Assembly (NCBI GenBank): GCA_036925085.1
Contig: JAUPFP010000013.1
Location: 4,117,155-4,181,154 of the forward strand
DNA: 64,000 bases
Reading direction: 5' to 3'
Source: Brachycybe producta
Lineage: Eukaryota > Arthropoda > Diplopoda > Playtdesmida > Andrognathidae
Position numbers and translations under genes: made by a program
Notes under the pieces: generated by a model
The model's input: the letters and a program-made list of their open reading frames with translations, nothing else
Database searches by the model: none
Told to the model about the DNA's origin: nothing
Part shown: positions 1 through 64,000 of the stretch, in pieces
Numbering within the stretch: position 1 is the first letter of the stretch
Layout: each line of letters begins with the position of its first letter

Positions 1-57
1 TATATTTGTCGGTTCGTCTTTATAACTGGAATTTCGAACTTTTTTTTGTTTTTTCAG

Positions 58-148
58 TACAAGTTTGCTGTTATTGTGATGGGAAGGGCGCAATACATCG
101 ATGATCCAGAATATATCGTAGACATTGCCAACTTTGTCCCTCACGCAG
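58..148 (+). CDS. Penultimate coding exon, unrecognised protein
   Basis: A pyrimidine tract ending in TTTTCAG precedes 30 open codons that read YKFAVIVMGRAQ, then an acidic IDDPEYIVDIANFVPHA segment. The exon can end after GCAG at 148, or after CAAG at 154, which would add two codons and has the stronger donor (AAG/gtttgt). Both donors leave phase 1, and that phase joins correctly to the exon at 1485. The upstream part of the gene is outside the window. I do not recognise the family. The evidence for a real exon is the splice signals, the matching phase and the codon quality compared with the surrounding AT-rich noise. Confidence 0.7.
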
Positions 149-347
149 GTCAAGGTTTGTCTTTTAGTTAATAGTTAAACCATAGAGTAAAATAACTGAT
201 TCTCAAAATGGTGTGTTCTACGGGCACACTAGTGTGCCGTCAGTCGCCTATATAAGCAAAATTAGGTTTTTATGCTTACTCGAGATGGTGGCCTTGCTCA
301 ACGAAAACAAGTCAGATTTCTCGAAATTTTGTCGTTATAGCAGAGGT

Positions 348-1103
348 CGAGAGAAGGTTAGAGGAGACTAGGAATGCCTTGGAATCAAAGGGGTTGAAAA
401 TAAGTAAAGCAAAAACGGAGTACATGAAATTTCAGTGGGATGGGAAAGAACAGTTGAATGAGGGGATTAGACTTGGGGACAGTTTAATGCAGCAGGTGCA
501 TGACTTCAAATATTTAGGATCTGTGCTGCAAGATGATGGGAGCTTAGACTTAGACATCACAAACCGGATAAAAGCAGGTTGGCATAGGTGGAGGCAGGCT
601 AGTGGGGTATTATGTGACAGGAAGGTACCTATAAAATTGAAGGGAAAGTTTTATAGGACAGTAGTCAGACCAGCTATGTTGTATGGGTCAGAATGTTGGG
701 CAATCAAGAAGGTGCATGAGGATAGAATGCAGGTAGCTGAGATGAGAATGCTAAGGTTTATGAGTGGGGTGACCAGAAGGGATAGGATCAGACATGATTT
801 TATTAGGGGTAGTGTAGGGGTAACAAATATAGTAGAAAAGATGCAGGAAAATAGGCTGCGGTGGTTTGGGCGTGTCCTCAGGAGTGGGAAAGATGGGCTG
901 CTGAGGCAAGCAATGAACTTAGACCTGAGAATAAAACGGGGTAGAGGAAGACCCAAGCAAACCTGGGTCGTGGTAGTAAAACGGGATATGATGGCATGTG
1001 GGGTCACTGGTGGCTTGGTGCAAAATTGGAAAGAGTGGAGAGTTAGAACCAGCAAGGCCGACCTTGCTGCTTGCGGGATAAGGTACAGGAAATGATGATG
1101 ATG
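348..1103 (+). mobile_element. 5'-truncated RTE-type LINE in the last intron of the upstream gene
   Basis: The segment keeps only the C-terminal part of a non-LTR reverse transcriptase and ends in a short ATGATGATGATG tail, as RTE-clade LINEs do. The nonamer AGCAGAGGT lies at 339-347 and again at 1104-1112, which fits a target-site duplication around a truncated insertion. The caveat is that 270-347 can also be read as degraded reverse transcriptase with frameshifts, which would move the 5' boundary upstream. The element lies in the same direction as the host gene. Confidence 0.8.
379..1095 (+). pseudogene. RTE-type reverse transcriptase, C-terminal fragment
   Basis: An open frame of 238 codons; the same frame also reads Glu-Val-Glu-Arg-Arg-Leu-Glu-Glu just upstream of its first Met. 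Landmarks of RTE-clade LINE open reading frames are visible: KISKAKTEYMKF near residue 10, FKYLGS around residue 43 followed by a DDGS turn, an RIKAGW block, VVRPAMLYGSECWA around residue 96, EMRMLRFMSGVTRRDRIR around residue 120, RLRWFGRVLR around residue 158, and a basic KRGRGRPKQTW block before the stop. The catalytic palm with the FADD box and the whole endonuclease domain are missing, so the copy cannot move on its own. The long intact frame points to a fairly young insertion. Confidence 0.85.
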
Positions 1104-1423
1104 AGCAGAGGTAGAGTGACGTTGTAACCGATGAAAAATAACATTATATAGCGGTGCTTTTTAACTTTTGACGTTATGGTTGAGTTGTCGGTATATATCC
1201 GAGGTTGACTTGTATCCATCTGAATATTTTATAACTGCCTTTTTGGTCGTCTTGAGTATGATAACCATCTTGAAAACGTATAGATAGATGTAAGAAATTA
1301 GCGACTAACATCATGATACAGAAAAGAGAACAGACCACTGCACTTTTTGATGCACAATTTAAGAGAGACTTGTATTAAAAGTGTGGCGGCAGTTCATGTT
1401 CCTTGTCGTACTTTATGGTTTAG

Positions 1424-1591
<168 letters not shown>

Positions 1592-1960
1592 AAGTTCGTA
1601 CGGAAAAGGGCCCGAGCTGTTTGGTTATGCGAGCGCGTTATAACGCATGCTTTTTTGCAGTCGTTTTTTTCTGCTATACAGTTCGGCGCCTCTTTCTCTT
1701 CTGTCTCCCGCTCGTGTTTTTCGGACCGGAGCCATTTTGCCAAGACTTGACTGAAAAACAAAAATGAAAAAAATGGAAATAATATTTAAGTGTTGTGTAA
1801 GAGGAGGAGGAGGAGTAAAATGGTGGAAGAATGCGAAGTGTGTTATGGTTTCTATATATATATAGATTGGCTTCAGGGTGGCACCCCTTTTTTTCCTTCA
1901 TAAGTTTTAGTTTACTGCAAAATAATTTAAGAAAATAAAATCAAATCGGCGCTATAAATA
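1592..1960 (+). other. Probable 3' UTR of the upstream gene
   Basis: AT-rich sequence after the stop codon with no open frame of note. It runs to the first AATAAA at 1934. The extent is inferred from that signal only. Confidence 0.45.
1934..1939 (+). promoter_or_regulatory. Candidate polyadenylation signal AATAAA
   Basis: First AATAAA downstream of the stop codon at 1591. T-rich sequence begins about 35 bases further on, a usual downstream context. Confidence 0.5.
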
Positions 1961-2250
1961 ATTCCCAACGACTTTTTTTCAATGCAAAATCTTTTTACCC
2001 AGGAGTCGTTTTCTAGAACGGATATTAAATCGGAAGGGAGGTTTTGAACGTCTTGTATGTGTTGAGAGAAATAATTTATCATTCAATTACGGAATTTTCG
2101 ATCATCTTTTTTTTTTCTTTTTGTTTGTTTGATTAGTTAATAGCCCTTAGTAAAAATTTAATAACCCTTGAACAGTGCATGAAACTTACTATCAAAAGTT
2201 GATGAGTTTAGCCCAGCTTTGACTTAAAAATCATGAAGATTGCGACTAAC

Positions 2251-2385
2251 CACCTCCAGTATTCAAGAACGTTGCTTAAAATAAAATTATGCCTAAGCAC
2301 AACTGTCTAGTAAATCTACGGAAAGCTTTAAGTTTAGCTTTGTTTGACTTTCAATTTTTCTTAAGTAACGTTTTACTATATGGCC
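2251..2385. repeat. Short inverted-repeat element, AACGTTGCTTAA family
   Basis: AACGTTGCTTAA near 2269 faces CTTAAGTAACGTT near 2360. The region around 55.27-55.40 kb carries the same words in the same inverted arrangement (AACGTTGCTTAAGG facing TTAAGCAACGTTA) and shares a CACCTCC edge. This supports a two-copy foldback family. Upstream, 2185-2215 (GATGAGTTTAG, CTTTGACTTA) matches half of the hairpins near 18.7 and 18.95 kb. Confidence 0.45.
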
Positions 2386-4439
2386 GTAAGTTTGTAAAGA
2401 CTTAATGGAAGTTCTAAAGACGGCACATTCTGTTATTCATTGGTGTGAAATTATGACCATATATTTCTATGGACATGACGTCACACTGCTAAATAAATCA
2501 ATGAGTAACGGAACGTTGCAATATTTTTTTAAATACATGATGAATTTCGGCCAGTTGTTAGGAACTTTTGTCATCACGTGTGTTGGCTGTTTTTGACACC
2601 CCCCCCCCCCCTTTCTGGCCATAATTCATGGTTATAGTTTTCTCAAAACCATTTTGTACTGTGTCAACCTTGTTTCAGATCTATGAAGTCAGTTTTGGCA
2701 CTGTTTTTTTGACTTCCTGTTTGTTAGCAGCTTTTACTAGTGCAAATAGATCATCCTGAACCATGCCTCTCTCTCTCTGTATATATCCGTCTAGTATTCG
2801 AAGTACTCGAAACGAGTTTCTCGCAAGCAACTTTCTTGTTTGCGGAGGTTCCCCCCCCCCCCCCCATCACTTTAAAATTGTGATTTTTTTATTATCTCCG
2901 AAGTGAGATTTATATATATAAAAAGAGACAGTCATAAATCATCTCTGGCTTTAAAAACTAAACCTGTGTTTTGCGCCGGTTTTTTTCTCTTTCTCTCTAT
3001 CTCTGCAAAATGTTTCTTATTGTTGGCCTAAATTTTCAGTAATGATTTTTTTTTTGTGTTCCTAAAATTTAAAATCACCGTGTTTAAAAAAAAACGTAAT
3101 CTAATTTTTCTCTTCCTCCCTCCCTGTTGTACAGTGTATATGTATGCTTGAAATTCTTGATACAAATGAGGGTTGGGTGGAAATGAATTTTAAAATTTAT
3201 CACTGTTTTGTGCCTCGATCTTGATCCTTTTACGAACAGTTATATAATTGATGTTGAAAAGATGCATTTAAAAAAATGTATGTATAGTGGCTGTTTGAAA
3301 GACAAATTGTTTTACTTGTTTTTTTTTTTTCTTCTAGTTAGTTAAACGTTGATTTTAACTAACTAGAAATATAGTGAAACAAATGTCATTGGCTGATTGT
3401 TAGGGCTCCTCTCCTGTGTCGCATTAATTTTCGATTTTTAAGTGCGTTTTCTTACTTTTTTTTTGGCAGATTTTTTCTTTGTTTTAAGATTTTTTCTGTT
3501 AAAATATTTCATTTTTAATTCATCTATTTTTTGTCTTTTCGTCGATTTTTAACTACCAGCTAAGACGGCTCCCTTTTTTTTTTTGGCTGGCTCCAAACGA
3601 AAACTTACGTTTTTTGTTCTTTTGCAAAATTTAGAAATTCAAGTGTCGGATGGTTTATTTTGTGCCACTGTGTTTGAACTGATATTGAAAATTACTAATT
3701 GCAGTTTGATTTAATATAAGACGTACTTTTTTTTTTAGATTTTTTGTGTTCTTTCTTGTTTCTAAATATGAGATGATGGCGTATAATTAATAATTGTTAA
3801 TTAAATTTGTGCTGTCAAAAAAGACTCAAATATTATGGAACGAGGTTAAAAATACTATTGAAACCAAAATAAAAACAAAAAATCAAGTATCATTTTTATT
3901 TTCCACCTTACCTTAAACTTATAATTTTCCGAAATTATGAAACCGGGAACCATTTTTTGAAAACAAATTAGTAAAATTTCGTTCAATTTTATTGATTTTT
4001 CGTTAATTTCTTTCTTTTCGTTTTGCCGTGATTATTCTTTTGTGTTCTCGTCTTATCTATATATATAAATATATTTCTTCTGAAAACAGAAACTTTTAAA
4101 ATTGGTTTTTAGACGTTTCTAAATTGTCATTGTAAATGTAAGTTTAGTACAATAAATTAAAAACGATGACAAACATGTGTTTTACTTTTAATTTATTCAA
4201 AATTATTATTTAATACTTTTTATATCGAATTTTTTTTATTAGATTTTTTGCTAACTATGAAAAATTATCTCGAGTTTAATTTTTTATTTACTTTATTATT
4301 TAATTTATAAAACATTTTTATTGTATTTTTTTTTTAAAAAAATTATATTAACAAAAGTTTCTTGTTGGATATTTTTAGATTTAATTTCGATTTAGGCTTA
4401 GAAAATATAATTTAAGACGGTTTTAAGATTGGAAACGTA
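2386..4439. other. Intergenic AT-rich sequence without a recognisable gene
   Basis: Contains poly(T) runs, poly(C) runs at about 2597 and 2850, and short dinucleotide runs. No exon-like frame with splice signals was seen on either strand. Confidence 0.6.
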
Positions 4440-5631
4440 CGGAGCCCTGTTGAGGACTTTCTTTTATCTCGTACGGACGAGATACTAAGTCGGGTTTGGA
4501 TGAAAGGATGAACATTGTAATGTAACTCTAAAACGTGAAAGAGAATGCATATATAGTATTGGAGGAACAATATGTATTTTTATATCGGTGATTAGGTGGT
4601 GTTACGTTAAATTAAGCTGATTGCAGGGGGTCTGGGGGCGCAGCGCCCCGAAATGTAAAAAAATCGCTTGATTTGATTTTAAAAAATGATTGTTTCCAAA
4701 CTTAAAAAACATTGTTAATAATTTAAAGTAATCGGATTTTTTTATATAGAAAACTTAATTAACTGCTATTACAAATTCCAAGTTTAAAAGTAATGTTAAT
4801 AATAATTCGATTATTTCGATAACGTTTTCAAGGTTATTAAAATTTAAAAAGTGATTAAAAATGTAAGAAGACGAATGGCACCACAGACGGAGGAATTATA
4901 CCTTGAAAAATTGAATTACAGTAATTTTAGCAAATGGCTTTCCAAAAATGTTAAAAATGTCCCATTTCATTGCAAAATATTCATTTATTCTTCATTAAAT
5001 AGAATATTGTACACACAAAAATAGTAATCAATTTGAATGTAAACCAATAACTAATTTTGTTTGTCGTTAAATAATTTAATTGCTAAATATTTTGCAATGA
5101 AATGGGACATTTTTAACCTTCTTGGAAAGCCATTTGCTAAAATTTTGTGTAATTAGATAACTTTTTCAAGGTAATTAGTAATTCACCACATTTCTTTTAA
5201 ACTTGGAATTAGTAATAGCAGTTAATTAAGTTTTCTATATAAAAAATCGAATTACTTTAAATTATGAATAGTTTTTAAGTTCGGAAAAAACAATCATTTT
5301 TTAAAATCAAATCAAGCGATTTTTTTTACATTTTGGAGGGCTGCGCCCCTAGACCCCCCCTGCAACAAGCTTAATTTAACCTCATCACCGATATAAAAAA
5401 AGCATAGTGTTCCTCCAATTCTATATGCATTCGGTTTCGGGTTTTAGAGTTACCCTACAATGTTCAATCTTTCATCTAGACCCGACATAGTAGCCTATCT
5501 TGTCCGGACGAATTATAGTATCTCGTCCGGACGACTCGTCCGCACGAGATATTAAGTCGTCCGGGAGAGATATTAGGTTGCCCGGACGAGATACTAACAA
5601 AAAAAAAATTGATGTCCTCAGCAAGACTCCG
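4440..5631. mobile_element. 1.2 kb foldback DNA element, CGGAGCCCTGTTGAGGAC termini
   Basis: The ends read CGGAGCCCTGTTGAGGAC and, on the other strand, CGGAGTCTTGCTGAGGAC, and both are followed inward by a TCTCGTNCGGACGAGATACTA motif. The arms stay complementary for roughly 500 bases: the GGTCTGGGGGCGCAGCGCCCC block near 4628 mirrors the GGGCTGCGCCCCTAGACCCCC block near 5338, and GGCTTTCCAAAAATGTTAAAAATG mirrors its complement near 5110. TA dinucleotides flank both ends (4438-4439 and 5632-5633). No transposase frame is present, so it is non-autonomous. Similar termini mark the 320-bp element at 63067. Confidence 0.85.
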
Positions 5632-6209
5632 TAATTTTTGTATTCTTTTAGATTTCTTATATTTCGTTATTTCAAATTTCGATAAAAGATGATTAAAAAG
5701 AAGTTTCACTAATTCTGCGACAGAAGGCGCCACCATCTACTTTGAAAATTTCTCTGCCAGAATTTCGTCATAGTCATGATATACCCGCCTTCAGGAGCAG
5801 TGACCGGGGGGGGGGGGGGGTACCTGTAGGTTACTTTTATTTTAATTGATTAACAAATCACACAATAGATATAGGGTACTTATCTATTGTGTTATGTTAC
5901 TACTGTGATAAGACTAACATTTTTGAAACAGCTAATAAGTGTTAAGAGTATATTAGTTATTGATTTAATAATTTTTTTCAATGATTTTATTCTTTTCAAT
6001 GTATTGTGGCATTTTTTTTAAGTGTAAACGCTTCTCGAACTCTTGATTATTCCGTCTTTGAGGTGCAGAATGTAGAGAATCTTACATGTGTTTCAAAAAT
6101 TAAAAGAGCATTTTCATGTTATTATCTTTCAAAATACACTTTATACAAAATAAAAAAATATCGTCTGCTTAAAGTTGTGTCAATTTTAAACCGACATAAA
6201 AAAGTTTAC

Positions 6210-6345
6210 TTTGAAAGATATCAACATGAAATTTACCCTTAAGTGATTGAGCTACCCTTCTAGTTTTTAAAAGGATTCATAGTATCTCTTAATTTTGCTT
6301 CTGAAAGGCAAAATAGTTAGGGTTTAAAAATCAGCTGTTCATAAA
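6210..6345 (+). repeat. Dispersed repeat, CTTCTAGTTTTTAAAA family, copy 1
   Basis: Ordered words shared among copies: GATATCAACATGAAA, ACCCTTAAGTGATT, GCTACCCTTCTAGTTTTTAAAA, TTGCTTCTGAAAGGCA, then AAAATCAGCTGTTCATAAACC. Further copies follow at 6450, 33420 and 44160, with partial copies elsewhere. Confidence 0.65.
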
Positions 6346-6449
6346 CCATTTTGTATTTTATTGTTGATATCAGGTTAGAAAATTGGCCCCATTTTTAAAA
6401 AAAGCAGAAGATATTTTTTTAATTTTATTTATACAAAGTTTATTTTGAA

Positions 6450-6570
6450 AGATATGAACATGAAAATACCCTTAAGTAATTATGTTACCCTTCTAGTTTT
6501 TAAAACACTTTCTAGTTGGGCTTTTTTTTTGTAATTTGTTCTTGAAAGACAGAATTATGATTTCAGCTAT
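6450..6570 (+). repeat. Dispersed repeat, CTTCTAGTTTTTAAAA family, copy 2
   Basis: Same order of words as the copy at 6210: GATATGAACATGAAAATACCC, TTACCCTTCTAGTTTTTAAAA, TTCTTGAAAGACAGAAT, TTTCAGCTATTCATAAA. The two lie in direct orientation about 240 bases apart. Confidence 0.6.
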
Positions 6571-6599
6571 TCATAAATTCATAATCATCTATCAGTAGG

Positions 6600-7294
6600 T
6601 TGATTCCAGCTCTTGTCGCTAGTCGGCGCTGATAATATATTGTGCGATTACGCCATAATGAGTGACGGGAGAGGGGGAGGGAGGATAGAGAGAGAGAGAG
6701 CGAGAGCGAGAAACCGCGCCCCAAATGAGATTGCGGTGATTCATTGTAAACTATAGAAGAAAAAAGAGAAATCCGCTCTATTTTCGCTCTCTAAATTCGC
6801 TTCGTTTTGTTTCGTGTGGTGAGAAAGTTTTTAGCAGCAGCTTGTGTGAATCACAATTGCGGCCGTGTTCGTTTCGCTTTCGGTCTTTTTAGCTTTTGCA
6901 GACGACAACGAAAGAAAACCAAGCAGCGTGAAAAAAAAGTGCTATTTTTTTTTTAACAAAAAACATCTTCTTATAATTCGTTCGCAGCTGGTTTTTTTTT
7001 AAAACTTAGAAAAAGTTTTTCGTAAAAAAAATACGAAAGTGAAACTTTTTTTTTCGTTTGGCGCCAACTGTAAAGAAGGAAGTTTTTTTAGGCGTTTTTT
7101 TTTTGGTTGATTCGCGTGTGTAAAAAAAAAAAAGTGTGGCAAACGCGTGTTTTAAAAATAAGTTTCAGTTTTGCGTGCGTTTCTTGTTTATTTACTTAAG
7201 TGTTATTTTGGTGTTCTATTTAATTTCTCTTTTAATTTTGTTTTGTTTGTGTGTAAATGTGTTATTTTGCAAAGTACCTACGGGTTATGGTTCA
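6600..7294 (+). promoter_or_regulatory. Promoter and 5' untranslated region of the IRSp53-like gene
   Basis: Base composition changes here: several CG dinucleotides (GTCGCTAGTCGGCGCTG near 6620, CGCGCCCC near 6714, GCGGCCGTG near 6860) interrupt the AT-rich surroundings, together with a GAGAGGGGGAGGGAGG purine block at 6668-6700. That suits a TATA-poor promoter. The exact start site cannot be read. A long T/A-rich leader runs from about 6790 to the ATG. Confidence 0.55.
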
Positions 7295-7354
7295 ATGACT
7301 TTAAACATGACAGACAGCGAAGAGACCGGAAAACTTGTGGAAAATATTTATAAG
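7295..7354 (+). CDS. BAIAP2: IRSp53/BAIAP2-like I-BAR protein, first coding exon
   Basis: Twenty codons, MTLNMTDSEETGKLVENIYK, end exactly at a phase-0 donor (AAG/gtatga). Two in-frame ATGs (7295 and 7307) are possible starts; the second gives the N-terminus closest to family members, which begin with a short acidic stretch before the first I-BAR helix (vertebrate pattern ...LTENVYK). The frame stays open upstream to an ATG at 7136 through a very hydrophobic stretch, which I take as leader sequence. I-BAR proteins bind PI(4,5)P2 membranes through a convex helical dimer, link Rac/Cdc42 to actin and drive protrusions such as filopodia. Joined to the exon at 17054 this gives the start of helix 1. 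Confidence 0.85.
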
Positions 7355-7679
7355 GTATGAAATTCTTACTATTTGGTTTTTTGTTTTTTGTTTTTGCACA
7401 TCTTTTGTGTGTGTGTTATTAATTTATTTATTATTAATAATGACGGATATGACCCGTGATGATTTTTAGTTTGGTAGAAAGTAAAATATATGCAAATTTA
7501 GTTGACAAATTCATTTTAATTGAAAACGCTGCTGGTTATTATTATTATTATTATGCAATCTGTTGCGCCAAAATCAGGTGTTGAGAGGCGTTTTTTTTGT
7601 TTGTTTTGCGATTGCACGGCTATTTACCGATTGACAAACCGGTCAAAAGTTCTCAAAACCAGTATTTGTTTATATAGTT

Positions 7680-8340
7680 TCGGTAAGAGTCAGTACTTGC
7701 TATATGCAGCATTGGCAAGGTCAGTACTTGATGTTTACAGTATTGGCAAGGTTAGTACTTTTGATTTACTGACTGTTAAGGTCAGTATTTTTGATTTATT
7801 TGACTTGTAAGGCCAGTACTTGCTATATGCAACATTGGTAAGATTAGTACTTGCTATTTACAGTAATGGCAAGGTAGGTATTTGCAATTTGCAGTATTGG
7901 CAAGACCAGTACTTAAGAATTACTGACTGGTAAGGACAGTACATGCCATTTACATTAATGGCAAGGCCAGTACTAAAGATTTACTGACTGGCAAGGCCAG
8001 TAATTCTAATTTACTGACTGTTCAGCCCAGTATTTATGATTATGGCACTGGTAAGGCAAAATACTTTAGATAGTAGGCCTACTTGTAAGGTTAATACTTC
8101 ATATTTACTGACTAATTAAGGTCAATACTTGTGATCTACAGTGTTAGTAATGCCTGTACTTACGATTATGACATATTTGGTAAGATGTACAACATTGGTA
8201 AGGCGAGAGTATGTGTAAATTTATTGTTTGGAGGTAAATCTAGTATTTGTGATTTTCTGAAATATGATACACGGTTTGTGTTGCTGTTTACCGCATTCAT
8301 AATTAGAAATTACACGCCATTGGTAAGGATCATTACTTGA
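7680..8340 (+). repeat. Degenerate ~31-bp tandem minisatellite
   Basis: A unit close to AAGGTCAGTACTT, then GATTTACTGACTGGT, repeats about 20 times with heavy divergence; spacing between AAGG.CAGTA starts is 30-31 bases where readable. The array starts about 330 bases after exon 1. The repeated GGTAAGG core resembles a splice donor. Confidence 0.8.
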
Positions 8341-9029
8341 CTATATTACTGGTTGGCATGTCTCCGGTATTGTTGATAATATGCTTGAATTCAGAGTTTA
8401 ACATTTACTTCTGTGAATTTGTTTTTTTGGCTCGTGGCTTTTGACCAAGAATTTACTTACTTATGACGTGTCATATTCTTATTGCATACCAGGTAGAAAA
8501 TTCTTTTGATTCCTTTGGAAAAAGTGATTCTGTGAATTGTTAATGCAAATTTTAAAAGGATCGTCATTACAAAAAAAAAAAAAAAAAAAATAGGTGTTGA
8601 AAACATGATGTCATCATTGTCATGAAGGTGATTTTTTTTAGTTTTAGGCGTGTCTGTCTGTCTGTCTTTTTAGTTTTCAACGTTGATAAATTTATTTAAC
8701 TATTTTTGTTGTTGTTTCATTGTCAAATTAAATTGAGTCCATTTTTCATCAAAAAAAAAAAAAATGGTCGGCCATTGTCCCTCACCTAATTTTCTCTCTC
8801 TCTCTCTCTCTGGTCAGTCACGACTGATTGACCAATTGACCATGTTTAACACCTTGAAACAAACGATATATTTTTAGATATAAACATTTAAAATAAATTT
8901 AGTTGAATTTTTATGTATTTAACTAATGTGTAGGTTTTTAAAATGTTTTTTTAAGTTTTAAAACTATTTTAAGAAATGGTATTAAAATTATGGGGAGAGG
9001 CGGAGAGGGAATAGTGGTGGCTCAACTTG

Positions 9030-9236
9030 ACAGGCAGTTAGAAATCGGGGAGAACATCAGTTGGCTCCGCCCTTGTTATGACGACCGGCAACTTCTAATT
9101 GGTTTGTTGTGTGGTTCGACGTTGAAAAGGGCGGAGCATCTGGACGTCAGACTACATAACCAACCAATTAGAAGTTGCCGATCGTCATAACAAGGGCGGA
9201 GCCAACTGAAGTTCTTCCCGATTTATAACTGCCTGT
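9030..9236. mobile_element. Palindromic 206-bp element, copy 1
   Basis: Near-perfect hairpin from ACAGGCAGTTAGAAATCGGG to its complement, with arms containing GGCTCCGCCCTTGTTATGACG and GGCAACTTCTAATTGGTT. The 9-bp duplication CTCAACTTG flanks it at 9021-9029 and 9237-9245. It has no coding capacity. Confidence 0.9.
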
Positions 9237-9479
9237 CTCAACTTGTGTGGTCCTTTATTTAGTGAGCTAAATTTAAATTTCTAATATTTCTGAGTGTATG
9301 TGGGACTTATATAACTCAAGTTTAAAGGAGATTAAAGTTGTCAATGATCACTTTTTTTTAAAAGCTCTCGAAGAAAAACGGCCTAGGATTTAAAATTTTA
9401 ATTTTGTATAAGTGGTCCATTGGTGGCGCAGAAATATGTGCCAAATAGAACTACATTAGCTCTATATATTGTAAATAAA

Positions 9480-9900
9480 GCGCCAAATTTAACAAATTCC
9501 AAAAAGTTTGCAATGATTCAATTTAGCGCTTGTTCAGTTTGTCATTTAATCAGGTTTTTTCTTTGGCGCTTATTCAGTTTTCTAGATTGTCGAGTCAGAT
9601 ATGTTTGAAATGATGTTGGTTCATATCAGCCTCTTATGTCTGTATTCACCTTATTGGAGTGAATTTGGCGCAGTGGCGCTTGCATATGCAGGCGTGTATT
9701 CAGTTTGGTGCTGCTTCTTTCCAATTGGCGCTTATTAAGTTTGGTGCTTGTTTCCATTTGGCGCTTATTCAAATTAATGTTTATTCAGTTTGGCGCTTCT
9801 TACAATTGATATTCGTTCAGTTTGGCATTTAATAAATTTGTTGCTTGTTCAGTTTGGCGTTTGTTCTAATTAGTCCATTTTTTTTTTCAATTTGGAGCTA
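9480..9900 (+). repeat. Degenerate repeats of TTGGCGCTTATTCAGTTTGG
   Basis: The words GGCGCTT, TTCAGTTTGGCGC and variants recur about every 25-35 bases, for example near 9525, 9565, 9670, 9725, 9760, 9800 and 9855. Divergence is high, so this is an old tandem array. Confidence 0.6.
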
Positions 9901-9957
9901 GATCAGCGCCACCATAGATCGGATTCTAAGGGGTGTCTTCTCTGGCAATCCTCCTCC

Positions 9958-10163
9958 ACAGGCAGTTATAAATCGGTCAGAACTTCAGTTGGCTCCGCCC
10001 TTGTTATGACGACTGGCAACTTCTAATTGGCGTTTTATGAAGTCTGACGTTACATGCTCCGCCCTTTTCAACGTCAGACTACATAACCAGCCAATGAGAA
10101 GTTGCCAGTCGTCATAACAAGGGCGGAGCCAACTGAAGTTCTCCCCTATTTCTAACTGTCTTT
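9958..10163. mobile_element. Palindromic 206-bp element, copy 2
   Basis: Starts ACAGGCAGTTATAAATCGG and ends with a degraded AACTGTCTTT. The duplication TCCTCCTCC occurs at 9949-9957 and 10164-10172, although the second lies in a CTC-rich run and could be chance. The central GACGTCAGACTACATAACC block matches copy 1. Confidence 0.85.
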
Positions 10164-10439
10164 TCCTCCTCCTCCTCCTCCGTTTTTTCTTTCGACGTTT
10201 CTCCCGTTTTTTTTGGTGACTTTATAGAAAAAAATGGCCCAACACTAGTGTGTAACCTCTGAGAAAAAAAAGGATTATAAATAGAATGATTAAGTAAGGA
10301 GCCAAAAAAAGATGTTAATGCTCTCTTAATTAATTATGAATGGAGATTGTTATTAAGTTGAATACAATTGTTCATTGAAGATTATAAACATTTTTAAAAA
10401 GGGATTTAATGAAATGAAATGAATAAGAAGAAAGGAAAT

Positions 10440-11060
10440 CTTTTTTTTCTTCTGAATATTTATATCTCGAATTTTTAAAACATGAGAAGAAGAAGAAGAA
10501 AAAGAAAAAAAAATCTTAAGTTTACAACAATAACGACAACAAAAAAAAGAATTGTATTTTTTATTTGGGACAGCAATTTAATGAGAGAAAGAAAACATGA
10601 AATTCGATTTTTTTTTTATTATTTTTTTTTCTGGTTCTTCTTTAACTTCCTTTTTTTTTTCTATACCCAAAATATATGTTGGTTGAATGTAGTTTAACAG
10701 GTTTCTGTGACGCTCACTTATCACATAAATCAGTTATCATTTGCCACATAGTTGGTTAGTTACCTGTTTGTGCATTATAAATACAGTATGTTTCAAAAAA
10801 GACATTTTACTTTTGATGAGTTTGTGTTTCACATGTTTCTTTAGGTTTCCCCCTCCCCCAATTGGTGCTTATGGCGATACCAATTTAAAAAAAAACCGGT
10901 AACTCATGCAAACTGGTGGAGAGACGCAAAGGAATGACGTTTTTTTTTCTGCTCAATTTCTCGTTCATCCCTATCCCACCTTATCCAATGTCCCCCCAGT
11001 ATCTTGAAATGTTGGGACAAATCTTTGAAGTGTGTCTCTTCCCCCCCCAATAATATCAAT
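10440..11060. other. Simple A- and T-rich sequence
   Basis: GAA-rich and poly(T) tracts at 10480-10660, then unremarkable intronic sequence with poly(C) runs near 10850 and 11041. No gene seen. Confidence 0.5.
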
Positions 11061-11069
11061 ATTTATGGC

Positions 11070-11830
11070 GCTACATTACAGTGCCACAAGAGCCATAACA
11101 AGTTAATTTTGCACCCTTTGCAAGAATGAAATTGTTCAAGTAGCATAACCCAATGTACGAATTTATGTTGACAATGTTAGCAGTTGGCCACAATCTTTTG
11201 GCAGAGCACTTGGCCCATTTAATGTTTGCCCAATGTTGCAAAAATACATATGACACAACAAGTGCCCACGTAATGTTGGCCCAAAAATCATAATATCAGT
11301 CATCGATGACAGGTTCAGCTATCATTGGGTCATCGATAGTGGGACCAACGGCCAGACACAATGTTGACCGGATCATTAGGACCAACATCTTTATATAAAC
11401 ACCAACAGTTGGCATTACATTGGTTCCTTGTTGGTTTGCTGCCTGGGTGGCGCACCTTCTTAGTATAATCATTCGAGCTCCTATTTTTATGGGCCTGAAC
11501 TTTGCACCCAATGGAGGTGTCTCACTCGCCTTACCATAGTTATGGCTCTGGGTGTCACAAAATGGTTGATGCGACTTAATTCTTAAGCACTACCACTGAA
11601 AACAATGACCTGATGTTAGTGCGAGCTACTGGTATGACCTTGATCACCACTCACAAACAAAACAGTGGTCGCCACTTGTGGTCAAACTCAACTACCCATC
11701 ACCATTGTGATGCAAAAAAAAAACCAGTGGCTCGTTTGAACACTCTCATATGTAATCAATGGTCTGCTATAGTCGGCCGCTTTATGTGGCGCCACAAAGC
11801 AAAGCTGGCCTAATTCAGTGTTAATAGCAA
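11070..11830. repeat. Degraded repeat rich in CAATGTTG words
   Basis: CCAATGTTG, TAATGTTGGCCC and ACACAATGTTG recur many times, and the later half contains GTGGCGCCACAAAG and paired GGTC/ACCACT words. The vocabulary overlaps with 13.36-13.82 kb and, more weakly, 27.4 and 32.5 kb. Probably eroded DNA-transposon sequence; no clean ends found. Confidence 0.4.
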
Positions 11831-11922
11831 TTGACTGCTATGTGAAGGAAGATAAAAAGAACTTTTTCAGGCTTTTTCCATTGATTAACATAGTGAATCA
11901 TGTTATCATTTCAAATTTGGAG

Positions 11923-11949
11923 AAAGAGAGAGAGAGAGAGAGAGAGAGA
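11923..11949 (+). repeat. (AG)n microsatellite
   Basis: Uninterrupted AG dinucleotides in intron 1. Confidence 0.9.
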
Positions 11950-12426
11950 AAAAAGATTATTTTTCGTATCCAAGAGTCAAGTGGCTCACAATATGATATG
12001 TTGTCATATCTTATTAACTTAAATCTGAATTATTATATTTCTGTCCTAATTTTATTTCTTATGAGTCGAAATTACCTTTTTATGATACTTTATATATCTT
12101 TATGGTTTAGAAACTTTATATAAAAAAATATTATAAAAGGAAGTCGTGATGTTATTATCGATATATATATCGATTTTTCTTAATTATGACTATAGGGCTC
12201 TTATTTTTATTCAATATAAAGCAAATGTTTCTGAATTAGTGGCTCAAAAACTAAATTGTTGAAGTAACAACGGTTAAAAAAACAACCCCTCTTTTAGATC
12301 AACCAACAATTCTAGTTAGAGGCTAGAATTCTGGTTAATTGCCAACTAAAAGTAACTAGACATCTGATGTACCTTTTCTGAGTAGAAAAAAAAGCATAAT
12401 TGCAGGTGCTGTAATGATGGTGATTA

Positions 12427-12732
12427 TACCTAGTACACACCTGATAATTTAAATGCATTTAAATAATAATTGCCCTACAGAGCCCTGTGAAGGGCAAACA
12501 AACAATATACCGAATTCAATTTATTCAGTTAATAATCTGAACATATTGAGTTAATACTTAAATATAATTTATATAAACTAGTGACATTAAAATATTGATT
12601 TAGTATTTCAATTTAAAATATTAATAATAAAGTCACTTTTTATTTGGTTCATGTCCTTAACTGGATTCCGTATAATTCACCTAAACACATTTAATTTGAA
12701 TTCATTTAACTCTTGACTGTGTACACAAGGTA
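12427..12732 (+). mobile_element. ~306-bp inverted-repeat element, TACCTAGTACACAC termini, copy 1
   Basis: The ends are imperfectly inverted: TACCTAGTACACACCTGATAATTTAAATG against TACCTTGTGTACACAGTCAAGAGTTAAATG. A second full-length copy lies in opposite orientation at 47250-47558. Both include an internal TACAGAGCCCTGTGAAGGGCA, which closely resembles the terminus of the elements at 4440 and 63067. Confidence 0.8.
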
Positions 12733-13208
12733 TAACTTCACAATAAATTGGCACTTGGGATATAAATTGAGAAAGATTTGCTTTGTCACATTTGATATTG
12801 CATAAAAATCCGAGCTCTAATCATTTACCTATTAAATAAAAATGAGTTAGGCTAAAAATGGATCACACAAACTTTTTTTTTTAGAACCTTAAAAACAAAC
12901 TCTTGAGTCGAGCCCCCAACCCCCAATAGGTATTAAATAAGGGGATACAAAGTAAAAAGGGTTAGTGTTCTTTTTTTCTTCTTCTTCCTTTGAGGTCTTT
13001 GACATTGTTTTTCTTAAATAGGAATTTCTCTTTCTATACTCAAGTGGGTTGTTTTTGTTGTTGTCTTTCTACTTTTTCTTCATTTTCTATTCAAAACTAT
13101 AAATTTAGCTTTTATTTTTTTTTTTTAGTGTTTTCTTTTCTTGAAGAAAAAAAAGTCTCAAATCGTCAATTTGTTGCCAAATTCACTGAAATAACAAATG
13201 GGGGACGG

Positions 13209-13226
13209 GAGGGGGGGGGGGGGGGG
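13209..13226 (+). repeat. Poly(G) tract
   Basis: A run of about 16 G residues after GGGACGGGA. One of many long G or C runs in the window. Confidence 0.85.
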
Positions 13227-13362
13227 TGGTGGAACAAACTCCATATTCAACAAAGAACATAAATGACATTTATCATTAATCAGGTTTATTGTTAATTTCA
13301 ACGGTTAAACAACCAGTTACATCGATTGTGTTCCACCGTCTTCCACTATCTTGAAATGTTGG

Positions 13363-13821
13363 GCCGGCTTCACACACTACTACTATTTTGTGACGCCACA
13401 AAAAGTGGTCATTTTTTTTTTTTGCAGACCACTGATTTACACAGGCGCATCTCTTCCCATCACTAACTTTTCGTTTGCCTCCACCCTTTTATGAGCGTCA
13501 GACTCAAATATCAACTAATTAGAAATTAAAAAGGGTGGAGGCATGTGACATCAGATCATGTAACTAACCAATTAGAAATTGATGACGCTCATAAAAGGGC
13601 GGGGTAAACGAAAAGTTAAGTGCTGGGCAAAGATGCCTGTCTGATTTGCATAGAGCTGACTTTTTTTTTGCGCCACACTGGTAATGAGTGGTTGAGTTCT
13701 ACTACAAGTGATGACCACACCGCCTTTTTGTCAGTGATGGTCAACATCATATACCAGTGGCAGAGGTTGATTCTATTGTGCGCTGCATAGTGTCACAAAG
13801 TGGTCCGTGTGAAGCCATCCA
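13363..13821. mobile_element. hAT-like element with a nested palindrome
   Basis: GGCTTCACAC near 13368 faces GTGTGAAGCC near 13811, and inside these TTGTGACGCCACAAAAAGTGGTC faces GTGTCACAAAGTGGTC. The host element is split by the palindromic insertion at 13441-13640, giving a relative age order. The superfamily is a guess from the end sequence. Confidence 0.5.
13441..13640. mobile_element. Palindromic 200-bp element, diverged subfamily
   Basis: Starts ACAGGCGCATCTC and ends GATGCCTGT. Its arms share the TAATTAGAAATT and GACGTCAGA-like core of the 206-bp family but carry different outer arms (AACTTTTCGTTTGCC, CTCCACCCTTTTATGAGCGTC). The flanking 9-mers CTGATTTAC (13432-13440) and CTGATTTGC (13641-13649) differ at one base. 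Confidence 0.8.
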
Positions 13822-13912
13822 TATTAAATTTTCATGTTTTAACAGAAAATTGGGAGCTAGATGATAGATAGCTTTTGTGTATTCTTAATTTGCTGAATTG
13901 GCCGCCTTTGGC

Positions 13913-14118
13913 ACAGGCATTTAGAAATCGGGAAGAACATAAGTTGGCTCCGCCCTTTTTATGACGACCGGCAACTTCTAATTGGTTTGTTGTGTGGTTC
14001 GACGTTGAAAAGGGCGGAGCATGTGACGGCAGACTACATAACCAACCAATTAGAAGTTGCCAGTCGTCATAAAAAGGGCGGAGCCAACTGAAATTCTTCC
14101 CGTTTTCTAAATGCCTGT
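13913..14118. mobile_element. Palindromic 206-bp element, copy 3
   Basis: Hairpin from ACAGGCATTTAGAAATCGGG to its complement, flanked by a perfect 9-bp duplication GCCTTTGGC at 13904-13912 and 14119-14127. The arms are nearly identical to copies 1 and 2, so it moved relatively recently. Confidence 0.9.
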
Positions 14119-14362
14119 GCCTTTGGCTCAGCGGCGTTCATGCGCCGCACATCATTAAACATTTTCAATAGAAATTTAACACTTGTGTGTAAATGGTGAA
14201 CCTTTTTTTTTTAAAAAAATTATATTTATCAAAAGTATTCTTTCCATTAGAATCCGCTAGCCTCCATGCAAGGGAGGAGAAGCAAGAAATTTAAATTATT
14301 TTAATAACTAACAAATAAATGAATTGCAGAAGGATTATATAAATCAGCCGTTTTTAAATGGA

Positions 14363-14524
14363 CAAGGCCGGATTAAGCCAAGAAGGGCCACTACCCGTTT
14401 TGGTGCTTGGACCCCATTTACACCTAATATTCAATAAAATGTCAATAATTTTAATATTTTTGCACGGGTCACCAAGAGCTCAAGGAGCCCCTAGACCTCA
14501 GCCGAGTGTATAAATCCGGCCCTG
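14363..14524. mobile_element. hAT-type miniature element, CAAGGCCGGATT termini
   Basis: Left end CAAGGCCGGATTAAGCC, right end AAATCCGGCCCTG. This terminus type is common in hAT elements. No clear 8-bp duplication remains. Confidence 0.6.
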
Positions 14525-14956
14525 TTTGTGGCATTTTTTTTTTGAAAATGACCAAATTTTAAGTTTGCAAATAAATTACTAAAAGATATTTCCCTTTAAG
14601 TTTCTAAAAAACTTTATAGTTGCTGCGAAAATGCAGAATAACCGAAAGTTCTATTTACATTGTTCCTCCTTCATTTGCATATTGAATGAAAAATAATTAC
14701 GAGCTTTTTTTTTTGGAAACGCTGACCACACTGATCAGGACAAGGTCAAAGAGGGTTGAGATTCCAACGAAATGTGTGGGTTTCAACACGTGACGTCAAT
14801 ACTTGATAAATACATAATAATCGAAGAAGATAAATTCATTGATAAATTACATCATTTTCTTCCCCTGAAATTTGATAGCAGATTTTTTTTTCACAAATAA
14901 TCTGAAATGATTTTTTTTCAAACATTCTTTACATTTTATTCTTGTTTGGTAATCGA

Positions 14957-15403
14957 CAGTAGCGTGGGTAGGATTTTCCTCTTGGGGGGGGGAATCATTG
15001 CCACCCTTCCCTACCGAAAAACACGACACAATACGCACCAATGACACAACCAGGATTCAGGTTTGAGAGGGATTAATCGATAATATCGATATCCAGTGAT
15101 TGAAATGGTTTATAGAACTTTATATTAATTATGAAATTATTAAAATAAACCCAGTACCCGATAGTAATTACTTATCAAAGATTAATTTTCATTTTTACTC
15201 AATTGTCTGTGTTTTCTAGACTTAAAAAATAATGCTGGACTGCAGAATACCTTCTTCTTAGGCTATCTTAAACGATTTTTTTTCGTTGGTGATGCTCCAA
15301 AAAAAGTGTCGCTTAGGGCGAATCACCGCCCCCTTTTTTCGTTAATTTTTAAGCCTTGGGGGGGAGACAAAACACCTATATCCCCCCCATACCTACGCCA
15401 CTG
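14957..15403. mobile_element. hAT miniature element with 8-bp duplication
   Basis: The ends CAGTAGCGTGGGTAGG and CCTACGCCACTG are inverted. The perfect 8-bp duplication GTAATCGA lies at 14949-14956 and 15404-15411. CAGTGGCGTAGG is a classic hAT terminus. The interior is A/T-rich with poly(G) and poly(C) runs next to each end, and no transposase. Confidence 0.85.
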
Positions 15404-15419
15404 GTAATCGAGATTAAAT

Positions 15420-17053
15420 TTCAATTTTCTTTAGTAGTGACGAGTATTTTTTTTTTTTCATTTTGTCTGCATTCCTAGATTATTGATATCTGATTTTATT
15501 TCAATATCCGGTTAATTCGAAAGACAAAAAAAAGGCAATAGTAGGTGGAGAATGTCTGTTGAAGTAATTTTATTCGATGGGAGGAGGGACCGAGAGAGGG
15601 AGAGAGAATAAGGGCAAGTGAGGCAAAGGTCATGACTCCTCTTCCTTAGATTCATATTTGGTCATCTTCGTTTTTTGAACATTCAATGATTTTTATAAAA
15701 TTAATAATAAAAGGATAAAAAAATTTAATTCATTTTGTCGTTATAACAATCAATGAATTTTGACCAGTTAAACTGACCACTCCTTTTTTTTTTTTTTTTA
15801 CAAATTCCATTTTGACTGAGAGAAATTAAATTTCACCATTTTAAAAGAGGGTATTTTAAATCTCGTTCAAGGTTGCTGCTATTTTCTTTTCAACCTATTT
15901 TCATTTTTATTAACTTTTTTTTAAAAAAACCCTGAAGAAATCAATTCTTGTTAATTTTGATAAGTTTTAAACATTTAATATATAACATTGAAACAATACT
16001 ATCGAATGGCACTCGGGAATTGTTTGTTACTATCGCGTTTACAGCCGGAATTTCACTTTCATGTCATTTTGGGTCTGTGTAAAAATCTTAATAAGGAAGA
16101 ACGTTAACTATAAACGTGGCATGGAAGTTAAAAAAACGCCAAATATTTAGTTTCTTGCATTTACCCTCTTCCATCCTCACAAACTTAATCCCTTTTCTCC
16201 TCATTCTTTTTTTTAGTAAAATTTTCGCTTTTGTTAACTTAGTGTTTGATGTTTGAATTTTTTTTGTTAACAATTGTTATGTTAGTTGCATGGGTGGGCA
16301 AGATGGACTTGTTTGATAGATGAAGGAAAGAATAAAGAAACCCCCACACAAAACACCCCCCCTGGCCTGTTCCCCCTCCGCCCCCCCCCCCCTCTTTTTT
16401 TGTTAAAAAAAGGTGTGTGGAATTTTTGATGAGTGGGGATTATAAAGGGCCCACCTTGGATAAAGAATTTGATAATATACTGTGATATACAATGTATGTC
16501 TATATTATACAACAGAAAATTATTGTGCTAAACAAAGATCAAGGGTTCAAAAGGTAGTTTTATGCAAATTATTGTTTTTTTTTAGTAATAAAAAAAGGAA
16601 GAAAAACGGTTTTCTGTTGTTTGTTTGTTAAGAAAAATAGGGACCAAGATGGGCGGAAAAGAGAGATTCCCTTTATTTTTTTTCAATGGAGTTTGTGAAC
16701 ATAAAAGGCCTCGATTACACACAGCACCACATTGCGTATTTTTTTCTCGCAGTATGTCTACTGAGCTATTAAGGCGCATTTACTAGTGAGCTGAAGATGA
16801 AATTCTTGTATTGAAGCAGTAGCTGAAAAAGAACATTTGTTTCAGCATCTTCAGCTGAAACAACCCATCTTAGCTTGGAATGTATTTGAATACACAAGAT
16901 CGTCGTCATGATATGACATTGATTTGCATGTAATACCGTTTTTAAATTCCTATTGGTTGATGACTTAAAAACGCATCTCTGTTTTGGTTATTTTCTATTA
17001 TATTAATCAATAATAATTAATATTTTATATATATTTTTTTTAAAAAAATACAG
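15420..17053. other. Intron 1, last 1.6 kb
   Basis: Poly(T) runs, a poly(C) tract near 16380 and, near 16797-16860, an imperfect hairpin built on AGCTGAAGATG / CATCTTCAGCTG. No gene seen before the splice acceptor at 17053. Confidence 0.5.
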
Positions 17054-17129
17054 AACATTCTGGACAAGTTTGAACCCGGTGCTCGCCAACTGATTTCAGC
17101 TGGCAAAGCTTATTTGAAGGCATTACACG
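17054..17129 (+). CDS. BAIAP2: IRSp53/BAIAP2-like I-BAR protein, second coding exon
   Basis: Between TTTTAAAAAAATACAG and a strong donor CACG/gtgagt lie 25 codons plus one base: NILDKFEPGARQL, then ISAGKAYLKALH, then Gly. With the exon at 7295 it reads ...LVENIYK-NILDKFEPGARQL..., which aligns without gaps to the start of the I-BAR/IMD helix of vertebrate IRSp53 (pattern ENVYK-T.ME.FNPSLRN.I..GK.Y.KAL.G). Lys and Arg positions fall on the membrane-facing amphipathic surface expected of the family. The intron phases (0, then 1) are coherent. The rest of the I-BAR helices, the SH3 domain and any WH2 motif must lie beyond the window. Confidence 0.9.
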
Positions 17130-18184
17130 GTGAGTCAACAATTTTTGATAATAATAAAAAAAAATTATTTAAATCATTTTTTCTTTCATGTTCTTCTTCC
17201 TTTACCGAAGTTGTTCACCATAATCATAATGATAATAATTTAAAATACTGTCAAAAGATAGGAATATATATTTAAACAAGTTTAGGAAATCCTATCAATA
17301 AAGTGGATATCCTGTGTTATGTGTTTGTTTCTTAACAAAATGCAATAATGCATTGAGGGGGGGGGGGGGGGAAGTGTAGGGAAATCACTTATTTAATAAT
17401 GATTATCGTCATTTGTGCGATTACACGACGTCATCTTTTATTTGTGTGTTATTTTGTATGTTTTTTTTTGTTAAATACTTGTGACAATGACTCATTTTTA
17501 TTACTTTGTTGAAGTTTGTGTTTTCAGGAGAAAAAAAAAATAGGAAAAAAAGGGGGGGGGAAGGTGAAAACTGATTGGAAAATCTTATTAGAAATCGTGA
17601 TTTGAAAGAGGGCGGGGCGTGGGGGGGTGGGGCAAAAAACAAGGATGTGTGGGTAAAAGATATTCCATATATTGTGTGATGTGGGTGGCTGACTGAATGA
17701 TTATTACAAATTTTCGATAAACAAATAGAATTTCTAAAAAAGAAATTTCTCATTGCAACATCATTAGGGTAGATCTGTACTATATATAGGCTATAATCAA
17801 ATGACTTTTACAACTGATTCAATTAGAAAAGTAATAAAATTAAGTCGAAGATAATTAATTAGTACTTGAAGAAGGTTCACAATGTATAAAGTAGGTCTAT
17901 AATAGGTGAACCTCAGTTTTGATCCTTGACTTACGTTTGTTGAAAATCGGTATAGGTATTTATAGCCTTAGAACGGTTGGGGGTCACTACAGCTACCAAG
18001 GCTCACAAGCGCTACTAAGGGGAGAACAGCTACTTGGGTCACTACAGCTACCAAAAAAATTAATAGACCTTTTGTTCATCAAAAGGGTCACTACAGCTAC
18101 CAAAAAATAGGGGGACAAAATATAGACCTTTTTTATCACTTTTTCGTCACTACAGCTAAAAAAATAACCCTTTCTCCCTAAAAT

Positions 18185-18500
18185 AACGGAACCTTACCTA
18201 ATAAAACCTTACCGAACCTTACCTAATAAAACCTTACCGAACCTTACCTAACCGAACCTTAACGATCCGAACCAAAAAGTACCGATACTAACCGAACCTA
18301 ACCGATCCTAACCAAACCTAACCGATCCTAACCAAACCTAACCGATCCTAACCAAACCTAACCGATCCTAACCAAACCTAACCGATCCTAACCAAACCTA
18401 ACTGAACCTAACCGATCCTAACCAAACCTAACCGATCCTTACCGAACCTTACTGAACATAATGAAACCTAACTGAACCGAATGTAATCTAAACTAAACAT
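18185..18500 (+). repeat. CCTAACCGATCCTAACCAAA tandem array
   Basis: About six 20-bp units (two 10-bp halves, CCTAACCGAT and CCTAACCAAA) between 18290 and 18440, flanked by diverged CCTTACCGAACCTTACCTAA units. The CCTAA core is the complement of the TTAGG-type telomere repeat, but the periodicity is not telomeric. Confidence 0.85.
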
Positions 18501-18671
18501 ATTGATAAATAAACAGGCCTATATTTTTTGGTAGCTGTAGTGACCCTTTTGATGAAATAAAGGTCTATATTTTCTTTTTGGTAGCTGTAGTGACCCTAGT
18601 AGCTGTAGTGAGCCTAGTAGCTGTAGTGACCCAGTTAGCTGTAGTGAGCCAGTCCCCTTAGAACATATCTT

Positions 18672-18802
18672 AGGGTCGTATTAATAATGATTGCTAAGTC
18701 AAAGCTAGTGCTAAACTGATGAACTTTTGTTAGGAGCTTTAATATAACAGTTGATGAGTTTAACTCTGCCTTTGACTTAGCTATCATTAGGAATACGATA
18801 CA
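18672..18802. repeat. Hairpin, CGTATT...TAAGTCAAAG family, copy 1
   Basis: GTCGTATTAATAATGATTGC then TAAGTCAAAGCTAG faces CTTTGACTTAGCTATCATTAGGAATACGA. It carries CTAAACTGATGAAC facing GTTGATGAGTTTA inside. Confidence 0.7.
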
Positions 18803-18924
18803 ATACCCTATAATACCTACCGATTGATTTTCAATAAACTTAAGTCAAGGATCAAAACTGAGGATCAAAACCAATTATACTTTATACATTGTGAACTTTC
18901 TTCAATTACTAATAGTAATAAATT

Positions 18925-19050
18925 GTCTTAGACTTAAATGCTTAGTCAAAGGTTGAGCTAAACTCATGAACATTTGATAGAACTTTAATATAACAGTTGA
19001 TGAGTTTAGTTAGCACTACCTTTGACTAAGCATTTCATGATCCTTAATTT
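18925..19050. repeat. Hairpin, TAAGTCAAAG family, copy 2
   Basis: AAATGCTTAGTCAAAGGTTGAG then CTAAACTCATGAAC faces TTGATGAGTTTAG then CTTTGACTAAGCATTT. Closely related to the hairpin at 18672; half of it also appears at 2185-2215. Confidence 0.7.
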
Positions 19051-19682
19051 TTATTATTCTGTAATACAGTAAATAATTTCTAAAATGTTTAGTGGTGTTA
19101 TTTCCCCCCACAAAGTCAAACACTATTTTTAGAGAATCTTAAAATTAGTTAACTTTCGTTTAGAAAAATACATTGTACATTAATTGATGATTATATAGTA
19201 TTTTCACTACAATTAAAATTTTTAATGGCAATTTGTAATTTTTTTTATAAACTCAAGAAAGTTATCGAAATTGGAAAGAAAAAGTTTTGATTTTTTTTTT
19301 AAACAATTCACTTTTGTCCTTTCGCTTTTCTAGTTTCTAATAAAACTTTCTCAGTTCTTCATTGCATTTTGCTTCTAAGAAAAAAAAATCGTAGAAAAAG
19401 ATGATTAAAAACAAGTATTAATCCTGTCTTGAGGCAAGTAAAGACGTTTTGAAACTAGTCATAACTGAAAGGATTTATCATTTGAATAGCCTATGATTAT
19501 TTTTGAATGTTTATTATTATATTATATAGCTGTAGGTCAAATTGCAGGTCCTGTTATGTGAGGGTCGAAAAAAAAACAGCAACAACAAAAAAACCCAAAT
19601 TTGAAGCACCTTCAAAGATAAAAAGTTCATTGTTTTCTACCGACGGCCAAAAAACCTTCTGTCAGCCTTGACCAGTTTTTTT

Positions 19683-19888
19683 ACAGGCAATTAGAAATCG
19701 GGATAAACAGAAGTTGGCTCCGCCCTTTTTTAGGACTAACGGCATCTTCTAATTGGTTTGTTGTGTGGTTCGACGTTGAAAAGGGCGTAGCATGTGACGT
19801 CAGACTACATAACTAACCAATTAAAGTTGCCTTTCGTCATAAATAGGGCGGAGCCAACTTCTGTTTGTCCCGATTTCTAATTGCCTGT
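19683..19888. mobile_element. Palindromic 206-bp element, copy 4
   Basis: From ACAGGCAATTAGAAATCGGG to AATTGCCTGT. Flanked by G(T)n on both sides, so the duplication cannot be judged precisely. Arm identity with the other copies is high. Confidence 0.85.
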
Positions 19889-20669
19889 GTTTTTTTTTTA
19901 GTTTTTCATTTTCAGTCAGAGAGAGAGAGAGAGACAGAGAAATTTACAAAAATATTTCTACTCTCCACTGCGTGGCACTAACTTATTAATTTCTCTTTCT
20001 GATGGGAGGGAAGTGTCCCACTGTGATCATGGCGTCTTTTTTTTTTGTTATCTGGCGCCATCTACTGGGCAATACTATTCAGAACAAAGGTGAATTTGTT
20101 CTTTGTTTGTTGATGAAGTAAATATTAATTACCACTATTATATGATACACGCACCCCACACTTATTTTTGTATCTGTAGACATGATTAATTGTATATCAT
20201 ATTGTTCAATATAACGATGTCCACTAAGAGCACCGCCCAGAGTAACATATCATTTTGTTATATAATTTAAATATAAAATCTAATGTGTGATTTTTTAGAA
20301 ATAGAATTGGACAAATTAAAAATATTATGACATTTTTTTTTAAATCTACAATCGCATTTTGTATTATGTGTTTTTTATTACAATTGTGTTTTGCAATCAA
20401 ATCAGAATTGAAATAATATTATTTTTCCAAGTTTTATCGATTTTATCGATATAATCATACAAGTGGCATTTGTGTTCCTACATATAATGGGTGGCCCAGA
20501 TTTTGTGCATTTTATGCAAATTTTAGCCTGTTTTACTGTTAATGTCATATTTTTGTTATTAAATTTATTAGATGAAAGTGTTTTTTTTTGTTTGGGGCAA
20601 TTTTTTCGACTTTAAATTTGACCTAATGCAAGCGTTTCTAATTAATTAAAAACATCGTCAGATTACTAT

Positions 20670-20888
20670 TACTCACTTTTGTTTAACTTCATAATTTGTC
20701 CAATGCCGCCACCTTCTGAAATATTTGAAAATAATTCACACTGCATGGGGATTGAGAACCAATGACCAACATTACCATGGACTGAGACTCAGTCTCAGAC
20801 ACTAACCACTACACCGACAAGACAAAGAGGGGATTAGATCTTTTTTTTTTCTTACTTTTTAGACCTTTTTTTATACAAGCGAGTTTCA
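20670..20888 (-). mobile_element. tRNA-like repeat bracketed by inverted repeats, copy 1
   Basis: On the minus strand: GTGAAACTCGCTTGTAT, a purine-rich leader, GTCTTGTCGGTGTAGTGGTTAG (box A-like), a TTGGTTCTCAATCCCC box B-like segment, GTGTGGATTATTTTCAAATA, AAGGTGGCGGC, then GTTAAACAAAAGTGAGTA. Same order as the copies at 27088, 38894 and 41684. Confidence 0.75.
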
Positions 20889-20992
20889 CAAAAAACATGT
20901 TTTTTGTTTAATTCTCTTTACAATTACAATTAGTACTCTGCTAGCAGCCAAATAGGCCTATGGCAAAGGGACATAAAAGTCCACATGCAGCA

Positions 20993-21440
20993 TTAAGCAT
21001 TGTTAAGCATATATACATGCTGTATATAAAAAACAAAATGAATATACAATTGTGAATCCCACAAAACATAATTATCCCCATTCACCACTTCTTCCTCAGG
21101 AAGAGTTCCCATTGTCTTATAAGTTATAACTCTAGGGAAAAAAATACCAATAATATGAATCTGTCCTAGCAAAAATCTCCCTAATTTTCTTAGAGTGGTC
21201 AGCCCTGCCCATGTATGTATGTATGTATGTATGTGCTTTATGAATATCACTGGACTGTGGTTTAGGACAATCACAACGTGTAATTTTTCTAAACAATTTC
21301 AAACTTAACTCAGCCCTGCGATGTGCCAAACTATGCCATTGTAGCACTGGCAGCATATCAGTGACACTATCTGTAAATTTGTGCCTGCCACAAACAAACT
21401 TGGCTGCCTTCTTGTTTTAAGATTAAAGTTCACAAAGGTT
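20993..21440 (-). pseudogene. LINE reverse transcriptase, C-terminal remnant
   Basis: Minus-strand frames read RRAAKFVCGRHKFTDSVTDM, LPVLQWHSLAHRRAELSLKLF, then HSKKIREIFARTDSYYWYFFPRVI and a LPEEEVVN segment. This order (RRA.FV, SVT.ML..L.W.SL..RR, SFFPR.I..WN.LPEEVV) is typical of the end of jockey/CR1-like LINE polymerase proteins. An ATGT microsatellite sits between the two parts and the frame shifts at least once, so the copy is dead. No endonuclease or catalytic core nearby. Confidence 0.7.
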
Positions 21441-24020
21441 TAGAAATTAGATTAATAGGCCCTACTGATAAAAGGTATTACACGACGTTATCTTAAAAAA
21501 ATAAACTTATTACCAGTTTAAAAGTGATTGTTTTTTCACGTTTTTCATACAAATGTTTAAAAGAAAACGTTTATTTTGAAAAATAATAATCAATGAAAAC
21601 ACTTTTCAAGCAGTTTTCATCACTGCTTACTAGTCTAGTTTCTAAAACGTGAATTAGGTCCAAAATAATGGATTATTTGACCCCTCTCTAGTTACACAAA
21701 AGTTTTATTTTAAAAAGCATTATTTTTTGCACATTTCGCATTTTTTAATGCTTACTTAACCTCGATTTCATAAAAATGTTTAATACGTGTTTTAATTTAT
21801 TAATCGCCTTGCTAGAGCTCAGTGAAACACTCAGAAATGATAGTTTTGGGAAATTTTGTCTTCTGAAAATTGCCGTTTCAGATTGGAAAATTTAGTACTC
21901 TGAAAAAAAAAAAAGCTCTGTAATTCAATAGGGATGGAATCTAGGGGAAAATGCAACACTGTATTGGTCAGGGTGACCATGTGCTGCAGACATCAGCCCA
22001 GGGATTTACACAATTGCTTTTATTTTCGGAGTTTTCATTATGCTATAGGGTGCAAACTATTTTCTGAGTTCCAATTTGTGGAATTTATGTTTTTGGAATC
22101 TTTTCTCGGAACCGGTTCTTTTCATTGAACTCTTATTTCAGATCTAAATTCAGTTTTTTTTTTAATTCTTTTTAAAATTTGAATAGGCCTAACTAAATAA
22201 CTAAATGTAATTAAATTTGGAATTGTTTTCAGTACAAAATTATAGGCTTTTTAATATAGCTATTTATTTGCATATCTAACATAAAAAGCATTGCAAACAT
22301 TTTTTATTTACTTTTTTTTTACATTAAAAACACTTTGAGAAGGTTGCCGTTATTTATCATGTTGCTGCAAGAAAGTAAAAAAAAAGGATGACATTTTTCT
22401 TTGCTTATTAATGACATTGATGAAGTGATGGGTTTGGTTAAAGTTGCTCCGGGGTGAGATTTCTTAATGGAAGGTGTCTTATTTATGCATTTGCCCCTTG
22501 GTATCATTTGTCTTAAGGTTTTTCCCTTTTGTTTTCATCTTCAGTCTTCAGACTCTATAATGAAATTCAATCTGTGAAACAGCGGGAGGGAGGGAGGAAT
22601 GTATACCAAAAGTAAGATCTTAGTTAACAGCTTTTTGAAACTGTGCCAATTTGGCACTGTGCCAAGTGTCCATTTTAAATAGTGGCCACCAAACTTAATT
22701 ATACCTTTGAGGTCTTCTTGTTTTAGCCATCATTTTCAATTGCGACCTTATAATCTATATAATTTGCAATGATGCGAATAGGAATAGGACACTTTGAATG
22801 TTTATTGAGAGGTGAAAGGGCAGATTGTCTTATATTGCTCACGAATAAAGACGCTACAATAAAAGGGTTGAAAAGGTGATCCTTCCGCGTGTTGGATTGT
22901 CACAATAATTGTTTTAATCTCTGGCCGTTGTGTGGCATTTTAAAATAGAATGCATTCGAATTTGTCCCCAAGTCACAGACATTTGTGTTTGACGTTTGTG
23001 ACTGTTTCGGCTTTTTTTATTGCATGTTTTAAAGTGCAAACTAAGATAAATAAATATACAGAGGTAACCCAACTTAAAAGCTTTTTCCGATGGAGTATTT
23101 TTTTTTTACCAAAAATTAAAGAGTGTGGCCAACAGATGGTGCAAACTGTACTTAGTGCTACAGTTACAATACGAGGAGGAACTTGAATGTGTTTTAGAAA
23201 CTAGAAGGGTAGCTGAATCACTTGAGGGCAATTTAATGTTGATATTTTTTAAAGTAAGCTTTTTTAAAGTGAGTTTGAAAATGATCAAACTTAAGTAAAT
23301 GATGCTTATACCTTATTTACACCTAAATACTATTATCATTTTGAAGGGTCATTCGTAAATTAAATACGACCTCAGATATATTTTTTCTAAATTAATTTCT
23401 AGAACAGTTGTAGGTAGGGAGGGGGAGGGGGGGAATGAGTGAAAATCATGATTGAGATTTGGAGAAGAGAGAAGGGCCCTTTACCACTCCCATTCACTGC
23501 GGGGTGCCCCCGCTTATTCACTGCATGGGACCACACTTTCTTGCATTTGTTGAAACAAAAAAAGTAACGTTCTTAATTTCTTATCACATAATAAACTCAT
23601 AATATCATTTATCATTTATTCTATTGTTTTTTTATCTTCCATTTTTTTTTGTTACTTAAAAGTCGTTTAATATTTTTAAATGTTTATCATTTTTTTCTCC
23701 AAAAAAAAATCTGTAATCTCGAGTCCCCCTTCCTGCTGTGTGTGTTCTAATTATTAAGTCTTACTGTTGTTGGCACATAATTTGTTTCGAGATTTATTTG
23801 ATCTGTAAAAGAATTAGTGTTTCAACATTAATTAATTAGAATAGGCGCCATTTTTTTTTCTTATTTCTTATTCTAGAGCAAAAGAGAGAGGTGGAGTTAG
23901 AACAGTTAATTGTCATATTTTATTTATCAAAAGTTAAATTTATCTCAGTTATTTTATCTTGAATTTTTTTGTTGTTGGGATTTTTTGTGTGTGATTATTT
24001 TATAAAAAATCAAGTATTTT
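21440..24020. other. Intronic sequence with few recognisable features
   Basis: AT-rich. A reverse-orientation partial copy of the CTTCTAGTTT repeat lies near 23165-23250, and a purine-rich G tract near 23420. No gene seen. Confidence 0.5.
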
Positions 24021-24470
24021 CCATTCAGGGGCTTAGCTGGGGACCCGCGACTGTGTGGGGGGAGGTTTAGAGGGAGGGCGCAATTTGGGATGCAATTAGG
24101 GGCGCAATGTTTTAAGCAGCGGGGGTGGGGCGAAATCAAACCTAGCTGCGCCACCGTTTCCATTAGGGGGCCAACATGTGGCTCGCGAGACTTTTGGGGC
24201 GAAAGGCTTATTACAGAGGTTCCAGAACTTGGACAAGGCGAGTGATTCAACTGTATCGGGCGCAAAGTTTAGTATAGGGGCGCAAAATAACTAATGATAA
24301 TACTAAGGAGGTGCTAGCTTAATTTTTGCCCTGGGCGCAAAATTCAGAAGCGCAAAAATAAAGGTCAAGGGCGCCTTTAATAAAGGCGCAAAATAACTAG
24401 AATGATAATATTAAGAAGACGCCAGTTTTATTCTTTCCTCGGGCGCGAAATTTAGCTATTTAAGGTTCTA
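24020..24470 (+). repeat. G-rich repeat with GGGCGCAAAAT units
   Basis: Starts CAGGGGCTTAGCTGGGGACC, resembling a hAT end. Inside, GGGGCGCAAAATAACTAATGATAATA at 24278 recurs as AGGCGCAAAATAACTAGAATGATAATA at about 24385, a tandem period near 107 bases. It is far richer in G and C than its surroundings. No matching right end found. Confidence 0.6.
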
Positions 24471-24479
24471 CCTTTTCAT

Positions 24480-26370
24480 GTACTTTCATGGGGCTGTCAT
24501 ATTTTTATTTGACATAAAACTGGTTTTTGTTTTTAAGTTTGTGTCATTCATTTTCATTTCAAAATTGATTACTGTAATTGAACAATTGTTTGGAATGATC
24601 TGGTTTATTTTAAAATGCGAAACAGATTTTCGGCATATTCATGTCTATACCCGGTATTTATATATATATAGACACGCTCGTATATATGATGCAACTTGTT
24701 TGCCTTCATAATTTTTATTCTAATCTAATCTAACCTATTTTTATTTTGTTAAAAAAAAACAGTTAAAAGATGTCAAATATAAGAAAATTAAATTTCGAAC
24801 TAGTTTTCGTTGTTTTTAACATTTTGTTTTGATTTTTTTTGGGCCGTTTTATAAATGCTAAAAAAAATGTCTGTCATAGTTATGTCAATTTTAGAAGTTA
24901 AAATGTTTCAAATAAAATAAATGTCTGGAATTTAGGGTGTGTTTAGGTTGAACTGTTAAAAAACAAAAACAACTTTTAAAAGCTTGAATTAATTTCGTTT
25001 CGATCATCTTGAAAGGAATTTGTTTTTTATTTATAAGAACTAAAATGACTTTTTTTGAGTCAAGAATAACAATAAAAACCATATGCGCCAAGAGCGCCAC
25101 TATTGGCGTGGGCTAAAAAAAAAGATGGCCGTGGCTCTCGTATAGCTTCCTGGGTATTTTTACAAATCTGGTTACCAAAGGGTGGATTTGCTTGAAATCA
25201 GCAAAAATAATAAGCTAAAAAAAAGTTCATTCTTAATCAAATAAAATCATAAAACGTGTTTCCTTTTAATATGTGTTCATTCTAAATGGCACATAATTAA
25301 ATTTTATTGTATATTATAGTCGTTTTTAATATTCATAATATAATTTTTTAAAAAAAATTCGATATTTTGAAAAAAAAAGTTTTTTTTTTATATATATTTT
25401 AATAAAAAAATACGAATTTCTCCACTTTGCTTCAAATTCACATTTCAGTTAGTAGTTAAAAATTGACTATTATTTTTATTATTATTAATTTATTATTAAT
25501 ATACATTATTTTAAGTAAATTCTTAGTATGTAATTATAGTTAAAAATTTCAGTAATTAGGCCTACAAATAAATTACTTGGACTTGATAATTTAAATGCAG
25601 CACAATACCTCTATATACGCTGAAGGCTAAATAAAGCGCTGTATACGTAGTTGTTATTTGTAAAGAAGACTACAAAAGCGTTTTGTTGATGGCGCAAGGT
25701 CGGTCTATTTGCAAAATAGATTTCCGTATTTATTATTACTATATATACATTTTATATTCTGTATATTGGAATATATCTAGATCAAGGTTAATTGCAGTTG
25801 GGTTTAACATTTAATGGTTTTGTTTCTTTTTTATGCGTTATTTTATATTGTAATAAAGATGAATACGTGGACCATCCGAGAACGCAATTGCTGCTACTGG
25901 GTGTTAGCTTTTTCGTCTTCATCAGCCTTTTAATTTTTAGATTTTTGAGCAATTATTACTAGGCTGCATTATGTATATTATGTATGTGCGTAAAGAAGAT
26001 GGCACGAGTGGCTGGCTGATAGCCCAAATTGTGTGGGACTTAAAGAACTGTAAGTGGACCAGGTCAAAAACCTATTACAGTAGTTTTTTATATTCCTAAC
26101 AAGAGGGGTTACCCAAAAATATTTGCTTAGGCAAAATCATAAAATGTGTCTGCCAGCATATTGACCCTGTGGTTACAGAAAACTTCTTGTTTTGGTATGT
26201 TTTTCGAATCAAGGAATGAAAAAAAAAAAAAAAACTAATAAAAACATCTCTGGTTAATCGCGCATTTGCGAAAATAGTGACACAATTTTAAAACCGTTAT
26301 TTTTCAGGAAGATTTCAATTGAATTCTTTGATTACATATACACAGCACATGTACTATTGATATTACTTTA
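24480..26370. other. AT-rich intronic sequence
   Basis: Long A and T runs, no supported gene or clear repeat boundary. The minus-strand open frame at 24891-25100 has no recognisable motif. Confidence 0.5.
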
Positions 26371-26380
26371 TGATCTAATG

Positions 26381-27028
26381 CAGTGCCCCCCAACCTTTTT
26401 ATCGCCGCGGACCGGTCAACGTTTGATAATTTTACCACGGCTCACTGAGGGGGGGGGGGGGGCGTTGATTGTTTATATTTTAGATTGTTTTGATTTCATA
26501 ATTTTAATTTAATTGTATTTAAAATAAAATACAGTACAAAATAAAATAGTTACATCAAAAAATGAATATAAAGTGATTTAACATTTTAACTCACTAGAAC
26601 GCTAAATCAATGAGAACCCTGAGCTTGTTTCTTTGCAACGAGACGGTTCCATTTGGGGGTAATAGGAGACAATGACACCAGAAGTGTGTTGCTTATGTCC
26701 AGTTTATTCCGTTTTGTTTTGATTGCTGTCACTGCAGAAAACCCTGCTTCACACAGATAGGTTGTCGGAAATGGCAATAGGGATTTAAGTGCTGTGGTGG
26801 CAATTTCAGGGTATTCCGCCATGACTTTGTGCATGCGCGGTATTGGTGTGGCTTTAGGTGACGTCTCTCAGCTCCCGGTTAACCTCTCGTCCATGGAAAG
26901 TCACACAAACCCGAGAGAAATACACCACAGTAAATAAAATGGAAATAATTTAATGTTCCTTGGGCGGCCCGGTACCATTTGATCCACGGACCGGTACCGG
27001 TCCGCGGCCCGGGGGTTGGGGACCACTG
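26381..27028 (-). mobile_element. Internally deleted hAT transposon with perfect 8-bp duplication
   Basis: Left end CAGTGCCCCCCAACC, right end GGTTGGGGACCACTG, with subterminal GCCGCGGACCGGT and ACCGGTCCGCGGCCC blocks. The 8-bp duplication ATCTAATG lies at 26373-26380 and 27029-27036. At 648 bases the element is far too short for a full transposase and keeps only its C-terminus. Confidence 0.92.
26607..26834 (-). pseudogene. hAT transposase C-terminal dimerisation fragment
   Basis: Seventy-five codons with the hallmark hAT dimerisation sequence: PEIATTALKSLLPFPTTYLC, EAGFSAVTAIKTKRNKLD, SPITPKWNRLVAKKQAQ. It matches the group also found in the domesticated vertebrate genes SCAND3/ZBED5. The BED finger and the catalytic DDE region are missing, so it has no transposase activity. 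It reads opposite to the host gene. The intact tail frame points to a recent insertion or to a deletion derivative mobilised by a full-length copy elsewhere. Confidence 0.88.
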
Positions 27029-27087
27029 ATCTAATGAGTTGCACTTGTGCTGTTATTTCTGATACAAGAAAATTAAAAACGTTTTTG

Positions 27088-27316
27088 TGATGCTCGCTTT
27101 TATAAAAAAAAAGGCCTAAAAAGTAAGAGAAAAAAAACAAGGTGTAATCCGCTGTTGTCTTGTTGGTATAGTGGTTAGTGTCTCAGGCTCTCAAAGATTA
27201 TGGGTAATGTGGGTTATGGGTTCAATCCCTGCGCAGTGTGGATTATTTTCAAATGTTTCAGAAGGTGGTGGTGGACAAACAAACAAACAAATTATCAAGT
27301 TAAATAAAAGTGAGTA
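27088..27316 (+). mobile_element. tRNA-like repeat bracketed by inverted repeats, copy 2
   Basis: TGATGCTCGCTTTTAT opens it and ATAAAAGTGAGTA closes it, and these are near-inverted. Between lie TGGTATAGTGGTTAGTG (box A, 27163-27179) and GGGTTCAATCCC (box B, 27218-27229), then the shared GTGTGGATTATTTTCAAATG tail. It inserted about 60 bases from the hAT element. Confidence 0.8.
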
Positions 27317-27359
27317 AGAATAATAAAAAAATAGACATCTGTGTAAAAAGAGCTATGAA

Positions 27360-27720
27360 TCAAGCTATGAGTCTAACACTGGTTTCAACATTTCGGACAA
27401 ACAATGAAACCAATCATGGGTTTGGGCCACCCATCATGTTTCTTTTGACTGGTTCTAAACGTTGGGTGCAGTGTGTGGCTGAGTGACGAATAGTGGGGGT
27501 GAACACATTAAAATGTTGGAGACGGACTTTTTGACGCGGGGCAAGGAAAACCGACACCTTCCCTAATGCCTTCCAAATATACCCTCCAATGTCGAATGCT
27601 GGACGTTTGGCATCCGACACTTGATATCCATCTCACGGCCACACTGTGTCGAACTATCTATTCGTCCAGCGTTTGAAGGAATTCGACATATAGTTGTGTC
27701 CCATCCATAACTCGATTTTC
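27360..27720. repeat. Interspersed repeat, CGACATTGGAGGG family, copy 1
   Basis: The reverse complement carries GGCCGTGAGATGG, CATTCGACATTGGAGGGTAT, GGTGTCGGTTTTCCTTGCC, CGCGTCAAA in the same order as 32450-32530. It is the other strand of that copy. Confidence 0.6.
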
Positions 27721-28599
27721 ACGAATTATTTCAAATTTTTTTGAAAATGAAGTTGGAGGTAGAAATACCTATTAGGAAGACTAGTACATTAGATTAGCGA
27801 GCTTTGCGTGTGGTGTTCCACTCTGGACACCAAATTAATATGTTCCATCGCCAGCATACTCGGGTACAGATTAGATAAAAAAGCATTGCTAGCCTCCACC
27901 TCTTGTCATTGTTTCAGACGTGGAATCGTTTCAGATGGAATGAACTACTATAGAGCTCATTTGTGATGCAACAAAGGTCTAGAGCTCTGGTTACTTGAAT
28001 CTCCTATTCTTTTTTTTTTTTCTTCTGAATTTCGTTGTATTTTTTTTTTCTTTCTTGAATGGTTTTTCTTTTTTTTAGTCTCGATTTGTATTCACTGGTC
28101 GTATTTTGGTAATGGTCGAGACTTAAGTCTCTGTCAGATCGTGTTCTTTTTTTTTTCGGTTCCTTCTTCTGCAATTCTCAATGCAGTTCTTTTTTCTTCT
28201 TCTTCTCACTTTTTTTTTTGAAAACAAAGAAACCCTATTATTCTTTGTTTATGTTGAGATCAACTTCATCCAGACTTTTTTTTCTTCGTACGTCTTGTAC
28301 ATAAAATAGGGTCATAATGGTCATTTGATACTGTAATTGGTCAACTCCATTTGGATTAAACTTTTGTTGTTGTTTAAGAATACAAGTAGATCATTTATTT
28401 TGTACGTGTAGCATTAGATGGCGCCACTAGCCTTCCTCCCATAGAAATGTCCTGACACTATTCAACTCTTGACTCACCTTCCCGTTTTTCACGTGGCAAA
28501 CTTTTAATTGCAGGTCGCTAATCGATCTACATGTGCTCTCTTCACTTGTATTGTGTTCTGGGTAAGTTTGTCACGTGCTTTAACATCACCGATAGGAGA

Positions 28600-29080
28600 A
28601 AAGCCCTTCAATAGAACGCCCTCAATTCCAAAAAGCTACAACTATTCACCAGAAAGTTGAAATTGATTCAACTTTTGTTGAAACCTCCTTTTTGGTGAAT
28701 ATTTGTACTTTTTACGTTTTTTGAGTCGCCATCTTTCTTTTCTCTTCGTTTTTAGCGAGTGTTTTTTTCATCAATTTTTCTTCAAATTTCTCATCATTTC
28801 ACGTAAATTAATGTATTTCATTTAGTTGTAGGATATATTTAACCATAGTTTTGCAGAAAATAACGCCGTTTCGATGTAAACATTGATGAGAAACGGTAAT
28901 TTATGGTTTAATTAAAGCAGTACAACGAATGTGGTTTAATCAGTTCAATTGGCCTAACATAAGGTACCAAACCATAGTAGTAACTAGGCGGGGGCCACGT
29001 TTGTTCTGTTTTTAGTCACCGGAATCTCTAATAGAAATGCATTAAGAGCCTAGGTACACCGCCATCTTGTTGTTTTGAGC
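28600..29080 (-). repeat. Dispersed repeat, AAACCATAAATTRC family, copy 1
   Basis: On the minus strand: ACAAACGTGGCCCCCGCCTAG, ATGGTTTG, TTATGTTAGGCCA, AAACCATAAATTACCGTTTCTC, GTGAAATGATGA, ending near AAAGTTGAATC...TTCAACTTT. The same order appears at 51.03-51.37 kb and partly at 48.28-48.42 kb. Confidence 0.7.
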
Positions 29081-29220
29081 AGACGACAACGAGACAAATG
29101 AGTGTTCTTATATGGTGTTACTAAAACTGCAAGAAATCGCCTCACAATCGCTCAATTCAAATACAGTAAAGCGCAAAATGCAATAAAAACTATTGTTCTT
29201 CATATGCTCGATTTATATAA

Positions 29221-29800
29221 TTTTTGAAAAGGTCCTTCTATTTTTAAACAAGGTTCAAAGTCGTTCGTTTTTTCAACCCCATGTTAAATCCCATAGGATC
29301 AAAAACCGTCCCACACACATTTGAAAAACTCTCGTTAAAACTGATTTAGAACAATAACAAAATAATTAGCACATACATTCATGTATTGGCTTCACGATGT
29401 TTCCTTTTTATAAATTTTGAAAAGGTTCTTCTATTTTTTAATAACGTTTAAAATAGTACGTTTTTTAACTCCATGTTAAGTCCCATAGGAGCAAAACACT
29501 GTCCCACAAACGTTAGAAGAACTCCCATTAAAATGATTTAGAACAACCAAAAAAAAATTAGCACGTACTTACACGTGTTTATTGCCTTCGGTATTATTCC
29601 TTTTTCTAAATTTTAAAAGGGCTTTCTATTTTTAAATAACATTTAAAATTTTACGTTTTTTTAACTCCATGTTAATTACCGTAGGACCAAAAAACCGTCA
29701 CCCAAACATTTGAAGAACTATTAAAAACGACTTAAAACAATCACACAAAAATTAGCACATGCATTAATCTACTGGCTTCACGATGTTTCCTTTTTATAAG
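29221..29800 (+). repeat. Three tandem ~195-bp repeat units
   Basis: Units start near 29221, 29415 and 29611 with TTTTGAAAAGG; each continues with TTCTATTTTTAAATAACGTT, ACTCCATGTTAA, CATAGGA, CCGTCCCACA, ATTAGCACATACATT, GGCTTCACGATGTTTCCTTTTT. Units are clearly diverged. The block lies directly beside the dispersed repeat at 28.6 kb and may belong to it. Confidence 0.85.
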
Positions 29801-30833
29801 GTTAGCACGCGAAATTATTTTTCTATTAATTATTATGTGACTTTGAACCGGGAGAAAAAACGTTAAAAAACCGTTTTTCAATCAAGAACGATCGCAGCGC
29901 CTACATTCGGAGAAATTTCGAATTAAACGATGTATCTAGCCTCTTAACACATTTTCTCCATAGGAAACACAGTTATTTTTCAACAGTTGAAATTTTCACC
30001 TAGTTCAAATTTTCGCCACAGTGGAAACAAGGCGTTAGAGCTAAAAGGCTACATTCGATTTCAACTAATTGGCGAGTGTCGTTCGCCAACTGTGGCGGTT
30101 GCATGGCGCCATCTACCTTGCATTTACACAAGTATTTTTCTATGGCGTTTTCTCTGAAAGTGCCCTCTAGTATACAACTACAGAAACTATAGATTAAAAC
30201 AAAGGTAAGTTTGAGCACACCCTGTATATTTCTTAATTCGATCAGACTATTATTATATTAAATAAAAAAAAGGTCATGAGTTCAGATAAGGTAATAATTT
30301 TTGATATTGTTTTGCATTAAATCATCAAATTATTAATTTTTTTGTCTTATTATAAAAGATAATCTCTAGTTTCATAGATAATAATTTGTATGTGTATCTC
30401 ATTAAAACATGGCCTAAATTGGTAATTCAAGAAGACAAGTTTTGTCAAGCAAAAATGACATATAAGTAACGTTAAAGATTGTTTCCTCTTCTTCTAAAAT
30501 CATCTTATTCCACACACTTTTAAGCAAAGTGCCTCAAACTAGAAGGATATAGTCCTTTATGGAAAAATTTCATAATCCAATTTCATGCCTCTCTATATTT
30601 AAATAAATAAATACTTTTTTTTTGGTTAACTTGGGAGAAAAGTATTAATTGCGAACTTTTCAGTACACAAAAGAATATTATTTACTTTAGTCATTCTTCT
30701 TATGTGTTTTTTCTTCTACTTCTTTAGGTAAATGTTTAATTTTCAAAAAAAGGATCATCTCGATCCTAACTAGGATTATTTATTTTGTTTAATTTCATTA
30801 TATTTTCTATGCATGTATGTATGTATGTGTGTT

Positions 30834-31140
<307 letters not shown>

Positions 31141-31318
31141 TGAAGTGTGACATAAAGAACGTAGAAAATGCTACAATTCAAGTGGAAAACTTATAATTGA
31201 AGTACTTTTTTGGCATTTTTCTTAATTTGGAACCACAATATTTTCTTTAAAATGTCTTATCATTATGCACTTATCATAATTACAATATGCCAAGTTTTTT
31301 TGTTTTAAATGAAATAGA

Positions 31319-31320
<2 letters not shown>

Positions 31321-31366
<46 letters not shown>

Positions 31367-31386
31367 CTCTCTCTCGCTCTCTCTCT
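31321..31386 (+). repeat. (CT)n microsatellite
   Basis: CT dinucleotide run with two CTCG interruptions. Confidence 0.95.
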
Positions 31387-32394
31387 GTCACTTTTTTCTT
31401 GAAAATGTTTCGTACTTTTTTTCACCAACTCAACATAATTTTATAGAACTTCTTAAAGTTTTAAGAATATTTTCTTTTTTCGTATTGAAATGGTTGTCAT
31501 AATTTTTAAGAGTATCATCAAACAATCAAATGTTATAAGCTGACAAGACAAAAAAAAATAAGGTGACATTTTTCACATATTTTTTGTTTGGTAAAAATTT
31601 GTGGCATTATTTCAAAATGTGGTCATATAAAATAAGGTATCAGATAATAACCATTATGGGTAAAGGCTATAAAAGGTTTAAAAAATCGATTATTTGCATT
31701 GAACTTTAGGTTAGGGTTACATTCTTCTTCTTAAGAGTTTGAAAATCAGCTATTTTTCATTGGTAATAATAAAAAAGGACCATTTGCAAACATGACAACG
31801 GTAATGATTATGAAAAATGATGACTGGTTTCCCGTTTATTTGACTTTTTTAAAAAAAAAACGCCACTAGAATTGCTCCTTGAAGAAGGCAATCAGTGCTA
31901 GCATTTATGATACACAAAAATCTTAAGATGGCTGTTTACTTTGAAGGCAAAAGTAGCTTCCAAGGGTACTTTTGTTCTTTTACTAACACAAAACACATAC
32001 ACTATTAAGAGTATAGTATGTTCATTTGATTTGAGTAGACTCTTATTACTGAAGAAATCTCAAGTGTGTTAATAATTTCGAAGAAAGAAACCAAATGAAA
32101 TGAATAATTAGACAAGAAGAAGATGAAAAAAAAAGAAAAAAAGAACAACGATATGGTCATTTGTTATGCATGACTTACAATGAAATTACATTATTCTACT
32201 TTGTGTTTCTTCTCGTAATAAATTGGGGCTGGGGGGGGGGGTCTACCCAATTGAAATGATGCTTAATTTTTGTTTTCTTCAAGGACAGTTCAAAATGTTT
32301 TACCCTCCTCTCATACAAACACACATAACATACAATCTGTTAATTATCATTATTATCAAATCATTAAGGGGTCATTTGTTAAGAAAAAGCTTGT

Positions 32395-32720
32395 AATGTT
32401 ATATGGATGGACTAAAAATTTAAAATTGTTTAAAGCCTGAGACACACTATTGATGGTTTGACACACAGTGTGGCCGTTCGACATTGGAGGGCATTCGTGT
32501 AGGTGTTTGGTTTCCTTGTCTCGCATCAAAGGTTTTCCAATGTTGGCCCCAATGTTCCACCACTTTTTGGACACATAGTCTCTATTAGTCTGACAGGTTC
32601 ATTAATTGTTAACGTACAAGTGTCCAGCTTATAAATGCTGGAGGCAAATGTTGGAGACAAACATGGGTTCAATGTTAGATCCAACGATGGACACAGTGTG
32701 TCTGAAACTCCTAAACTTTA
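32395..32720. repeat. Interspersed repeat, CGACATTGGAGGG family, copy 2
   Basis: Contains TTTGACACACAGTGTGGCCG, TTCGACATTGGAGGGCATTC and CTTGTCTCGCATCAAA, matching the complement of 27.53-27.65 kb. It adds CAATGTTGG-rich sequence. ACACACTATTG and ACACAGTGTGTC lie near the edges. Confidence 0.6.
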
Positions 32721-33419
32721 TTATTTTGTTACTCCCTTTTTTATTAGAGAAAATAGCACAATCCTAAATTTTTCGGGCATTCTTTTTATTAGGAGTCGGA
32801 GGATTGCACAGTATGTTCCCATACGGTCATACCCTCAAGGGGTATGGATACCACAGATTAAGAACCCGTGCTCTTAAGCCAAATCCGTGGAGTTTTTACA
32901 ACAGGTTACACTCAACACGCGGAGTAAGGTGAAAATGGTGACAATTTTCTGCATATAGAAGGTATAATCGGCTGTTAATCTAAAGAAGAACCGATTTTTT
33001 CTTCAATTCCTGACATGAATGTCACAAGCTTGTTCTTAGGGTGATGCAGGTGTACAAGTGGTTCCATCGCGAAACCACAATTTTGTCTAAAACTCCATTT
33101 TTTTGAATTTTGATTAACCATTTGTGCAATAGTAAATACCAGAAATTTGATGTACTTTGTAGTTATTTTGGGTTTTGTGTAGGAATGTTCCAAACTAGTG
33201 GGTTTAACAATGAGAAGACATGAAAAATAGGGCTCATTTATATAATCAAATAAACAATCTTTACTTGACAAATAAGTATGTCACTAACAAAATGGAAAAT
33301 CAGCCATTCTTAAAATTTTATTTGTGGTGTTTTTCCTTTTTTTTATTCACTGACGTAATTAATAATTGTAATCAAATGCATTTCTTAGAAAAAAGTATTC
33401 CAAAAGTCGTCTTTGTGCT

Positions 33420-33535
33420 TATAGCCTAGATCTTTCTAGTTTCTAAAATTCTTTCTAGTCTCTCATAATTTTACTTCTGAAAGATAGAGAATAATCAAAG
33501 AGTTCGAAAATCAGCTGTTCATAAACCGATCTTAG
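33420..33535 (+). repeat. Dispersed repeat, CTTCTAGTTTTTAAAA family, copy 3
   Basis: CTTTCTAGTTTCTAAAA, TTACTTCTGAAAGATAGA, AGAGTTCGAAAATCAGCTG, TTCATAAACC, in the family order. Confidence 0.65.
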
Positions 33536-33705
33536 CAAGGCAAAACAGGTTTTGAAGTGAATTATGATATAACCCTCGCCCAATTTTAAATCCCTTTTTC
33601 TTCTAACTTTTACGCAAAAAAAAAAAAACTCAACCCTCGAATTGGTAATGCGTGTCATGTTCGTGGCGCCGCAATTTGATGATGGATGCAAGTTTTCCTT
33701 AATTT

Positions 33706-33896
<191 letters not shown>

Positions 33897-34195
33897 TATT
33901 TTTTGCTTTTCTATTTATATATACAGTATATATATATATATAATATAGGCTGCAATGCGAAAATGTGCGTGTTATGTTCAATCATAGATGAGAAATAGTG
34001 GCTTCCACTCTTTACTCTTTTTCTCAAAACAAGATCAACCTGGTGATGATGATGATGTTCTTCCGCCTCTGAAAAGGAGAGAGAGAGGGAGTCAGAGTGA
34101 GAATAATATCGAATGCAATCCACGCGCGGTTTGCCTTATGGACATCATCACCATCATTTTGAAGTTTGTTTCTGTATATACACTTAAATGCCTAC

Positions 34196-34198
<3 letters not shown>

Positions 34199-34240
<42 letters not shown>
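34199..34240. repeat. (TA)n microsatellite
   Basis: Clean TA run. Confidence 0.95.
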
Positions 34241-34245
<5 letters not shown>

Positions 34246-35749
34246 GAAACGTGTTGATGTTTCTAGGTTTCTTTACACTGTAATTTGAGTTTGCTTCAAA
34301 ATGTTTATGTAATGTCTAAGAAGAAATCAGTTGACATTCTTCAACAGTTAAATTTGTATATACTTAGAGAGGGAGGAGGATAAAAATGAATGTTGTTGTC
34401 ATTCAAATGTTGTATATAACTGTCGAAAGTGGAAAATCTGTTATTCTGCTGCCGTGATTTTACTAGTAGACAGTGTACAAAACCACCAATTTTGGTTGTA
34501 AATTTTGCAAAATTGATATCGTTTTAGGTAATTTTTTTTTTTGCAAAAAGTTAAAATGTTGTATTAATTTTAGACATTCTACAATCTGCACATTTTCCCT
34601 TAAGACGTTTTTTTTGTTTTATTGAACCGTTGCAAATTATGCTAATGAAGAAGGAATAAATAAAAGTCAAACAAGTTCATTAAGACTCAAAATGTTCATT
34701 TTTGGCGACAATCCGACTTCATTTTGCAGTCAAAAAGTTGTCACAAAGTTATCTATGTGCCAAGGACCTTAAATTACATTATCAAAATTTTTTTTTTTTT
34801 TTTTTCCACTTCAAGTTGGTCTAAAATGGAAAAAAAAATAATTATTGTCTTCTAAAGTTAAAAAAGCTGACCATTTCCAATTTAGCCTTTAAAAATTTAT
34901 TTTTTTAAATTTATCAATATGAAAATAATCTTGCTAGTTACTATCAGTTACCTTTCTAGTTTCTAGAAACACGTAAGTTTTTCTGTTGCATCTAAGTGGA
35001 ATTTCGAGTGCAGATTTACAATAAAATTGTTATTTTTTTGCACATTGACTAGTGAGGTTGCAGAATGACATGATAATTCTACATTGTCGCTATAACAATA
35101 AAACATTTCAAAATGCAAAATGTGTTCATATTCAAACTCATTGTTTATTTGAAGTTATATTTTTCTTTCTTTCTTAGAAAGGGATGTTTCTTCTCTTGTT
35201 GTGTACGCTCTGTTAAACTCTTATTTTTGCCTAAATTACGAATTGACTGAAACGAACGGCGTGTTTTACGGCGATAACTCATCATTTCGTTCCCTTCCCA
35301 TTTTTTTTTTCTTCTTTTTCTTCTTCTCCCCTTTTTCGCTTTCTGGTATTACATAGATTTTCAAAACATGGCAATTTGTAAAACGGTGCAAACATTCAAA
35401 TTAGCATATTTTAACCTATGTTGCCACACTTGGCTATATATATATATTTTATGTTGACTTGTTGGTGTATATATGTGTGCATTAGTGATAGCAGCAGCAG
35501 CAGTAAATCTGAAGGCCTCATAAAACCAATTTAATTCTAATGTATTTATTTATTTGTAATGCAGTTATGATTGCAAGTCACAAAGTTTTTGGAAGGAGAG
35601 TTAATATGAAGAAAAAAATAAGGGAAAAGATGGTGATGATTAAAAAAAAAGCATAAAAACGAACTTATTTTGAGTGAAAGGTTCTGGTGTTTCAACCTTT
35701 ATAAGGTTGTGAGCCAGGAGCTTCACATTAGAGACCTACATTGTGTAAA

Positions 35750-35935
35750 AAATTGAAGCCCAGCCCATGAGACTATACCAGGCCCAGCCCACCAGGCCCA
35801 TGCAGCTCACAAAGCCCACCAGGCCCATGAAGTGCACCAGGCCCATGTAGCTGATCAGGCCCACAAAGCCCACCAGGCCCATGGGGTGGGCTGAGCTTTT
35901 GTAAAAGCCCACCATCCCATAGGCTTTGTGCAGGT
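35750..35935 (-). repeat. 18-bp-based GCCCACCAGGCCCATG minisatellite, array 1
   Basis: GCCCACCAGGCCCATGNAG-type units repeat with changes; on the minus strand this reads Gly-Leu-Val-Gly-Phe. GC content jumps well above the flanks. An inverted GGTGGGCT lies at the right edge near 35888. Confidence 0.75.
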
Positions 35936-36099
35936 CTCTAATTTCCATGCTAAATGGTTTACAAGTTCAAATGCTTTCTAAGCATGGCTTTAATATGTTT
36001 ATTTTATTGGTGGGTCAGTGGGAAAATTATTATACATATACTTTACATTTGTAAAGAATCAATCCTATGAGAGAAATGATCGAACACCTTCCTAATGCA

Positions 36100-36240
36100 T
36101 GATGCCCACAAAGGCCACCAATCCCCATGAGACGCCAACGAGGCTCACGAAGCCCACCAGGCCCATGAAGCCCACCAGGCCTATGGGCCTTTCAGATAAA
36201 AATGCCAGCCCAAGCCCAGCCCATGGGCTGGGCACACAGA
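36100..36240 (+). repeat. GCCCACCAGGCCCATG minisatellite, array 2
   Basis: Resumes the same unit about 170 bases after array 1 (CACCAGGCCCATGAAGCCC, then AAGCCCAGCCCATGGGCTGGGC, a palindrome). The plus strand reads Pro-Thr-Arg-Pro-Met-Lys. The two arrays are separated by AT-rich sequence. Confidence 0.7.
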
Positions 36241-36455
36241 AAGGATATGACTGTCATATGATAGTAACCTTGTTACTCATAACGTTGTAACAGCAAGGGC
36301 TGGTTCTTGTGGATGGCGAACGCGTGCCCGCATGGGAACCGCTGATCGCGGGGCGGCCAAATGCCGAAAGGAAAAAAAAATTAATTTGTAATTTACTAAT
36401 TTTACAAAAAGAAAATACATATAAAGAAAATACAAAGAAAATACATGCTGCAGTC

Positions 36456-36512
36456 ATGGATTCGTACCAGTACTTTTGGTTTCACATGCGCACACCTTTA
36501 CCACTAGTCCAC
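36456..36512 (-). repeat. tRNA-like segment (SINE head or tRNA pseudogene)
   Basis: Minus strand: TGGACTAGTGGTAAAGGTG (box A-like) and CTGGTACGAATCC (box B-like), spaced as in a tRNA gene, but without convincing stems. Confidence 0.4.
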
Positions 36513-36560
36513 CCAGGGGTCGGATTTCCCAATAGGCAAAGTAGGCAGCTGCCTAGGCAA
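36513..36560 (+). mobile_element. Left end of a hAT element
   Basis: CAGGGGTCGGATTTCCCAAT, then GGCAGCTGCCTAGGC is a common hAT-type end. No matching right end was found, so this is a fragment. Confidence 0.5.
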
Positions 36561-37490
36561 GAACGTTCTTTATAGCGTCTTCAAAATCGGTTGCTGTCGT
36601 GGATCGCAAACATGGCCATCTGCATTAGAATCCATGTAACACAGCGTTGCATGCGACCAGAATTCAAGCATTACCCTAGACTAAAGCCAGTTACTTTTTA
36701 CGGCGCTTGTTCGGGAATTTCATCTTAAACTCTTATATAATGGAAGCTATATATATATATATATATAAAAAAAACTTAAAATGTTTGCTCAGTTTTTGTA
36801 AGCCCTGACTGAACATTAATTTATTTGTTTTTATACAAATTTGTTGATGTGGAAGATAAGAGAAATTGAGAGACGGTTTCAGGGAAGTTTTTTTTTTTTT
36901 GGTGAGGTATTTTCTAAAACTGTTTTTCACAGGTTTAATGGTTTGAAAAAAAAAAATGCTAAAAAACATTTTGGTAGGATTAGCATATTAAGTAAAATTT
37001 GTCTTATTTTTTCTTCTCTTGCCTAAGTTTCTGGAGTAATAAGAAATGGTTTATTGTTAACTTTAAGCAGAGGGGTTGTTAGTTTTTTTTTGCTTCCTAG
37101 CAAAATACATGTAATTAAGAAATAGTAAACTTCACTGTAGGCCAATACCCCATTTAGATGGTTTGAAAGATTTTGAAGTTCTTCTTGACTAAAAAAAATA
37201 ACTAAGTAACAAAAAATAGATAAAAAAATTCTGATGAATATATTTTTTTTTCTGGAATTTTGATAATAAACCTCGATTTTTGTGAATTCCGGAGTGAAAT
37301 TTTTTTTTTAAAAAAAAAAGGAAAATCTGGATTTTTGTGTTGAGAATAACAAACGTATGCAAATGTCATTAGGCACTTATATGTTTGAAGAAAGTTCGGT
37401 AACTTTTCAAAGGACTCATTTAGATGGGAGAAAAAAGTACATGGAAATTTTTAAAGTTCGATCAAATACAGTTAGTTGTATAGGTTTTAC

Positions 37491-37890
37491 CAGTGTTGAG
37501 AGTAATTACTAGTAAAAGTAATGAATTGCAATTACTTATTAGTAGTTATCACATTAGCGAAAAAGTAATTACAATTACTCATTTTTTTTAAAAAAATTCA
37601 TTTGCTTATAAATTTTAGCTTTTCATGTTAATCACGTTGAACCAGGGAAGTTTCTTAATTTCCGAGGGGTGCAAAATCATATCTGACTGATAAAATCATT
37701 GACTCAGCATTCATTTTACAAAAACATAAGTGATTGAAAAGTAGGAGCCTAATTAGAAAGTAATTGTAAATTAGAGTTCTATTAAAAAAAATAATTACAA
37801 TTACGAATGTGGCAAATTAGAAATTACAGAAAAAAAAAGTAATTTAATTACAGTATTTCGTCACGTTTATTAAATTACTTCCCAACACTG
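37491..37890. mobile_element. hAT-like miniature element, CAGTGTTG termini
   Basis: CAGTGTTGAGAGTAATTAC faces GTAATTTAATTAC...AATTACTTCCCAACACTG. The interior is rich in AGTAATTAC words. A terminus of this type is widespread in animal hAT elements. No duplication readable. Confidence 0.7.
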
Positions 37891-38893
37891 ACTGAGCTTT
37901 ACAAAAAAAGTTAGAAGTTTTGAAAAATTCAGAGAAATGAAAACTATTCATAAAAACGCAAACACAAATTGCACAAAGTTTTGATGAAACGTTTTGTTGG
38001 TGTAAACTTCCGTTGTCTTTGTACTTTTTAATGAATGTTATTATACATCATAATTTGTCTTTGTACTTTTGGAATTGCCACATATTTCTCAGTGTAAACG
38101 GGGCTTATGTAATGATTTTTTTTATTTAACATTTTCTCAAACTGTATAGGTGAAAAGTCTGATTTAATAATTTCGTAACTGCTGGCGTTACAATGAGAAG
38201 TGTATGATCGTACTTTTTCGTTAAAATGTTCTAGTAAAAAACAGACTTGTTTTTGCTATAAATCGGACAAAATTGCAAAAAGTGTGGAGAAAAAAAAAAC
38301 ACGTCTCACACACAATATGAATGGACTATGAATTGCAGGTGCCAGTTTGTTCAGCCACTGAGGTCAACGCATTGTTTAAAATGGTATTTGTTGCCCATAA
38401 AGTATATGATATTTCAAGGTAGTTTTAAGTTGTTCTGAATTTTTATTTATGATCTTGAGCCATTCTTTTTTTATGTTTATTATCATAAGTTCGTGACATG
38501 GCACTGCGAAAACATACTAAATGTAAAGACAAAGAGAAAGGATTATTAGTCCTCAACATAAAATGTACCAAAATATTCTGTCTTAAATGAGGCTTAAACA
38601 TTCAGGTGCAGCTTTTTCTAGCGTTTTGACAAATTATTTTTAGAAGTAATTAATTGCAATTAATGATTACATGGTCAGTAATATACTGTCTACAGCTACT
38701 TACTTATGGAACCATCACGTGAGCACCCCCCCCCTTTGGTGTCCATCCCAATTGGCAACAGAACAATGCAGGATCGACTTAGATGCATGTCTGGAGTGAT
38801 TACCTACCCTCAATGGGGAGAGTAGCCGATGGGGATTGTCACATTGTAATAGAAATGTTAAAGAAAAAAATTAAACAAAAAACATGTTTTTTG

Positions 38894-39082
38894 TGATACT
38901 CGCTTTTATGAAAAACATCTAAAAAGAAAAAATAAGCTCTAATCCCCTAGTGTCTTGTTGTTGGTGTAGTGGTTAGTGTCTCAGCCCATGGGAATGTTGG
39001 TCATGGGTACAATCCCTTGCAGTGTGGATTATTTTCAGATATTAAAAAAAAAACAAATTATGAAGTTAAATAAAAGCGAGTA
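38894..39082 (+). mobile_element. tRNA-like repeat bracketed by inverted repeats, copy 3
   Basis: TACTCGCTTTTAT (38897-38909) and ATAAAAGCGAGTA (39070-39082) are perfect 13-bp inverted repeats. Between them lie GTTGGTGTAGTGGTTAGTG and TGGGTACAATCCC as box A and B, then GTGTGGATTATTTTCAGATA. The cleanest copy. Confidence 0.85.
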
Positions 39083-39175
39083 AAATTAATTTAATGACAC
39101 TCATTCATTACATTTATGAAATAAATTCTCAACACTACATCTTTATACTGTAGCAACAACAGTTTCTAAAGTTAA

Positions 39176-39699
39176 GAGGCTACATCGCAAAATTACTTCA
39201 AAAAATCTCCGCAAAGACCGCTAGCATCGTTTTAAATGTTTTAATATGTTTATTTTTCATATTTTATGATGTCCATTTCAAAATGGAATGTGCATCTTAA
39301 ATATATGCTGATCGAGTGATAGATTGACAAAAAATTGTTAAGTGCAGTTATATTTAAAAAAAAAAACTATTTCAAAATCGCGAATTTCTAACTCTTATGT
39401 TAAACTCCGTTGATTATGCCTAAATAAGAAATTCGCGATTTTGAAATAGTTTTTAAAAATAGAACCTCGCTTACCAATTTTTTGTCATTCTATCACTCGA
39501 TCAGCATATATTTAAGATGCACATTGCACTTTGAACCATCAAAATTGGACAACTTTAAATATGAAAAAGAAACATAATTGTTGCGACTGTGTACTTTAAA
39601 AATTAACATTTTTTCTTTAACATTGGGTCTATGGGCTCAATAGAAAAACGATGCTAGCGCTCTTTGCGGAGATTTTTCAAAGTAATTTTGTGTATCCTC
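39176..39699. mobile_element. 524-bp inverted-repeat element flanked by TTAA
   Basis: GAGGCTACATCGCAAAATTACTT faces AAGTAATTTTGTGTATCCTC. Complementarity runs nearly to the centre: ATCTCCGCAAAGACCGCTAG, ATATATGCTGATCGAGTGAT and TTTCAAAATCGCGAATTTCT all have mirrored partners. TTAA lies at 39172-39175 and 39700-39703. TTAA duplications belong to piggyBac and Kolobok elements. Non-coding. Confidence 0.88.
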
Positions 39700-41042
39700 T
39701 TAAAAGTCACCTGTGTGCCGAGGCCCTTTAAAGTGTTTGCTCTTTTTTTCAATAAATAGATAGAGGATATTTTCTAGTAAATCATTGCTTGGATTGTTGC
39801 AATTGAATCTACGTGTTTTTACAAAAAAATCTTAAAAAAAAGATGGTTTATTCTTATGTTTATTTCTTTACTTTTTCTTCTTCTTCCAATATTCACAGAA
39901 CATTTGATGTTTCTTTTATGATTTTATACAACCCCCCTCTTTTGTTTTTAAGCTTAATTCTTACTTACAGAGTGGATGAGAAGTTCAAGTAACGATCTTA
40001 TTTATTGACCACAATATACTAACCATTTATTAACCAAATATCAAGGGATATTTGTAGAATTTGAAATTTTTTTTAATCGAAATTCATTAAAAAAAGATTA
40101 GCTAAGTTAAATTAAAATCACACTTATGTATATATTCTCCTGTGGTCTCTCTTTTTTAAAAACACCTTGCAATGTAGTTAATATTTTCATAACCGCAAAA
40201 GATTGTAACATTTGAATCTCTTGATCTGTCTACTATTACATCCTCACCCCTCCTGCTCTACCCTTTCTTTCTACCCCTATACAACCACCCTACGGTCTCT
40301 TTTATTTTGGTTTGGATAATACGCCTTGTATAATTATATAGGTATTCTAGTATGTAGGGGAGGGTTGTCTGATGTTGTTGTTTTCCTTTAATTATGGTTA
40401 CTTGAGCTCATTTGGATGGCAGAAAAAAGAGGAGAAGAGAATTGAAAACATCTTCCTTTTCTACATCACATCACAGCCCTCCTTCCTCCACAACTCTTCT
40501 TCTTTTGACTTTTTCCATGGGATAACTTTCAATAGCTTTATTATACAACATCTTGTATATGGGGTTTCATGATGTTTTTTTATAGGAGAGATATTGTACC
40601 CCGATAGAAGATGGGGGTGTAGTTATGTAATTGTGTTACTTCATGTGAAATTGCCCCCCACCCCCTCGCCTCTTCGAAGAAAATCCACTTGATGACTTAA
40701 AAATAGGTGCAATTGGAAACTAAAGAAAAAGCTATTATCTTCTAAAGAAAACAGAAAAGTAGTGTCTGGAAATAACATGGTTCTGCGAGTTTTCTTTAAA
40801 AGGAAGTGTTCGAGCTCAATGTTAGCTCCACCTACTATTCTCAAGAAAGCAATCATCTAATCTACATACTTGTTTTCTTGATAAAAAAAATTAAATATGG
40901 CGACATTTAGTGTGAAGGTCAGAAAGTATCGACTGCATGGGAATACGCCATATTTGCACTATGGTCTCATCATGTGAGGCTTTCTATGAGGAAAAATTTG
41001 TAAATTATGTACAAAAATCTGTGGGACCGGAGGGGGGAAGGG

Positions 41043-41110
41043 AGGGGGGCTATTTGTATATTAAATATTTAAGCTTATTCAAATAAGCTTAAATATTTAA
41101 TATACAAATA
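41043..41110. repeat. Perfect 35-bp-arm hairpin
   Basis: GGGGGCTATTTGTATATTAA, then ATATTTAAGCTTATT, pairs perfectly with its complement across a 2-base loop at about 41081; the pairing extends into GGGAGG/CCTCCC with a single extra G. Confidence 0.92.
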
Positions 41111-41519
41111 GCCCCCTCCCTTCTCCATGGGGGATCTGAAGAGCCAAGGGTGATTTTTAAGCCCTGGGCCTGCCACTGAAGCTGGGTACATATACGAGCA
41201 TGAATGCGAACGAGGATGGGAAAGTGTAGGACTGTAGGACTAGCCGAGGCAATCCGAACGGCCTCAAGTAATGCAGATTAGCTGCGAACTGGAGCCACTC
41301 AGTGTCAGTTTTTCAAAAAAAATCGTTCGGCATATGCACGGGTTTTGCTCGTCAGCACATGCTTCTGCCCAGTGCAGTTGATTCTCTGTATGCAAACGTG
41401 TTGCCACTTTGGTGAACAGCTATGTGGGATAACAAACAATACTTATTTTTTCTTCTTTCCCTGGACCAGGTCTGCACCGAGTAGGGTGGGTCAAATGATG
41501 AGGATGGATGTTAAAAGAT

Positions 41520-41640
41520 GTGAAATTAGACAAACACAACAACCATGTCTTGACCGGGATTTGATCCCAAGACCCTCGAGCACCACAAGCGGAGATAACT
41601 CCAATGTGCTACTGAGGCAACGGCAGTGTTTGTTTTTCTT
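41520..41640 (-). repeat. tRNA-like segment on the minus strand
   Basis: Minus strand GTTGCCTCAGTAGCACATTGGAG resembles box A and CTTGGGATCAAATCCCGG resembles box B. It lies back to back with the repeat at 41684. SINE fragment or tRNA pseudogene. Confidence 0.45.
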
Positions 41641-41683
41641 ATTGAGAAATATAACAAGAAAATTAAACAAAACTTGTTTATTG

Positions 41684-41892
41684 TGATACTCGGTTTTCTA
41701 AAAAAAAGTCTTTAAAAAGTTTAAAAAACAAACAAGATGTAATCTGTTCTTGTCTTTTTGGTGTAGTGGTTAGTATCTCACCCCATGGTAATGTTGGTCA
41801 TGGGTTCAATCCCTTGCGGTGTGGATTATTTTCAAATATATTTCAGAATGTGGCGGTGGACAAACAAATTATGAGTTAAATAAAAATGATTA
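41684..41892 (+). mobile_element. tRNA-like repeat bracketed by inverted repeats, copy 4
   Basis: TGATACTCGGTTTTCT, TTTGGTGTAGTGGTTAGTA, ATGGGTTCAATCCC, GTGTGGATTATTTTCAAATA, GTGGCGGTGGACAAA, then a degraded ATAAAAATGATTA end. Confidence 0.8.
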
Positions 41893-42439
41893 AAAATATA
41901 AATCATTCGGAATGGCAATTTTTCGCGAATGAAGCATTCGTGTGTCCTCACCCTTCCTTGTTTGCGTTCTTGTTCATATTTGTGTTTAGCTTAGGAGATG
42001 GAGCAAAATTGCCCTTCTAGATTCTTTGCAACATAACAAAAATAGCCTTTGGTTTAAAATTGGGTCTTTATGTATCATATTAAAAGCAAAATGGATAGAT
42101 TTGACCAATGGTAACCCCAAATAAAATAATGAGTTGGAACTTGTTTGTGTGTAATTGTTTATTTTATAACTTTTTTTTGTTTCTTTTTTGCGTTTTCTTT
42201 CTTTTTTTTGAGGAGGGATAAATTGGACCAAAAGAAGTTTTCTTCTTTTTTTAGAGTGATTTTAAGAGCACTTAAAAAAAAAGAGAGAAAAATCTCAAAA
42301 GTCTGTTGTTTTTCTTTAAATCATGATTTTTTTTCTTCTCCTTGTTCTTGTTGTTGAAAATGGTCACTTTTTATGACATAGTAATATCACTTTTTATCAC
42401 ACGTCCATTTCTCTTTTATTTTATTTTGATATATATTAT

Positions 42440-42622
42440 TGTTACTGTCAATCTGCGGAATCAGTCAATCTGCAAAACAATAAAAATAAACCTACTAGTG
42501 AATCTACAAAATTCAACACCTAAAATTGTATTGAATTTTGCAGATTCACTAGCAGTTTGGTGGTTTTTGCAGATTGCCTACGCAATCTGCAGATTGACTG
42601 ATTCCGCAGATTGACGGTAACA
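42440..42622. mobile_element. Palindromic element, TGTTAC..GTCAATCTGCGGAATC family, copy 1
   Basis: TGTTACTGTCAATCTGCGG facing CCGCAGATTGACGGTAACA. Inner repeats of AGTGAATCTRCAAAATTCAA are also inverted. It sits in TATA-rich sequence. Confidence 0.85.
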
Positions 42623-43859
42623 TATGTGAAGTTTCTTGTTCCCGTTCTCTTTTTATTTTGTTGGAAAAATACAAAGTTCTGTCAAATGTTTTCAACCAAT
42701 AATAAGTTTCTCGTCAGCTGAATTGGATTGATTTAGTTTTTTTTGGTTATTTTTTTTTACTGTGTCCGTTCAAACTTCAATGCTTTTGATTTTATGAAAG
42801 ACACAGTAATTGTGGGTTTTTATTACACATTGTAGAAGACGCAAGGGTCCTTTACCAGGTGTTACCAATCTTTCAGTTGTTGTTTTTCTTTTATAAAGGG
42901 TTAGTTATGAGTCAAAAGGCCATATGCCCTCTTTTTTATTTGCAATGGAATATTAATTTAAAAAAAGTATCCATCTATTTGATGACTTGCCCTTACATTC
43001 TCGGTTTTTTTCTATATTGTTTGACATTTGAAATATGGCTAACAGAATTTTTTTTTATTTTTTTTTGTCATCTTCTTGGACAATTTTGTTATGTTATTAC
43101 AAAATGACGTTTGTTTTGTCTTGTTTTGTGTTATTGGCTTTAAGTTTTGTTACATAATAAACCCTCTAAAAGTTGTCTCATCTCTAAAACAAAACAAAAA
43201 CGCTCATATGAGGTTTTATGTCTTATTCTTAAATATCTAAGAGACTAGAGGAGTTGTATTCTGCGTCCAATATCATCATGGTATAAGTTTATGCATGAGT
43301 GAGTGTATCATAAAGAAAAACCAATCAAATTTGTGTTCTATATTGCTTTCTCTTGTTTAAAGATAAAAGAGGAAGCAAAATTTCTATGCAAAATGTGGTC
43401 AATATTGAATGCTTAAAGCATCATAAGGTCTTAATATTATTTTTGCAGCCATTTCAACCGTTGAGAAACAATAGAATCGAACTCGAGGTTATTATTTGAT
43501 GTTCCAGAAACAACTTTTAAGGTGGCTGAATATTTATTTTTGTCCACCTCTCCTGGATGGTGCCACTATAGTGGCTAATGCTATGCTCCATAGACGTTTT
43601 TTTTTGTAAAATTTGGTCGCAAAAACGCCAAGTAAACGTTTTTTTTTTAGAAATAACATTATGAAAAAAAAAAAAAAAAATCAAATTGTTTTTATCGAAA
43701 CTAGAATGGTAAAAGATCATGCCCAAGTTTTTTCATGGCAATATCTTAAAAAATATGTACAATTTTATAGTTCAGTTTGAAAATAACCCATTTTTACGTT
43801 TTTTTTTCGTAAACATTTCATTAAAAAACTATTATAAAAACTCATAAAGTTAATTTTTA

Positions 43860-43950
43860 AAGATATCATCATGAAAAAAAAAACTTTTAGCATTATCACC
43901 AACTATTCTAGTTTTTAAAAAAACTTGGAGATTTTTTGTAATGTTTCTTC
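43860..43950 (+). repeat. Partial CTTCTAGTTTTTAAAA family copy
   Basis: GATATCATCATGAAA, TTCTAGTTTTTAAAAAAACTT, TTTCTTCTGAAA in the family order. Confidence 0.45.
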
Positions 43951-44159
43951 TGAAAAAAACATTTGCTTAAAAAAAATTTTCTCAAAACCTTGGGGGGGGG
44001 AGAAGAGGCCTCCTGTCGAACATATAGTAACTGCAGTGGAAATGCAGACAAAACCAAATTAAATATCTATTCAACCACCTTAAGATATTTCACAAACAAA
44101 TGATTTTCATATATTTAGAAGAGAGCAGATGATGCCATTATAATGTAATTTTTCTTGAA

Positions 44160-44285
44160 TTCTACTATATGAAGTGATTCAGCTACTCTTCTAGTTTTTA
44201 ATTTTTTTAGCGTTGTTCTTCTGAAATGCAGAATAACTATAGAGTTCGAAAATTAGCTATTTATAAACCATCGTTAAGCTTTTTT
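44160..44285 (+). repeat. Dispersed repeat, CTTCTAGTTTTTAAAA family, copy 4
   Basis: GTGATTCAGCTACTCTTCTA, GTTTTTAA, TTCTTCTGAAATGCAGAATA, AGAGTTCGAAAATTAGCTAT, TTATAAACC. Confidence 0.65.
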
Positions 44286-44830
44286 AAGACATTTTTTTTT
44301 GTTACTGTTAAAATTTAATTATATTTTGTTTATTAAGAAAATTACATTGCCATTGATCGATTGACTAAATGAAACGTATTAATTAGCTTTCTGGTAATTA
44401 ATTTTCTGCTTGTTGTTGTTTGATGATGCCACACACACACAGACACACACACAGAAAAAAACGAAAACAGCAAAGATAGCAAACATAAGCACAAAAAAAT
44501 GTGTTTCCATTATTGTTATTATTAATACTTTCATATAAAAAGTAAGGTAAAAAGGAGAAAAATAGAACGTTTCTGATATTTATTATTATTACAAATAGAA
44601 GAGAAAGAAGAAGAAGAAGAACGAACGAACGAACGAACGAAAATAAGTGTATTGCATTTAATTGTTTAGAAGACCATCATTTAGACTCGTTTAGAAAAGG
44701 GGAGAGAAAACACAAAAGTAAAACAACAACAACGTACAACAGAAAAATGTTAACTCTGGATGTAAGTAATATTTGTATTTCTGTTATTGGAACGTATTCA
44801 GGGTGGGATTAGTATGTGTTGATATATATA

Positions 44831-45028
44831 TGTTACTTGTCAATCTACGGAATCAGTCCATCTGCAAATTGCCTACGCAATCTGCAAAACAATCAACTTG
44901 CTAGTGAATCTGCAAAATTCAATACATTTTAGGTGTTGAATTTTGCAGATTCACTAGCAGGTTGGTTGTTTTGCAGAATTGCCTAGGCAATGTACAGATT
45001 GACTGATTCCGCAGATTGACAAGTAACA
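44831..45028. mobile_element. Palindromic element, TGTTAC..GTCAATCTGCGGAATC family, copy 2
   Basis: TGTTACTTGTCAATCTACGG facing CCGCAGATTGACAAGTAACA, with ATAT on both flanks. The central AATTCAATACATTTTAGGTG region matches the copy at 42440 in opposite sense. Confidence 0.88.
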
Positions 45029-45160
45029 TATATTTATAAAAGAGAGATTAACAGGAGAATCAGATGGATGCTACTGATAGGGTTCTCTTTTGTATTGTTT
45101 TTTCTATGAGTTTTTTTTTGTCAAATGTTTCCATCTTTTCTTTTGTCTTTCTGGGCAGTG

Positions 45161-45162
<2 letters not shown>

Positions 45163-45250
<88 letters not shown>
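45163..45250. repeat. (TA)n microsatellite
   Basis: About 88 bases of TA. Confidence 0.95.
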
Positions 45251-45252
<2 letters not shown>

Positions 45253-47249
45253 ATTTATATATACCCTTTGTTTGACCTGTAATTGTCCAGTGTTGCCACA
45301 GATTTAGAGATTGATTAGATATTAGTGAAAAGATGTAATATTATAATGAGTCTAATGATGGCGCATATAGCTGGGTGCAGATGATAATCAATTTCTGGCT
45401 TTTCGATTAAAAAATTGATTGTGTATGTGCTGAGTTTTGTTAATTCAATCCAGTGCTTACTGAACTTCAATTATTGCTTGAACGATCTGCTATTTGGCTT
45501 AGAAATTCACTTCAATTTTCGGATTGAACTGAATTTTAGGAAACTGGATGTTGTATCGCGTGCATTGAGAAGCTTTAGAAGGTGGGAACACGGCATACGG
45601 GTATGTTCATATCGTAATAATTGCAAATGATGGGAACAAAAGCAATTAGTTAAAAAGAGAAAAAAATAGCTTTTGTTACCACATGGAGGAGTATTTAAAG
45701 AAAAGTAATGGAAAATAGACCCAAAAATTGTCAGAGGTGGATTGGGAGAAAAGAATGGCCCGGGAAAAATTATTTGCAGCCATTAGGAACTAAAAAAATT
45801 ATCCATAATGTTTGACCCCCCCCTTTAAATGGGTGAGTTATTTTTTTAATTTCACTTGGTTCTGGTTTCTTTTTTTGCCCGCAATAAATGTGTTAATTTG
45901 TTTTGCTATTTGTCTCTTAATTTCAGCAAGCGTAGCGAGTAAATTTTTTTTATATAAAGAAAGTGTGCTAAGTCAGCGAAATTATTTTTCCTATTTCAGA
46001 TTTCCTATTTTTGTTATTTTCTACTGTTAGAAAACATTAGTTTTTTGTTTTCATTTTCTTGTGTGAAATTTTAAATTTTAATCGCGTTTCATCGTGAAAT
46101 CGGTCCTCCAATGAAAAAAATCTGGTCCTCAGCCGAGTGGCCTATTGAGGAAATTATCCGATATAGGATTATAGTCCGCTCCTGGAAAAGATTTGAACGT
46201 TTGTGGCGATTTTTTGTACGAACAATCCTGAATTTAAGAAGCTAGAATTGATCATCTGTACCCAGCTTTTTAAATCACGATGGAAGAGGAACCGCTAATT
46301 TAGTGTTTTTTTTAAAGTACAAAAATCACACGTTTTGTTGAATTACTATTTAGACATCACATTTCATACTTCCCAATCTCCCTCATTATTTAACATGTAA
46401 AAACAATTTAAATTAGATAATAATCGTTTTACTTTGAAAATGCTCTCTCTCTCTCTAGTTTTTGACATTTTAAAGTATGTCTTCATTCTTCAGGTTCTGT
46501 GAACTTTGCAGGAAATTAAAATCTTTTACGAGCTTTTAAAAAAGCCCAAGTGTTACTATTGCTACTGGTGTTGGTTGCTTTAGCTGATTGGTTGTGTATT
46601 TCATACAAACTTAAACCCCGGGTCATTGAGCTACTTATACTGAATGTTGTAGTTGTATTTCAAGTCAATGTCCCACCGGTTGGTTTATTTGCCTTCAACC
46701 AAAACTCCTACAAAATTTACATTTCGTTTAAAATGGAAATGTCATTTGTTGCTTTTTTTATTTGACGGTTGTGGGGGAGGGGGTGGGAGGAAGGGTAACA
46801 ATTGGAAGAAGAAGTTGAAATTGAAGAGTTTCATTACTGTTGTTGCTACTTAACTAGTTTTACGTTTGTAGAATAATTAAGGGGTTTTAAAAGATAATAA
46901 TGCTTTTTTTCAGTAACATAAAGGTGCGTTTTTACATTAATGTAACACTTTTGTGACATTTTAATAGATTTCTGAGTTTATTTTCATTACATTTTCTAAA
47001 CGACTATTGGAGAATCATTTAAAAAAAAATGCATAAGTCTGAAGGAAAAAAAACACCTGTTTGTTAAAACTGAAAAGAAGAAGAAAAAATGGATAATTCA
47101 CTAATAGTAAACATGTTTTAACAAAATAGTTCAGTTTTTAATTTTTAAGTAGCAAATTAAATGGGCTATTGGTTAACTATTTAATTTAAATTACTGTTCA
47201 AGCTTTTGAAATTGTAGTTGTAATTAATTACTTTAAAAAATGTCACTAA

Positions 47250-47558
47250 TACCTTGTACACAGTCATGAGTTAAATGAATTCAAATTAAATGTGTTTAGC
47301 TGAATTATACGGAATCCAGTTAAGGACATAGGAACCAAATACAAATTGACTTTATTATTAATATTTTAAATTGAAATAGTAAATCAATATTTAAATGTCA
47401 ATAGTTTATATTGATTATATTTAAGTATTAACTCGATATTTTCAGATTATTCACTGAATAAATTTAATTCGACATATTGTTTGTTTTGCCCTTCACAGGG
47501 CTCTGTAGAACAACGTTTATTATTTAAATACATTTAATTATCAGGTGTGTACTAGGTA
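47250..47558 (-). mobile_element. ~306-bp inverted-repeat element, TACCTAGTACACAC termini, copy 2
   Basis: Opposite orientation to the copy at 12427 and alignable along its whole length, including TTGCCCTTCACAGGGCTCTG. TAA lies at 47247-47249 and 47559-47561. Confidence 0.8.
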
Positions 47559-47640
47559 TAAAGCCCTTGTTTCCACTTGATGAATCTGGGCGAAATCCAA
47601 CTGGAGAAAAAATGTCAGTTTACTGTAGTCAAATTAGCTA

Positions 47641-47690
47641 CAGTATAGCGTCGATTATTGGAACCATCGATTATCGGAAGTTCTGAACCA
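47641..47690 (+). mobile_element. pogo/Tigger-type end
   Basis: CAGTATAGCGTCGATTATTG, then CATCGATTATCGGAA, preceded by TA. This CGATTAT-rich terminus is typical of pogo-like elements. The sequence downstream keeps TTGATTATCGGAAC near 47808, but the other terminus is missing. Confidence 0.55.
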
Positions 47691-48018
47691 ATTTTTTTTA
47701 CTCATTCTTATGGAAATACTACTTATGGAAATAAAAAAAATCTTTGCAATCTGTTTCTTCTTACTTTTCTCCACGTTTTTTAATGGGAGTTCAATTATAT
47801 GAACTTTTGATTATCGGAACTATGTATATCCGACATTAGCAACCCCAGTCTTATCACCAGTGGTCGTTTCCAACTTCAGAAGCCGCTCGTGTGCTAAGGT
47901 CGATGTCTTTTCATAGCGATACAATGTTAACCACAAGCCAGCCACTAGCGACAACATTTTGTAGTCGAACTCGACTGGACAACTCAAAAGTGAACTATCT
48001 GCCAAGGCATATTAAACC

Positions 48019-48273
48019 AGTGATTCCCAAATTTTGTTTGCTCACAGTACACATTATTTTGTGATTGACAAAATTGCTGCTCACTGATAAAACTCACAGC
48101 ACTCTGGTCACTAGTGTGCTGCAGTGTACAACCTTTGAAAACCACTGGCGTAGTGCATGTTTACTTCTAATAAGTTTTGTTAATTTTGCTTTTTCCAATA
48201 AAGTTAAAATGTATTTGAAAATATTTTGCGACACGCCTAGCCAAAACTCACGGCACATCCTTTGGGAATCACT
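48019..48273. mobile_element. hAT miniature element(s), CAGTGATTCCCAAA termini
   Basis: CAGTGATTCCCAAATTTTG at 48019 faces both TTTGAAAACCACTG near 48145 and CTTTGGGAATCACTG ending 48273. Flanking 8-mers TATTAAAC and GAGTAAAC match at six positions. The three ends suggest a composite or nested pair. Confidence 0.65.
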
Positions 48274-48274
48274 G

Positions 48275-48420
48275 GAGTAAACCATAAATTGCCATTTCTC
48301 ATCAATATTTACATAGAAATGGTGTTATTTAGAGGTAAAGATAAGAGTTAAATATAATCTGGATCTAATTAAAATGCAATAACATTACGGGAAATGATGA
48401 ATTGTGACAAATGTTAACTC
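48275..48420 (+). repeat. Dispersed repeat, AAACCATAAATTRC family, copy 2 (fragment)
   Basis: AAACCATAAATTGCCATTTCTC, ATCAATATTTACATAGAAATGG, GAAATGATGAATTG, in the order of the copy at 28.6 kb. Confidence 0.65.
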
Positions 48421-48527
48421 GTGTCAGATTTAGACTTTTTTGAAAAGGTTCTAAATCATAAACAAAACTTACAAACAAGTAAATGTACACAATTTTCAGC
48501 TGTCTTATATATGGCTAATACACATTA

Positions 48528-48790
48528 GGAGTCGTTGTTGCCATACATTGTTGCGGGGTTGCTCCGATACAATGTTGCGGGGTTGCTCCGATACAATGTT
48601 GCAGAATCGCAACTGACGCAATTCAGACCCGCAACAATGTTTCAAAGTTTCGCATTTCAATGTGACTCAAGAAACGTGAATCTGAACGGACGCGCAATTC
48701 AGCCCCGAAACATTTCAACATTGTTGCGGGTCTGAATTGCAACTAACGCGATTCAGACCAGCAACAATGTATCGCAACAAAAGCATCCTC
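48528..48790. mobile_element. CAACATTGTTGCGGGTCTGAAT repeat element, copy 1
   Basis: Edges GTTGTTGCCATACATTGTTG and CAACAATGTATCGCAACAA are inverted. The interior carries repeated CAACAATGTTGC, TCAGACCCGCAACA and GTTGCGATTCAGAC words in both senses, and a direct 21-bp duplication of the TTGCGGGGTTGCTCCGATACA type. Confidence 0.75.
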
Positions 48791-49749
48791 GGTGTGTACT
48801 ACTACTAGCCTTTAGGTTATGAGGAAGTTGGTTAAAATAGGAGAAAAATACAAGTCCGCGCAAACCAGACAACGGTCATTCATCTCCATTTAAATAAAAG
48901 CTTGTAATAGAAAAAAACCAGTTCTAAACATTTCGATATATCAAAAAAAAAATGTGATACATATTGCTCTAGAGTAAACGTACCCCCTCCCCCTTTCTCC
49001 CCAAAAAAGGTGAACAGAATGTGTTATTATAAAATAAATGGATTATTTTCTACTCGTTATTTTTTTTTGTCTTTTTCATTTTCCGTAATGAACAAAAAAA
49101 AAGTAGAGCAACCAAGCGCCTATAGGCTTAGCTTATATATAGTTAATCAATTATAAAAGACAGGAAAAGAAGTCATCATCAGTTGTGTAGTTTTTCTCTC
49201 AGTTTGTGTGTGTTTGTTGTATATTCAGTTCTTATATATAAGAAACAAGGCTAGACATTTAAAAGGGCGCCAATGATGATATTTCGTTTTAATACTTCCT
49301 TTAAATCTGTGTCCACTGTTTAGATAGAGTGCATGTGATTATAGAGCTTCATAGAAACCGACTTGACCCCTTTTTTGTCGTTTCTTATTGTAATATTATA
49401 GCAACTGTTTTGTGTCTGGTTGTGTTTTTAGTAGCTTGTGATTTTGACACTGTCATTCACTGGCCCGATATAACACTTTGCCTATTTACACCTTCTCGTA
49501 GGTCATCATCATCATCATTTTGTATTGGTCATCATTTTTTTTCCTTTCCTTTTCTTCGTCTTCCTCTTGTGTTTTATGTCCATTAAGTGGACCTTAGGTT
49601 ATTTGGTGTGGTAGTGATGGGTGGTTTTGAATGTCTTGTATTGTAACAAAAGCAAATATTCAATTATAGAAGTGCTTCAGTATCTACTGTTGACCTTTTG
49701 GTTTTGACCCCTCAAAGCTAGATTTCTTCACCACATGCGTATTGATGGC

Positions 49750-50260
49750 GGCGGTGGTGGTGGTGGTGGTGGTGGTGGTTGGTCTGCCACTGCTATCATA
49801 TTAATTGAATTGAATTGAACTGTTACCAATTGAGTGGGTCTTTTTTTTCTCTCAATAGATCTCTTCTTTTCTTATCTATGATTATGATGACACACACACA
49901 ATTGGCAATTCTCCCATTTTTTTTAGTTCAATCGATGATGATGATGATGATGATAATGATGGTGATTTTGGAAAGTGGTGATGTCATTTCGAACAAAATC
50001 ATTGAATTTGGTTTTGTGTGTGTGTGTGTGTTTGTCTTCTTGTCTGTTGATGGCCATAACATGAAAGAAAATGGCATTAGTGTTTAGTTTTCTCACTGTT
50101 ATTTTTTTATTGGGTCACTTGATTGCTTTGTAATGCTAAAGAAATAAGGGAAGAAGACATATTATGTATGGTGGCGAATTGTTGACCACATCTGTTGAAG
50201 ATGTTTAATAAGTGGCACACACACACACACACGCACGCACACACACACACACACACATGT
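49750..50260 (+). repeat. Cluster of microsatellites: (GGT)n, (ATG)n, (TG)n, (CA)n
   Basis: GGT run at about 49752-49780, GATGATGATG at about 49934-49955, TG run near 50014, and a CA run with CG steps at 50216-50257. Confidence 0.9.
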
Positions 50261-50989
50261 GGTTCCTTTGGGTTAAGTTTATTCTGTTTGTTTAAAATCC
50301 AATAAGGTCCAAATTCAATGAAGTCTATATTCAATAAGGTCCAAGTTCAAGAAGAAAACAGGAACCTTCTAAACAGGATTTCAACATTGAAAACCAAATG
50401 TTTTATTGAGTACCTTTGAACTGTTTTTTTTTTTTAATTTTAGAACTCTCCTCAGAAGTTTTAAGTTGAAGTTCAGTATTGTCAAGTTTCCATTTAGAAA
50501 TTAAAAAATGGTTTAAAAAGAATAGAATTACAAGTAATCTAAGTTAGTTGTAAATTCGTTTTAGAAGAAACTTAAAGAAAACAATTGAATGTTTTTCATA
50601 AACTGTTTGTTTGATATATTTGAAGAAAGATATTATTATAGAAATACTTCTTGGTAAACCTAAAACGTTTATGTAATTAAAGTTAAATCAAAAAATGCAG
50701 AGAAATTCAACAAAATTGTTCGTTTCATGTAAATAAGTAATTACATAGAAAAAAAGTACAATTAATTAATTGTATGAAGCCAACTAATAGCTTCAATCAG
50801 AAACAATAGCGAAAATTGCAAAGTACAAAGTAACCACAAAAAAAAATTTTTTTCTTAAAAAAATAAGTGAAATTATACGACTGTTGACTTGATCTGTTTT
50901 CACTTGATGAAAATTATTAAATTGTGAAAATGTAAACTTTAAAAACATGGCAGTTATGGTCATATCAGATAACGCTTTTTCATTAGTTG

Positions 50990-51370
50990 AACAATATATG
51001 TGACAATATATTAGGAGAAAAAGAATTCGATATGTGAGTACAAACGTGGCCCGCCTATTCGCCATAATGGTTTGCCTGATTATGTTAGGTCAAGTGAAGT
51101 GAGAAAACCCCTATCGCCCTACCACTTCAACTAAACCATAAATTGCTGCTTCTCCTAGTGTATTTTTTTATAGGTAGAGCTTATAATTAAATCTAGCCAA
51201 CATTTAATTTAAATGCATTTCGTCACCTGAAATGATGAATAATCTAAAGGATTTGCTAAAAATAAGAAGCTCAGAAAAACCAACGAAAAATCTAACAACG
51301 GCTAACAAGTTGAAACGAAAGTTTAATAATTAAAAAGTTGAATTTATTCAACTAAAATTTAAAACTACTT
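50990..51370 (+). repeat. Dispersed repeat, AAACCATAAATTRC family, copy 3
   Basis: ACAAACGTGGCCCGCCTATTC, TAATGGTTTG, TTATGTTAGGTCAAG, AAACCATAAATTGCTGCTTC, GAAATGATGAATA, AAAAGTTGAATTTATTCAACT. Same order as the complement of 28.6-29.0 kb. Confidence 0.7.
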
Positions 51371-51399
51371 TTTTGTCTATTCAGTTTAACACGCATTTT

Positions 51400-53630
51400 T
51401 TACTCACATTTTCAACGAGGCCTAAATGCAAATTTCCAAAAATAATGCAGTTTCTGATTTTGATTTATGATTAAACATCATAGAGTATCCCAAAAAAACG
51501 AGGGGTTTGAGCCCGTCATTTTGCTTTTTTTTTTGGTGAATTTTAATCAAATATTTGACCTGACTCTTACGCTTACATTACCTACATATGTAAAATGTTT
51601 TGAGTTTTTTTATTTCTTCCTCTTCTGAAATAGAAAAGTATAGATTCACTTTCAGAAAAATGTTGAAATTACTATTGAACCACGTTTAAACATAAATTTT
51701 TTTTAATCCAATCTATTACGAAAGATCGAAGAAGTCAAAAAAAAAATTTCGTATCAAAACAACATTTCAAGAAGTATTTTTATTGCTTTAAATTTATAGA
51801 CAAAATCTCAATGTTTGAGTCCAGAAGATGACATCTTCAAAAGAAATATATATAAATTGATATATTTTGAGATGTCCTGTCATCATCTTATTTATACTTG
51901 AGAACATTGAAATGTTTTTTTTTTGCTATGAGCAATAAAATACTTGAAAATGTTGTTTTGATAAGATTTTTTTCTCTCTTTCTCTCTCTGCCTTTTATTA
52001 TTTGAAATCATTCTCCTCCATCTTGTATGAAACTTATTTTATAATTTTTATATAGTAGGCCCTATGTCCAGTTTTTAAATTTTGTGACTTTTTTGTCTCT
52101 TTTTTTCTGTTTTATAAAAAAAAAGACTTGAGGCTATTTTTTTTGCCTTCTAGTCATCTCTCAAAAATTGCAGGGTGATCTTAAAATTGTATGTGACATC
52201 AGCAAATATGTCTTGCTAATGGTGTTTTTGCCATTGCTGTTGTTTGCTTCTACTACTTTTTGTTGACACTGTGGTTTGTCCATTTGTTATGAGAGCTGTC
52301 ATTTACAGTTGACATTTGCAAATTTTTTTGAAGGGGTTTTTTTTCTTCTTCTTTTTTTCCTACTCACAAAAATGTCCAAAAATGTGTGGTCTCTTTTTAG
52401 TAACCGCCATAAGAGTGTTTAGGGTCTAAGGTCAACATAGAATTCTTTTTTTTTTGAGGGGGTTGTAAGTTGTAACCCTACCATATGAGTGTAGATAAAA
52501 AAAAAAGAAACCACCGACCGACCGTATGTCATCTTTCTAGTTTGTGTCTCAAAGAATCAGAAGAAAAAAAAGTTTTAAGAGACTTTTAGCAGAAATGTTT
52601 AGCTTTATATATAGACCACCTCTCTATAATACTATAGAAAAGAGAGAAGAAGAAAAAAAGAAAGTGTATTTGGATTGTGTAGGGGTGTCAAAATGTGGGT
52701 GGAGATGAAGCAATGGGGAATGATTTCTGAAAGATTTGTTCTCTTCTTCACCCTTGGTTGATTTTTCCCGTTAAAATAATTCCACTGTCGATTCTATTAT
52801 GATCACATTCAATTTGTTTCAATGTTAAGATGGGGTTTTGACTTTTCTATCTGCCTGTCTGTCTGTCTTGGTATTAAGGTCCTGCAATTTTCTCTTAACC
52901 CTTGAATCTCAGTGTTTTCATTGTGTCCTCAAATCCAAAAACGCATTTTTTTGTGTTATGTTACAAAAGGTTCCGGAGGTCGGAAGTGATCCTGTCTTAA
53001 CATAAGAGTATATCCGGATTTTTGGGACCCTATGTTAAGCATTTCTATTGTTTCTTTCTTATATTATGTTGAGGTTTGGAGTTTAAGGGGTTTGGGATGT
53101 GTAGTTGTGCTTTTGAAGATGGTGGGTCGTGTTAAGAGAGGGAAGTTCTTTGTCAATTTTCTAAAGCATCTTCATAACTTGGCAAATGTATCCTGTTTTA
53201 TTATTTACAAGCTTTGAAACAACAACAACAACAAAAAAATCTGGACATACGCTCGTATTTTATTCATTGCTAGTAGTACAGTACTTCAATATGTTTTTAA
53301 TTGATTCGGTGAAAGGAATGGTTACTGAATGTTGAGTTTGGAAATGTACTATTTGAAACTGAAAAATCAGCCCTGAAGTCACGTGCAAATGGACGCAATT
53401 ATAAAATCACGTCGTCGTATAACACAACTTGGAATTCAACAGTTGAATAAACCGTGAGGTTACGTTATTACAGGGGTGACCCCCAAAGCCAGTGGAGAAT
53501 TCACCCCCCACCCGCTTTCCAGTTTTAAAATGATGGAATTTTACATTGTTTGCCTAATCGTGTTGTGAATGAGTTTCAATTGGCCATAACATGTGTTTGA
53601 AACAAAGTCTGTAAACTTTGGAATAGATTA
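51400..53630. other. AT-rich intronic sequence
   Basis: Poly(T) and T/C tracts, no supported gene; short frames here lack codon or motif support. Confidence 0.5.
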
Positions 53631-53639
53631 AAATTCTCC

Positions 53640-53720
53640 CTATTTTGCGAGCGTAGCGAGTGAGCAATTATTTTATAGTATACTCTTGCTATCAATTCCA
53701 GCGAGCGTAGCGAGCCATAA
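53640..53720 (+). repeat. Two GCGAGCGTAGCGAG words
   Basis: GCGAGCGTAGCGAGTGAGCAA at 53646 and CAGCGAGCGTAGCGAGCC near 53699; a variant AGCAAGCGTAGCGAGTAAA occurs near 45926. Each is an imperfect palindromic CG-rich word in AT-rich sequence. Confidence 0.7.
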
Positions 53721-53862
53721 AAACAGCACTTATCCTATGACGTATAAAAATGGCTGAAACACACTACTTTCTTTTAAAATATAAATTAAATAATAAAATA
53801 ATAATTTTGGATTTTCGCCCATTCTGATTATTTTATAAAAATATTTTAATACAAAATTTCAA

Positions 53863-53882
53863 TCACCCCCCCCCCCCCCCCC
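53863..53882 (-). repeat. Poly(C) tract
   Basis: About 18 C residues directly followed by a run of A. Confidence 0.9.
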
Positions 53883-55254
53883 AAAAAAAAAGGCAAACGG
53901 CGAGTTGCTCACCAGACACCAGGCTTGGCACATGGACCACTTTTGAGTTGTCGAGTTCAACTGCAAAATGTTGTTGCAGGTGGCTGGGCTGTGGATGCAA
54001 TGTATTTCTATGAAAAGACGCCTGGCCTTTGACCTCGGCCCTTGACCTCGACCACTAAAAGTGGTTCGTATGCCACAAAGCACAAAGATTGCAACAACAA
54101 CAACAACAAAAAACGTCTTAACATGTAGCTGTTGAAGAAACATCTGCTGTTGGTTGTTGTTGTTAGCAAATTGTCGACTCTTACTGCCTTAAAGGTGGCA
54201 ATCACTGCAAGCACAGATGCTATGTAATATGTTTGTTTCTTTCGTAGTTTTCCTTTTTGTTGTTTTAATCAAACAGAATGTGTAACGATGACTATCTTTT
54301 TGATTTGTATTCGAATAAAAGAAACTTTGTATCATCAACATAATATTCTTTTATATGATATTCAGTATAAATTATCATTGTATATTTTCTAAAAATTAAT
54401 TTTCAAAAAATATTTTTTTTTGTTGTCAGTGTGTTTTGTTTTGTGAAAACAGCAGCTGACGTGATGACAAAAGAGTTTTGCGGTAGAAAAGAGAGAGAGA
54501 GAGACTGAAATCTCTCTATCTTTTAAACATCTAATAACAAAACAGTGAAACTGTAATACGACACATCTACATATTAGCAACTATTATGTGTAGTAGGGTT
54601 CCCTTTTATAAATTGAACCAGAATTCATAACATGTCTTTTGTTTTTCATTTTTTTAAAACACAACTTATCAGAGAAAGAAGACGGGGGGAACAAAAACAA
54701 CAACATGTGCAACACATGAAAAGTTGTTCAAAGCCGTTTTTCCATTAAACATGATTTTTCTCTCACAACACATATTGCGGTTTTGACTTTTATCTTTTCT
54801 ATCTCAACAACACTTTTGCTTCTTTTTTTTTTAACAAAGTTTAACACAAATAAATACACATATATTTTTGTATGTTTAAATTGTGAACAAATTTGCACCG
54901 TTGAATTTTAGTCCTACTGAGTTTATTCTGTTATAAAGAGGGAGGGGGGGAAGATTTTCTAAAGGAACCAGTCATAAAGAAAGAAAGAAACTTGTATTAA
55001 TAATAGATCTCTGTGAATAGTGAATGGAGGAGGAGGGAGGTTATTTGCAGTATTCATTGTATATTATGGTTGAAAAGTTACTCATGGGTCAAATCTTTAT
55101 AGAATTATTTATTTTTCTTACATCTGGTTTTAAAATAAAAATCATGAAAGATTTTCTTTTGTTAAAATAACTACGTTAACAAGGTGGAGAGAAAAAAATC
55201 TACTTCAAATGTTATCCTTAGATTTATTACAAAACCTTTAAAGTTGGTTTTATA

Positions 55255-55400
55255 TAACCGTATTCTGGAACGTTGCTTAAGGCAAAGTGGAACTTAAACA
55301 AAGCTAAACTTAAAAATGCTTCATAGATACAATTTAGTTTTGTCTTACGTCATTTTTTAAGTTTAACTTCTATTTTAAGCAACGTTATTTTTAATAAGGA
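55255..55400. repeat. AACGTTGCTTAA inverted-repeat element, second copy
   Basis: GAACGTTGCTTAAGG faces TTTTAAGCAACGTT; inner AACTTAAA / TTTAAGTTTAACTT also pair. Same family as 2251-2385. Confidence 0.5.
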
Positions 55401-55963
55401 GGTGTTAGGTTTGAAAGTTTTTAGTAGCAAACATTTGGTTGAACTGGTTTTAAAGTGGAAATGCATCTCGAATGCTGGGTATTTCTGTCTTTCAGGACAA
55501 AATTAAAAGAAACATAAAATGTTTTAGAAACTAGAAAAGCAATTAAGAGAAGAAACACAACAAACGCACTGAAAAACCATCAGAAAACATATAGAAATTA
55601 AAAAGCATAATATTTCTATGGTCTTTTGGAATTTGGCGCTCGTGTTAAATACCATACAGAGGGAAATTCAGTTGGATTTTTTTAGGCTTGTGTGTTCCCC
55701 CCCCCCCCTAAAATTCTAAAATCCTTCCACAAAAATGCTTTACCAAAAAAAAAAAATAGTAGGCCCCCTATTTAAGGTAGATTATTTATGCATATTAATT
55801 GGCCTGATCAATTTTTTTTAGTACAAATTAAAATTAGCAATTGTTTAATTTATGTTTCTGTTTAAATTAAAAAAAAATACATTTTGTCACATGAAATATT
55901 GTAGTTCCTGTGACTTTTGCGTCCTAGGCGATGGCCAACCTAAAGGGTATTACTCACCAAGCA

Positions 55964-56190
55964 TGCTTTGTTCCTGGGCTGAATCGTGTCAGTTGCGATT
56001 CAGACCAGCAACAATGTTGAAATGTTACGGAAACTGAATCGCGTCAGCTCAGATTCATGTTTCTTGACTCCCATTGAAATGGGAAACTTTTAAACATTGT
56101 TGCGGGTCTGAATCGCGTCAGTTGCGATTTTGCCCCGCAACATTGTATCGGAGAAGCCCAGCAACAATGTATCGCAACAAGGAATCCTAG
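55964..56190. mobile_element. CAACATTGTTGCGGGTCTGAAT repeat element, copy 2
   Basis: CTGAATCGTGTCAGTTGCGA, CAGCAACAATGTTGAAATG, CAACATTGTTGCGGGTCTGA, GCAACATTGTATCGGAG, ending CAACAATGTATCGCAACAA as in the copy at 48528. Confidence 0.75.
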
Positions 56191-56199
56191 TTTGTAACT

Positions 56200-57440
56200 T
56201 TACTAGCCATAAATTCGCCAAATGATAGGGCCGGCTCTTTTTCGAATACACTTTCATTTTATTTTTCAAAACGGTGGAATATTTTAAGTTTTATATATAC
56301 GTTTCTTCTTGTGAAAGTTAGTAAACTTGTAAAAAAACAATTGCAGTTAAACTTTAGCAAGACAGTATAATTTGTACAATGTTTTTCAGCGTTTGATATA
56401 GCGCTCTATATACATACATTATATTATAAATACATGTATATATATTGTATATGTTTAGAAGAAACATATCAGATATTCAAGAAGAAGTGTTTTATATGTA
56501 CTTCTTAATTACTGCGTAACTAATTAGGAAAACCATTGCGTTATTTTTAATGGTAACTTTCTTTTTTTAAGAAAAGAAGGCCGGAAATTTCATAATTAGT
56601 ATGCAAGTTGACGCCTTGCTTTTCTAGTAATATAAACCTTTACTTTTCATTTCTCTCTCTCTTTGGTGCATATGGGGTTCTTATCTTATTTCTTCCCTTT
56701 ATGAAACCTAACTCTTATATAAAAGATTAGAAATTCCAAATACTTATATTTTCATTGATTTTTTTCTTCTTCTTCTTTTCACTTTTTAGGTTTTTTTTTC
56801 TTCTAATCTTAAAAAAACCCGGAAATAGGCCTTATTACAATTTATATTTTAGTAACTGTATTTTTTTTTTTTCAATTTGATTTTGATCTACATATTATAT
56901 AAGTGTGTGTGACCTTTTTTTTTCTCTCTCTTCACATTTATACACTGTAAAGTGTACATTAAAATTAACCTACTGTTTTTTTTTTCTTTCTTCTTCTTCT
57001 TCCTTTTTGTGTTCTTTATTAAGACAAAAGATAGACTTAAGGGTGTGAAATTAGTTTTTATGCAAATGAGCAAGTAACTAACACAAGTGAGAAAAAAAAA
57101 TGTAACAAACATGTTTTAATACAGTGTTTAAACATACAAAATACATTGAGGAGGATAGAAGGAAGGGGGTTTTAAATGAGACCAACATTAGCTTATTTTT
57201 ATAAGTGATCTGATTAAAAGGACCGTCAATCAGGTAAGGTTAGTCATTAATCTCTTCTCAAGAATTACATATTAGGTTAGAAAGGAAGGTGGAGCACTTA
57301 GTAATCCTTTTAAACTTAGCTTCTTCTATGCAAACAAAATCTCTCGTTATTCTTTTTATCTTTTTTTTGTGTGTGTGTGTGTAATGTGTTCATTTTTGCT
57401 GTTGTTGTTTTTGAACGATTTCAGTGTTAGATGGCGCTTT
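56200..57440. other. AT-rich intronic sequence
   Basis: T/C-rich tracts near 56760-57010, a TG run near 57370. No gene seen. Confidence 0.5.
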
Positions 57441-57467
57441 TAGAATTAGAAAGAAACTTTTACAAAG

Positions 57468-57672
57468 ACAGGCAGTTAGAAATTCGGAAGAACATCAGTT
57501 AGCTCCACCCTTGTTATGACGAACGCAATTTCTAATTGGTTGGTTATGTAGTCTGACGTTACATGCTCTGCCCTTTTCAACGTCGAACCACACAACAAAC
57601 CGATTAGAAGTTGCCGGTCGTCATAACAAGGGCGAAACCAACTGAAGTTCTCCCCGATTTCTAACTGCCTGT
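57468..57672. mobile_element. Palindromic 206-bp element, copy 5
   Basis: ACAGGCAGTTAGAAATTCGG to AACTGCCTGT with the perfect 9-bp duplication TTTACAAAG at 57459-57467 and 57673-57681. The central segment is in the opposite sense to copy 1. Confidence 0.92.
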
Positions 57673-57936
57673 TTTACAAAGATGTTGATAAAGAGTCTGG
57701 AACAACCTTAGTTTGTTCAATCTCTTTTGTAACATGAGCAATTAATTGAATACGAGTACAGTAAATTTTTTCTCAACTTAAAGTTATTTGTTGAGCAATT
57801 TAAATTGAGGAACTCATGACGCTCCTAATGGCCAATCATAGATGCATGGGAAAATACGGCTCATTGAAACATCCCAACACAGTATATTAAAGTACAATGG
57901 GAAAACCGTTTAAAAACTGAACAAGAGCAACACTAA

Positions 57937-58422
57937 TGGTGGGGCCACACTAACGTTAACGTCTAACGTCCATCATCATCGCAATAATTAAAGCGTCAAA
58001 AAAACATAGATTAAACTACGTGGTAAATTGAATGGCTACAATTGCATTTGACGTCTAGTCAATAAATAACGCGTTTTTTGATAAAAATTATTTCAAGATG
58101 GAGGTTGACGCTGCTACACTGGTGTATTATATGAGTGTCAATTATTATGTTATGAATTTATTATTAAAATCATAAACCACGCTGGAAGCTCGAACCTGTT
58201 GCGTTCACAATACACAATGCTAGTGTAGCCAAACCAACGCGATAAATGACGCGCTAAATCGCTTTGATGTGTCAAAAAAGACCGCCACCTGAGCTATCGC
58301 CTAACGTCTAACGCCATTAATAATGACGATAATAAATTAGCGCGTTAAGTCGTGGCTACATCTTTGTTTAATGTCAAATAACGCGACAATTAACTGCTTT
58401 AGACGTTAATGTGGCCCCAGCA
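57937..58422. mobile_element. 486-bp inverted-repeat element, GGGGCCACA termini, TAA flanks
   Basis: TGGTGGGGCCACACTAACGT faces TTAACGT-type sequence ending in TGTGGCCCCAGCA. TAA lies at 57934-57936 and 58423-58425. A 3-bp TWA duplication fits PIF/Harbinger. The interior repeats AACGTCTAACG, AACGCG and TAGCGCG words. Confidence 0.7.
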
Positions 58423-59204
58423 TAAATGATAATACATATTAATAGAAAACTGAGTTGTGGGGATTTGTTTTTTGTAATTGATTGCATTTTGTTGAAGATA
58501 TATTTTTCAAACACATCAATGAACAACTTTCATTTCATATATAATTTACATTTATATTGAATCTATAAGGTTGTGAATGTTTGTTTAAGTAGTTTCAAAA
58601 ATTAATTCTATAATCGTATTGAAAATACAGGTGGTTTGTGCGTGCTTTCACTAGGTGGCAATAGAAGATATTTTTATTTTAGAAAAATTAGGTTAAAAAT
58701 ATCTTCTAAAGGAAGGTTCACGCATGCCGAAAAGCCACCAGAAAATAATAGTATTCAAAGATGTATGGCGTTTCCTTAAGCAGTTGTCACATTTGCTATT
58801 TTTCTCGCAAGATTCAGTTCAAAAAATAAGTCAGATATTGCTGTGAATCTTGCAAAAAAACAATGATCAGCATTTTCTGTAAGACGGTGTTGCAAGAATC
58901 CACTTTTGAGTCTTGAATGTTATCACATTAGCAATTGCAATCAATTTAAAGACACAGTGCTTTAAATATTGCCAATGGGATCACCACTTTAGGGTAGAAA
59001 TATAGTGGATTCAATTGATCATCACGTAGTGTGATATGCTTTATGCAGCACTTCATACATCTTTATGAATCCTGTTGAATCTTGAAGAATTAATTAACCA
59101 ACGATTTCATTTGAAGCACAGCTTCAATCACCTCTGCTACAGAGTAGTAAACACGATATAAAAATTATATTATTGACCTCAAAAAATGAATGTGTAAAGT
59201 TTTT

Positions 59205-59690
59205 ATTACAGGGTGATTCAATTCAAAATCAACACAAAAAGTAGTCATTTTCAACCTCAAACATCACCGATTTGGCCCAAATTAATAATTTTTTGAAGAA
59301 AAAAAATATGGTTTTTTTAGATATTTGAGGTCAAAGTTTATGTATGATGAACTTTGACCTATTGTTTGCATGTATAGCCATGTTACATATATCGATGGAA
59401 AGCTTGTTTAATTAGCTTTCCAAAAGGTCCAACATCTTGATTCTACCTAGCATATAACAGGAGATATTTGAAAATCACTGAACCGTGCCGAGCCAAATTT
59501 GAGGTTTTTTGCAAAGTTCAAACAGTCATATCCTAAAAACTACAGGGGTTACAAGGCTACATATGATACATAATAGTTTTATATGGTCCTTATTATGTGT
59601 ACCAAATTTGAGCAAAATCGGAGATGTTGAGGTTGAGGCTGAGGCCCATGTTGATTTTCTGTTTGTAATCGCTCTACATCAGTGCAGTTA
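59205..59690. repeat. Unclassified repeat-like block with CAGGGTGATTCA edge
   Basis: Starts ACAGGGTGATTCAATTCAAA, a transposon-like edge, and contains TATATCGATGGAAAGCTTG facing CTTTCCA words. No right end identified. Confidence 0.35.
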
Positions 59691-60420
59691 GTTACATCGT
59701 TTTTTTTACCCTTTGACTCGCCTCAGCACTATGGACATCTAGCATCCTGAAGCTCTCAGCTTGCATCATGGCTTGTGGCTCTTGACTCACCACCTCTCTA
59801 CTATATTTCTGCCCATAGACGTTAAAATATTTTTAAAAGCAGATTGTTGTTAAAAGCAGAAGTTGTGGGCACCCTCTATTGAGCAAGAAAAGAAACATTA
59901 TACTTAGATCTTGCCAAAATGGATTCCAATTTGCTTTTTTGTCATGTCACGTCATGCTTCTTTCTGATTGGTGGGAATTTGAACGGAATATTTTGAGAAC
60001 GGAAAAAGTTGATCTTTGTTCAACTCATTTTTAATGAATTTTCCATTCACTTTTTATGGAAAATTGTCTCATTTAAATATTCCGTTATTATTTTCTGAGC
60101 GGAATTCCGCGTGTTGTTCCAGGCTTTAGCGATGCAAGCGCCTCTAATGACGTCTGTGACGCTTCTCCGTGCTTTTCACTGCCGATTTTATCTATATGGC
60201 ATTTAAACATATAAGCACAAATAATTACTATAGCATTTATCCAAATAAAAAATGATAATGAGCATCTTCTTGGCTAGACGATGTTTGATAGATTACAATG
60301 AAATTTCAAATATATTTGATTTTGTTCAATATTAGATTTTGGAATTTTGGTTGATTTAAATTAATGGGAAGCTTTTGCATTTGGAATAGAAAAGGACGAA
60401 ATTTTTAACCACCTTTTTTT

Positions 60421-60437
60421 TGGGGGGGGGGGGGGGA
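60421..60437 (+). repeat. Poly(G) tract
   Basis: Long G run preceded by poly(T). Confidence 0.9.
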
Positions 60438-61420
60438 GGAGGGTTCACAAAAACACTATTCATTGTGTTCCCTTTTTTATTCTGAAGAAAGTTTCACAAT
60501 TTATTGCCATTTAAGTAGAAACTTAGCTGTTAATGGGTCTCGCCTAGACACTTAAATGTTAAAATTTTTCTTCTGTGTGTGTGTGCCTCGATTTTTTTTT
60601 TCTTCTATCTTTTTCTTTAGGATTCTTCTCATTTCAGACAGTGAAATTCAAATTCCGTTCCACCTTCTAAACACTTTCATTAGAGATTAGAAAAGAAAGA
60701 GAGAGAGAGGAGACCTTTTTCGTTAGAAAAACGCCCTTACGATTTTCAAAATTTTCATTGTCTTTGCTCATGTTTCTTCTATGTATATATTGTGTTATGT
60801 GTGTAATCAGTAGAATAACAGTTTCTATTTTTGGAGAAAAATATTCACACATTTTTTTTTTCTCCTTGTATTTAAGAGAAAGGTCTCAAGAAATATATTA
60901 TAGACTTTTTCTCAACTAATCTATTGCCAATTTTCAGGAAATTCTCTTTTTTTTTCTCTCTTCTACCTATTCTAGACTGAAAATAAAACATTTTTAACTC
61001 TTTTGTTGTAAACCTTTTTCGACTTTTTCTATTTTCAAACGGCGTGAAATGTTTTTTTTTTTTTCTTTTCTCTTTGTTACTTTTTCTATTATTGATTGTA
61101 ACAATAGAGAGAGTAAAAAAAAAACGTCGAATAAGAAGTACTAACTGAATTGAAATTTTGTTTTATTGCTTTGGTGTATTATTTCATTCGTTTTCTGTTT
61201 GCTGCTGTTGCCTTTTTCTTCTTCTTCTTCAGAGAATAACATAAAATATCCATTTCGGTGTTAACATTTTTGTTGAAACGTTTACCCCCTCAATATAACC
61301 TTGTACCCACCATATAATAACATACTTTTGACCTGTAATATATATCTTTTAAAAAAGTTTCGATATTACGTGTAGCGTTTTTAGATGATATTCAAAAGAG
61401 ATGAGAGAGTTTGAGGATGA

Positions 61421-61440
61421 TGGGGGGGGGGGGGGGGGGT
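61421..61440 (+). repeat. Poly(G) tract
   Basis: About 18 consecutive G residues. Confidence 0.9.
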
Positions 61441-61569
61441 GTTGAGTGAGTGGAGAAAAGGAAGGAATGTGTTTTTATTTGTTTTTTGGCATATTTTTCC
61501 TATTCTTTATGAGATAAGATCCGTTTGTATGTTGATAAGTTCTCAGTTTTTCACAATAACTACAAGTTT

Positions 61570-61940
61570 GCATCTCTCTCTCTCTCTCTTTGTTTTTTCT
61601 CCCTGTCTGTCTCTCCCTCTTTCTAACTCCCCCTCACTTTTTCCCTGTCTGTCTCTTCCTCTTGTTTGTCTCTCAATGTCTGTCTCTCCCTCTCTCTAAC
61701 TCTGTCCCTCTCTCTTTTCAGTGTCTGTCTCTCCCTCTATCTCTTGTTTTTCTCTCCCTTTCTGTCTCCCTCTATGTCTCTCTCTCTCTCGTTTTTCTCT
61801 CCCTATCTCTCTCTCTCTCGTTTTTCTCTCCCTATCTCTCTCTCTCTTGTTTTTCTCTCTATCTCTCTTGTTTTTCTCCCTATATCTTTCTCCTTCACTC
61901 TGTCTTTCTTTCTCCGTCTGTCTGTCTGTTTCTCTTTCTC
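61570..61940 (+). repeat. Pyrimidine-rich satellite of CTCTCTC/TGTCTGTCTC units
   Basis: Almost pure C/T over 370 bases, with a recurring TCTCTCGTTTTTCTCTCCCTA unit near 61785, 61815 and 61845. Three overlapping Ser/Leu-rich open frames are artefacts of composition. Confidence 0.9.
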
Positions 61941-62284
61941 ATAAATATTTAAAACTAATACATAACTTAAGAAATTTTTTTCTGATATGGCTAAACTTTT
62001 ATTTGGTATTAGAATAATTTTCTTCTCTTTCGTACCTACTAGCTTCCTACTACAATGTACATATGAAAACGAGCTTTTTACTGCAGGATTACTACTGTAT
62101 TTTAGGCTTATTCAATGTAGTTTTAAAGTGTAAATGCTTCGTGAACTCTTGATTACTATTCTGTCTTCAGGTGCAAAAAATGAAAAAAAAGTGTTCTAGA
62201 AACTAGAGATATTTTCATGTTAATTTTTTTCTTCTTCTTAAAAATAAGCTTCTTAAACACGTTTGAGTTTGAAAATGACCCAGC

Positions 62285-62395
62285 TTTTTGGAAGATATCA
62301 TAATGAAAATACCCTGAAGAGACTAAGCTACCCTTCTAGTTTGTAAAACTCATTCAAGTTTCTCTTTATGTTTCAAAGCTGTGATATTCTGCTTA
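62285..62395 (+). repeat. Partial CTTCTAGTTTTTAAAA family copy
   Basis: GATATCATAATGAAAATACCC, AAGCTACCCTTCTAGTTTG, then divergence. Confidence 0.5.
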
Positions 62396-62510
62396 CACTT
62401 ATATAAGTCATATTTACACAAATTGAATACTGGCGTATTTTTTTAACATTTTGAGAAGAAAATGTCGTTTAAACTTTGATAAATGAAAACTAATTAAAAC
62501 CATTTATTTT

Positions 62511-62578
62511 TTCTAGTCAAAACTAGTTATTTTTTCTAGTCAAAACTAGTTATTTTTTCTAATTAGAACTAGTTTTGC
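62511..62578 (+). repeat. Three tandem ~22-bp units, TTTTTTCTAGTCAAAACTAGTTA
   Basis: Two identical units and a third with CTAATTAGAACTAG. Each unit contains the near-palindrome CTAGTCAAAACTAG. Confidence 0.9.
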
Positions 62579-63066
62579 GCATTTGTTAAAGTGCTACATT
62601 CATTCCTAACCTATTTTAAGAACAGTTTCCACTAGATCAGGTTTTTCTATTGTAAAAATTAGGCCTACAGGACCTAATATAATGTTAACAGTATATGGGA
62701 CTCTTGGCTGGTTATAGTGTCCAAATGCTTTTTTGTTTAAAATCTTAGGCTATTTGAGTAAATCACAAAAAAGGGAAGAGAAAAGAAAAACGATTTTCGC
62801 TTTTGAAAATAATAGTATTATTGCTGCTTTTTTACTCCAACGAGGTTAGCTCACAAAAGGGGGCGGTGTATATCATGCATAACTCATGAGTGTCGAAAGA
62901 AATATATTCTTATTGTATATAGGAGAAAGTGAACATCACTTATATGTGTTTAATATAAAAGAGGAAAAGTAACGTCATGATATAAAGATTATTGGTTTGT
63001 GGTTTTTTCTCTCACATCTTTTGGTACTTGTGTCACTAGGGCAAGTATTTACAGGGCAAGTATTTA

Positions 63067-63386
63067 CAGAGCCCTGTAAAGGACATGCGAGATTTTTTTT
63101 AAAATCTCGACATGTCGACGTTTCATTTCGACAAGTCGACGTTTCATCTCGACATGTCGACGTTTAATCTCTTTTATTCGGCCATGTTAATTATGCCATG
63201 TAGTGCGCACCATACTCTAATAATTAAATTATTGCTGCTACAAGAGGGCGCTTGTAATAATTTAATTATTAGAGTATGGTGCGCGCAACATGGCTGAATA
63301 AAAGAGATTAAACGTCGACATGTCGAGATTAAAGTCGAAATGTCGAGATTTAAAAAAAAATCTCGCTTGTCCTTTACAGGGCTCCG
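63067..63386. mobile_element. 320-bp TA-flanked foldback, CAGAGCCCTGTAAAGGAC termini
   Basis: CAGAGCCCTGTAAAGGACATG faces TTGTCCTTTACAGGGCTCCG, flanked by TA on both sides (63065-63066, 63387-63388). The left arm has three 20-bp direct repeats built on CGACATGTCGACGTTT, themselves palindromic at CGACATGTCG. The centre pairs GCGCACCATACTCTAATAAT with its complement around GAGGGCGC. Non-coding. Confidence 0.9.
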
Positions 63387-63399
63387 TAAGTATTATCAA

Positions 63400-64000
63400 A
63401 AACTGAAAATTCTAGTCTACTCCATTTTTGAACTTTTAAATTTTAATAACGTATTATTTATTCTAATTTTTTTTTAAAAAATTCTACTTTTAAATTTTGC
63501 TCAATAGAAATTTTTAATTTTTTAATGTGGAGGTCATTTTGTTTAGGATGTCAAATTTTTTAATCAAAATATCCTTAACAATGAGACACTAAATGTATTT
63601 TAACATTTAAGTCTTTAGAACTTTAAAGAAAAAATTAGGTTTATATTTTAAGTATATGTTATTAAATTAGCCTTTATTAATTGCGAATGAGATTGGTTGA
63701 AGGCTGAAAAGCTACTAGGTAGTACTGTATGTTAATATGACATTACACATTACCATACTTACTGCCTACTGGGTTACTACCATTAGGCATTTTCAAATAA
63801 AGATATTAATTAGGTTTCTATTTGAAAAGACCCAATGGTGCAATTCTAATGCGTCGTTGGCTGAGAGAGTTAAGTCACTCAAGAGTGGTAAGGGCTGGTT
63901 TAGTACTGTGCTCAGTGCTGAAGATGAACATTTTGTAGCTTAAGATGAAATGTATTTTCATCTAAGCTTTGTTCACTTTCAGCTAATGCAATTTACATGT
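63400..64000. other. AT-rich intronic end of window
   Basis: No splice-flanked exon or repeat boundary recognised. The open frame at 63737-63943 has no motif support. Confidence 0.5.

Follow-up and report, generated by a model that had tools for sequence, protein, structure and literature searches.

A palindromic MITE family with 9-bp target duplications in Brachycybe producta and its probable Mutator-like mobilization

The palindromic elements found in a 64,000-nucleotide stretch of Brachycybe producta DNA (hereafter the window) are best explained as a non-autonomous MITE family that creates 9-bp target duplications and is mobilized in trans by a Mutator-like (MULE) transposase supplied from another locus, a reading to which we assign a probability of roughly 0.8. 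The family is a new and abundant MULE-type palindromic MITE, although the kind itself is already known and ordinary. Its superfamily was assigned from duplication length and by exclusion, since the MULE places read yielded no element that combines these ends with a transposase, and the Mutator-like assignment is thus the best reading and still unproven.

The initial annotation had described one six-copy family in the window. All six places exist, and five of them carry the main 206-bp palindromic family (Table 1), but the sixth, at 13441, belongs to a distinct, related family. Three perfect 9-bp duplications were confirmed, together with one at 13441 that matches at 8 of 9 positions (CTGATTTAC/CTGATTTGC) and one at 9958, where TCCTCCTCC stands on both sides (9 of 9) but within a CTC/TCC run. 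The sole duplication of the copy at 19683, GTTTTTTT, is 8 bp long and lies within a T run. Divergence, which had been called low, is mixed, because the main-family copies in the window range from 1.9 to 11.7% from the consensus.

Table 1. Palindromic elements and perfect 9-bp target duplications in the window.
Feature	Position	Strand	Remark
Main-family palindromic element, 207 bp	9030..9236	+	1.9% from consensus
Left target duplication CTCAACTTG of 9030 copy	9021..9029	.	perfect
Right target duplication CTCAACTTG of 9030 copy	9237..9245	.	perfect
Main-family palindromic element, worn right end (CTGTCTTT)	9958..10163	-	8.3% from consensus
Related second-family element, 200 bp here, ends ACAGGC...GCCTGT	13441..13640	+	
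Main-family palindromic element, ends ACAGGCAT...ATGCCTGT	13913..14118	+	5.3% from consensus
Left target duplication GCCTTTGGC of 13913 copy	13904..13912	.	perfect
Right target duplication GCCTTTGGC of 13913 copy	14119..14127	.	perfect
Main-family element, ends ACAGGCAA...TTGCCTGT	19683..19888	+	11.7% from consensus
Main-family palindromic element	57468..57672	-	5.9% from consensus
Left target duplication TTTACAAAG of 57468 copy	57459..57467	.	perfect
Right target duplication TTTACAAAG of 57468 copy	57673..57681	.	perfect

The 206-bp consensus consists of two arms of ~75 bp with one mismatch between them and an asymmetric centre of ~56 bp, so that the body of the element is almost all terminal inverted repeat, with precise ends (ACAGGC...GCCTGT). 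Among the 25 of 50 pairs listed by the repeat finder, three window copies have arms of 92-96 nt that are 89-90% complementary. Likeness to Foldback elements is confined to the long palindrome, and zero tandem arrays were called inside the six window copies, where the inverted repeats of Foldback elements would be built of internal tandem repeats. Folded as DNA, 9030-9236 reaches -93.3 kcal/mol, far stronger than its shuffles (mean -24.0, z = -19.7), and the consensus contains GGGCGGAGC and TGACGTCA, which we take to be GC-box/CRE-like motifs. Both features would suit a regulatory repeat, with the hairpin kept for its RNA or for these motifs acting in the host, but target duplications, together with an empty site and decay that mostly affects one arm (see below), form the pattern of unconstrained transposon copies, and with zero Rfam family matches in the window we regard a host function as very improbable; the same absence of Rfam matches rules out a known RNA family there.

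Across the 295.3 Mb of genome searched, an exact 26-bp end motif had 7,523 matches (3,722 + 3,801), compared with 0 and 0 for the reversed-pattern control, and both ends are present together at 2,897 places. Copy number is estimated to be of the order of ten thousand, by loose extrapolation from a 40-kb stretch with 2 full copies. Short, non-coding and high in copy number, with inverted-repeat ends and target duplications, the family is a MITE family by all of the usual features. Among 46 best-hit copies, a sample biased towards young ones, the youngest differs by 1.0% from the consensus and many by 2-3%, which gives partial support to the recent activity proposed in the initial annotation, but others differ by 8-12%.

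Target duplications were counted in these 46 copies and in a second sample drawn in sequence order from contig C1, in which 37 of 40 elements were aligned. The predicted 9-bp length holds genome-wide: a perfect abutting 9-bp duplication was found in 14/37 C1 copies (21/37 with at most one mismatch), with 0/1,332 mispaired controls in either class, and in 14/46 best-hit copies (16/46 with at most one mismatch), with mispaired controls at 0.05% and 0.14%, respectively. The remaining copies (30/46 best-hit, 16/37 C1) lack an abutting 9-bp duplication even when one mismatch is allowed, for which age is a likely reason. Searches with joined-flank queries gave junction-spanning matches for one of 20 loci (L021); its host repeat occurs without the insertion at 9 other places (75-90% identity), and the three of these relatives that were read run straight through the insertion point. 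Target-site preference is weak only (28 sites). Chance similarity was rejected, because both the genome copy counts and the duplication counts far exceed their reversed and mispaired controls.

The transposases of hAT and P usually leave target duplications of 8 bp. A MITE moved by one of these, or by Merlin (8-9 bp), would account for the perfect abutting 8-bp duplications seen in 6/46 best-hit copies (mispaired control 0.00%) and 2/37 C1 copies, and the fact that no ACAGGC-ended autonomous MULE was found among the MULE places read also speaks for another superfamily. Five of these eight 8-bp duplications, however, become 9-bp ones if one end is shifted by a single base, which weakens the claim of an 8/9-bp mixture; the other three (one of them within a T run) do not. 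Perfect duplications of 9 bp dominate over those of 8 bp in both samples (14 vs 6 and 14 vs 2), contrary to the 8-bp rule of hAT and P, and the Merlin domain PF12762 had 0 candidates in the genome, in a search whose control was positive in 1/14 genomes. Another superfamily is therefore unlikely in our estimate, and the odds for a MULE, which rest on the 9-bp duplications, are unchanged by the re-reading.

MULEs have target duplications mostly of 9 bp (8-10) and long terminal inverted repeats, and the present family agrees in its 9-bp duplications and its arms of ~75 bp. The Mutator-like reading already put forward in the initial annotation is strengthened by the genome-wide 9-bp duplications and by the presence of MULE transposases, but a partner with the same ends did not emerge from the stretches read. 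The MULE transposase domain PF10551 occurs at 21 places, 17 of which have open frames of 694-1,088 codons, and it scored above the Pfam cut-off in 6/6 translated frames. PF21056 marked eight places, two of them new (C6 and C9), and FLYWCH (PF04500) 24, of which 21 lie in groups on C94, C16, C18 and C15. Reading the stretches around the 21 PF10551 and the two further PF21056 places turned up no ACAGGC-ended element with a transposase, a comparison made within limited flanks that resolved both ends for one MULE family and one end for another, with an end scan insensitive enough to have missed the ~4.19-kb MULE. That element, present on C13 and C28 in copies 99.45% identical to each other, has by eye a 9-bp duplication (AAAGAAGAT) on C28 and one matching at 8/9 on C13; the only MULE resolved at both ends starts with ACTAGCG, not ACAGGC. 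A giant palindromic MULE has its left end at about AGGGTCAGAC, again not ACAGGC, and the MULE at C1:4996294 has neither ACAGGC nor GCCTGT within 7.3 kb; isolated words of both kinds are present elsewhere in MULE loci. At the new C6 and C9 places, a pair of 464-codon genes, 91% identical, adjoins hairpin copies, and no transposon with ACAGGC ends was recognised there. Facing ACAGGCAATTGTGCCCAGCA ends also bound two stretches of ~3.03 kb (C1:5451792-5454816 and C1:9104213-9107255), which are candidates for a transposase-bearing element. Hairpins lie near several MULE genes and are dense in the genome generally. A composite transposon, in which two hairpins flank a MULE gene, was rejected: next to the R40 gene, the copy at 5040-5246 carries a separate duplication (GTTATAAAA) and none is seen at the hairpin on the gene's opposite side, and hairpins adjoining MULE genes look like independent insertions.

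Under the Mutator-like reading, a MULE transposase produced at another locus would bind the two equal ends, excise the element and join it at a 9-bp staggered cut, the repair of which would produce the target duplication. The two arms also appear to have changed together. The A-type and G-type consensus sequences differ by 7 mirrored pairs of complementary changes in the outer arms and by none in 47-150; within individual copies, by contrast, one-armed changes predominate (406 vs 19 two-armed). The pair 8/199 is complementary in 27/34 C1 copies against 13.1 expected, with three pair types common (G-C, A-T, T-A); genome-wide, the A..T pair alone accounts for 1,077/2,897 two-ended places. In the best-hit sample, complementarity was weak at 56/151 and did not exceed chance at 5/202, 16/191, 20/187, 36/171, 54/153 and 57/150; in the C1 sample, 56/151 and 57/150 were not paired.

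A transposase that favours elements with equal ends could produce these changes by selection alone, with no copying between arms, an explanation to which we give somewhat less than an even chance. Two equal binding ends would yield a similar pattern, the paired changes sit in the outer 46 bp where binding is expected, and the inner pairs 56/151 and 57/150 are unpaired in the C1 sample. The three common pair types at 8/199 and the largest non-reference cluster (n = 22), with 7 paired positions and 1 one-armed, argue against it, a cluster argument tempered by smaller clusters with 6 paired and 3 one-armed positions (n = 5) and with 1 and 1 (n = 10). Two further small clusters (n = 3 and 1) differ in the centre, at 6 and 2 positions. 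More tentatively, and on balance doubtfully, the outer ~46 bp of the arms may be copied from each other during the transposition or repair cycle (hairpin-templated terminal conversion of a bounded tract). Such recopying might occasionally give new founder elements with the same change in both arms, after which mutations in settled copies would mostly affect a single arm each.

Families of similar style have been published in the MULE/Foldback and MITE literature, so that palindromes spanning almost an entire element are not as unusual as first supposed. As there described, the Tm1 Mutator/Foldback family of root-knot nematodes includes MITE-like members and one that encodes a MULE-family transposase; its duplications are of 9 bp, and its long inverted-repeat ends are composites of internally redundant motifs (PMC3169594). 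Tetris/DAIBAM of Drosophila virilis is described as non-autonomous and foldback-like, with 8-10-bp duplications by which it was assigned to Mutator, an autonomous partner that was not found, and three structurally complete copies of a modular structure linked to a satellite (PMC4079207). Muta1 of Aedes aegypti, in the corresponding account, is a 3,198-bp, transposase-encoding element with 145-bp terminal inverted repeats and 8- or 9-bp duplications that is mobile in yeast (PMC5225508). On these accounts, the present family shares 9-bp duplications and long inverted-repeat ends with Tm1, but its arms are simple, it has thousands of copies, and the MULE places read revealed no member that encodes a transposase; it is a compact 206-bp palindrome where Tetris is modular with few complete copies, and it resembles Muta1 in its arthropod host and long terminal inverted repeats but is non-coding. 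Palindromic mariner MITEs of the MADE1 type are also palindromic over nearly their whole length, but they have a TA duplication and belong to another transposase superfamily.

The family should be masked in annotation, because hairpins this strong could lead to spurious small-RNA or inverted-repeat calls. It is also a clean source of data on which transposase amplified MITEs and how two transposon ends change together. If terminal conversion were true, a change at one end would spread at once to the other and found each new main subfamily, and mismatches in the inner arms, as at 56/151, would stay uncorrected.

Full-length alignment places five hairpins of the window in one non-coding family, with a 206-bp consensus whose outer 75 bp are paired with one mismatch and whose centre is asymmetric. 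The initial annotation had counted six copies; the sixth aligns as a relative (here the second family) and not as a member. Across the assembly (295.3 Mb in 442 contigs, the window lying at C13:4117155-4181154) the family has thousands of ends, the end motif ACAGGCANTTAGAAATCGGNNNNAAC giving 3,722 forward and 3,801 reverse matches and its backwards-read control none, and both 16-bp ends lie 190-220 bp apart, one base being free, at 2,897 places (control 0). A survey of ten 4-kb stretches (40 kb), placed at round-number positions, contained two full main-family copies and one second-family fragment, a density that would correspond to some 15,000 main-family copies in the assembly, within broad Poisson limits. 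Published relatives are Muta1 (PMC5225508), Tm1 (PMC3169594) and Tetris (PMC4079207), and our literature search brought up MuTAnT as a further one; no match of that search names the family itself, although it may be described elsewhere. It is a new family, but of a known type.

Target duplications were scored in two samples. The best-hit sample comprises 46 full-length copies, five from the window and 41 from 29 loci (two copies in L001 that duplicate the window were excluded), which diverge by 1.0-11.7% from the consensus and are skewed to young copies because 40 of 1,391 candidate places were scored and the loci were top hits. To avoid this bias, we drew the first 40 elements listed by end motif along contig C1, each by construction with at least one intact end, and kept 37, three having no full-length alignment. 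Perfect 9-bp duplications flank 14/46 and 14/37 copies respectively, rising to 16/46 and 21/37 with at most one mismatch, and perfect 8-bp duplications flank 6/46 and 2/37. Pairing one copy's left flank with the right flanks of other copies gave 0.05% (9 bp, perfect), 0.14% (at most one mismatch) and 0.00% (8 bp, perfect) in the best-hit sample and 0/1,332 at 9 bp on C1, perfect and one-mismatch alike. A one-base shift of one end turns five of the eight perfect 8-bp duplications into 9-bp readings, and one of the remaining three sits in a T run, so the 9-bp length is clear and an 8-bp minority only suggested. The length first noted in the window thus prevails genome-wide. Empty-site queries (flanks joined, one duplication removed) were also built for the 20 insertions whose 8- or 9-bp duplications are perfect, and were compared with the sampled sequence. 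One, from locus L021, spans its junction in nine other places at 75-90% identity, and the three inspected are uninterrupted through the insertion point; the other 19 have no junction-spanning match elsewhere in that sequence, as would be expected of unique flanks.

The MULE domain (PF10551) matches at 21 places in the assembly, and at 17 of these the open frame spans 694-1,088 codons; all six translated frames score above the Pfam cut-off. A MULE of about 4.19 kb on C13 and its copy on C28 are 99.45% identical, end in ACTAGCGTYTGGAGG, and carry duplications (read by eye) of AAAGAAGAT on C28 (9/9) and CCTTTTATC/CCTATTATC on C13 (8/9); this element was probably recently active. MULEs that duplicate 9 bp have therefore moved in this genome, but with ends unlike those of the hairpin family. 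In the flank parts read around other MULE genes, with an automatic end scan that is insensitive, the only facing ACAGGC ends recognised were those of hairpin copies themselves, so that no autonomous element sharing the family's ends was recognised there; Merlin gave no candidate in the genome. The initial annotation was right in its observation and probably right in its Mutator-like interpretation, which the 9-bp duplications and the presence of MULEs in this genome favour, although the MULE resolved has other ends. A giant palindromic MULE, each of whose arms contains a long transposase frame, covers over 10.8 kb on C5; with its related copies on C2 and C38 it makes three copies, about 99.7% identical in the parts compared.

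Among 20 second-family stretches, two have perfect 9-bp duplications, four match at 8/9, four lack an end pair and the others are weaker, the end pairs having been picked by best score, which favours duplication matches. The pattern ACAGGCANNTSTGCCCAGCA, shared by second-family ends and a third hairpin type of about 142 bp, has 2,257 + 2,268 matches in the assembly (control 0). Wherever the third type recurs in the sampled sequence its flanks are constant, and it is apparently part of a larger repeat. Within the first 100 places listed, two pairs of its ends face each other across about 3.03 kb and may mark larger elements or insertions nested in one another; since another facing pair, 591 bp apart, encloses a main-family hairpin, nesting could account for such wide spacing.

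Features of the window and the assembly (C, contigs; L, sampled loci; R, joined stretches)
Feature	Coordinates	Remark
Main family, window	9030; 9958; 13913; 19683; 57468	
Second family, window	13441-13640	
Third hairpin type	L009:1289-1430; L102:864; R32 5412; R35 5343-5484	Constant flanks
Facing third-type ends	C1:5451792-5454816; C1:9104213-9107255	~3.03 kb
~4.19-kb MULE	C13:545813-549985	Copy on C28
Giant palindromic MULE	C5 about 5398638 to beyond 5409800	Related copies on C2, C38
Nested inverted repeats, window	4738-5246	Arms of 59 nt, 97% complementary; a further palindromic repeat
Open frame, window	256-1095	279 codons; by eye like a non-LTR reverse transcriptase tail; no Pfam match
Degenerate (AACCTAACCG)n array, window	18205-18478	Reminiscent of arthropod telomere units
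FLYWCH match groups	C16 1568594-1586352; C94 225359-235439	Reminiscent of mod(mdg4)-type loci
COX1 match	C1:12697416-12698753	Internal TAA

Contig C442 (15,359 bp) is mitochondrial, with COX1 stop-free under the invertebrate code, an ND1-like frame upstream on the opposite strand and, downstream, frames resembling COX2 and ATP6 (the last three identified by eye); the host is probably an arthropod. The C1 match to COX1 is nearly as strong as that of C442 and probably represents mitochondrial DNA transferred to the nucleus.

The outer arms of the main family tend to vary in pairs. Complementarity was compared with 2,000 shuffles, which ignore relatedness, so that independent events are far fewer than copies. 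Among the 34 C1 copies with 80% or more identity to the consensus, complementarity at pairs 8/199, 20/187, 21/186, 22/185, 23/184, 27/180, 28/179 and 29/178 exceeded every shuffle and 46/161 all but 25; 56/151 and 57/150 showed no excess, 1,714 and 1,686 shuffles reaching the observed value. In the best-hit sample no shuffle reached 8/199, 22/185, 27/180, 28/179 or 29/178, with agreement at 46/161 (1 shuffle), 23/184 (14) and 21/186 (58); 56/151 was weak (144), and 5/202, 16/191, 20/187, 36/171, 54/153 and 57/150 were not complementary beyond shuffles. Consensus classes told apart at pair 8/199 (G-C, A-T or T-A) were compared: A-type (23 copies) and G-type (34) are set apart by seven mirrored pairs (8, 22, 23, 27, 28, 29, 46 and mirrors) and by 21 and 151 singly, with no difference of any kind at 47-150, and T-type (9 copies) has 8/199 changed as a pair and 21, 46 and 151 alone. 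A..T-type complete elements are strongly biased by region along C1 (22.2 Mb), the first 50 listed falling as 26 before 7.1 Mb, 3 at 7.1-17.28 Mb and 21 at 17.28-20.6 Mb.

Clustering 80 copies gave six groups; against the reference (n=39), paired/one-armed changes were 7/1 (n=22), 1/1 (n=10), 6/3 (n=5), 2/0 (n=3) and 7/7 (n=1), with six centre changes in n=3 and two in n=1. Within copies, 406 changes are one-armed and 19 two-armed and complementary, against 2.4 of the latter expected by chance, an excess that may reflect unresolved subfamilies. Founder elements would arise with both outer arms changed and then amplify, and the amplified copies would decay mostly one arm at a time. Arm-to-arm copying fits as the source of the paired changes, as does selection for equal ends, and the family is instructive for concerted arm change.
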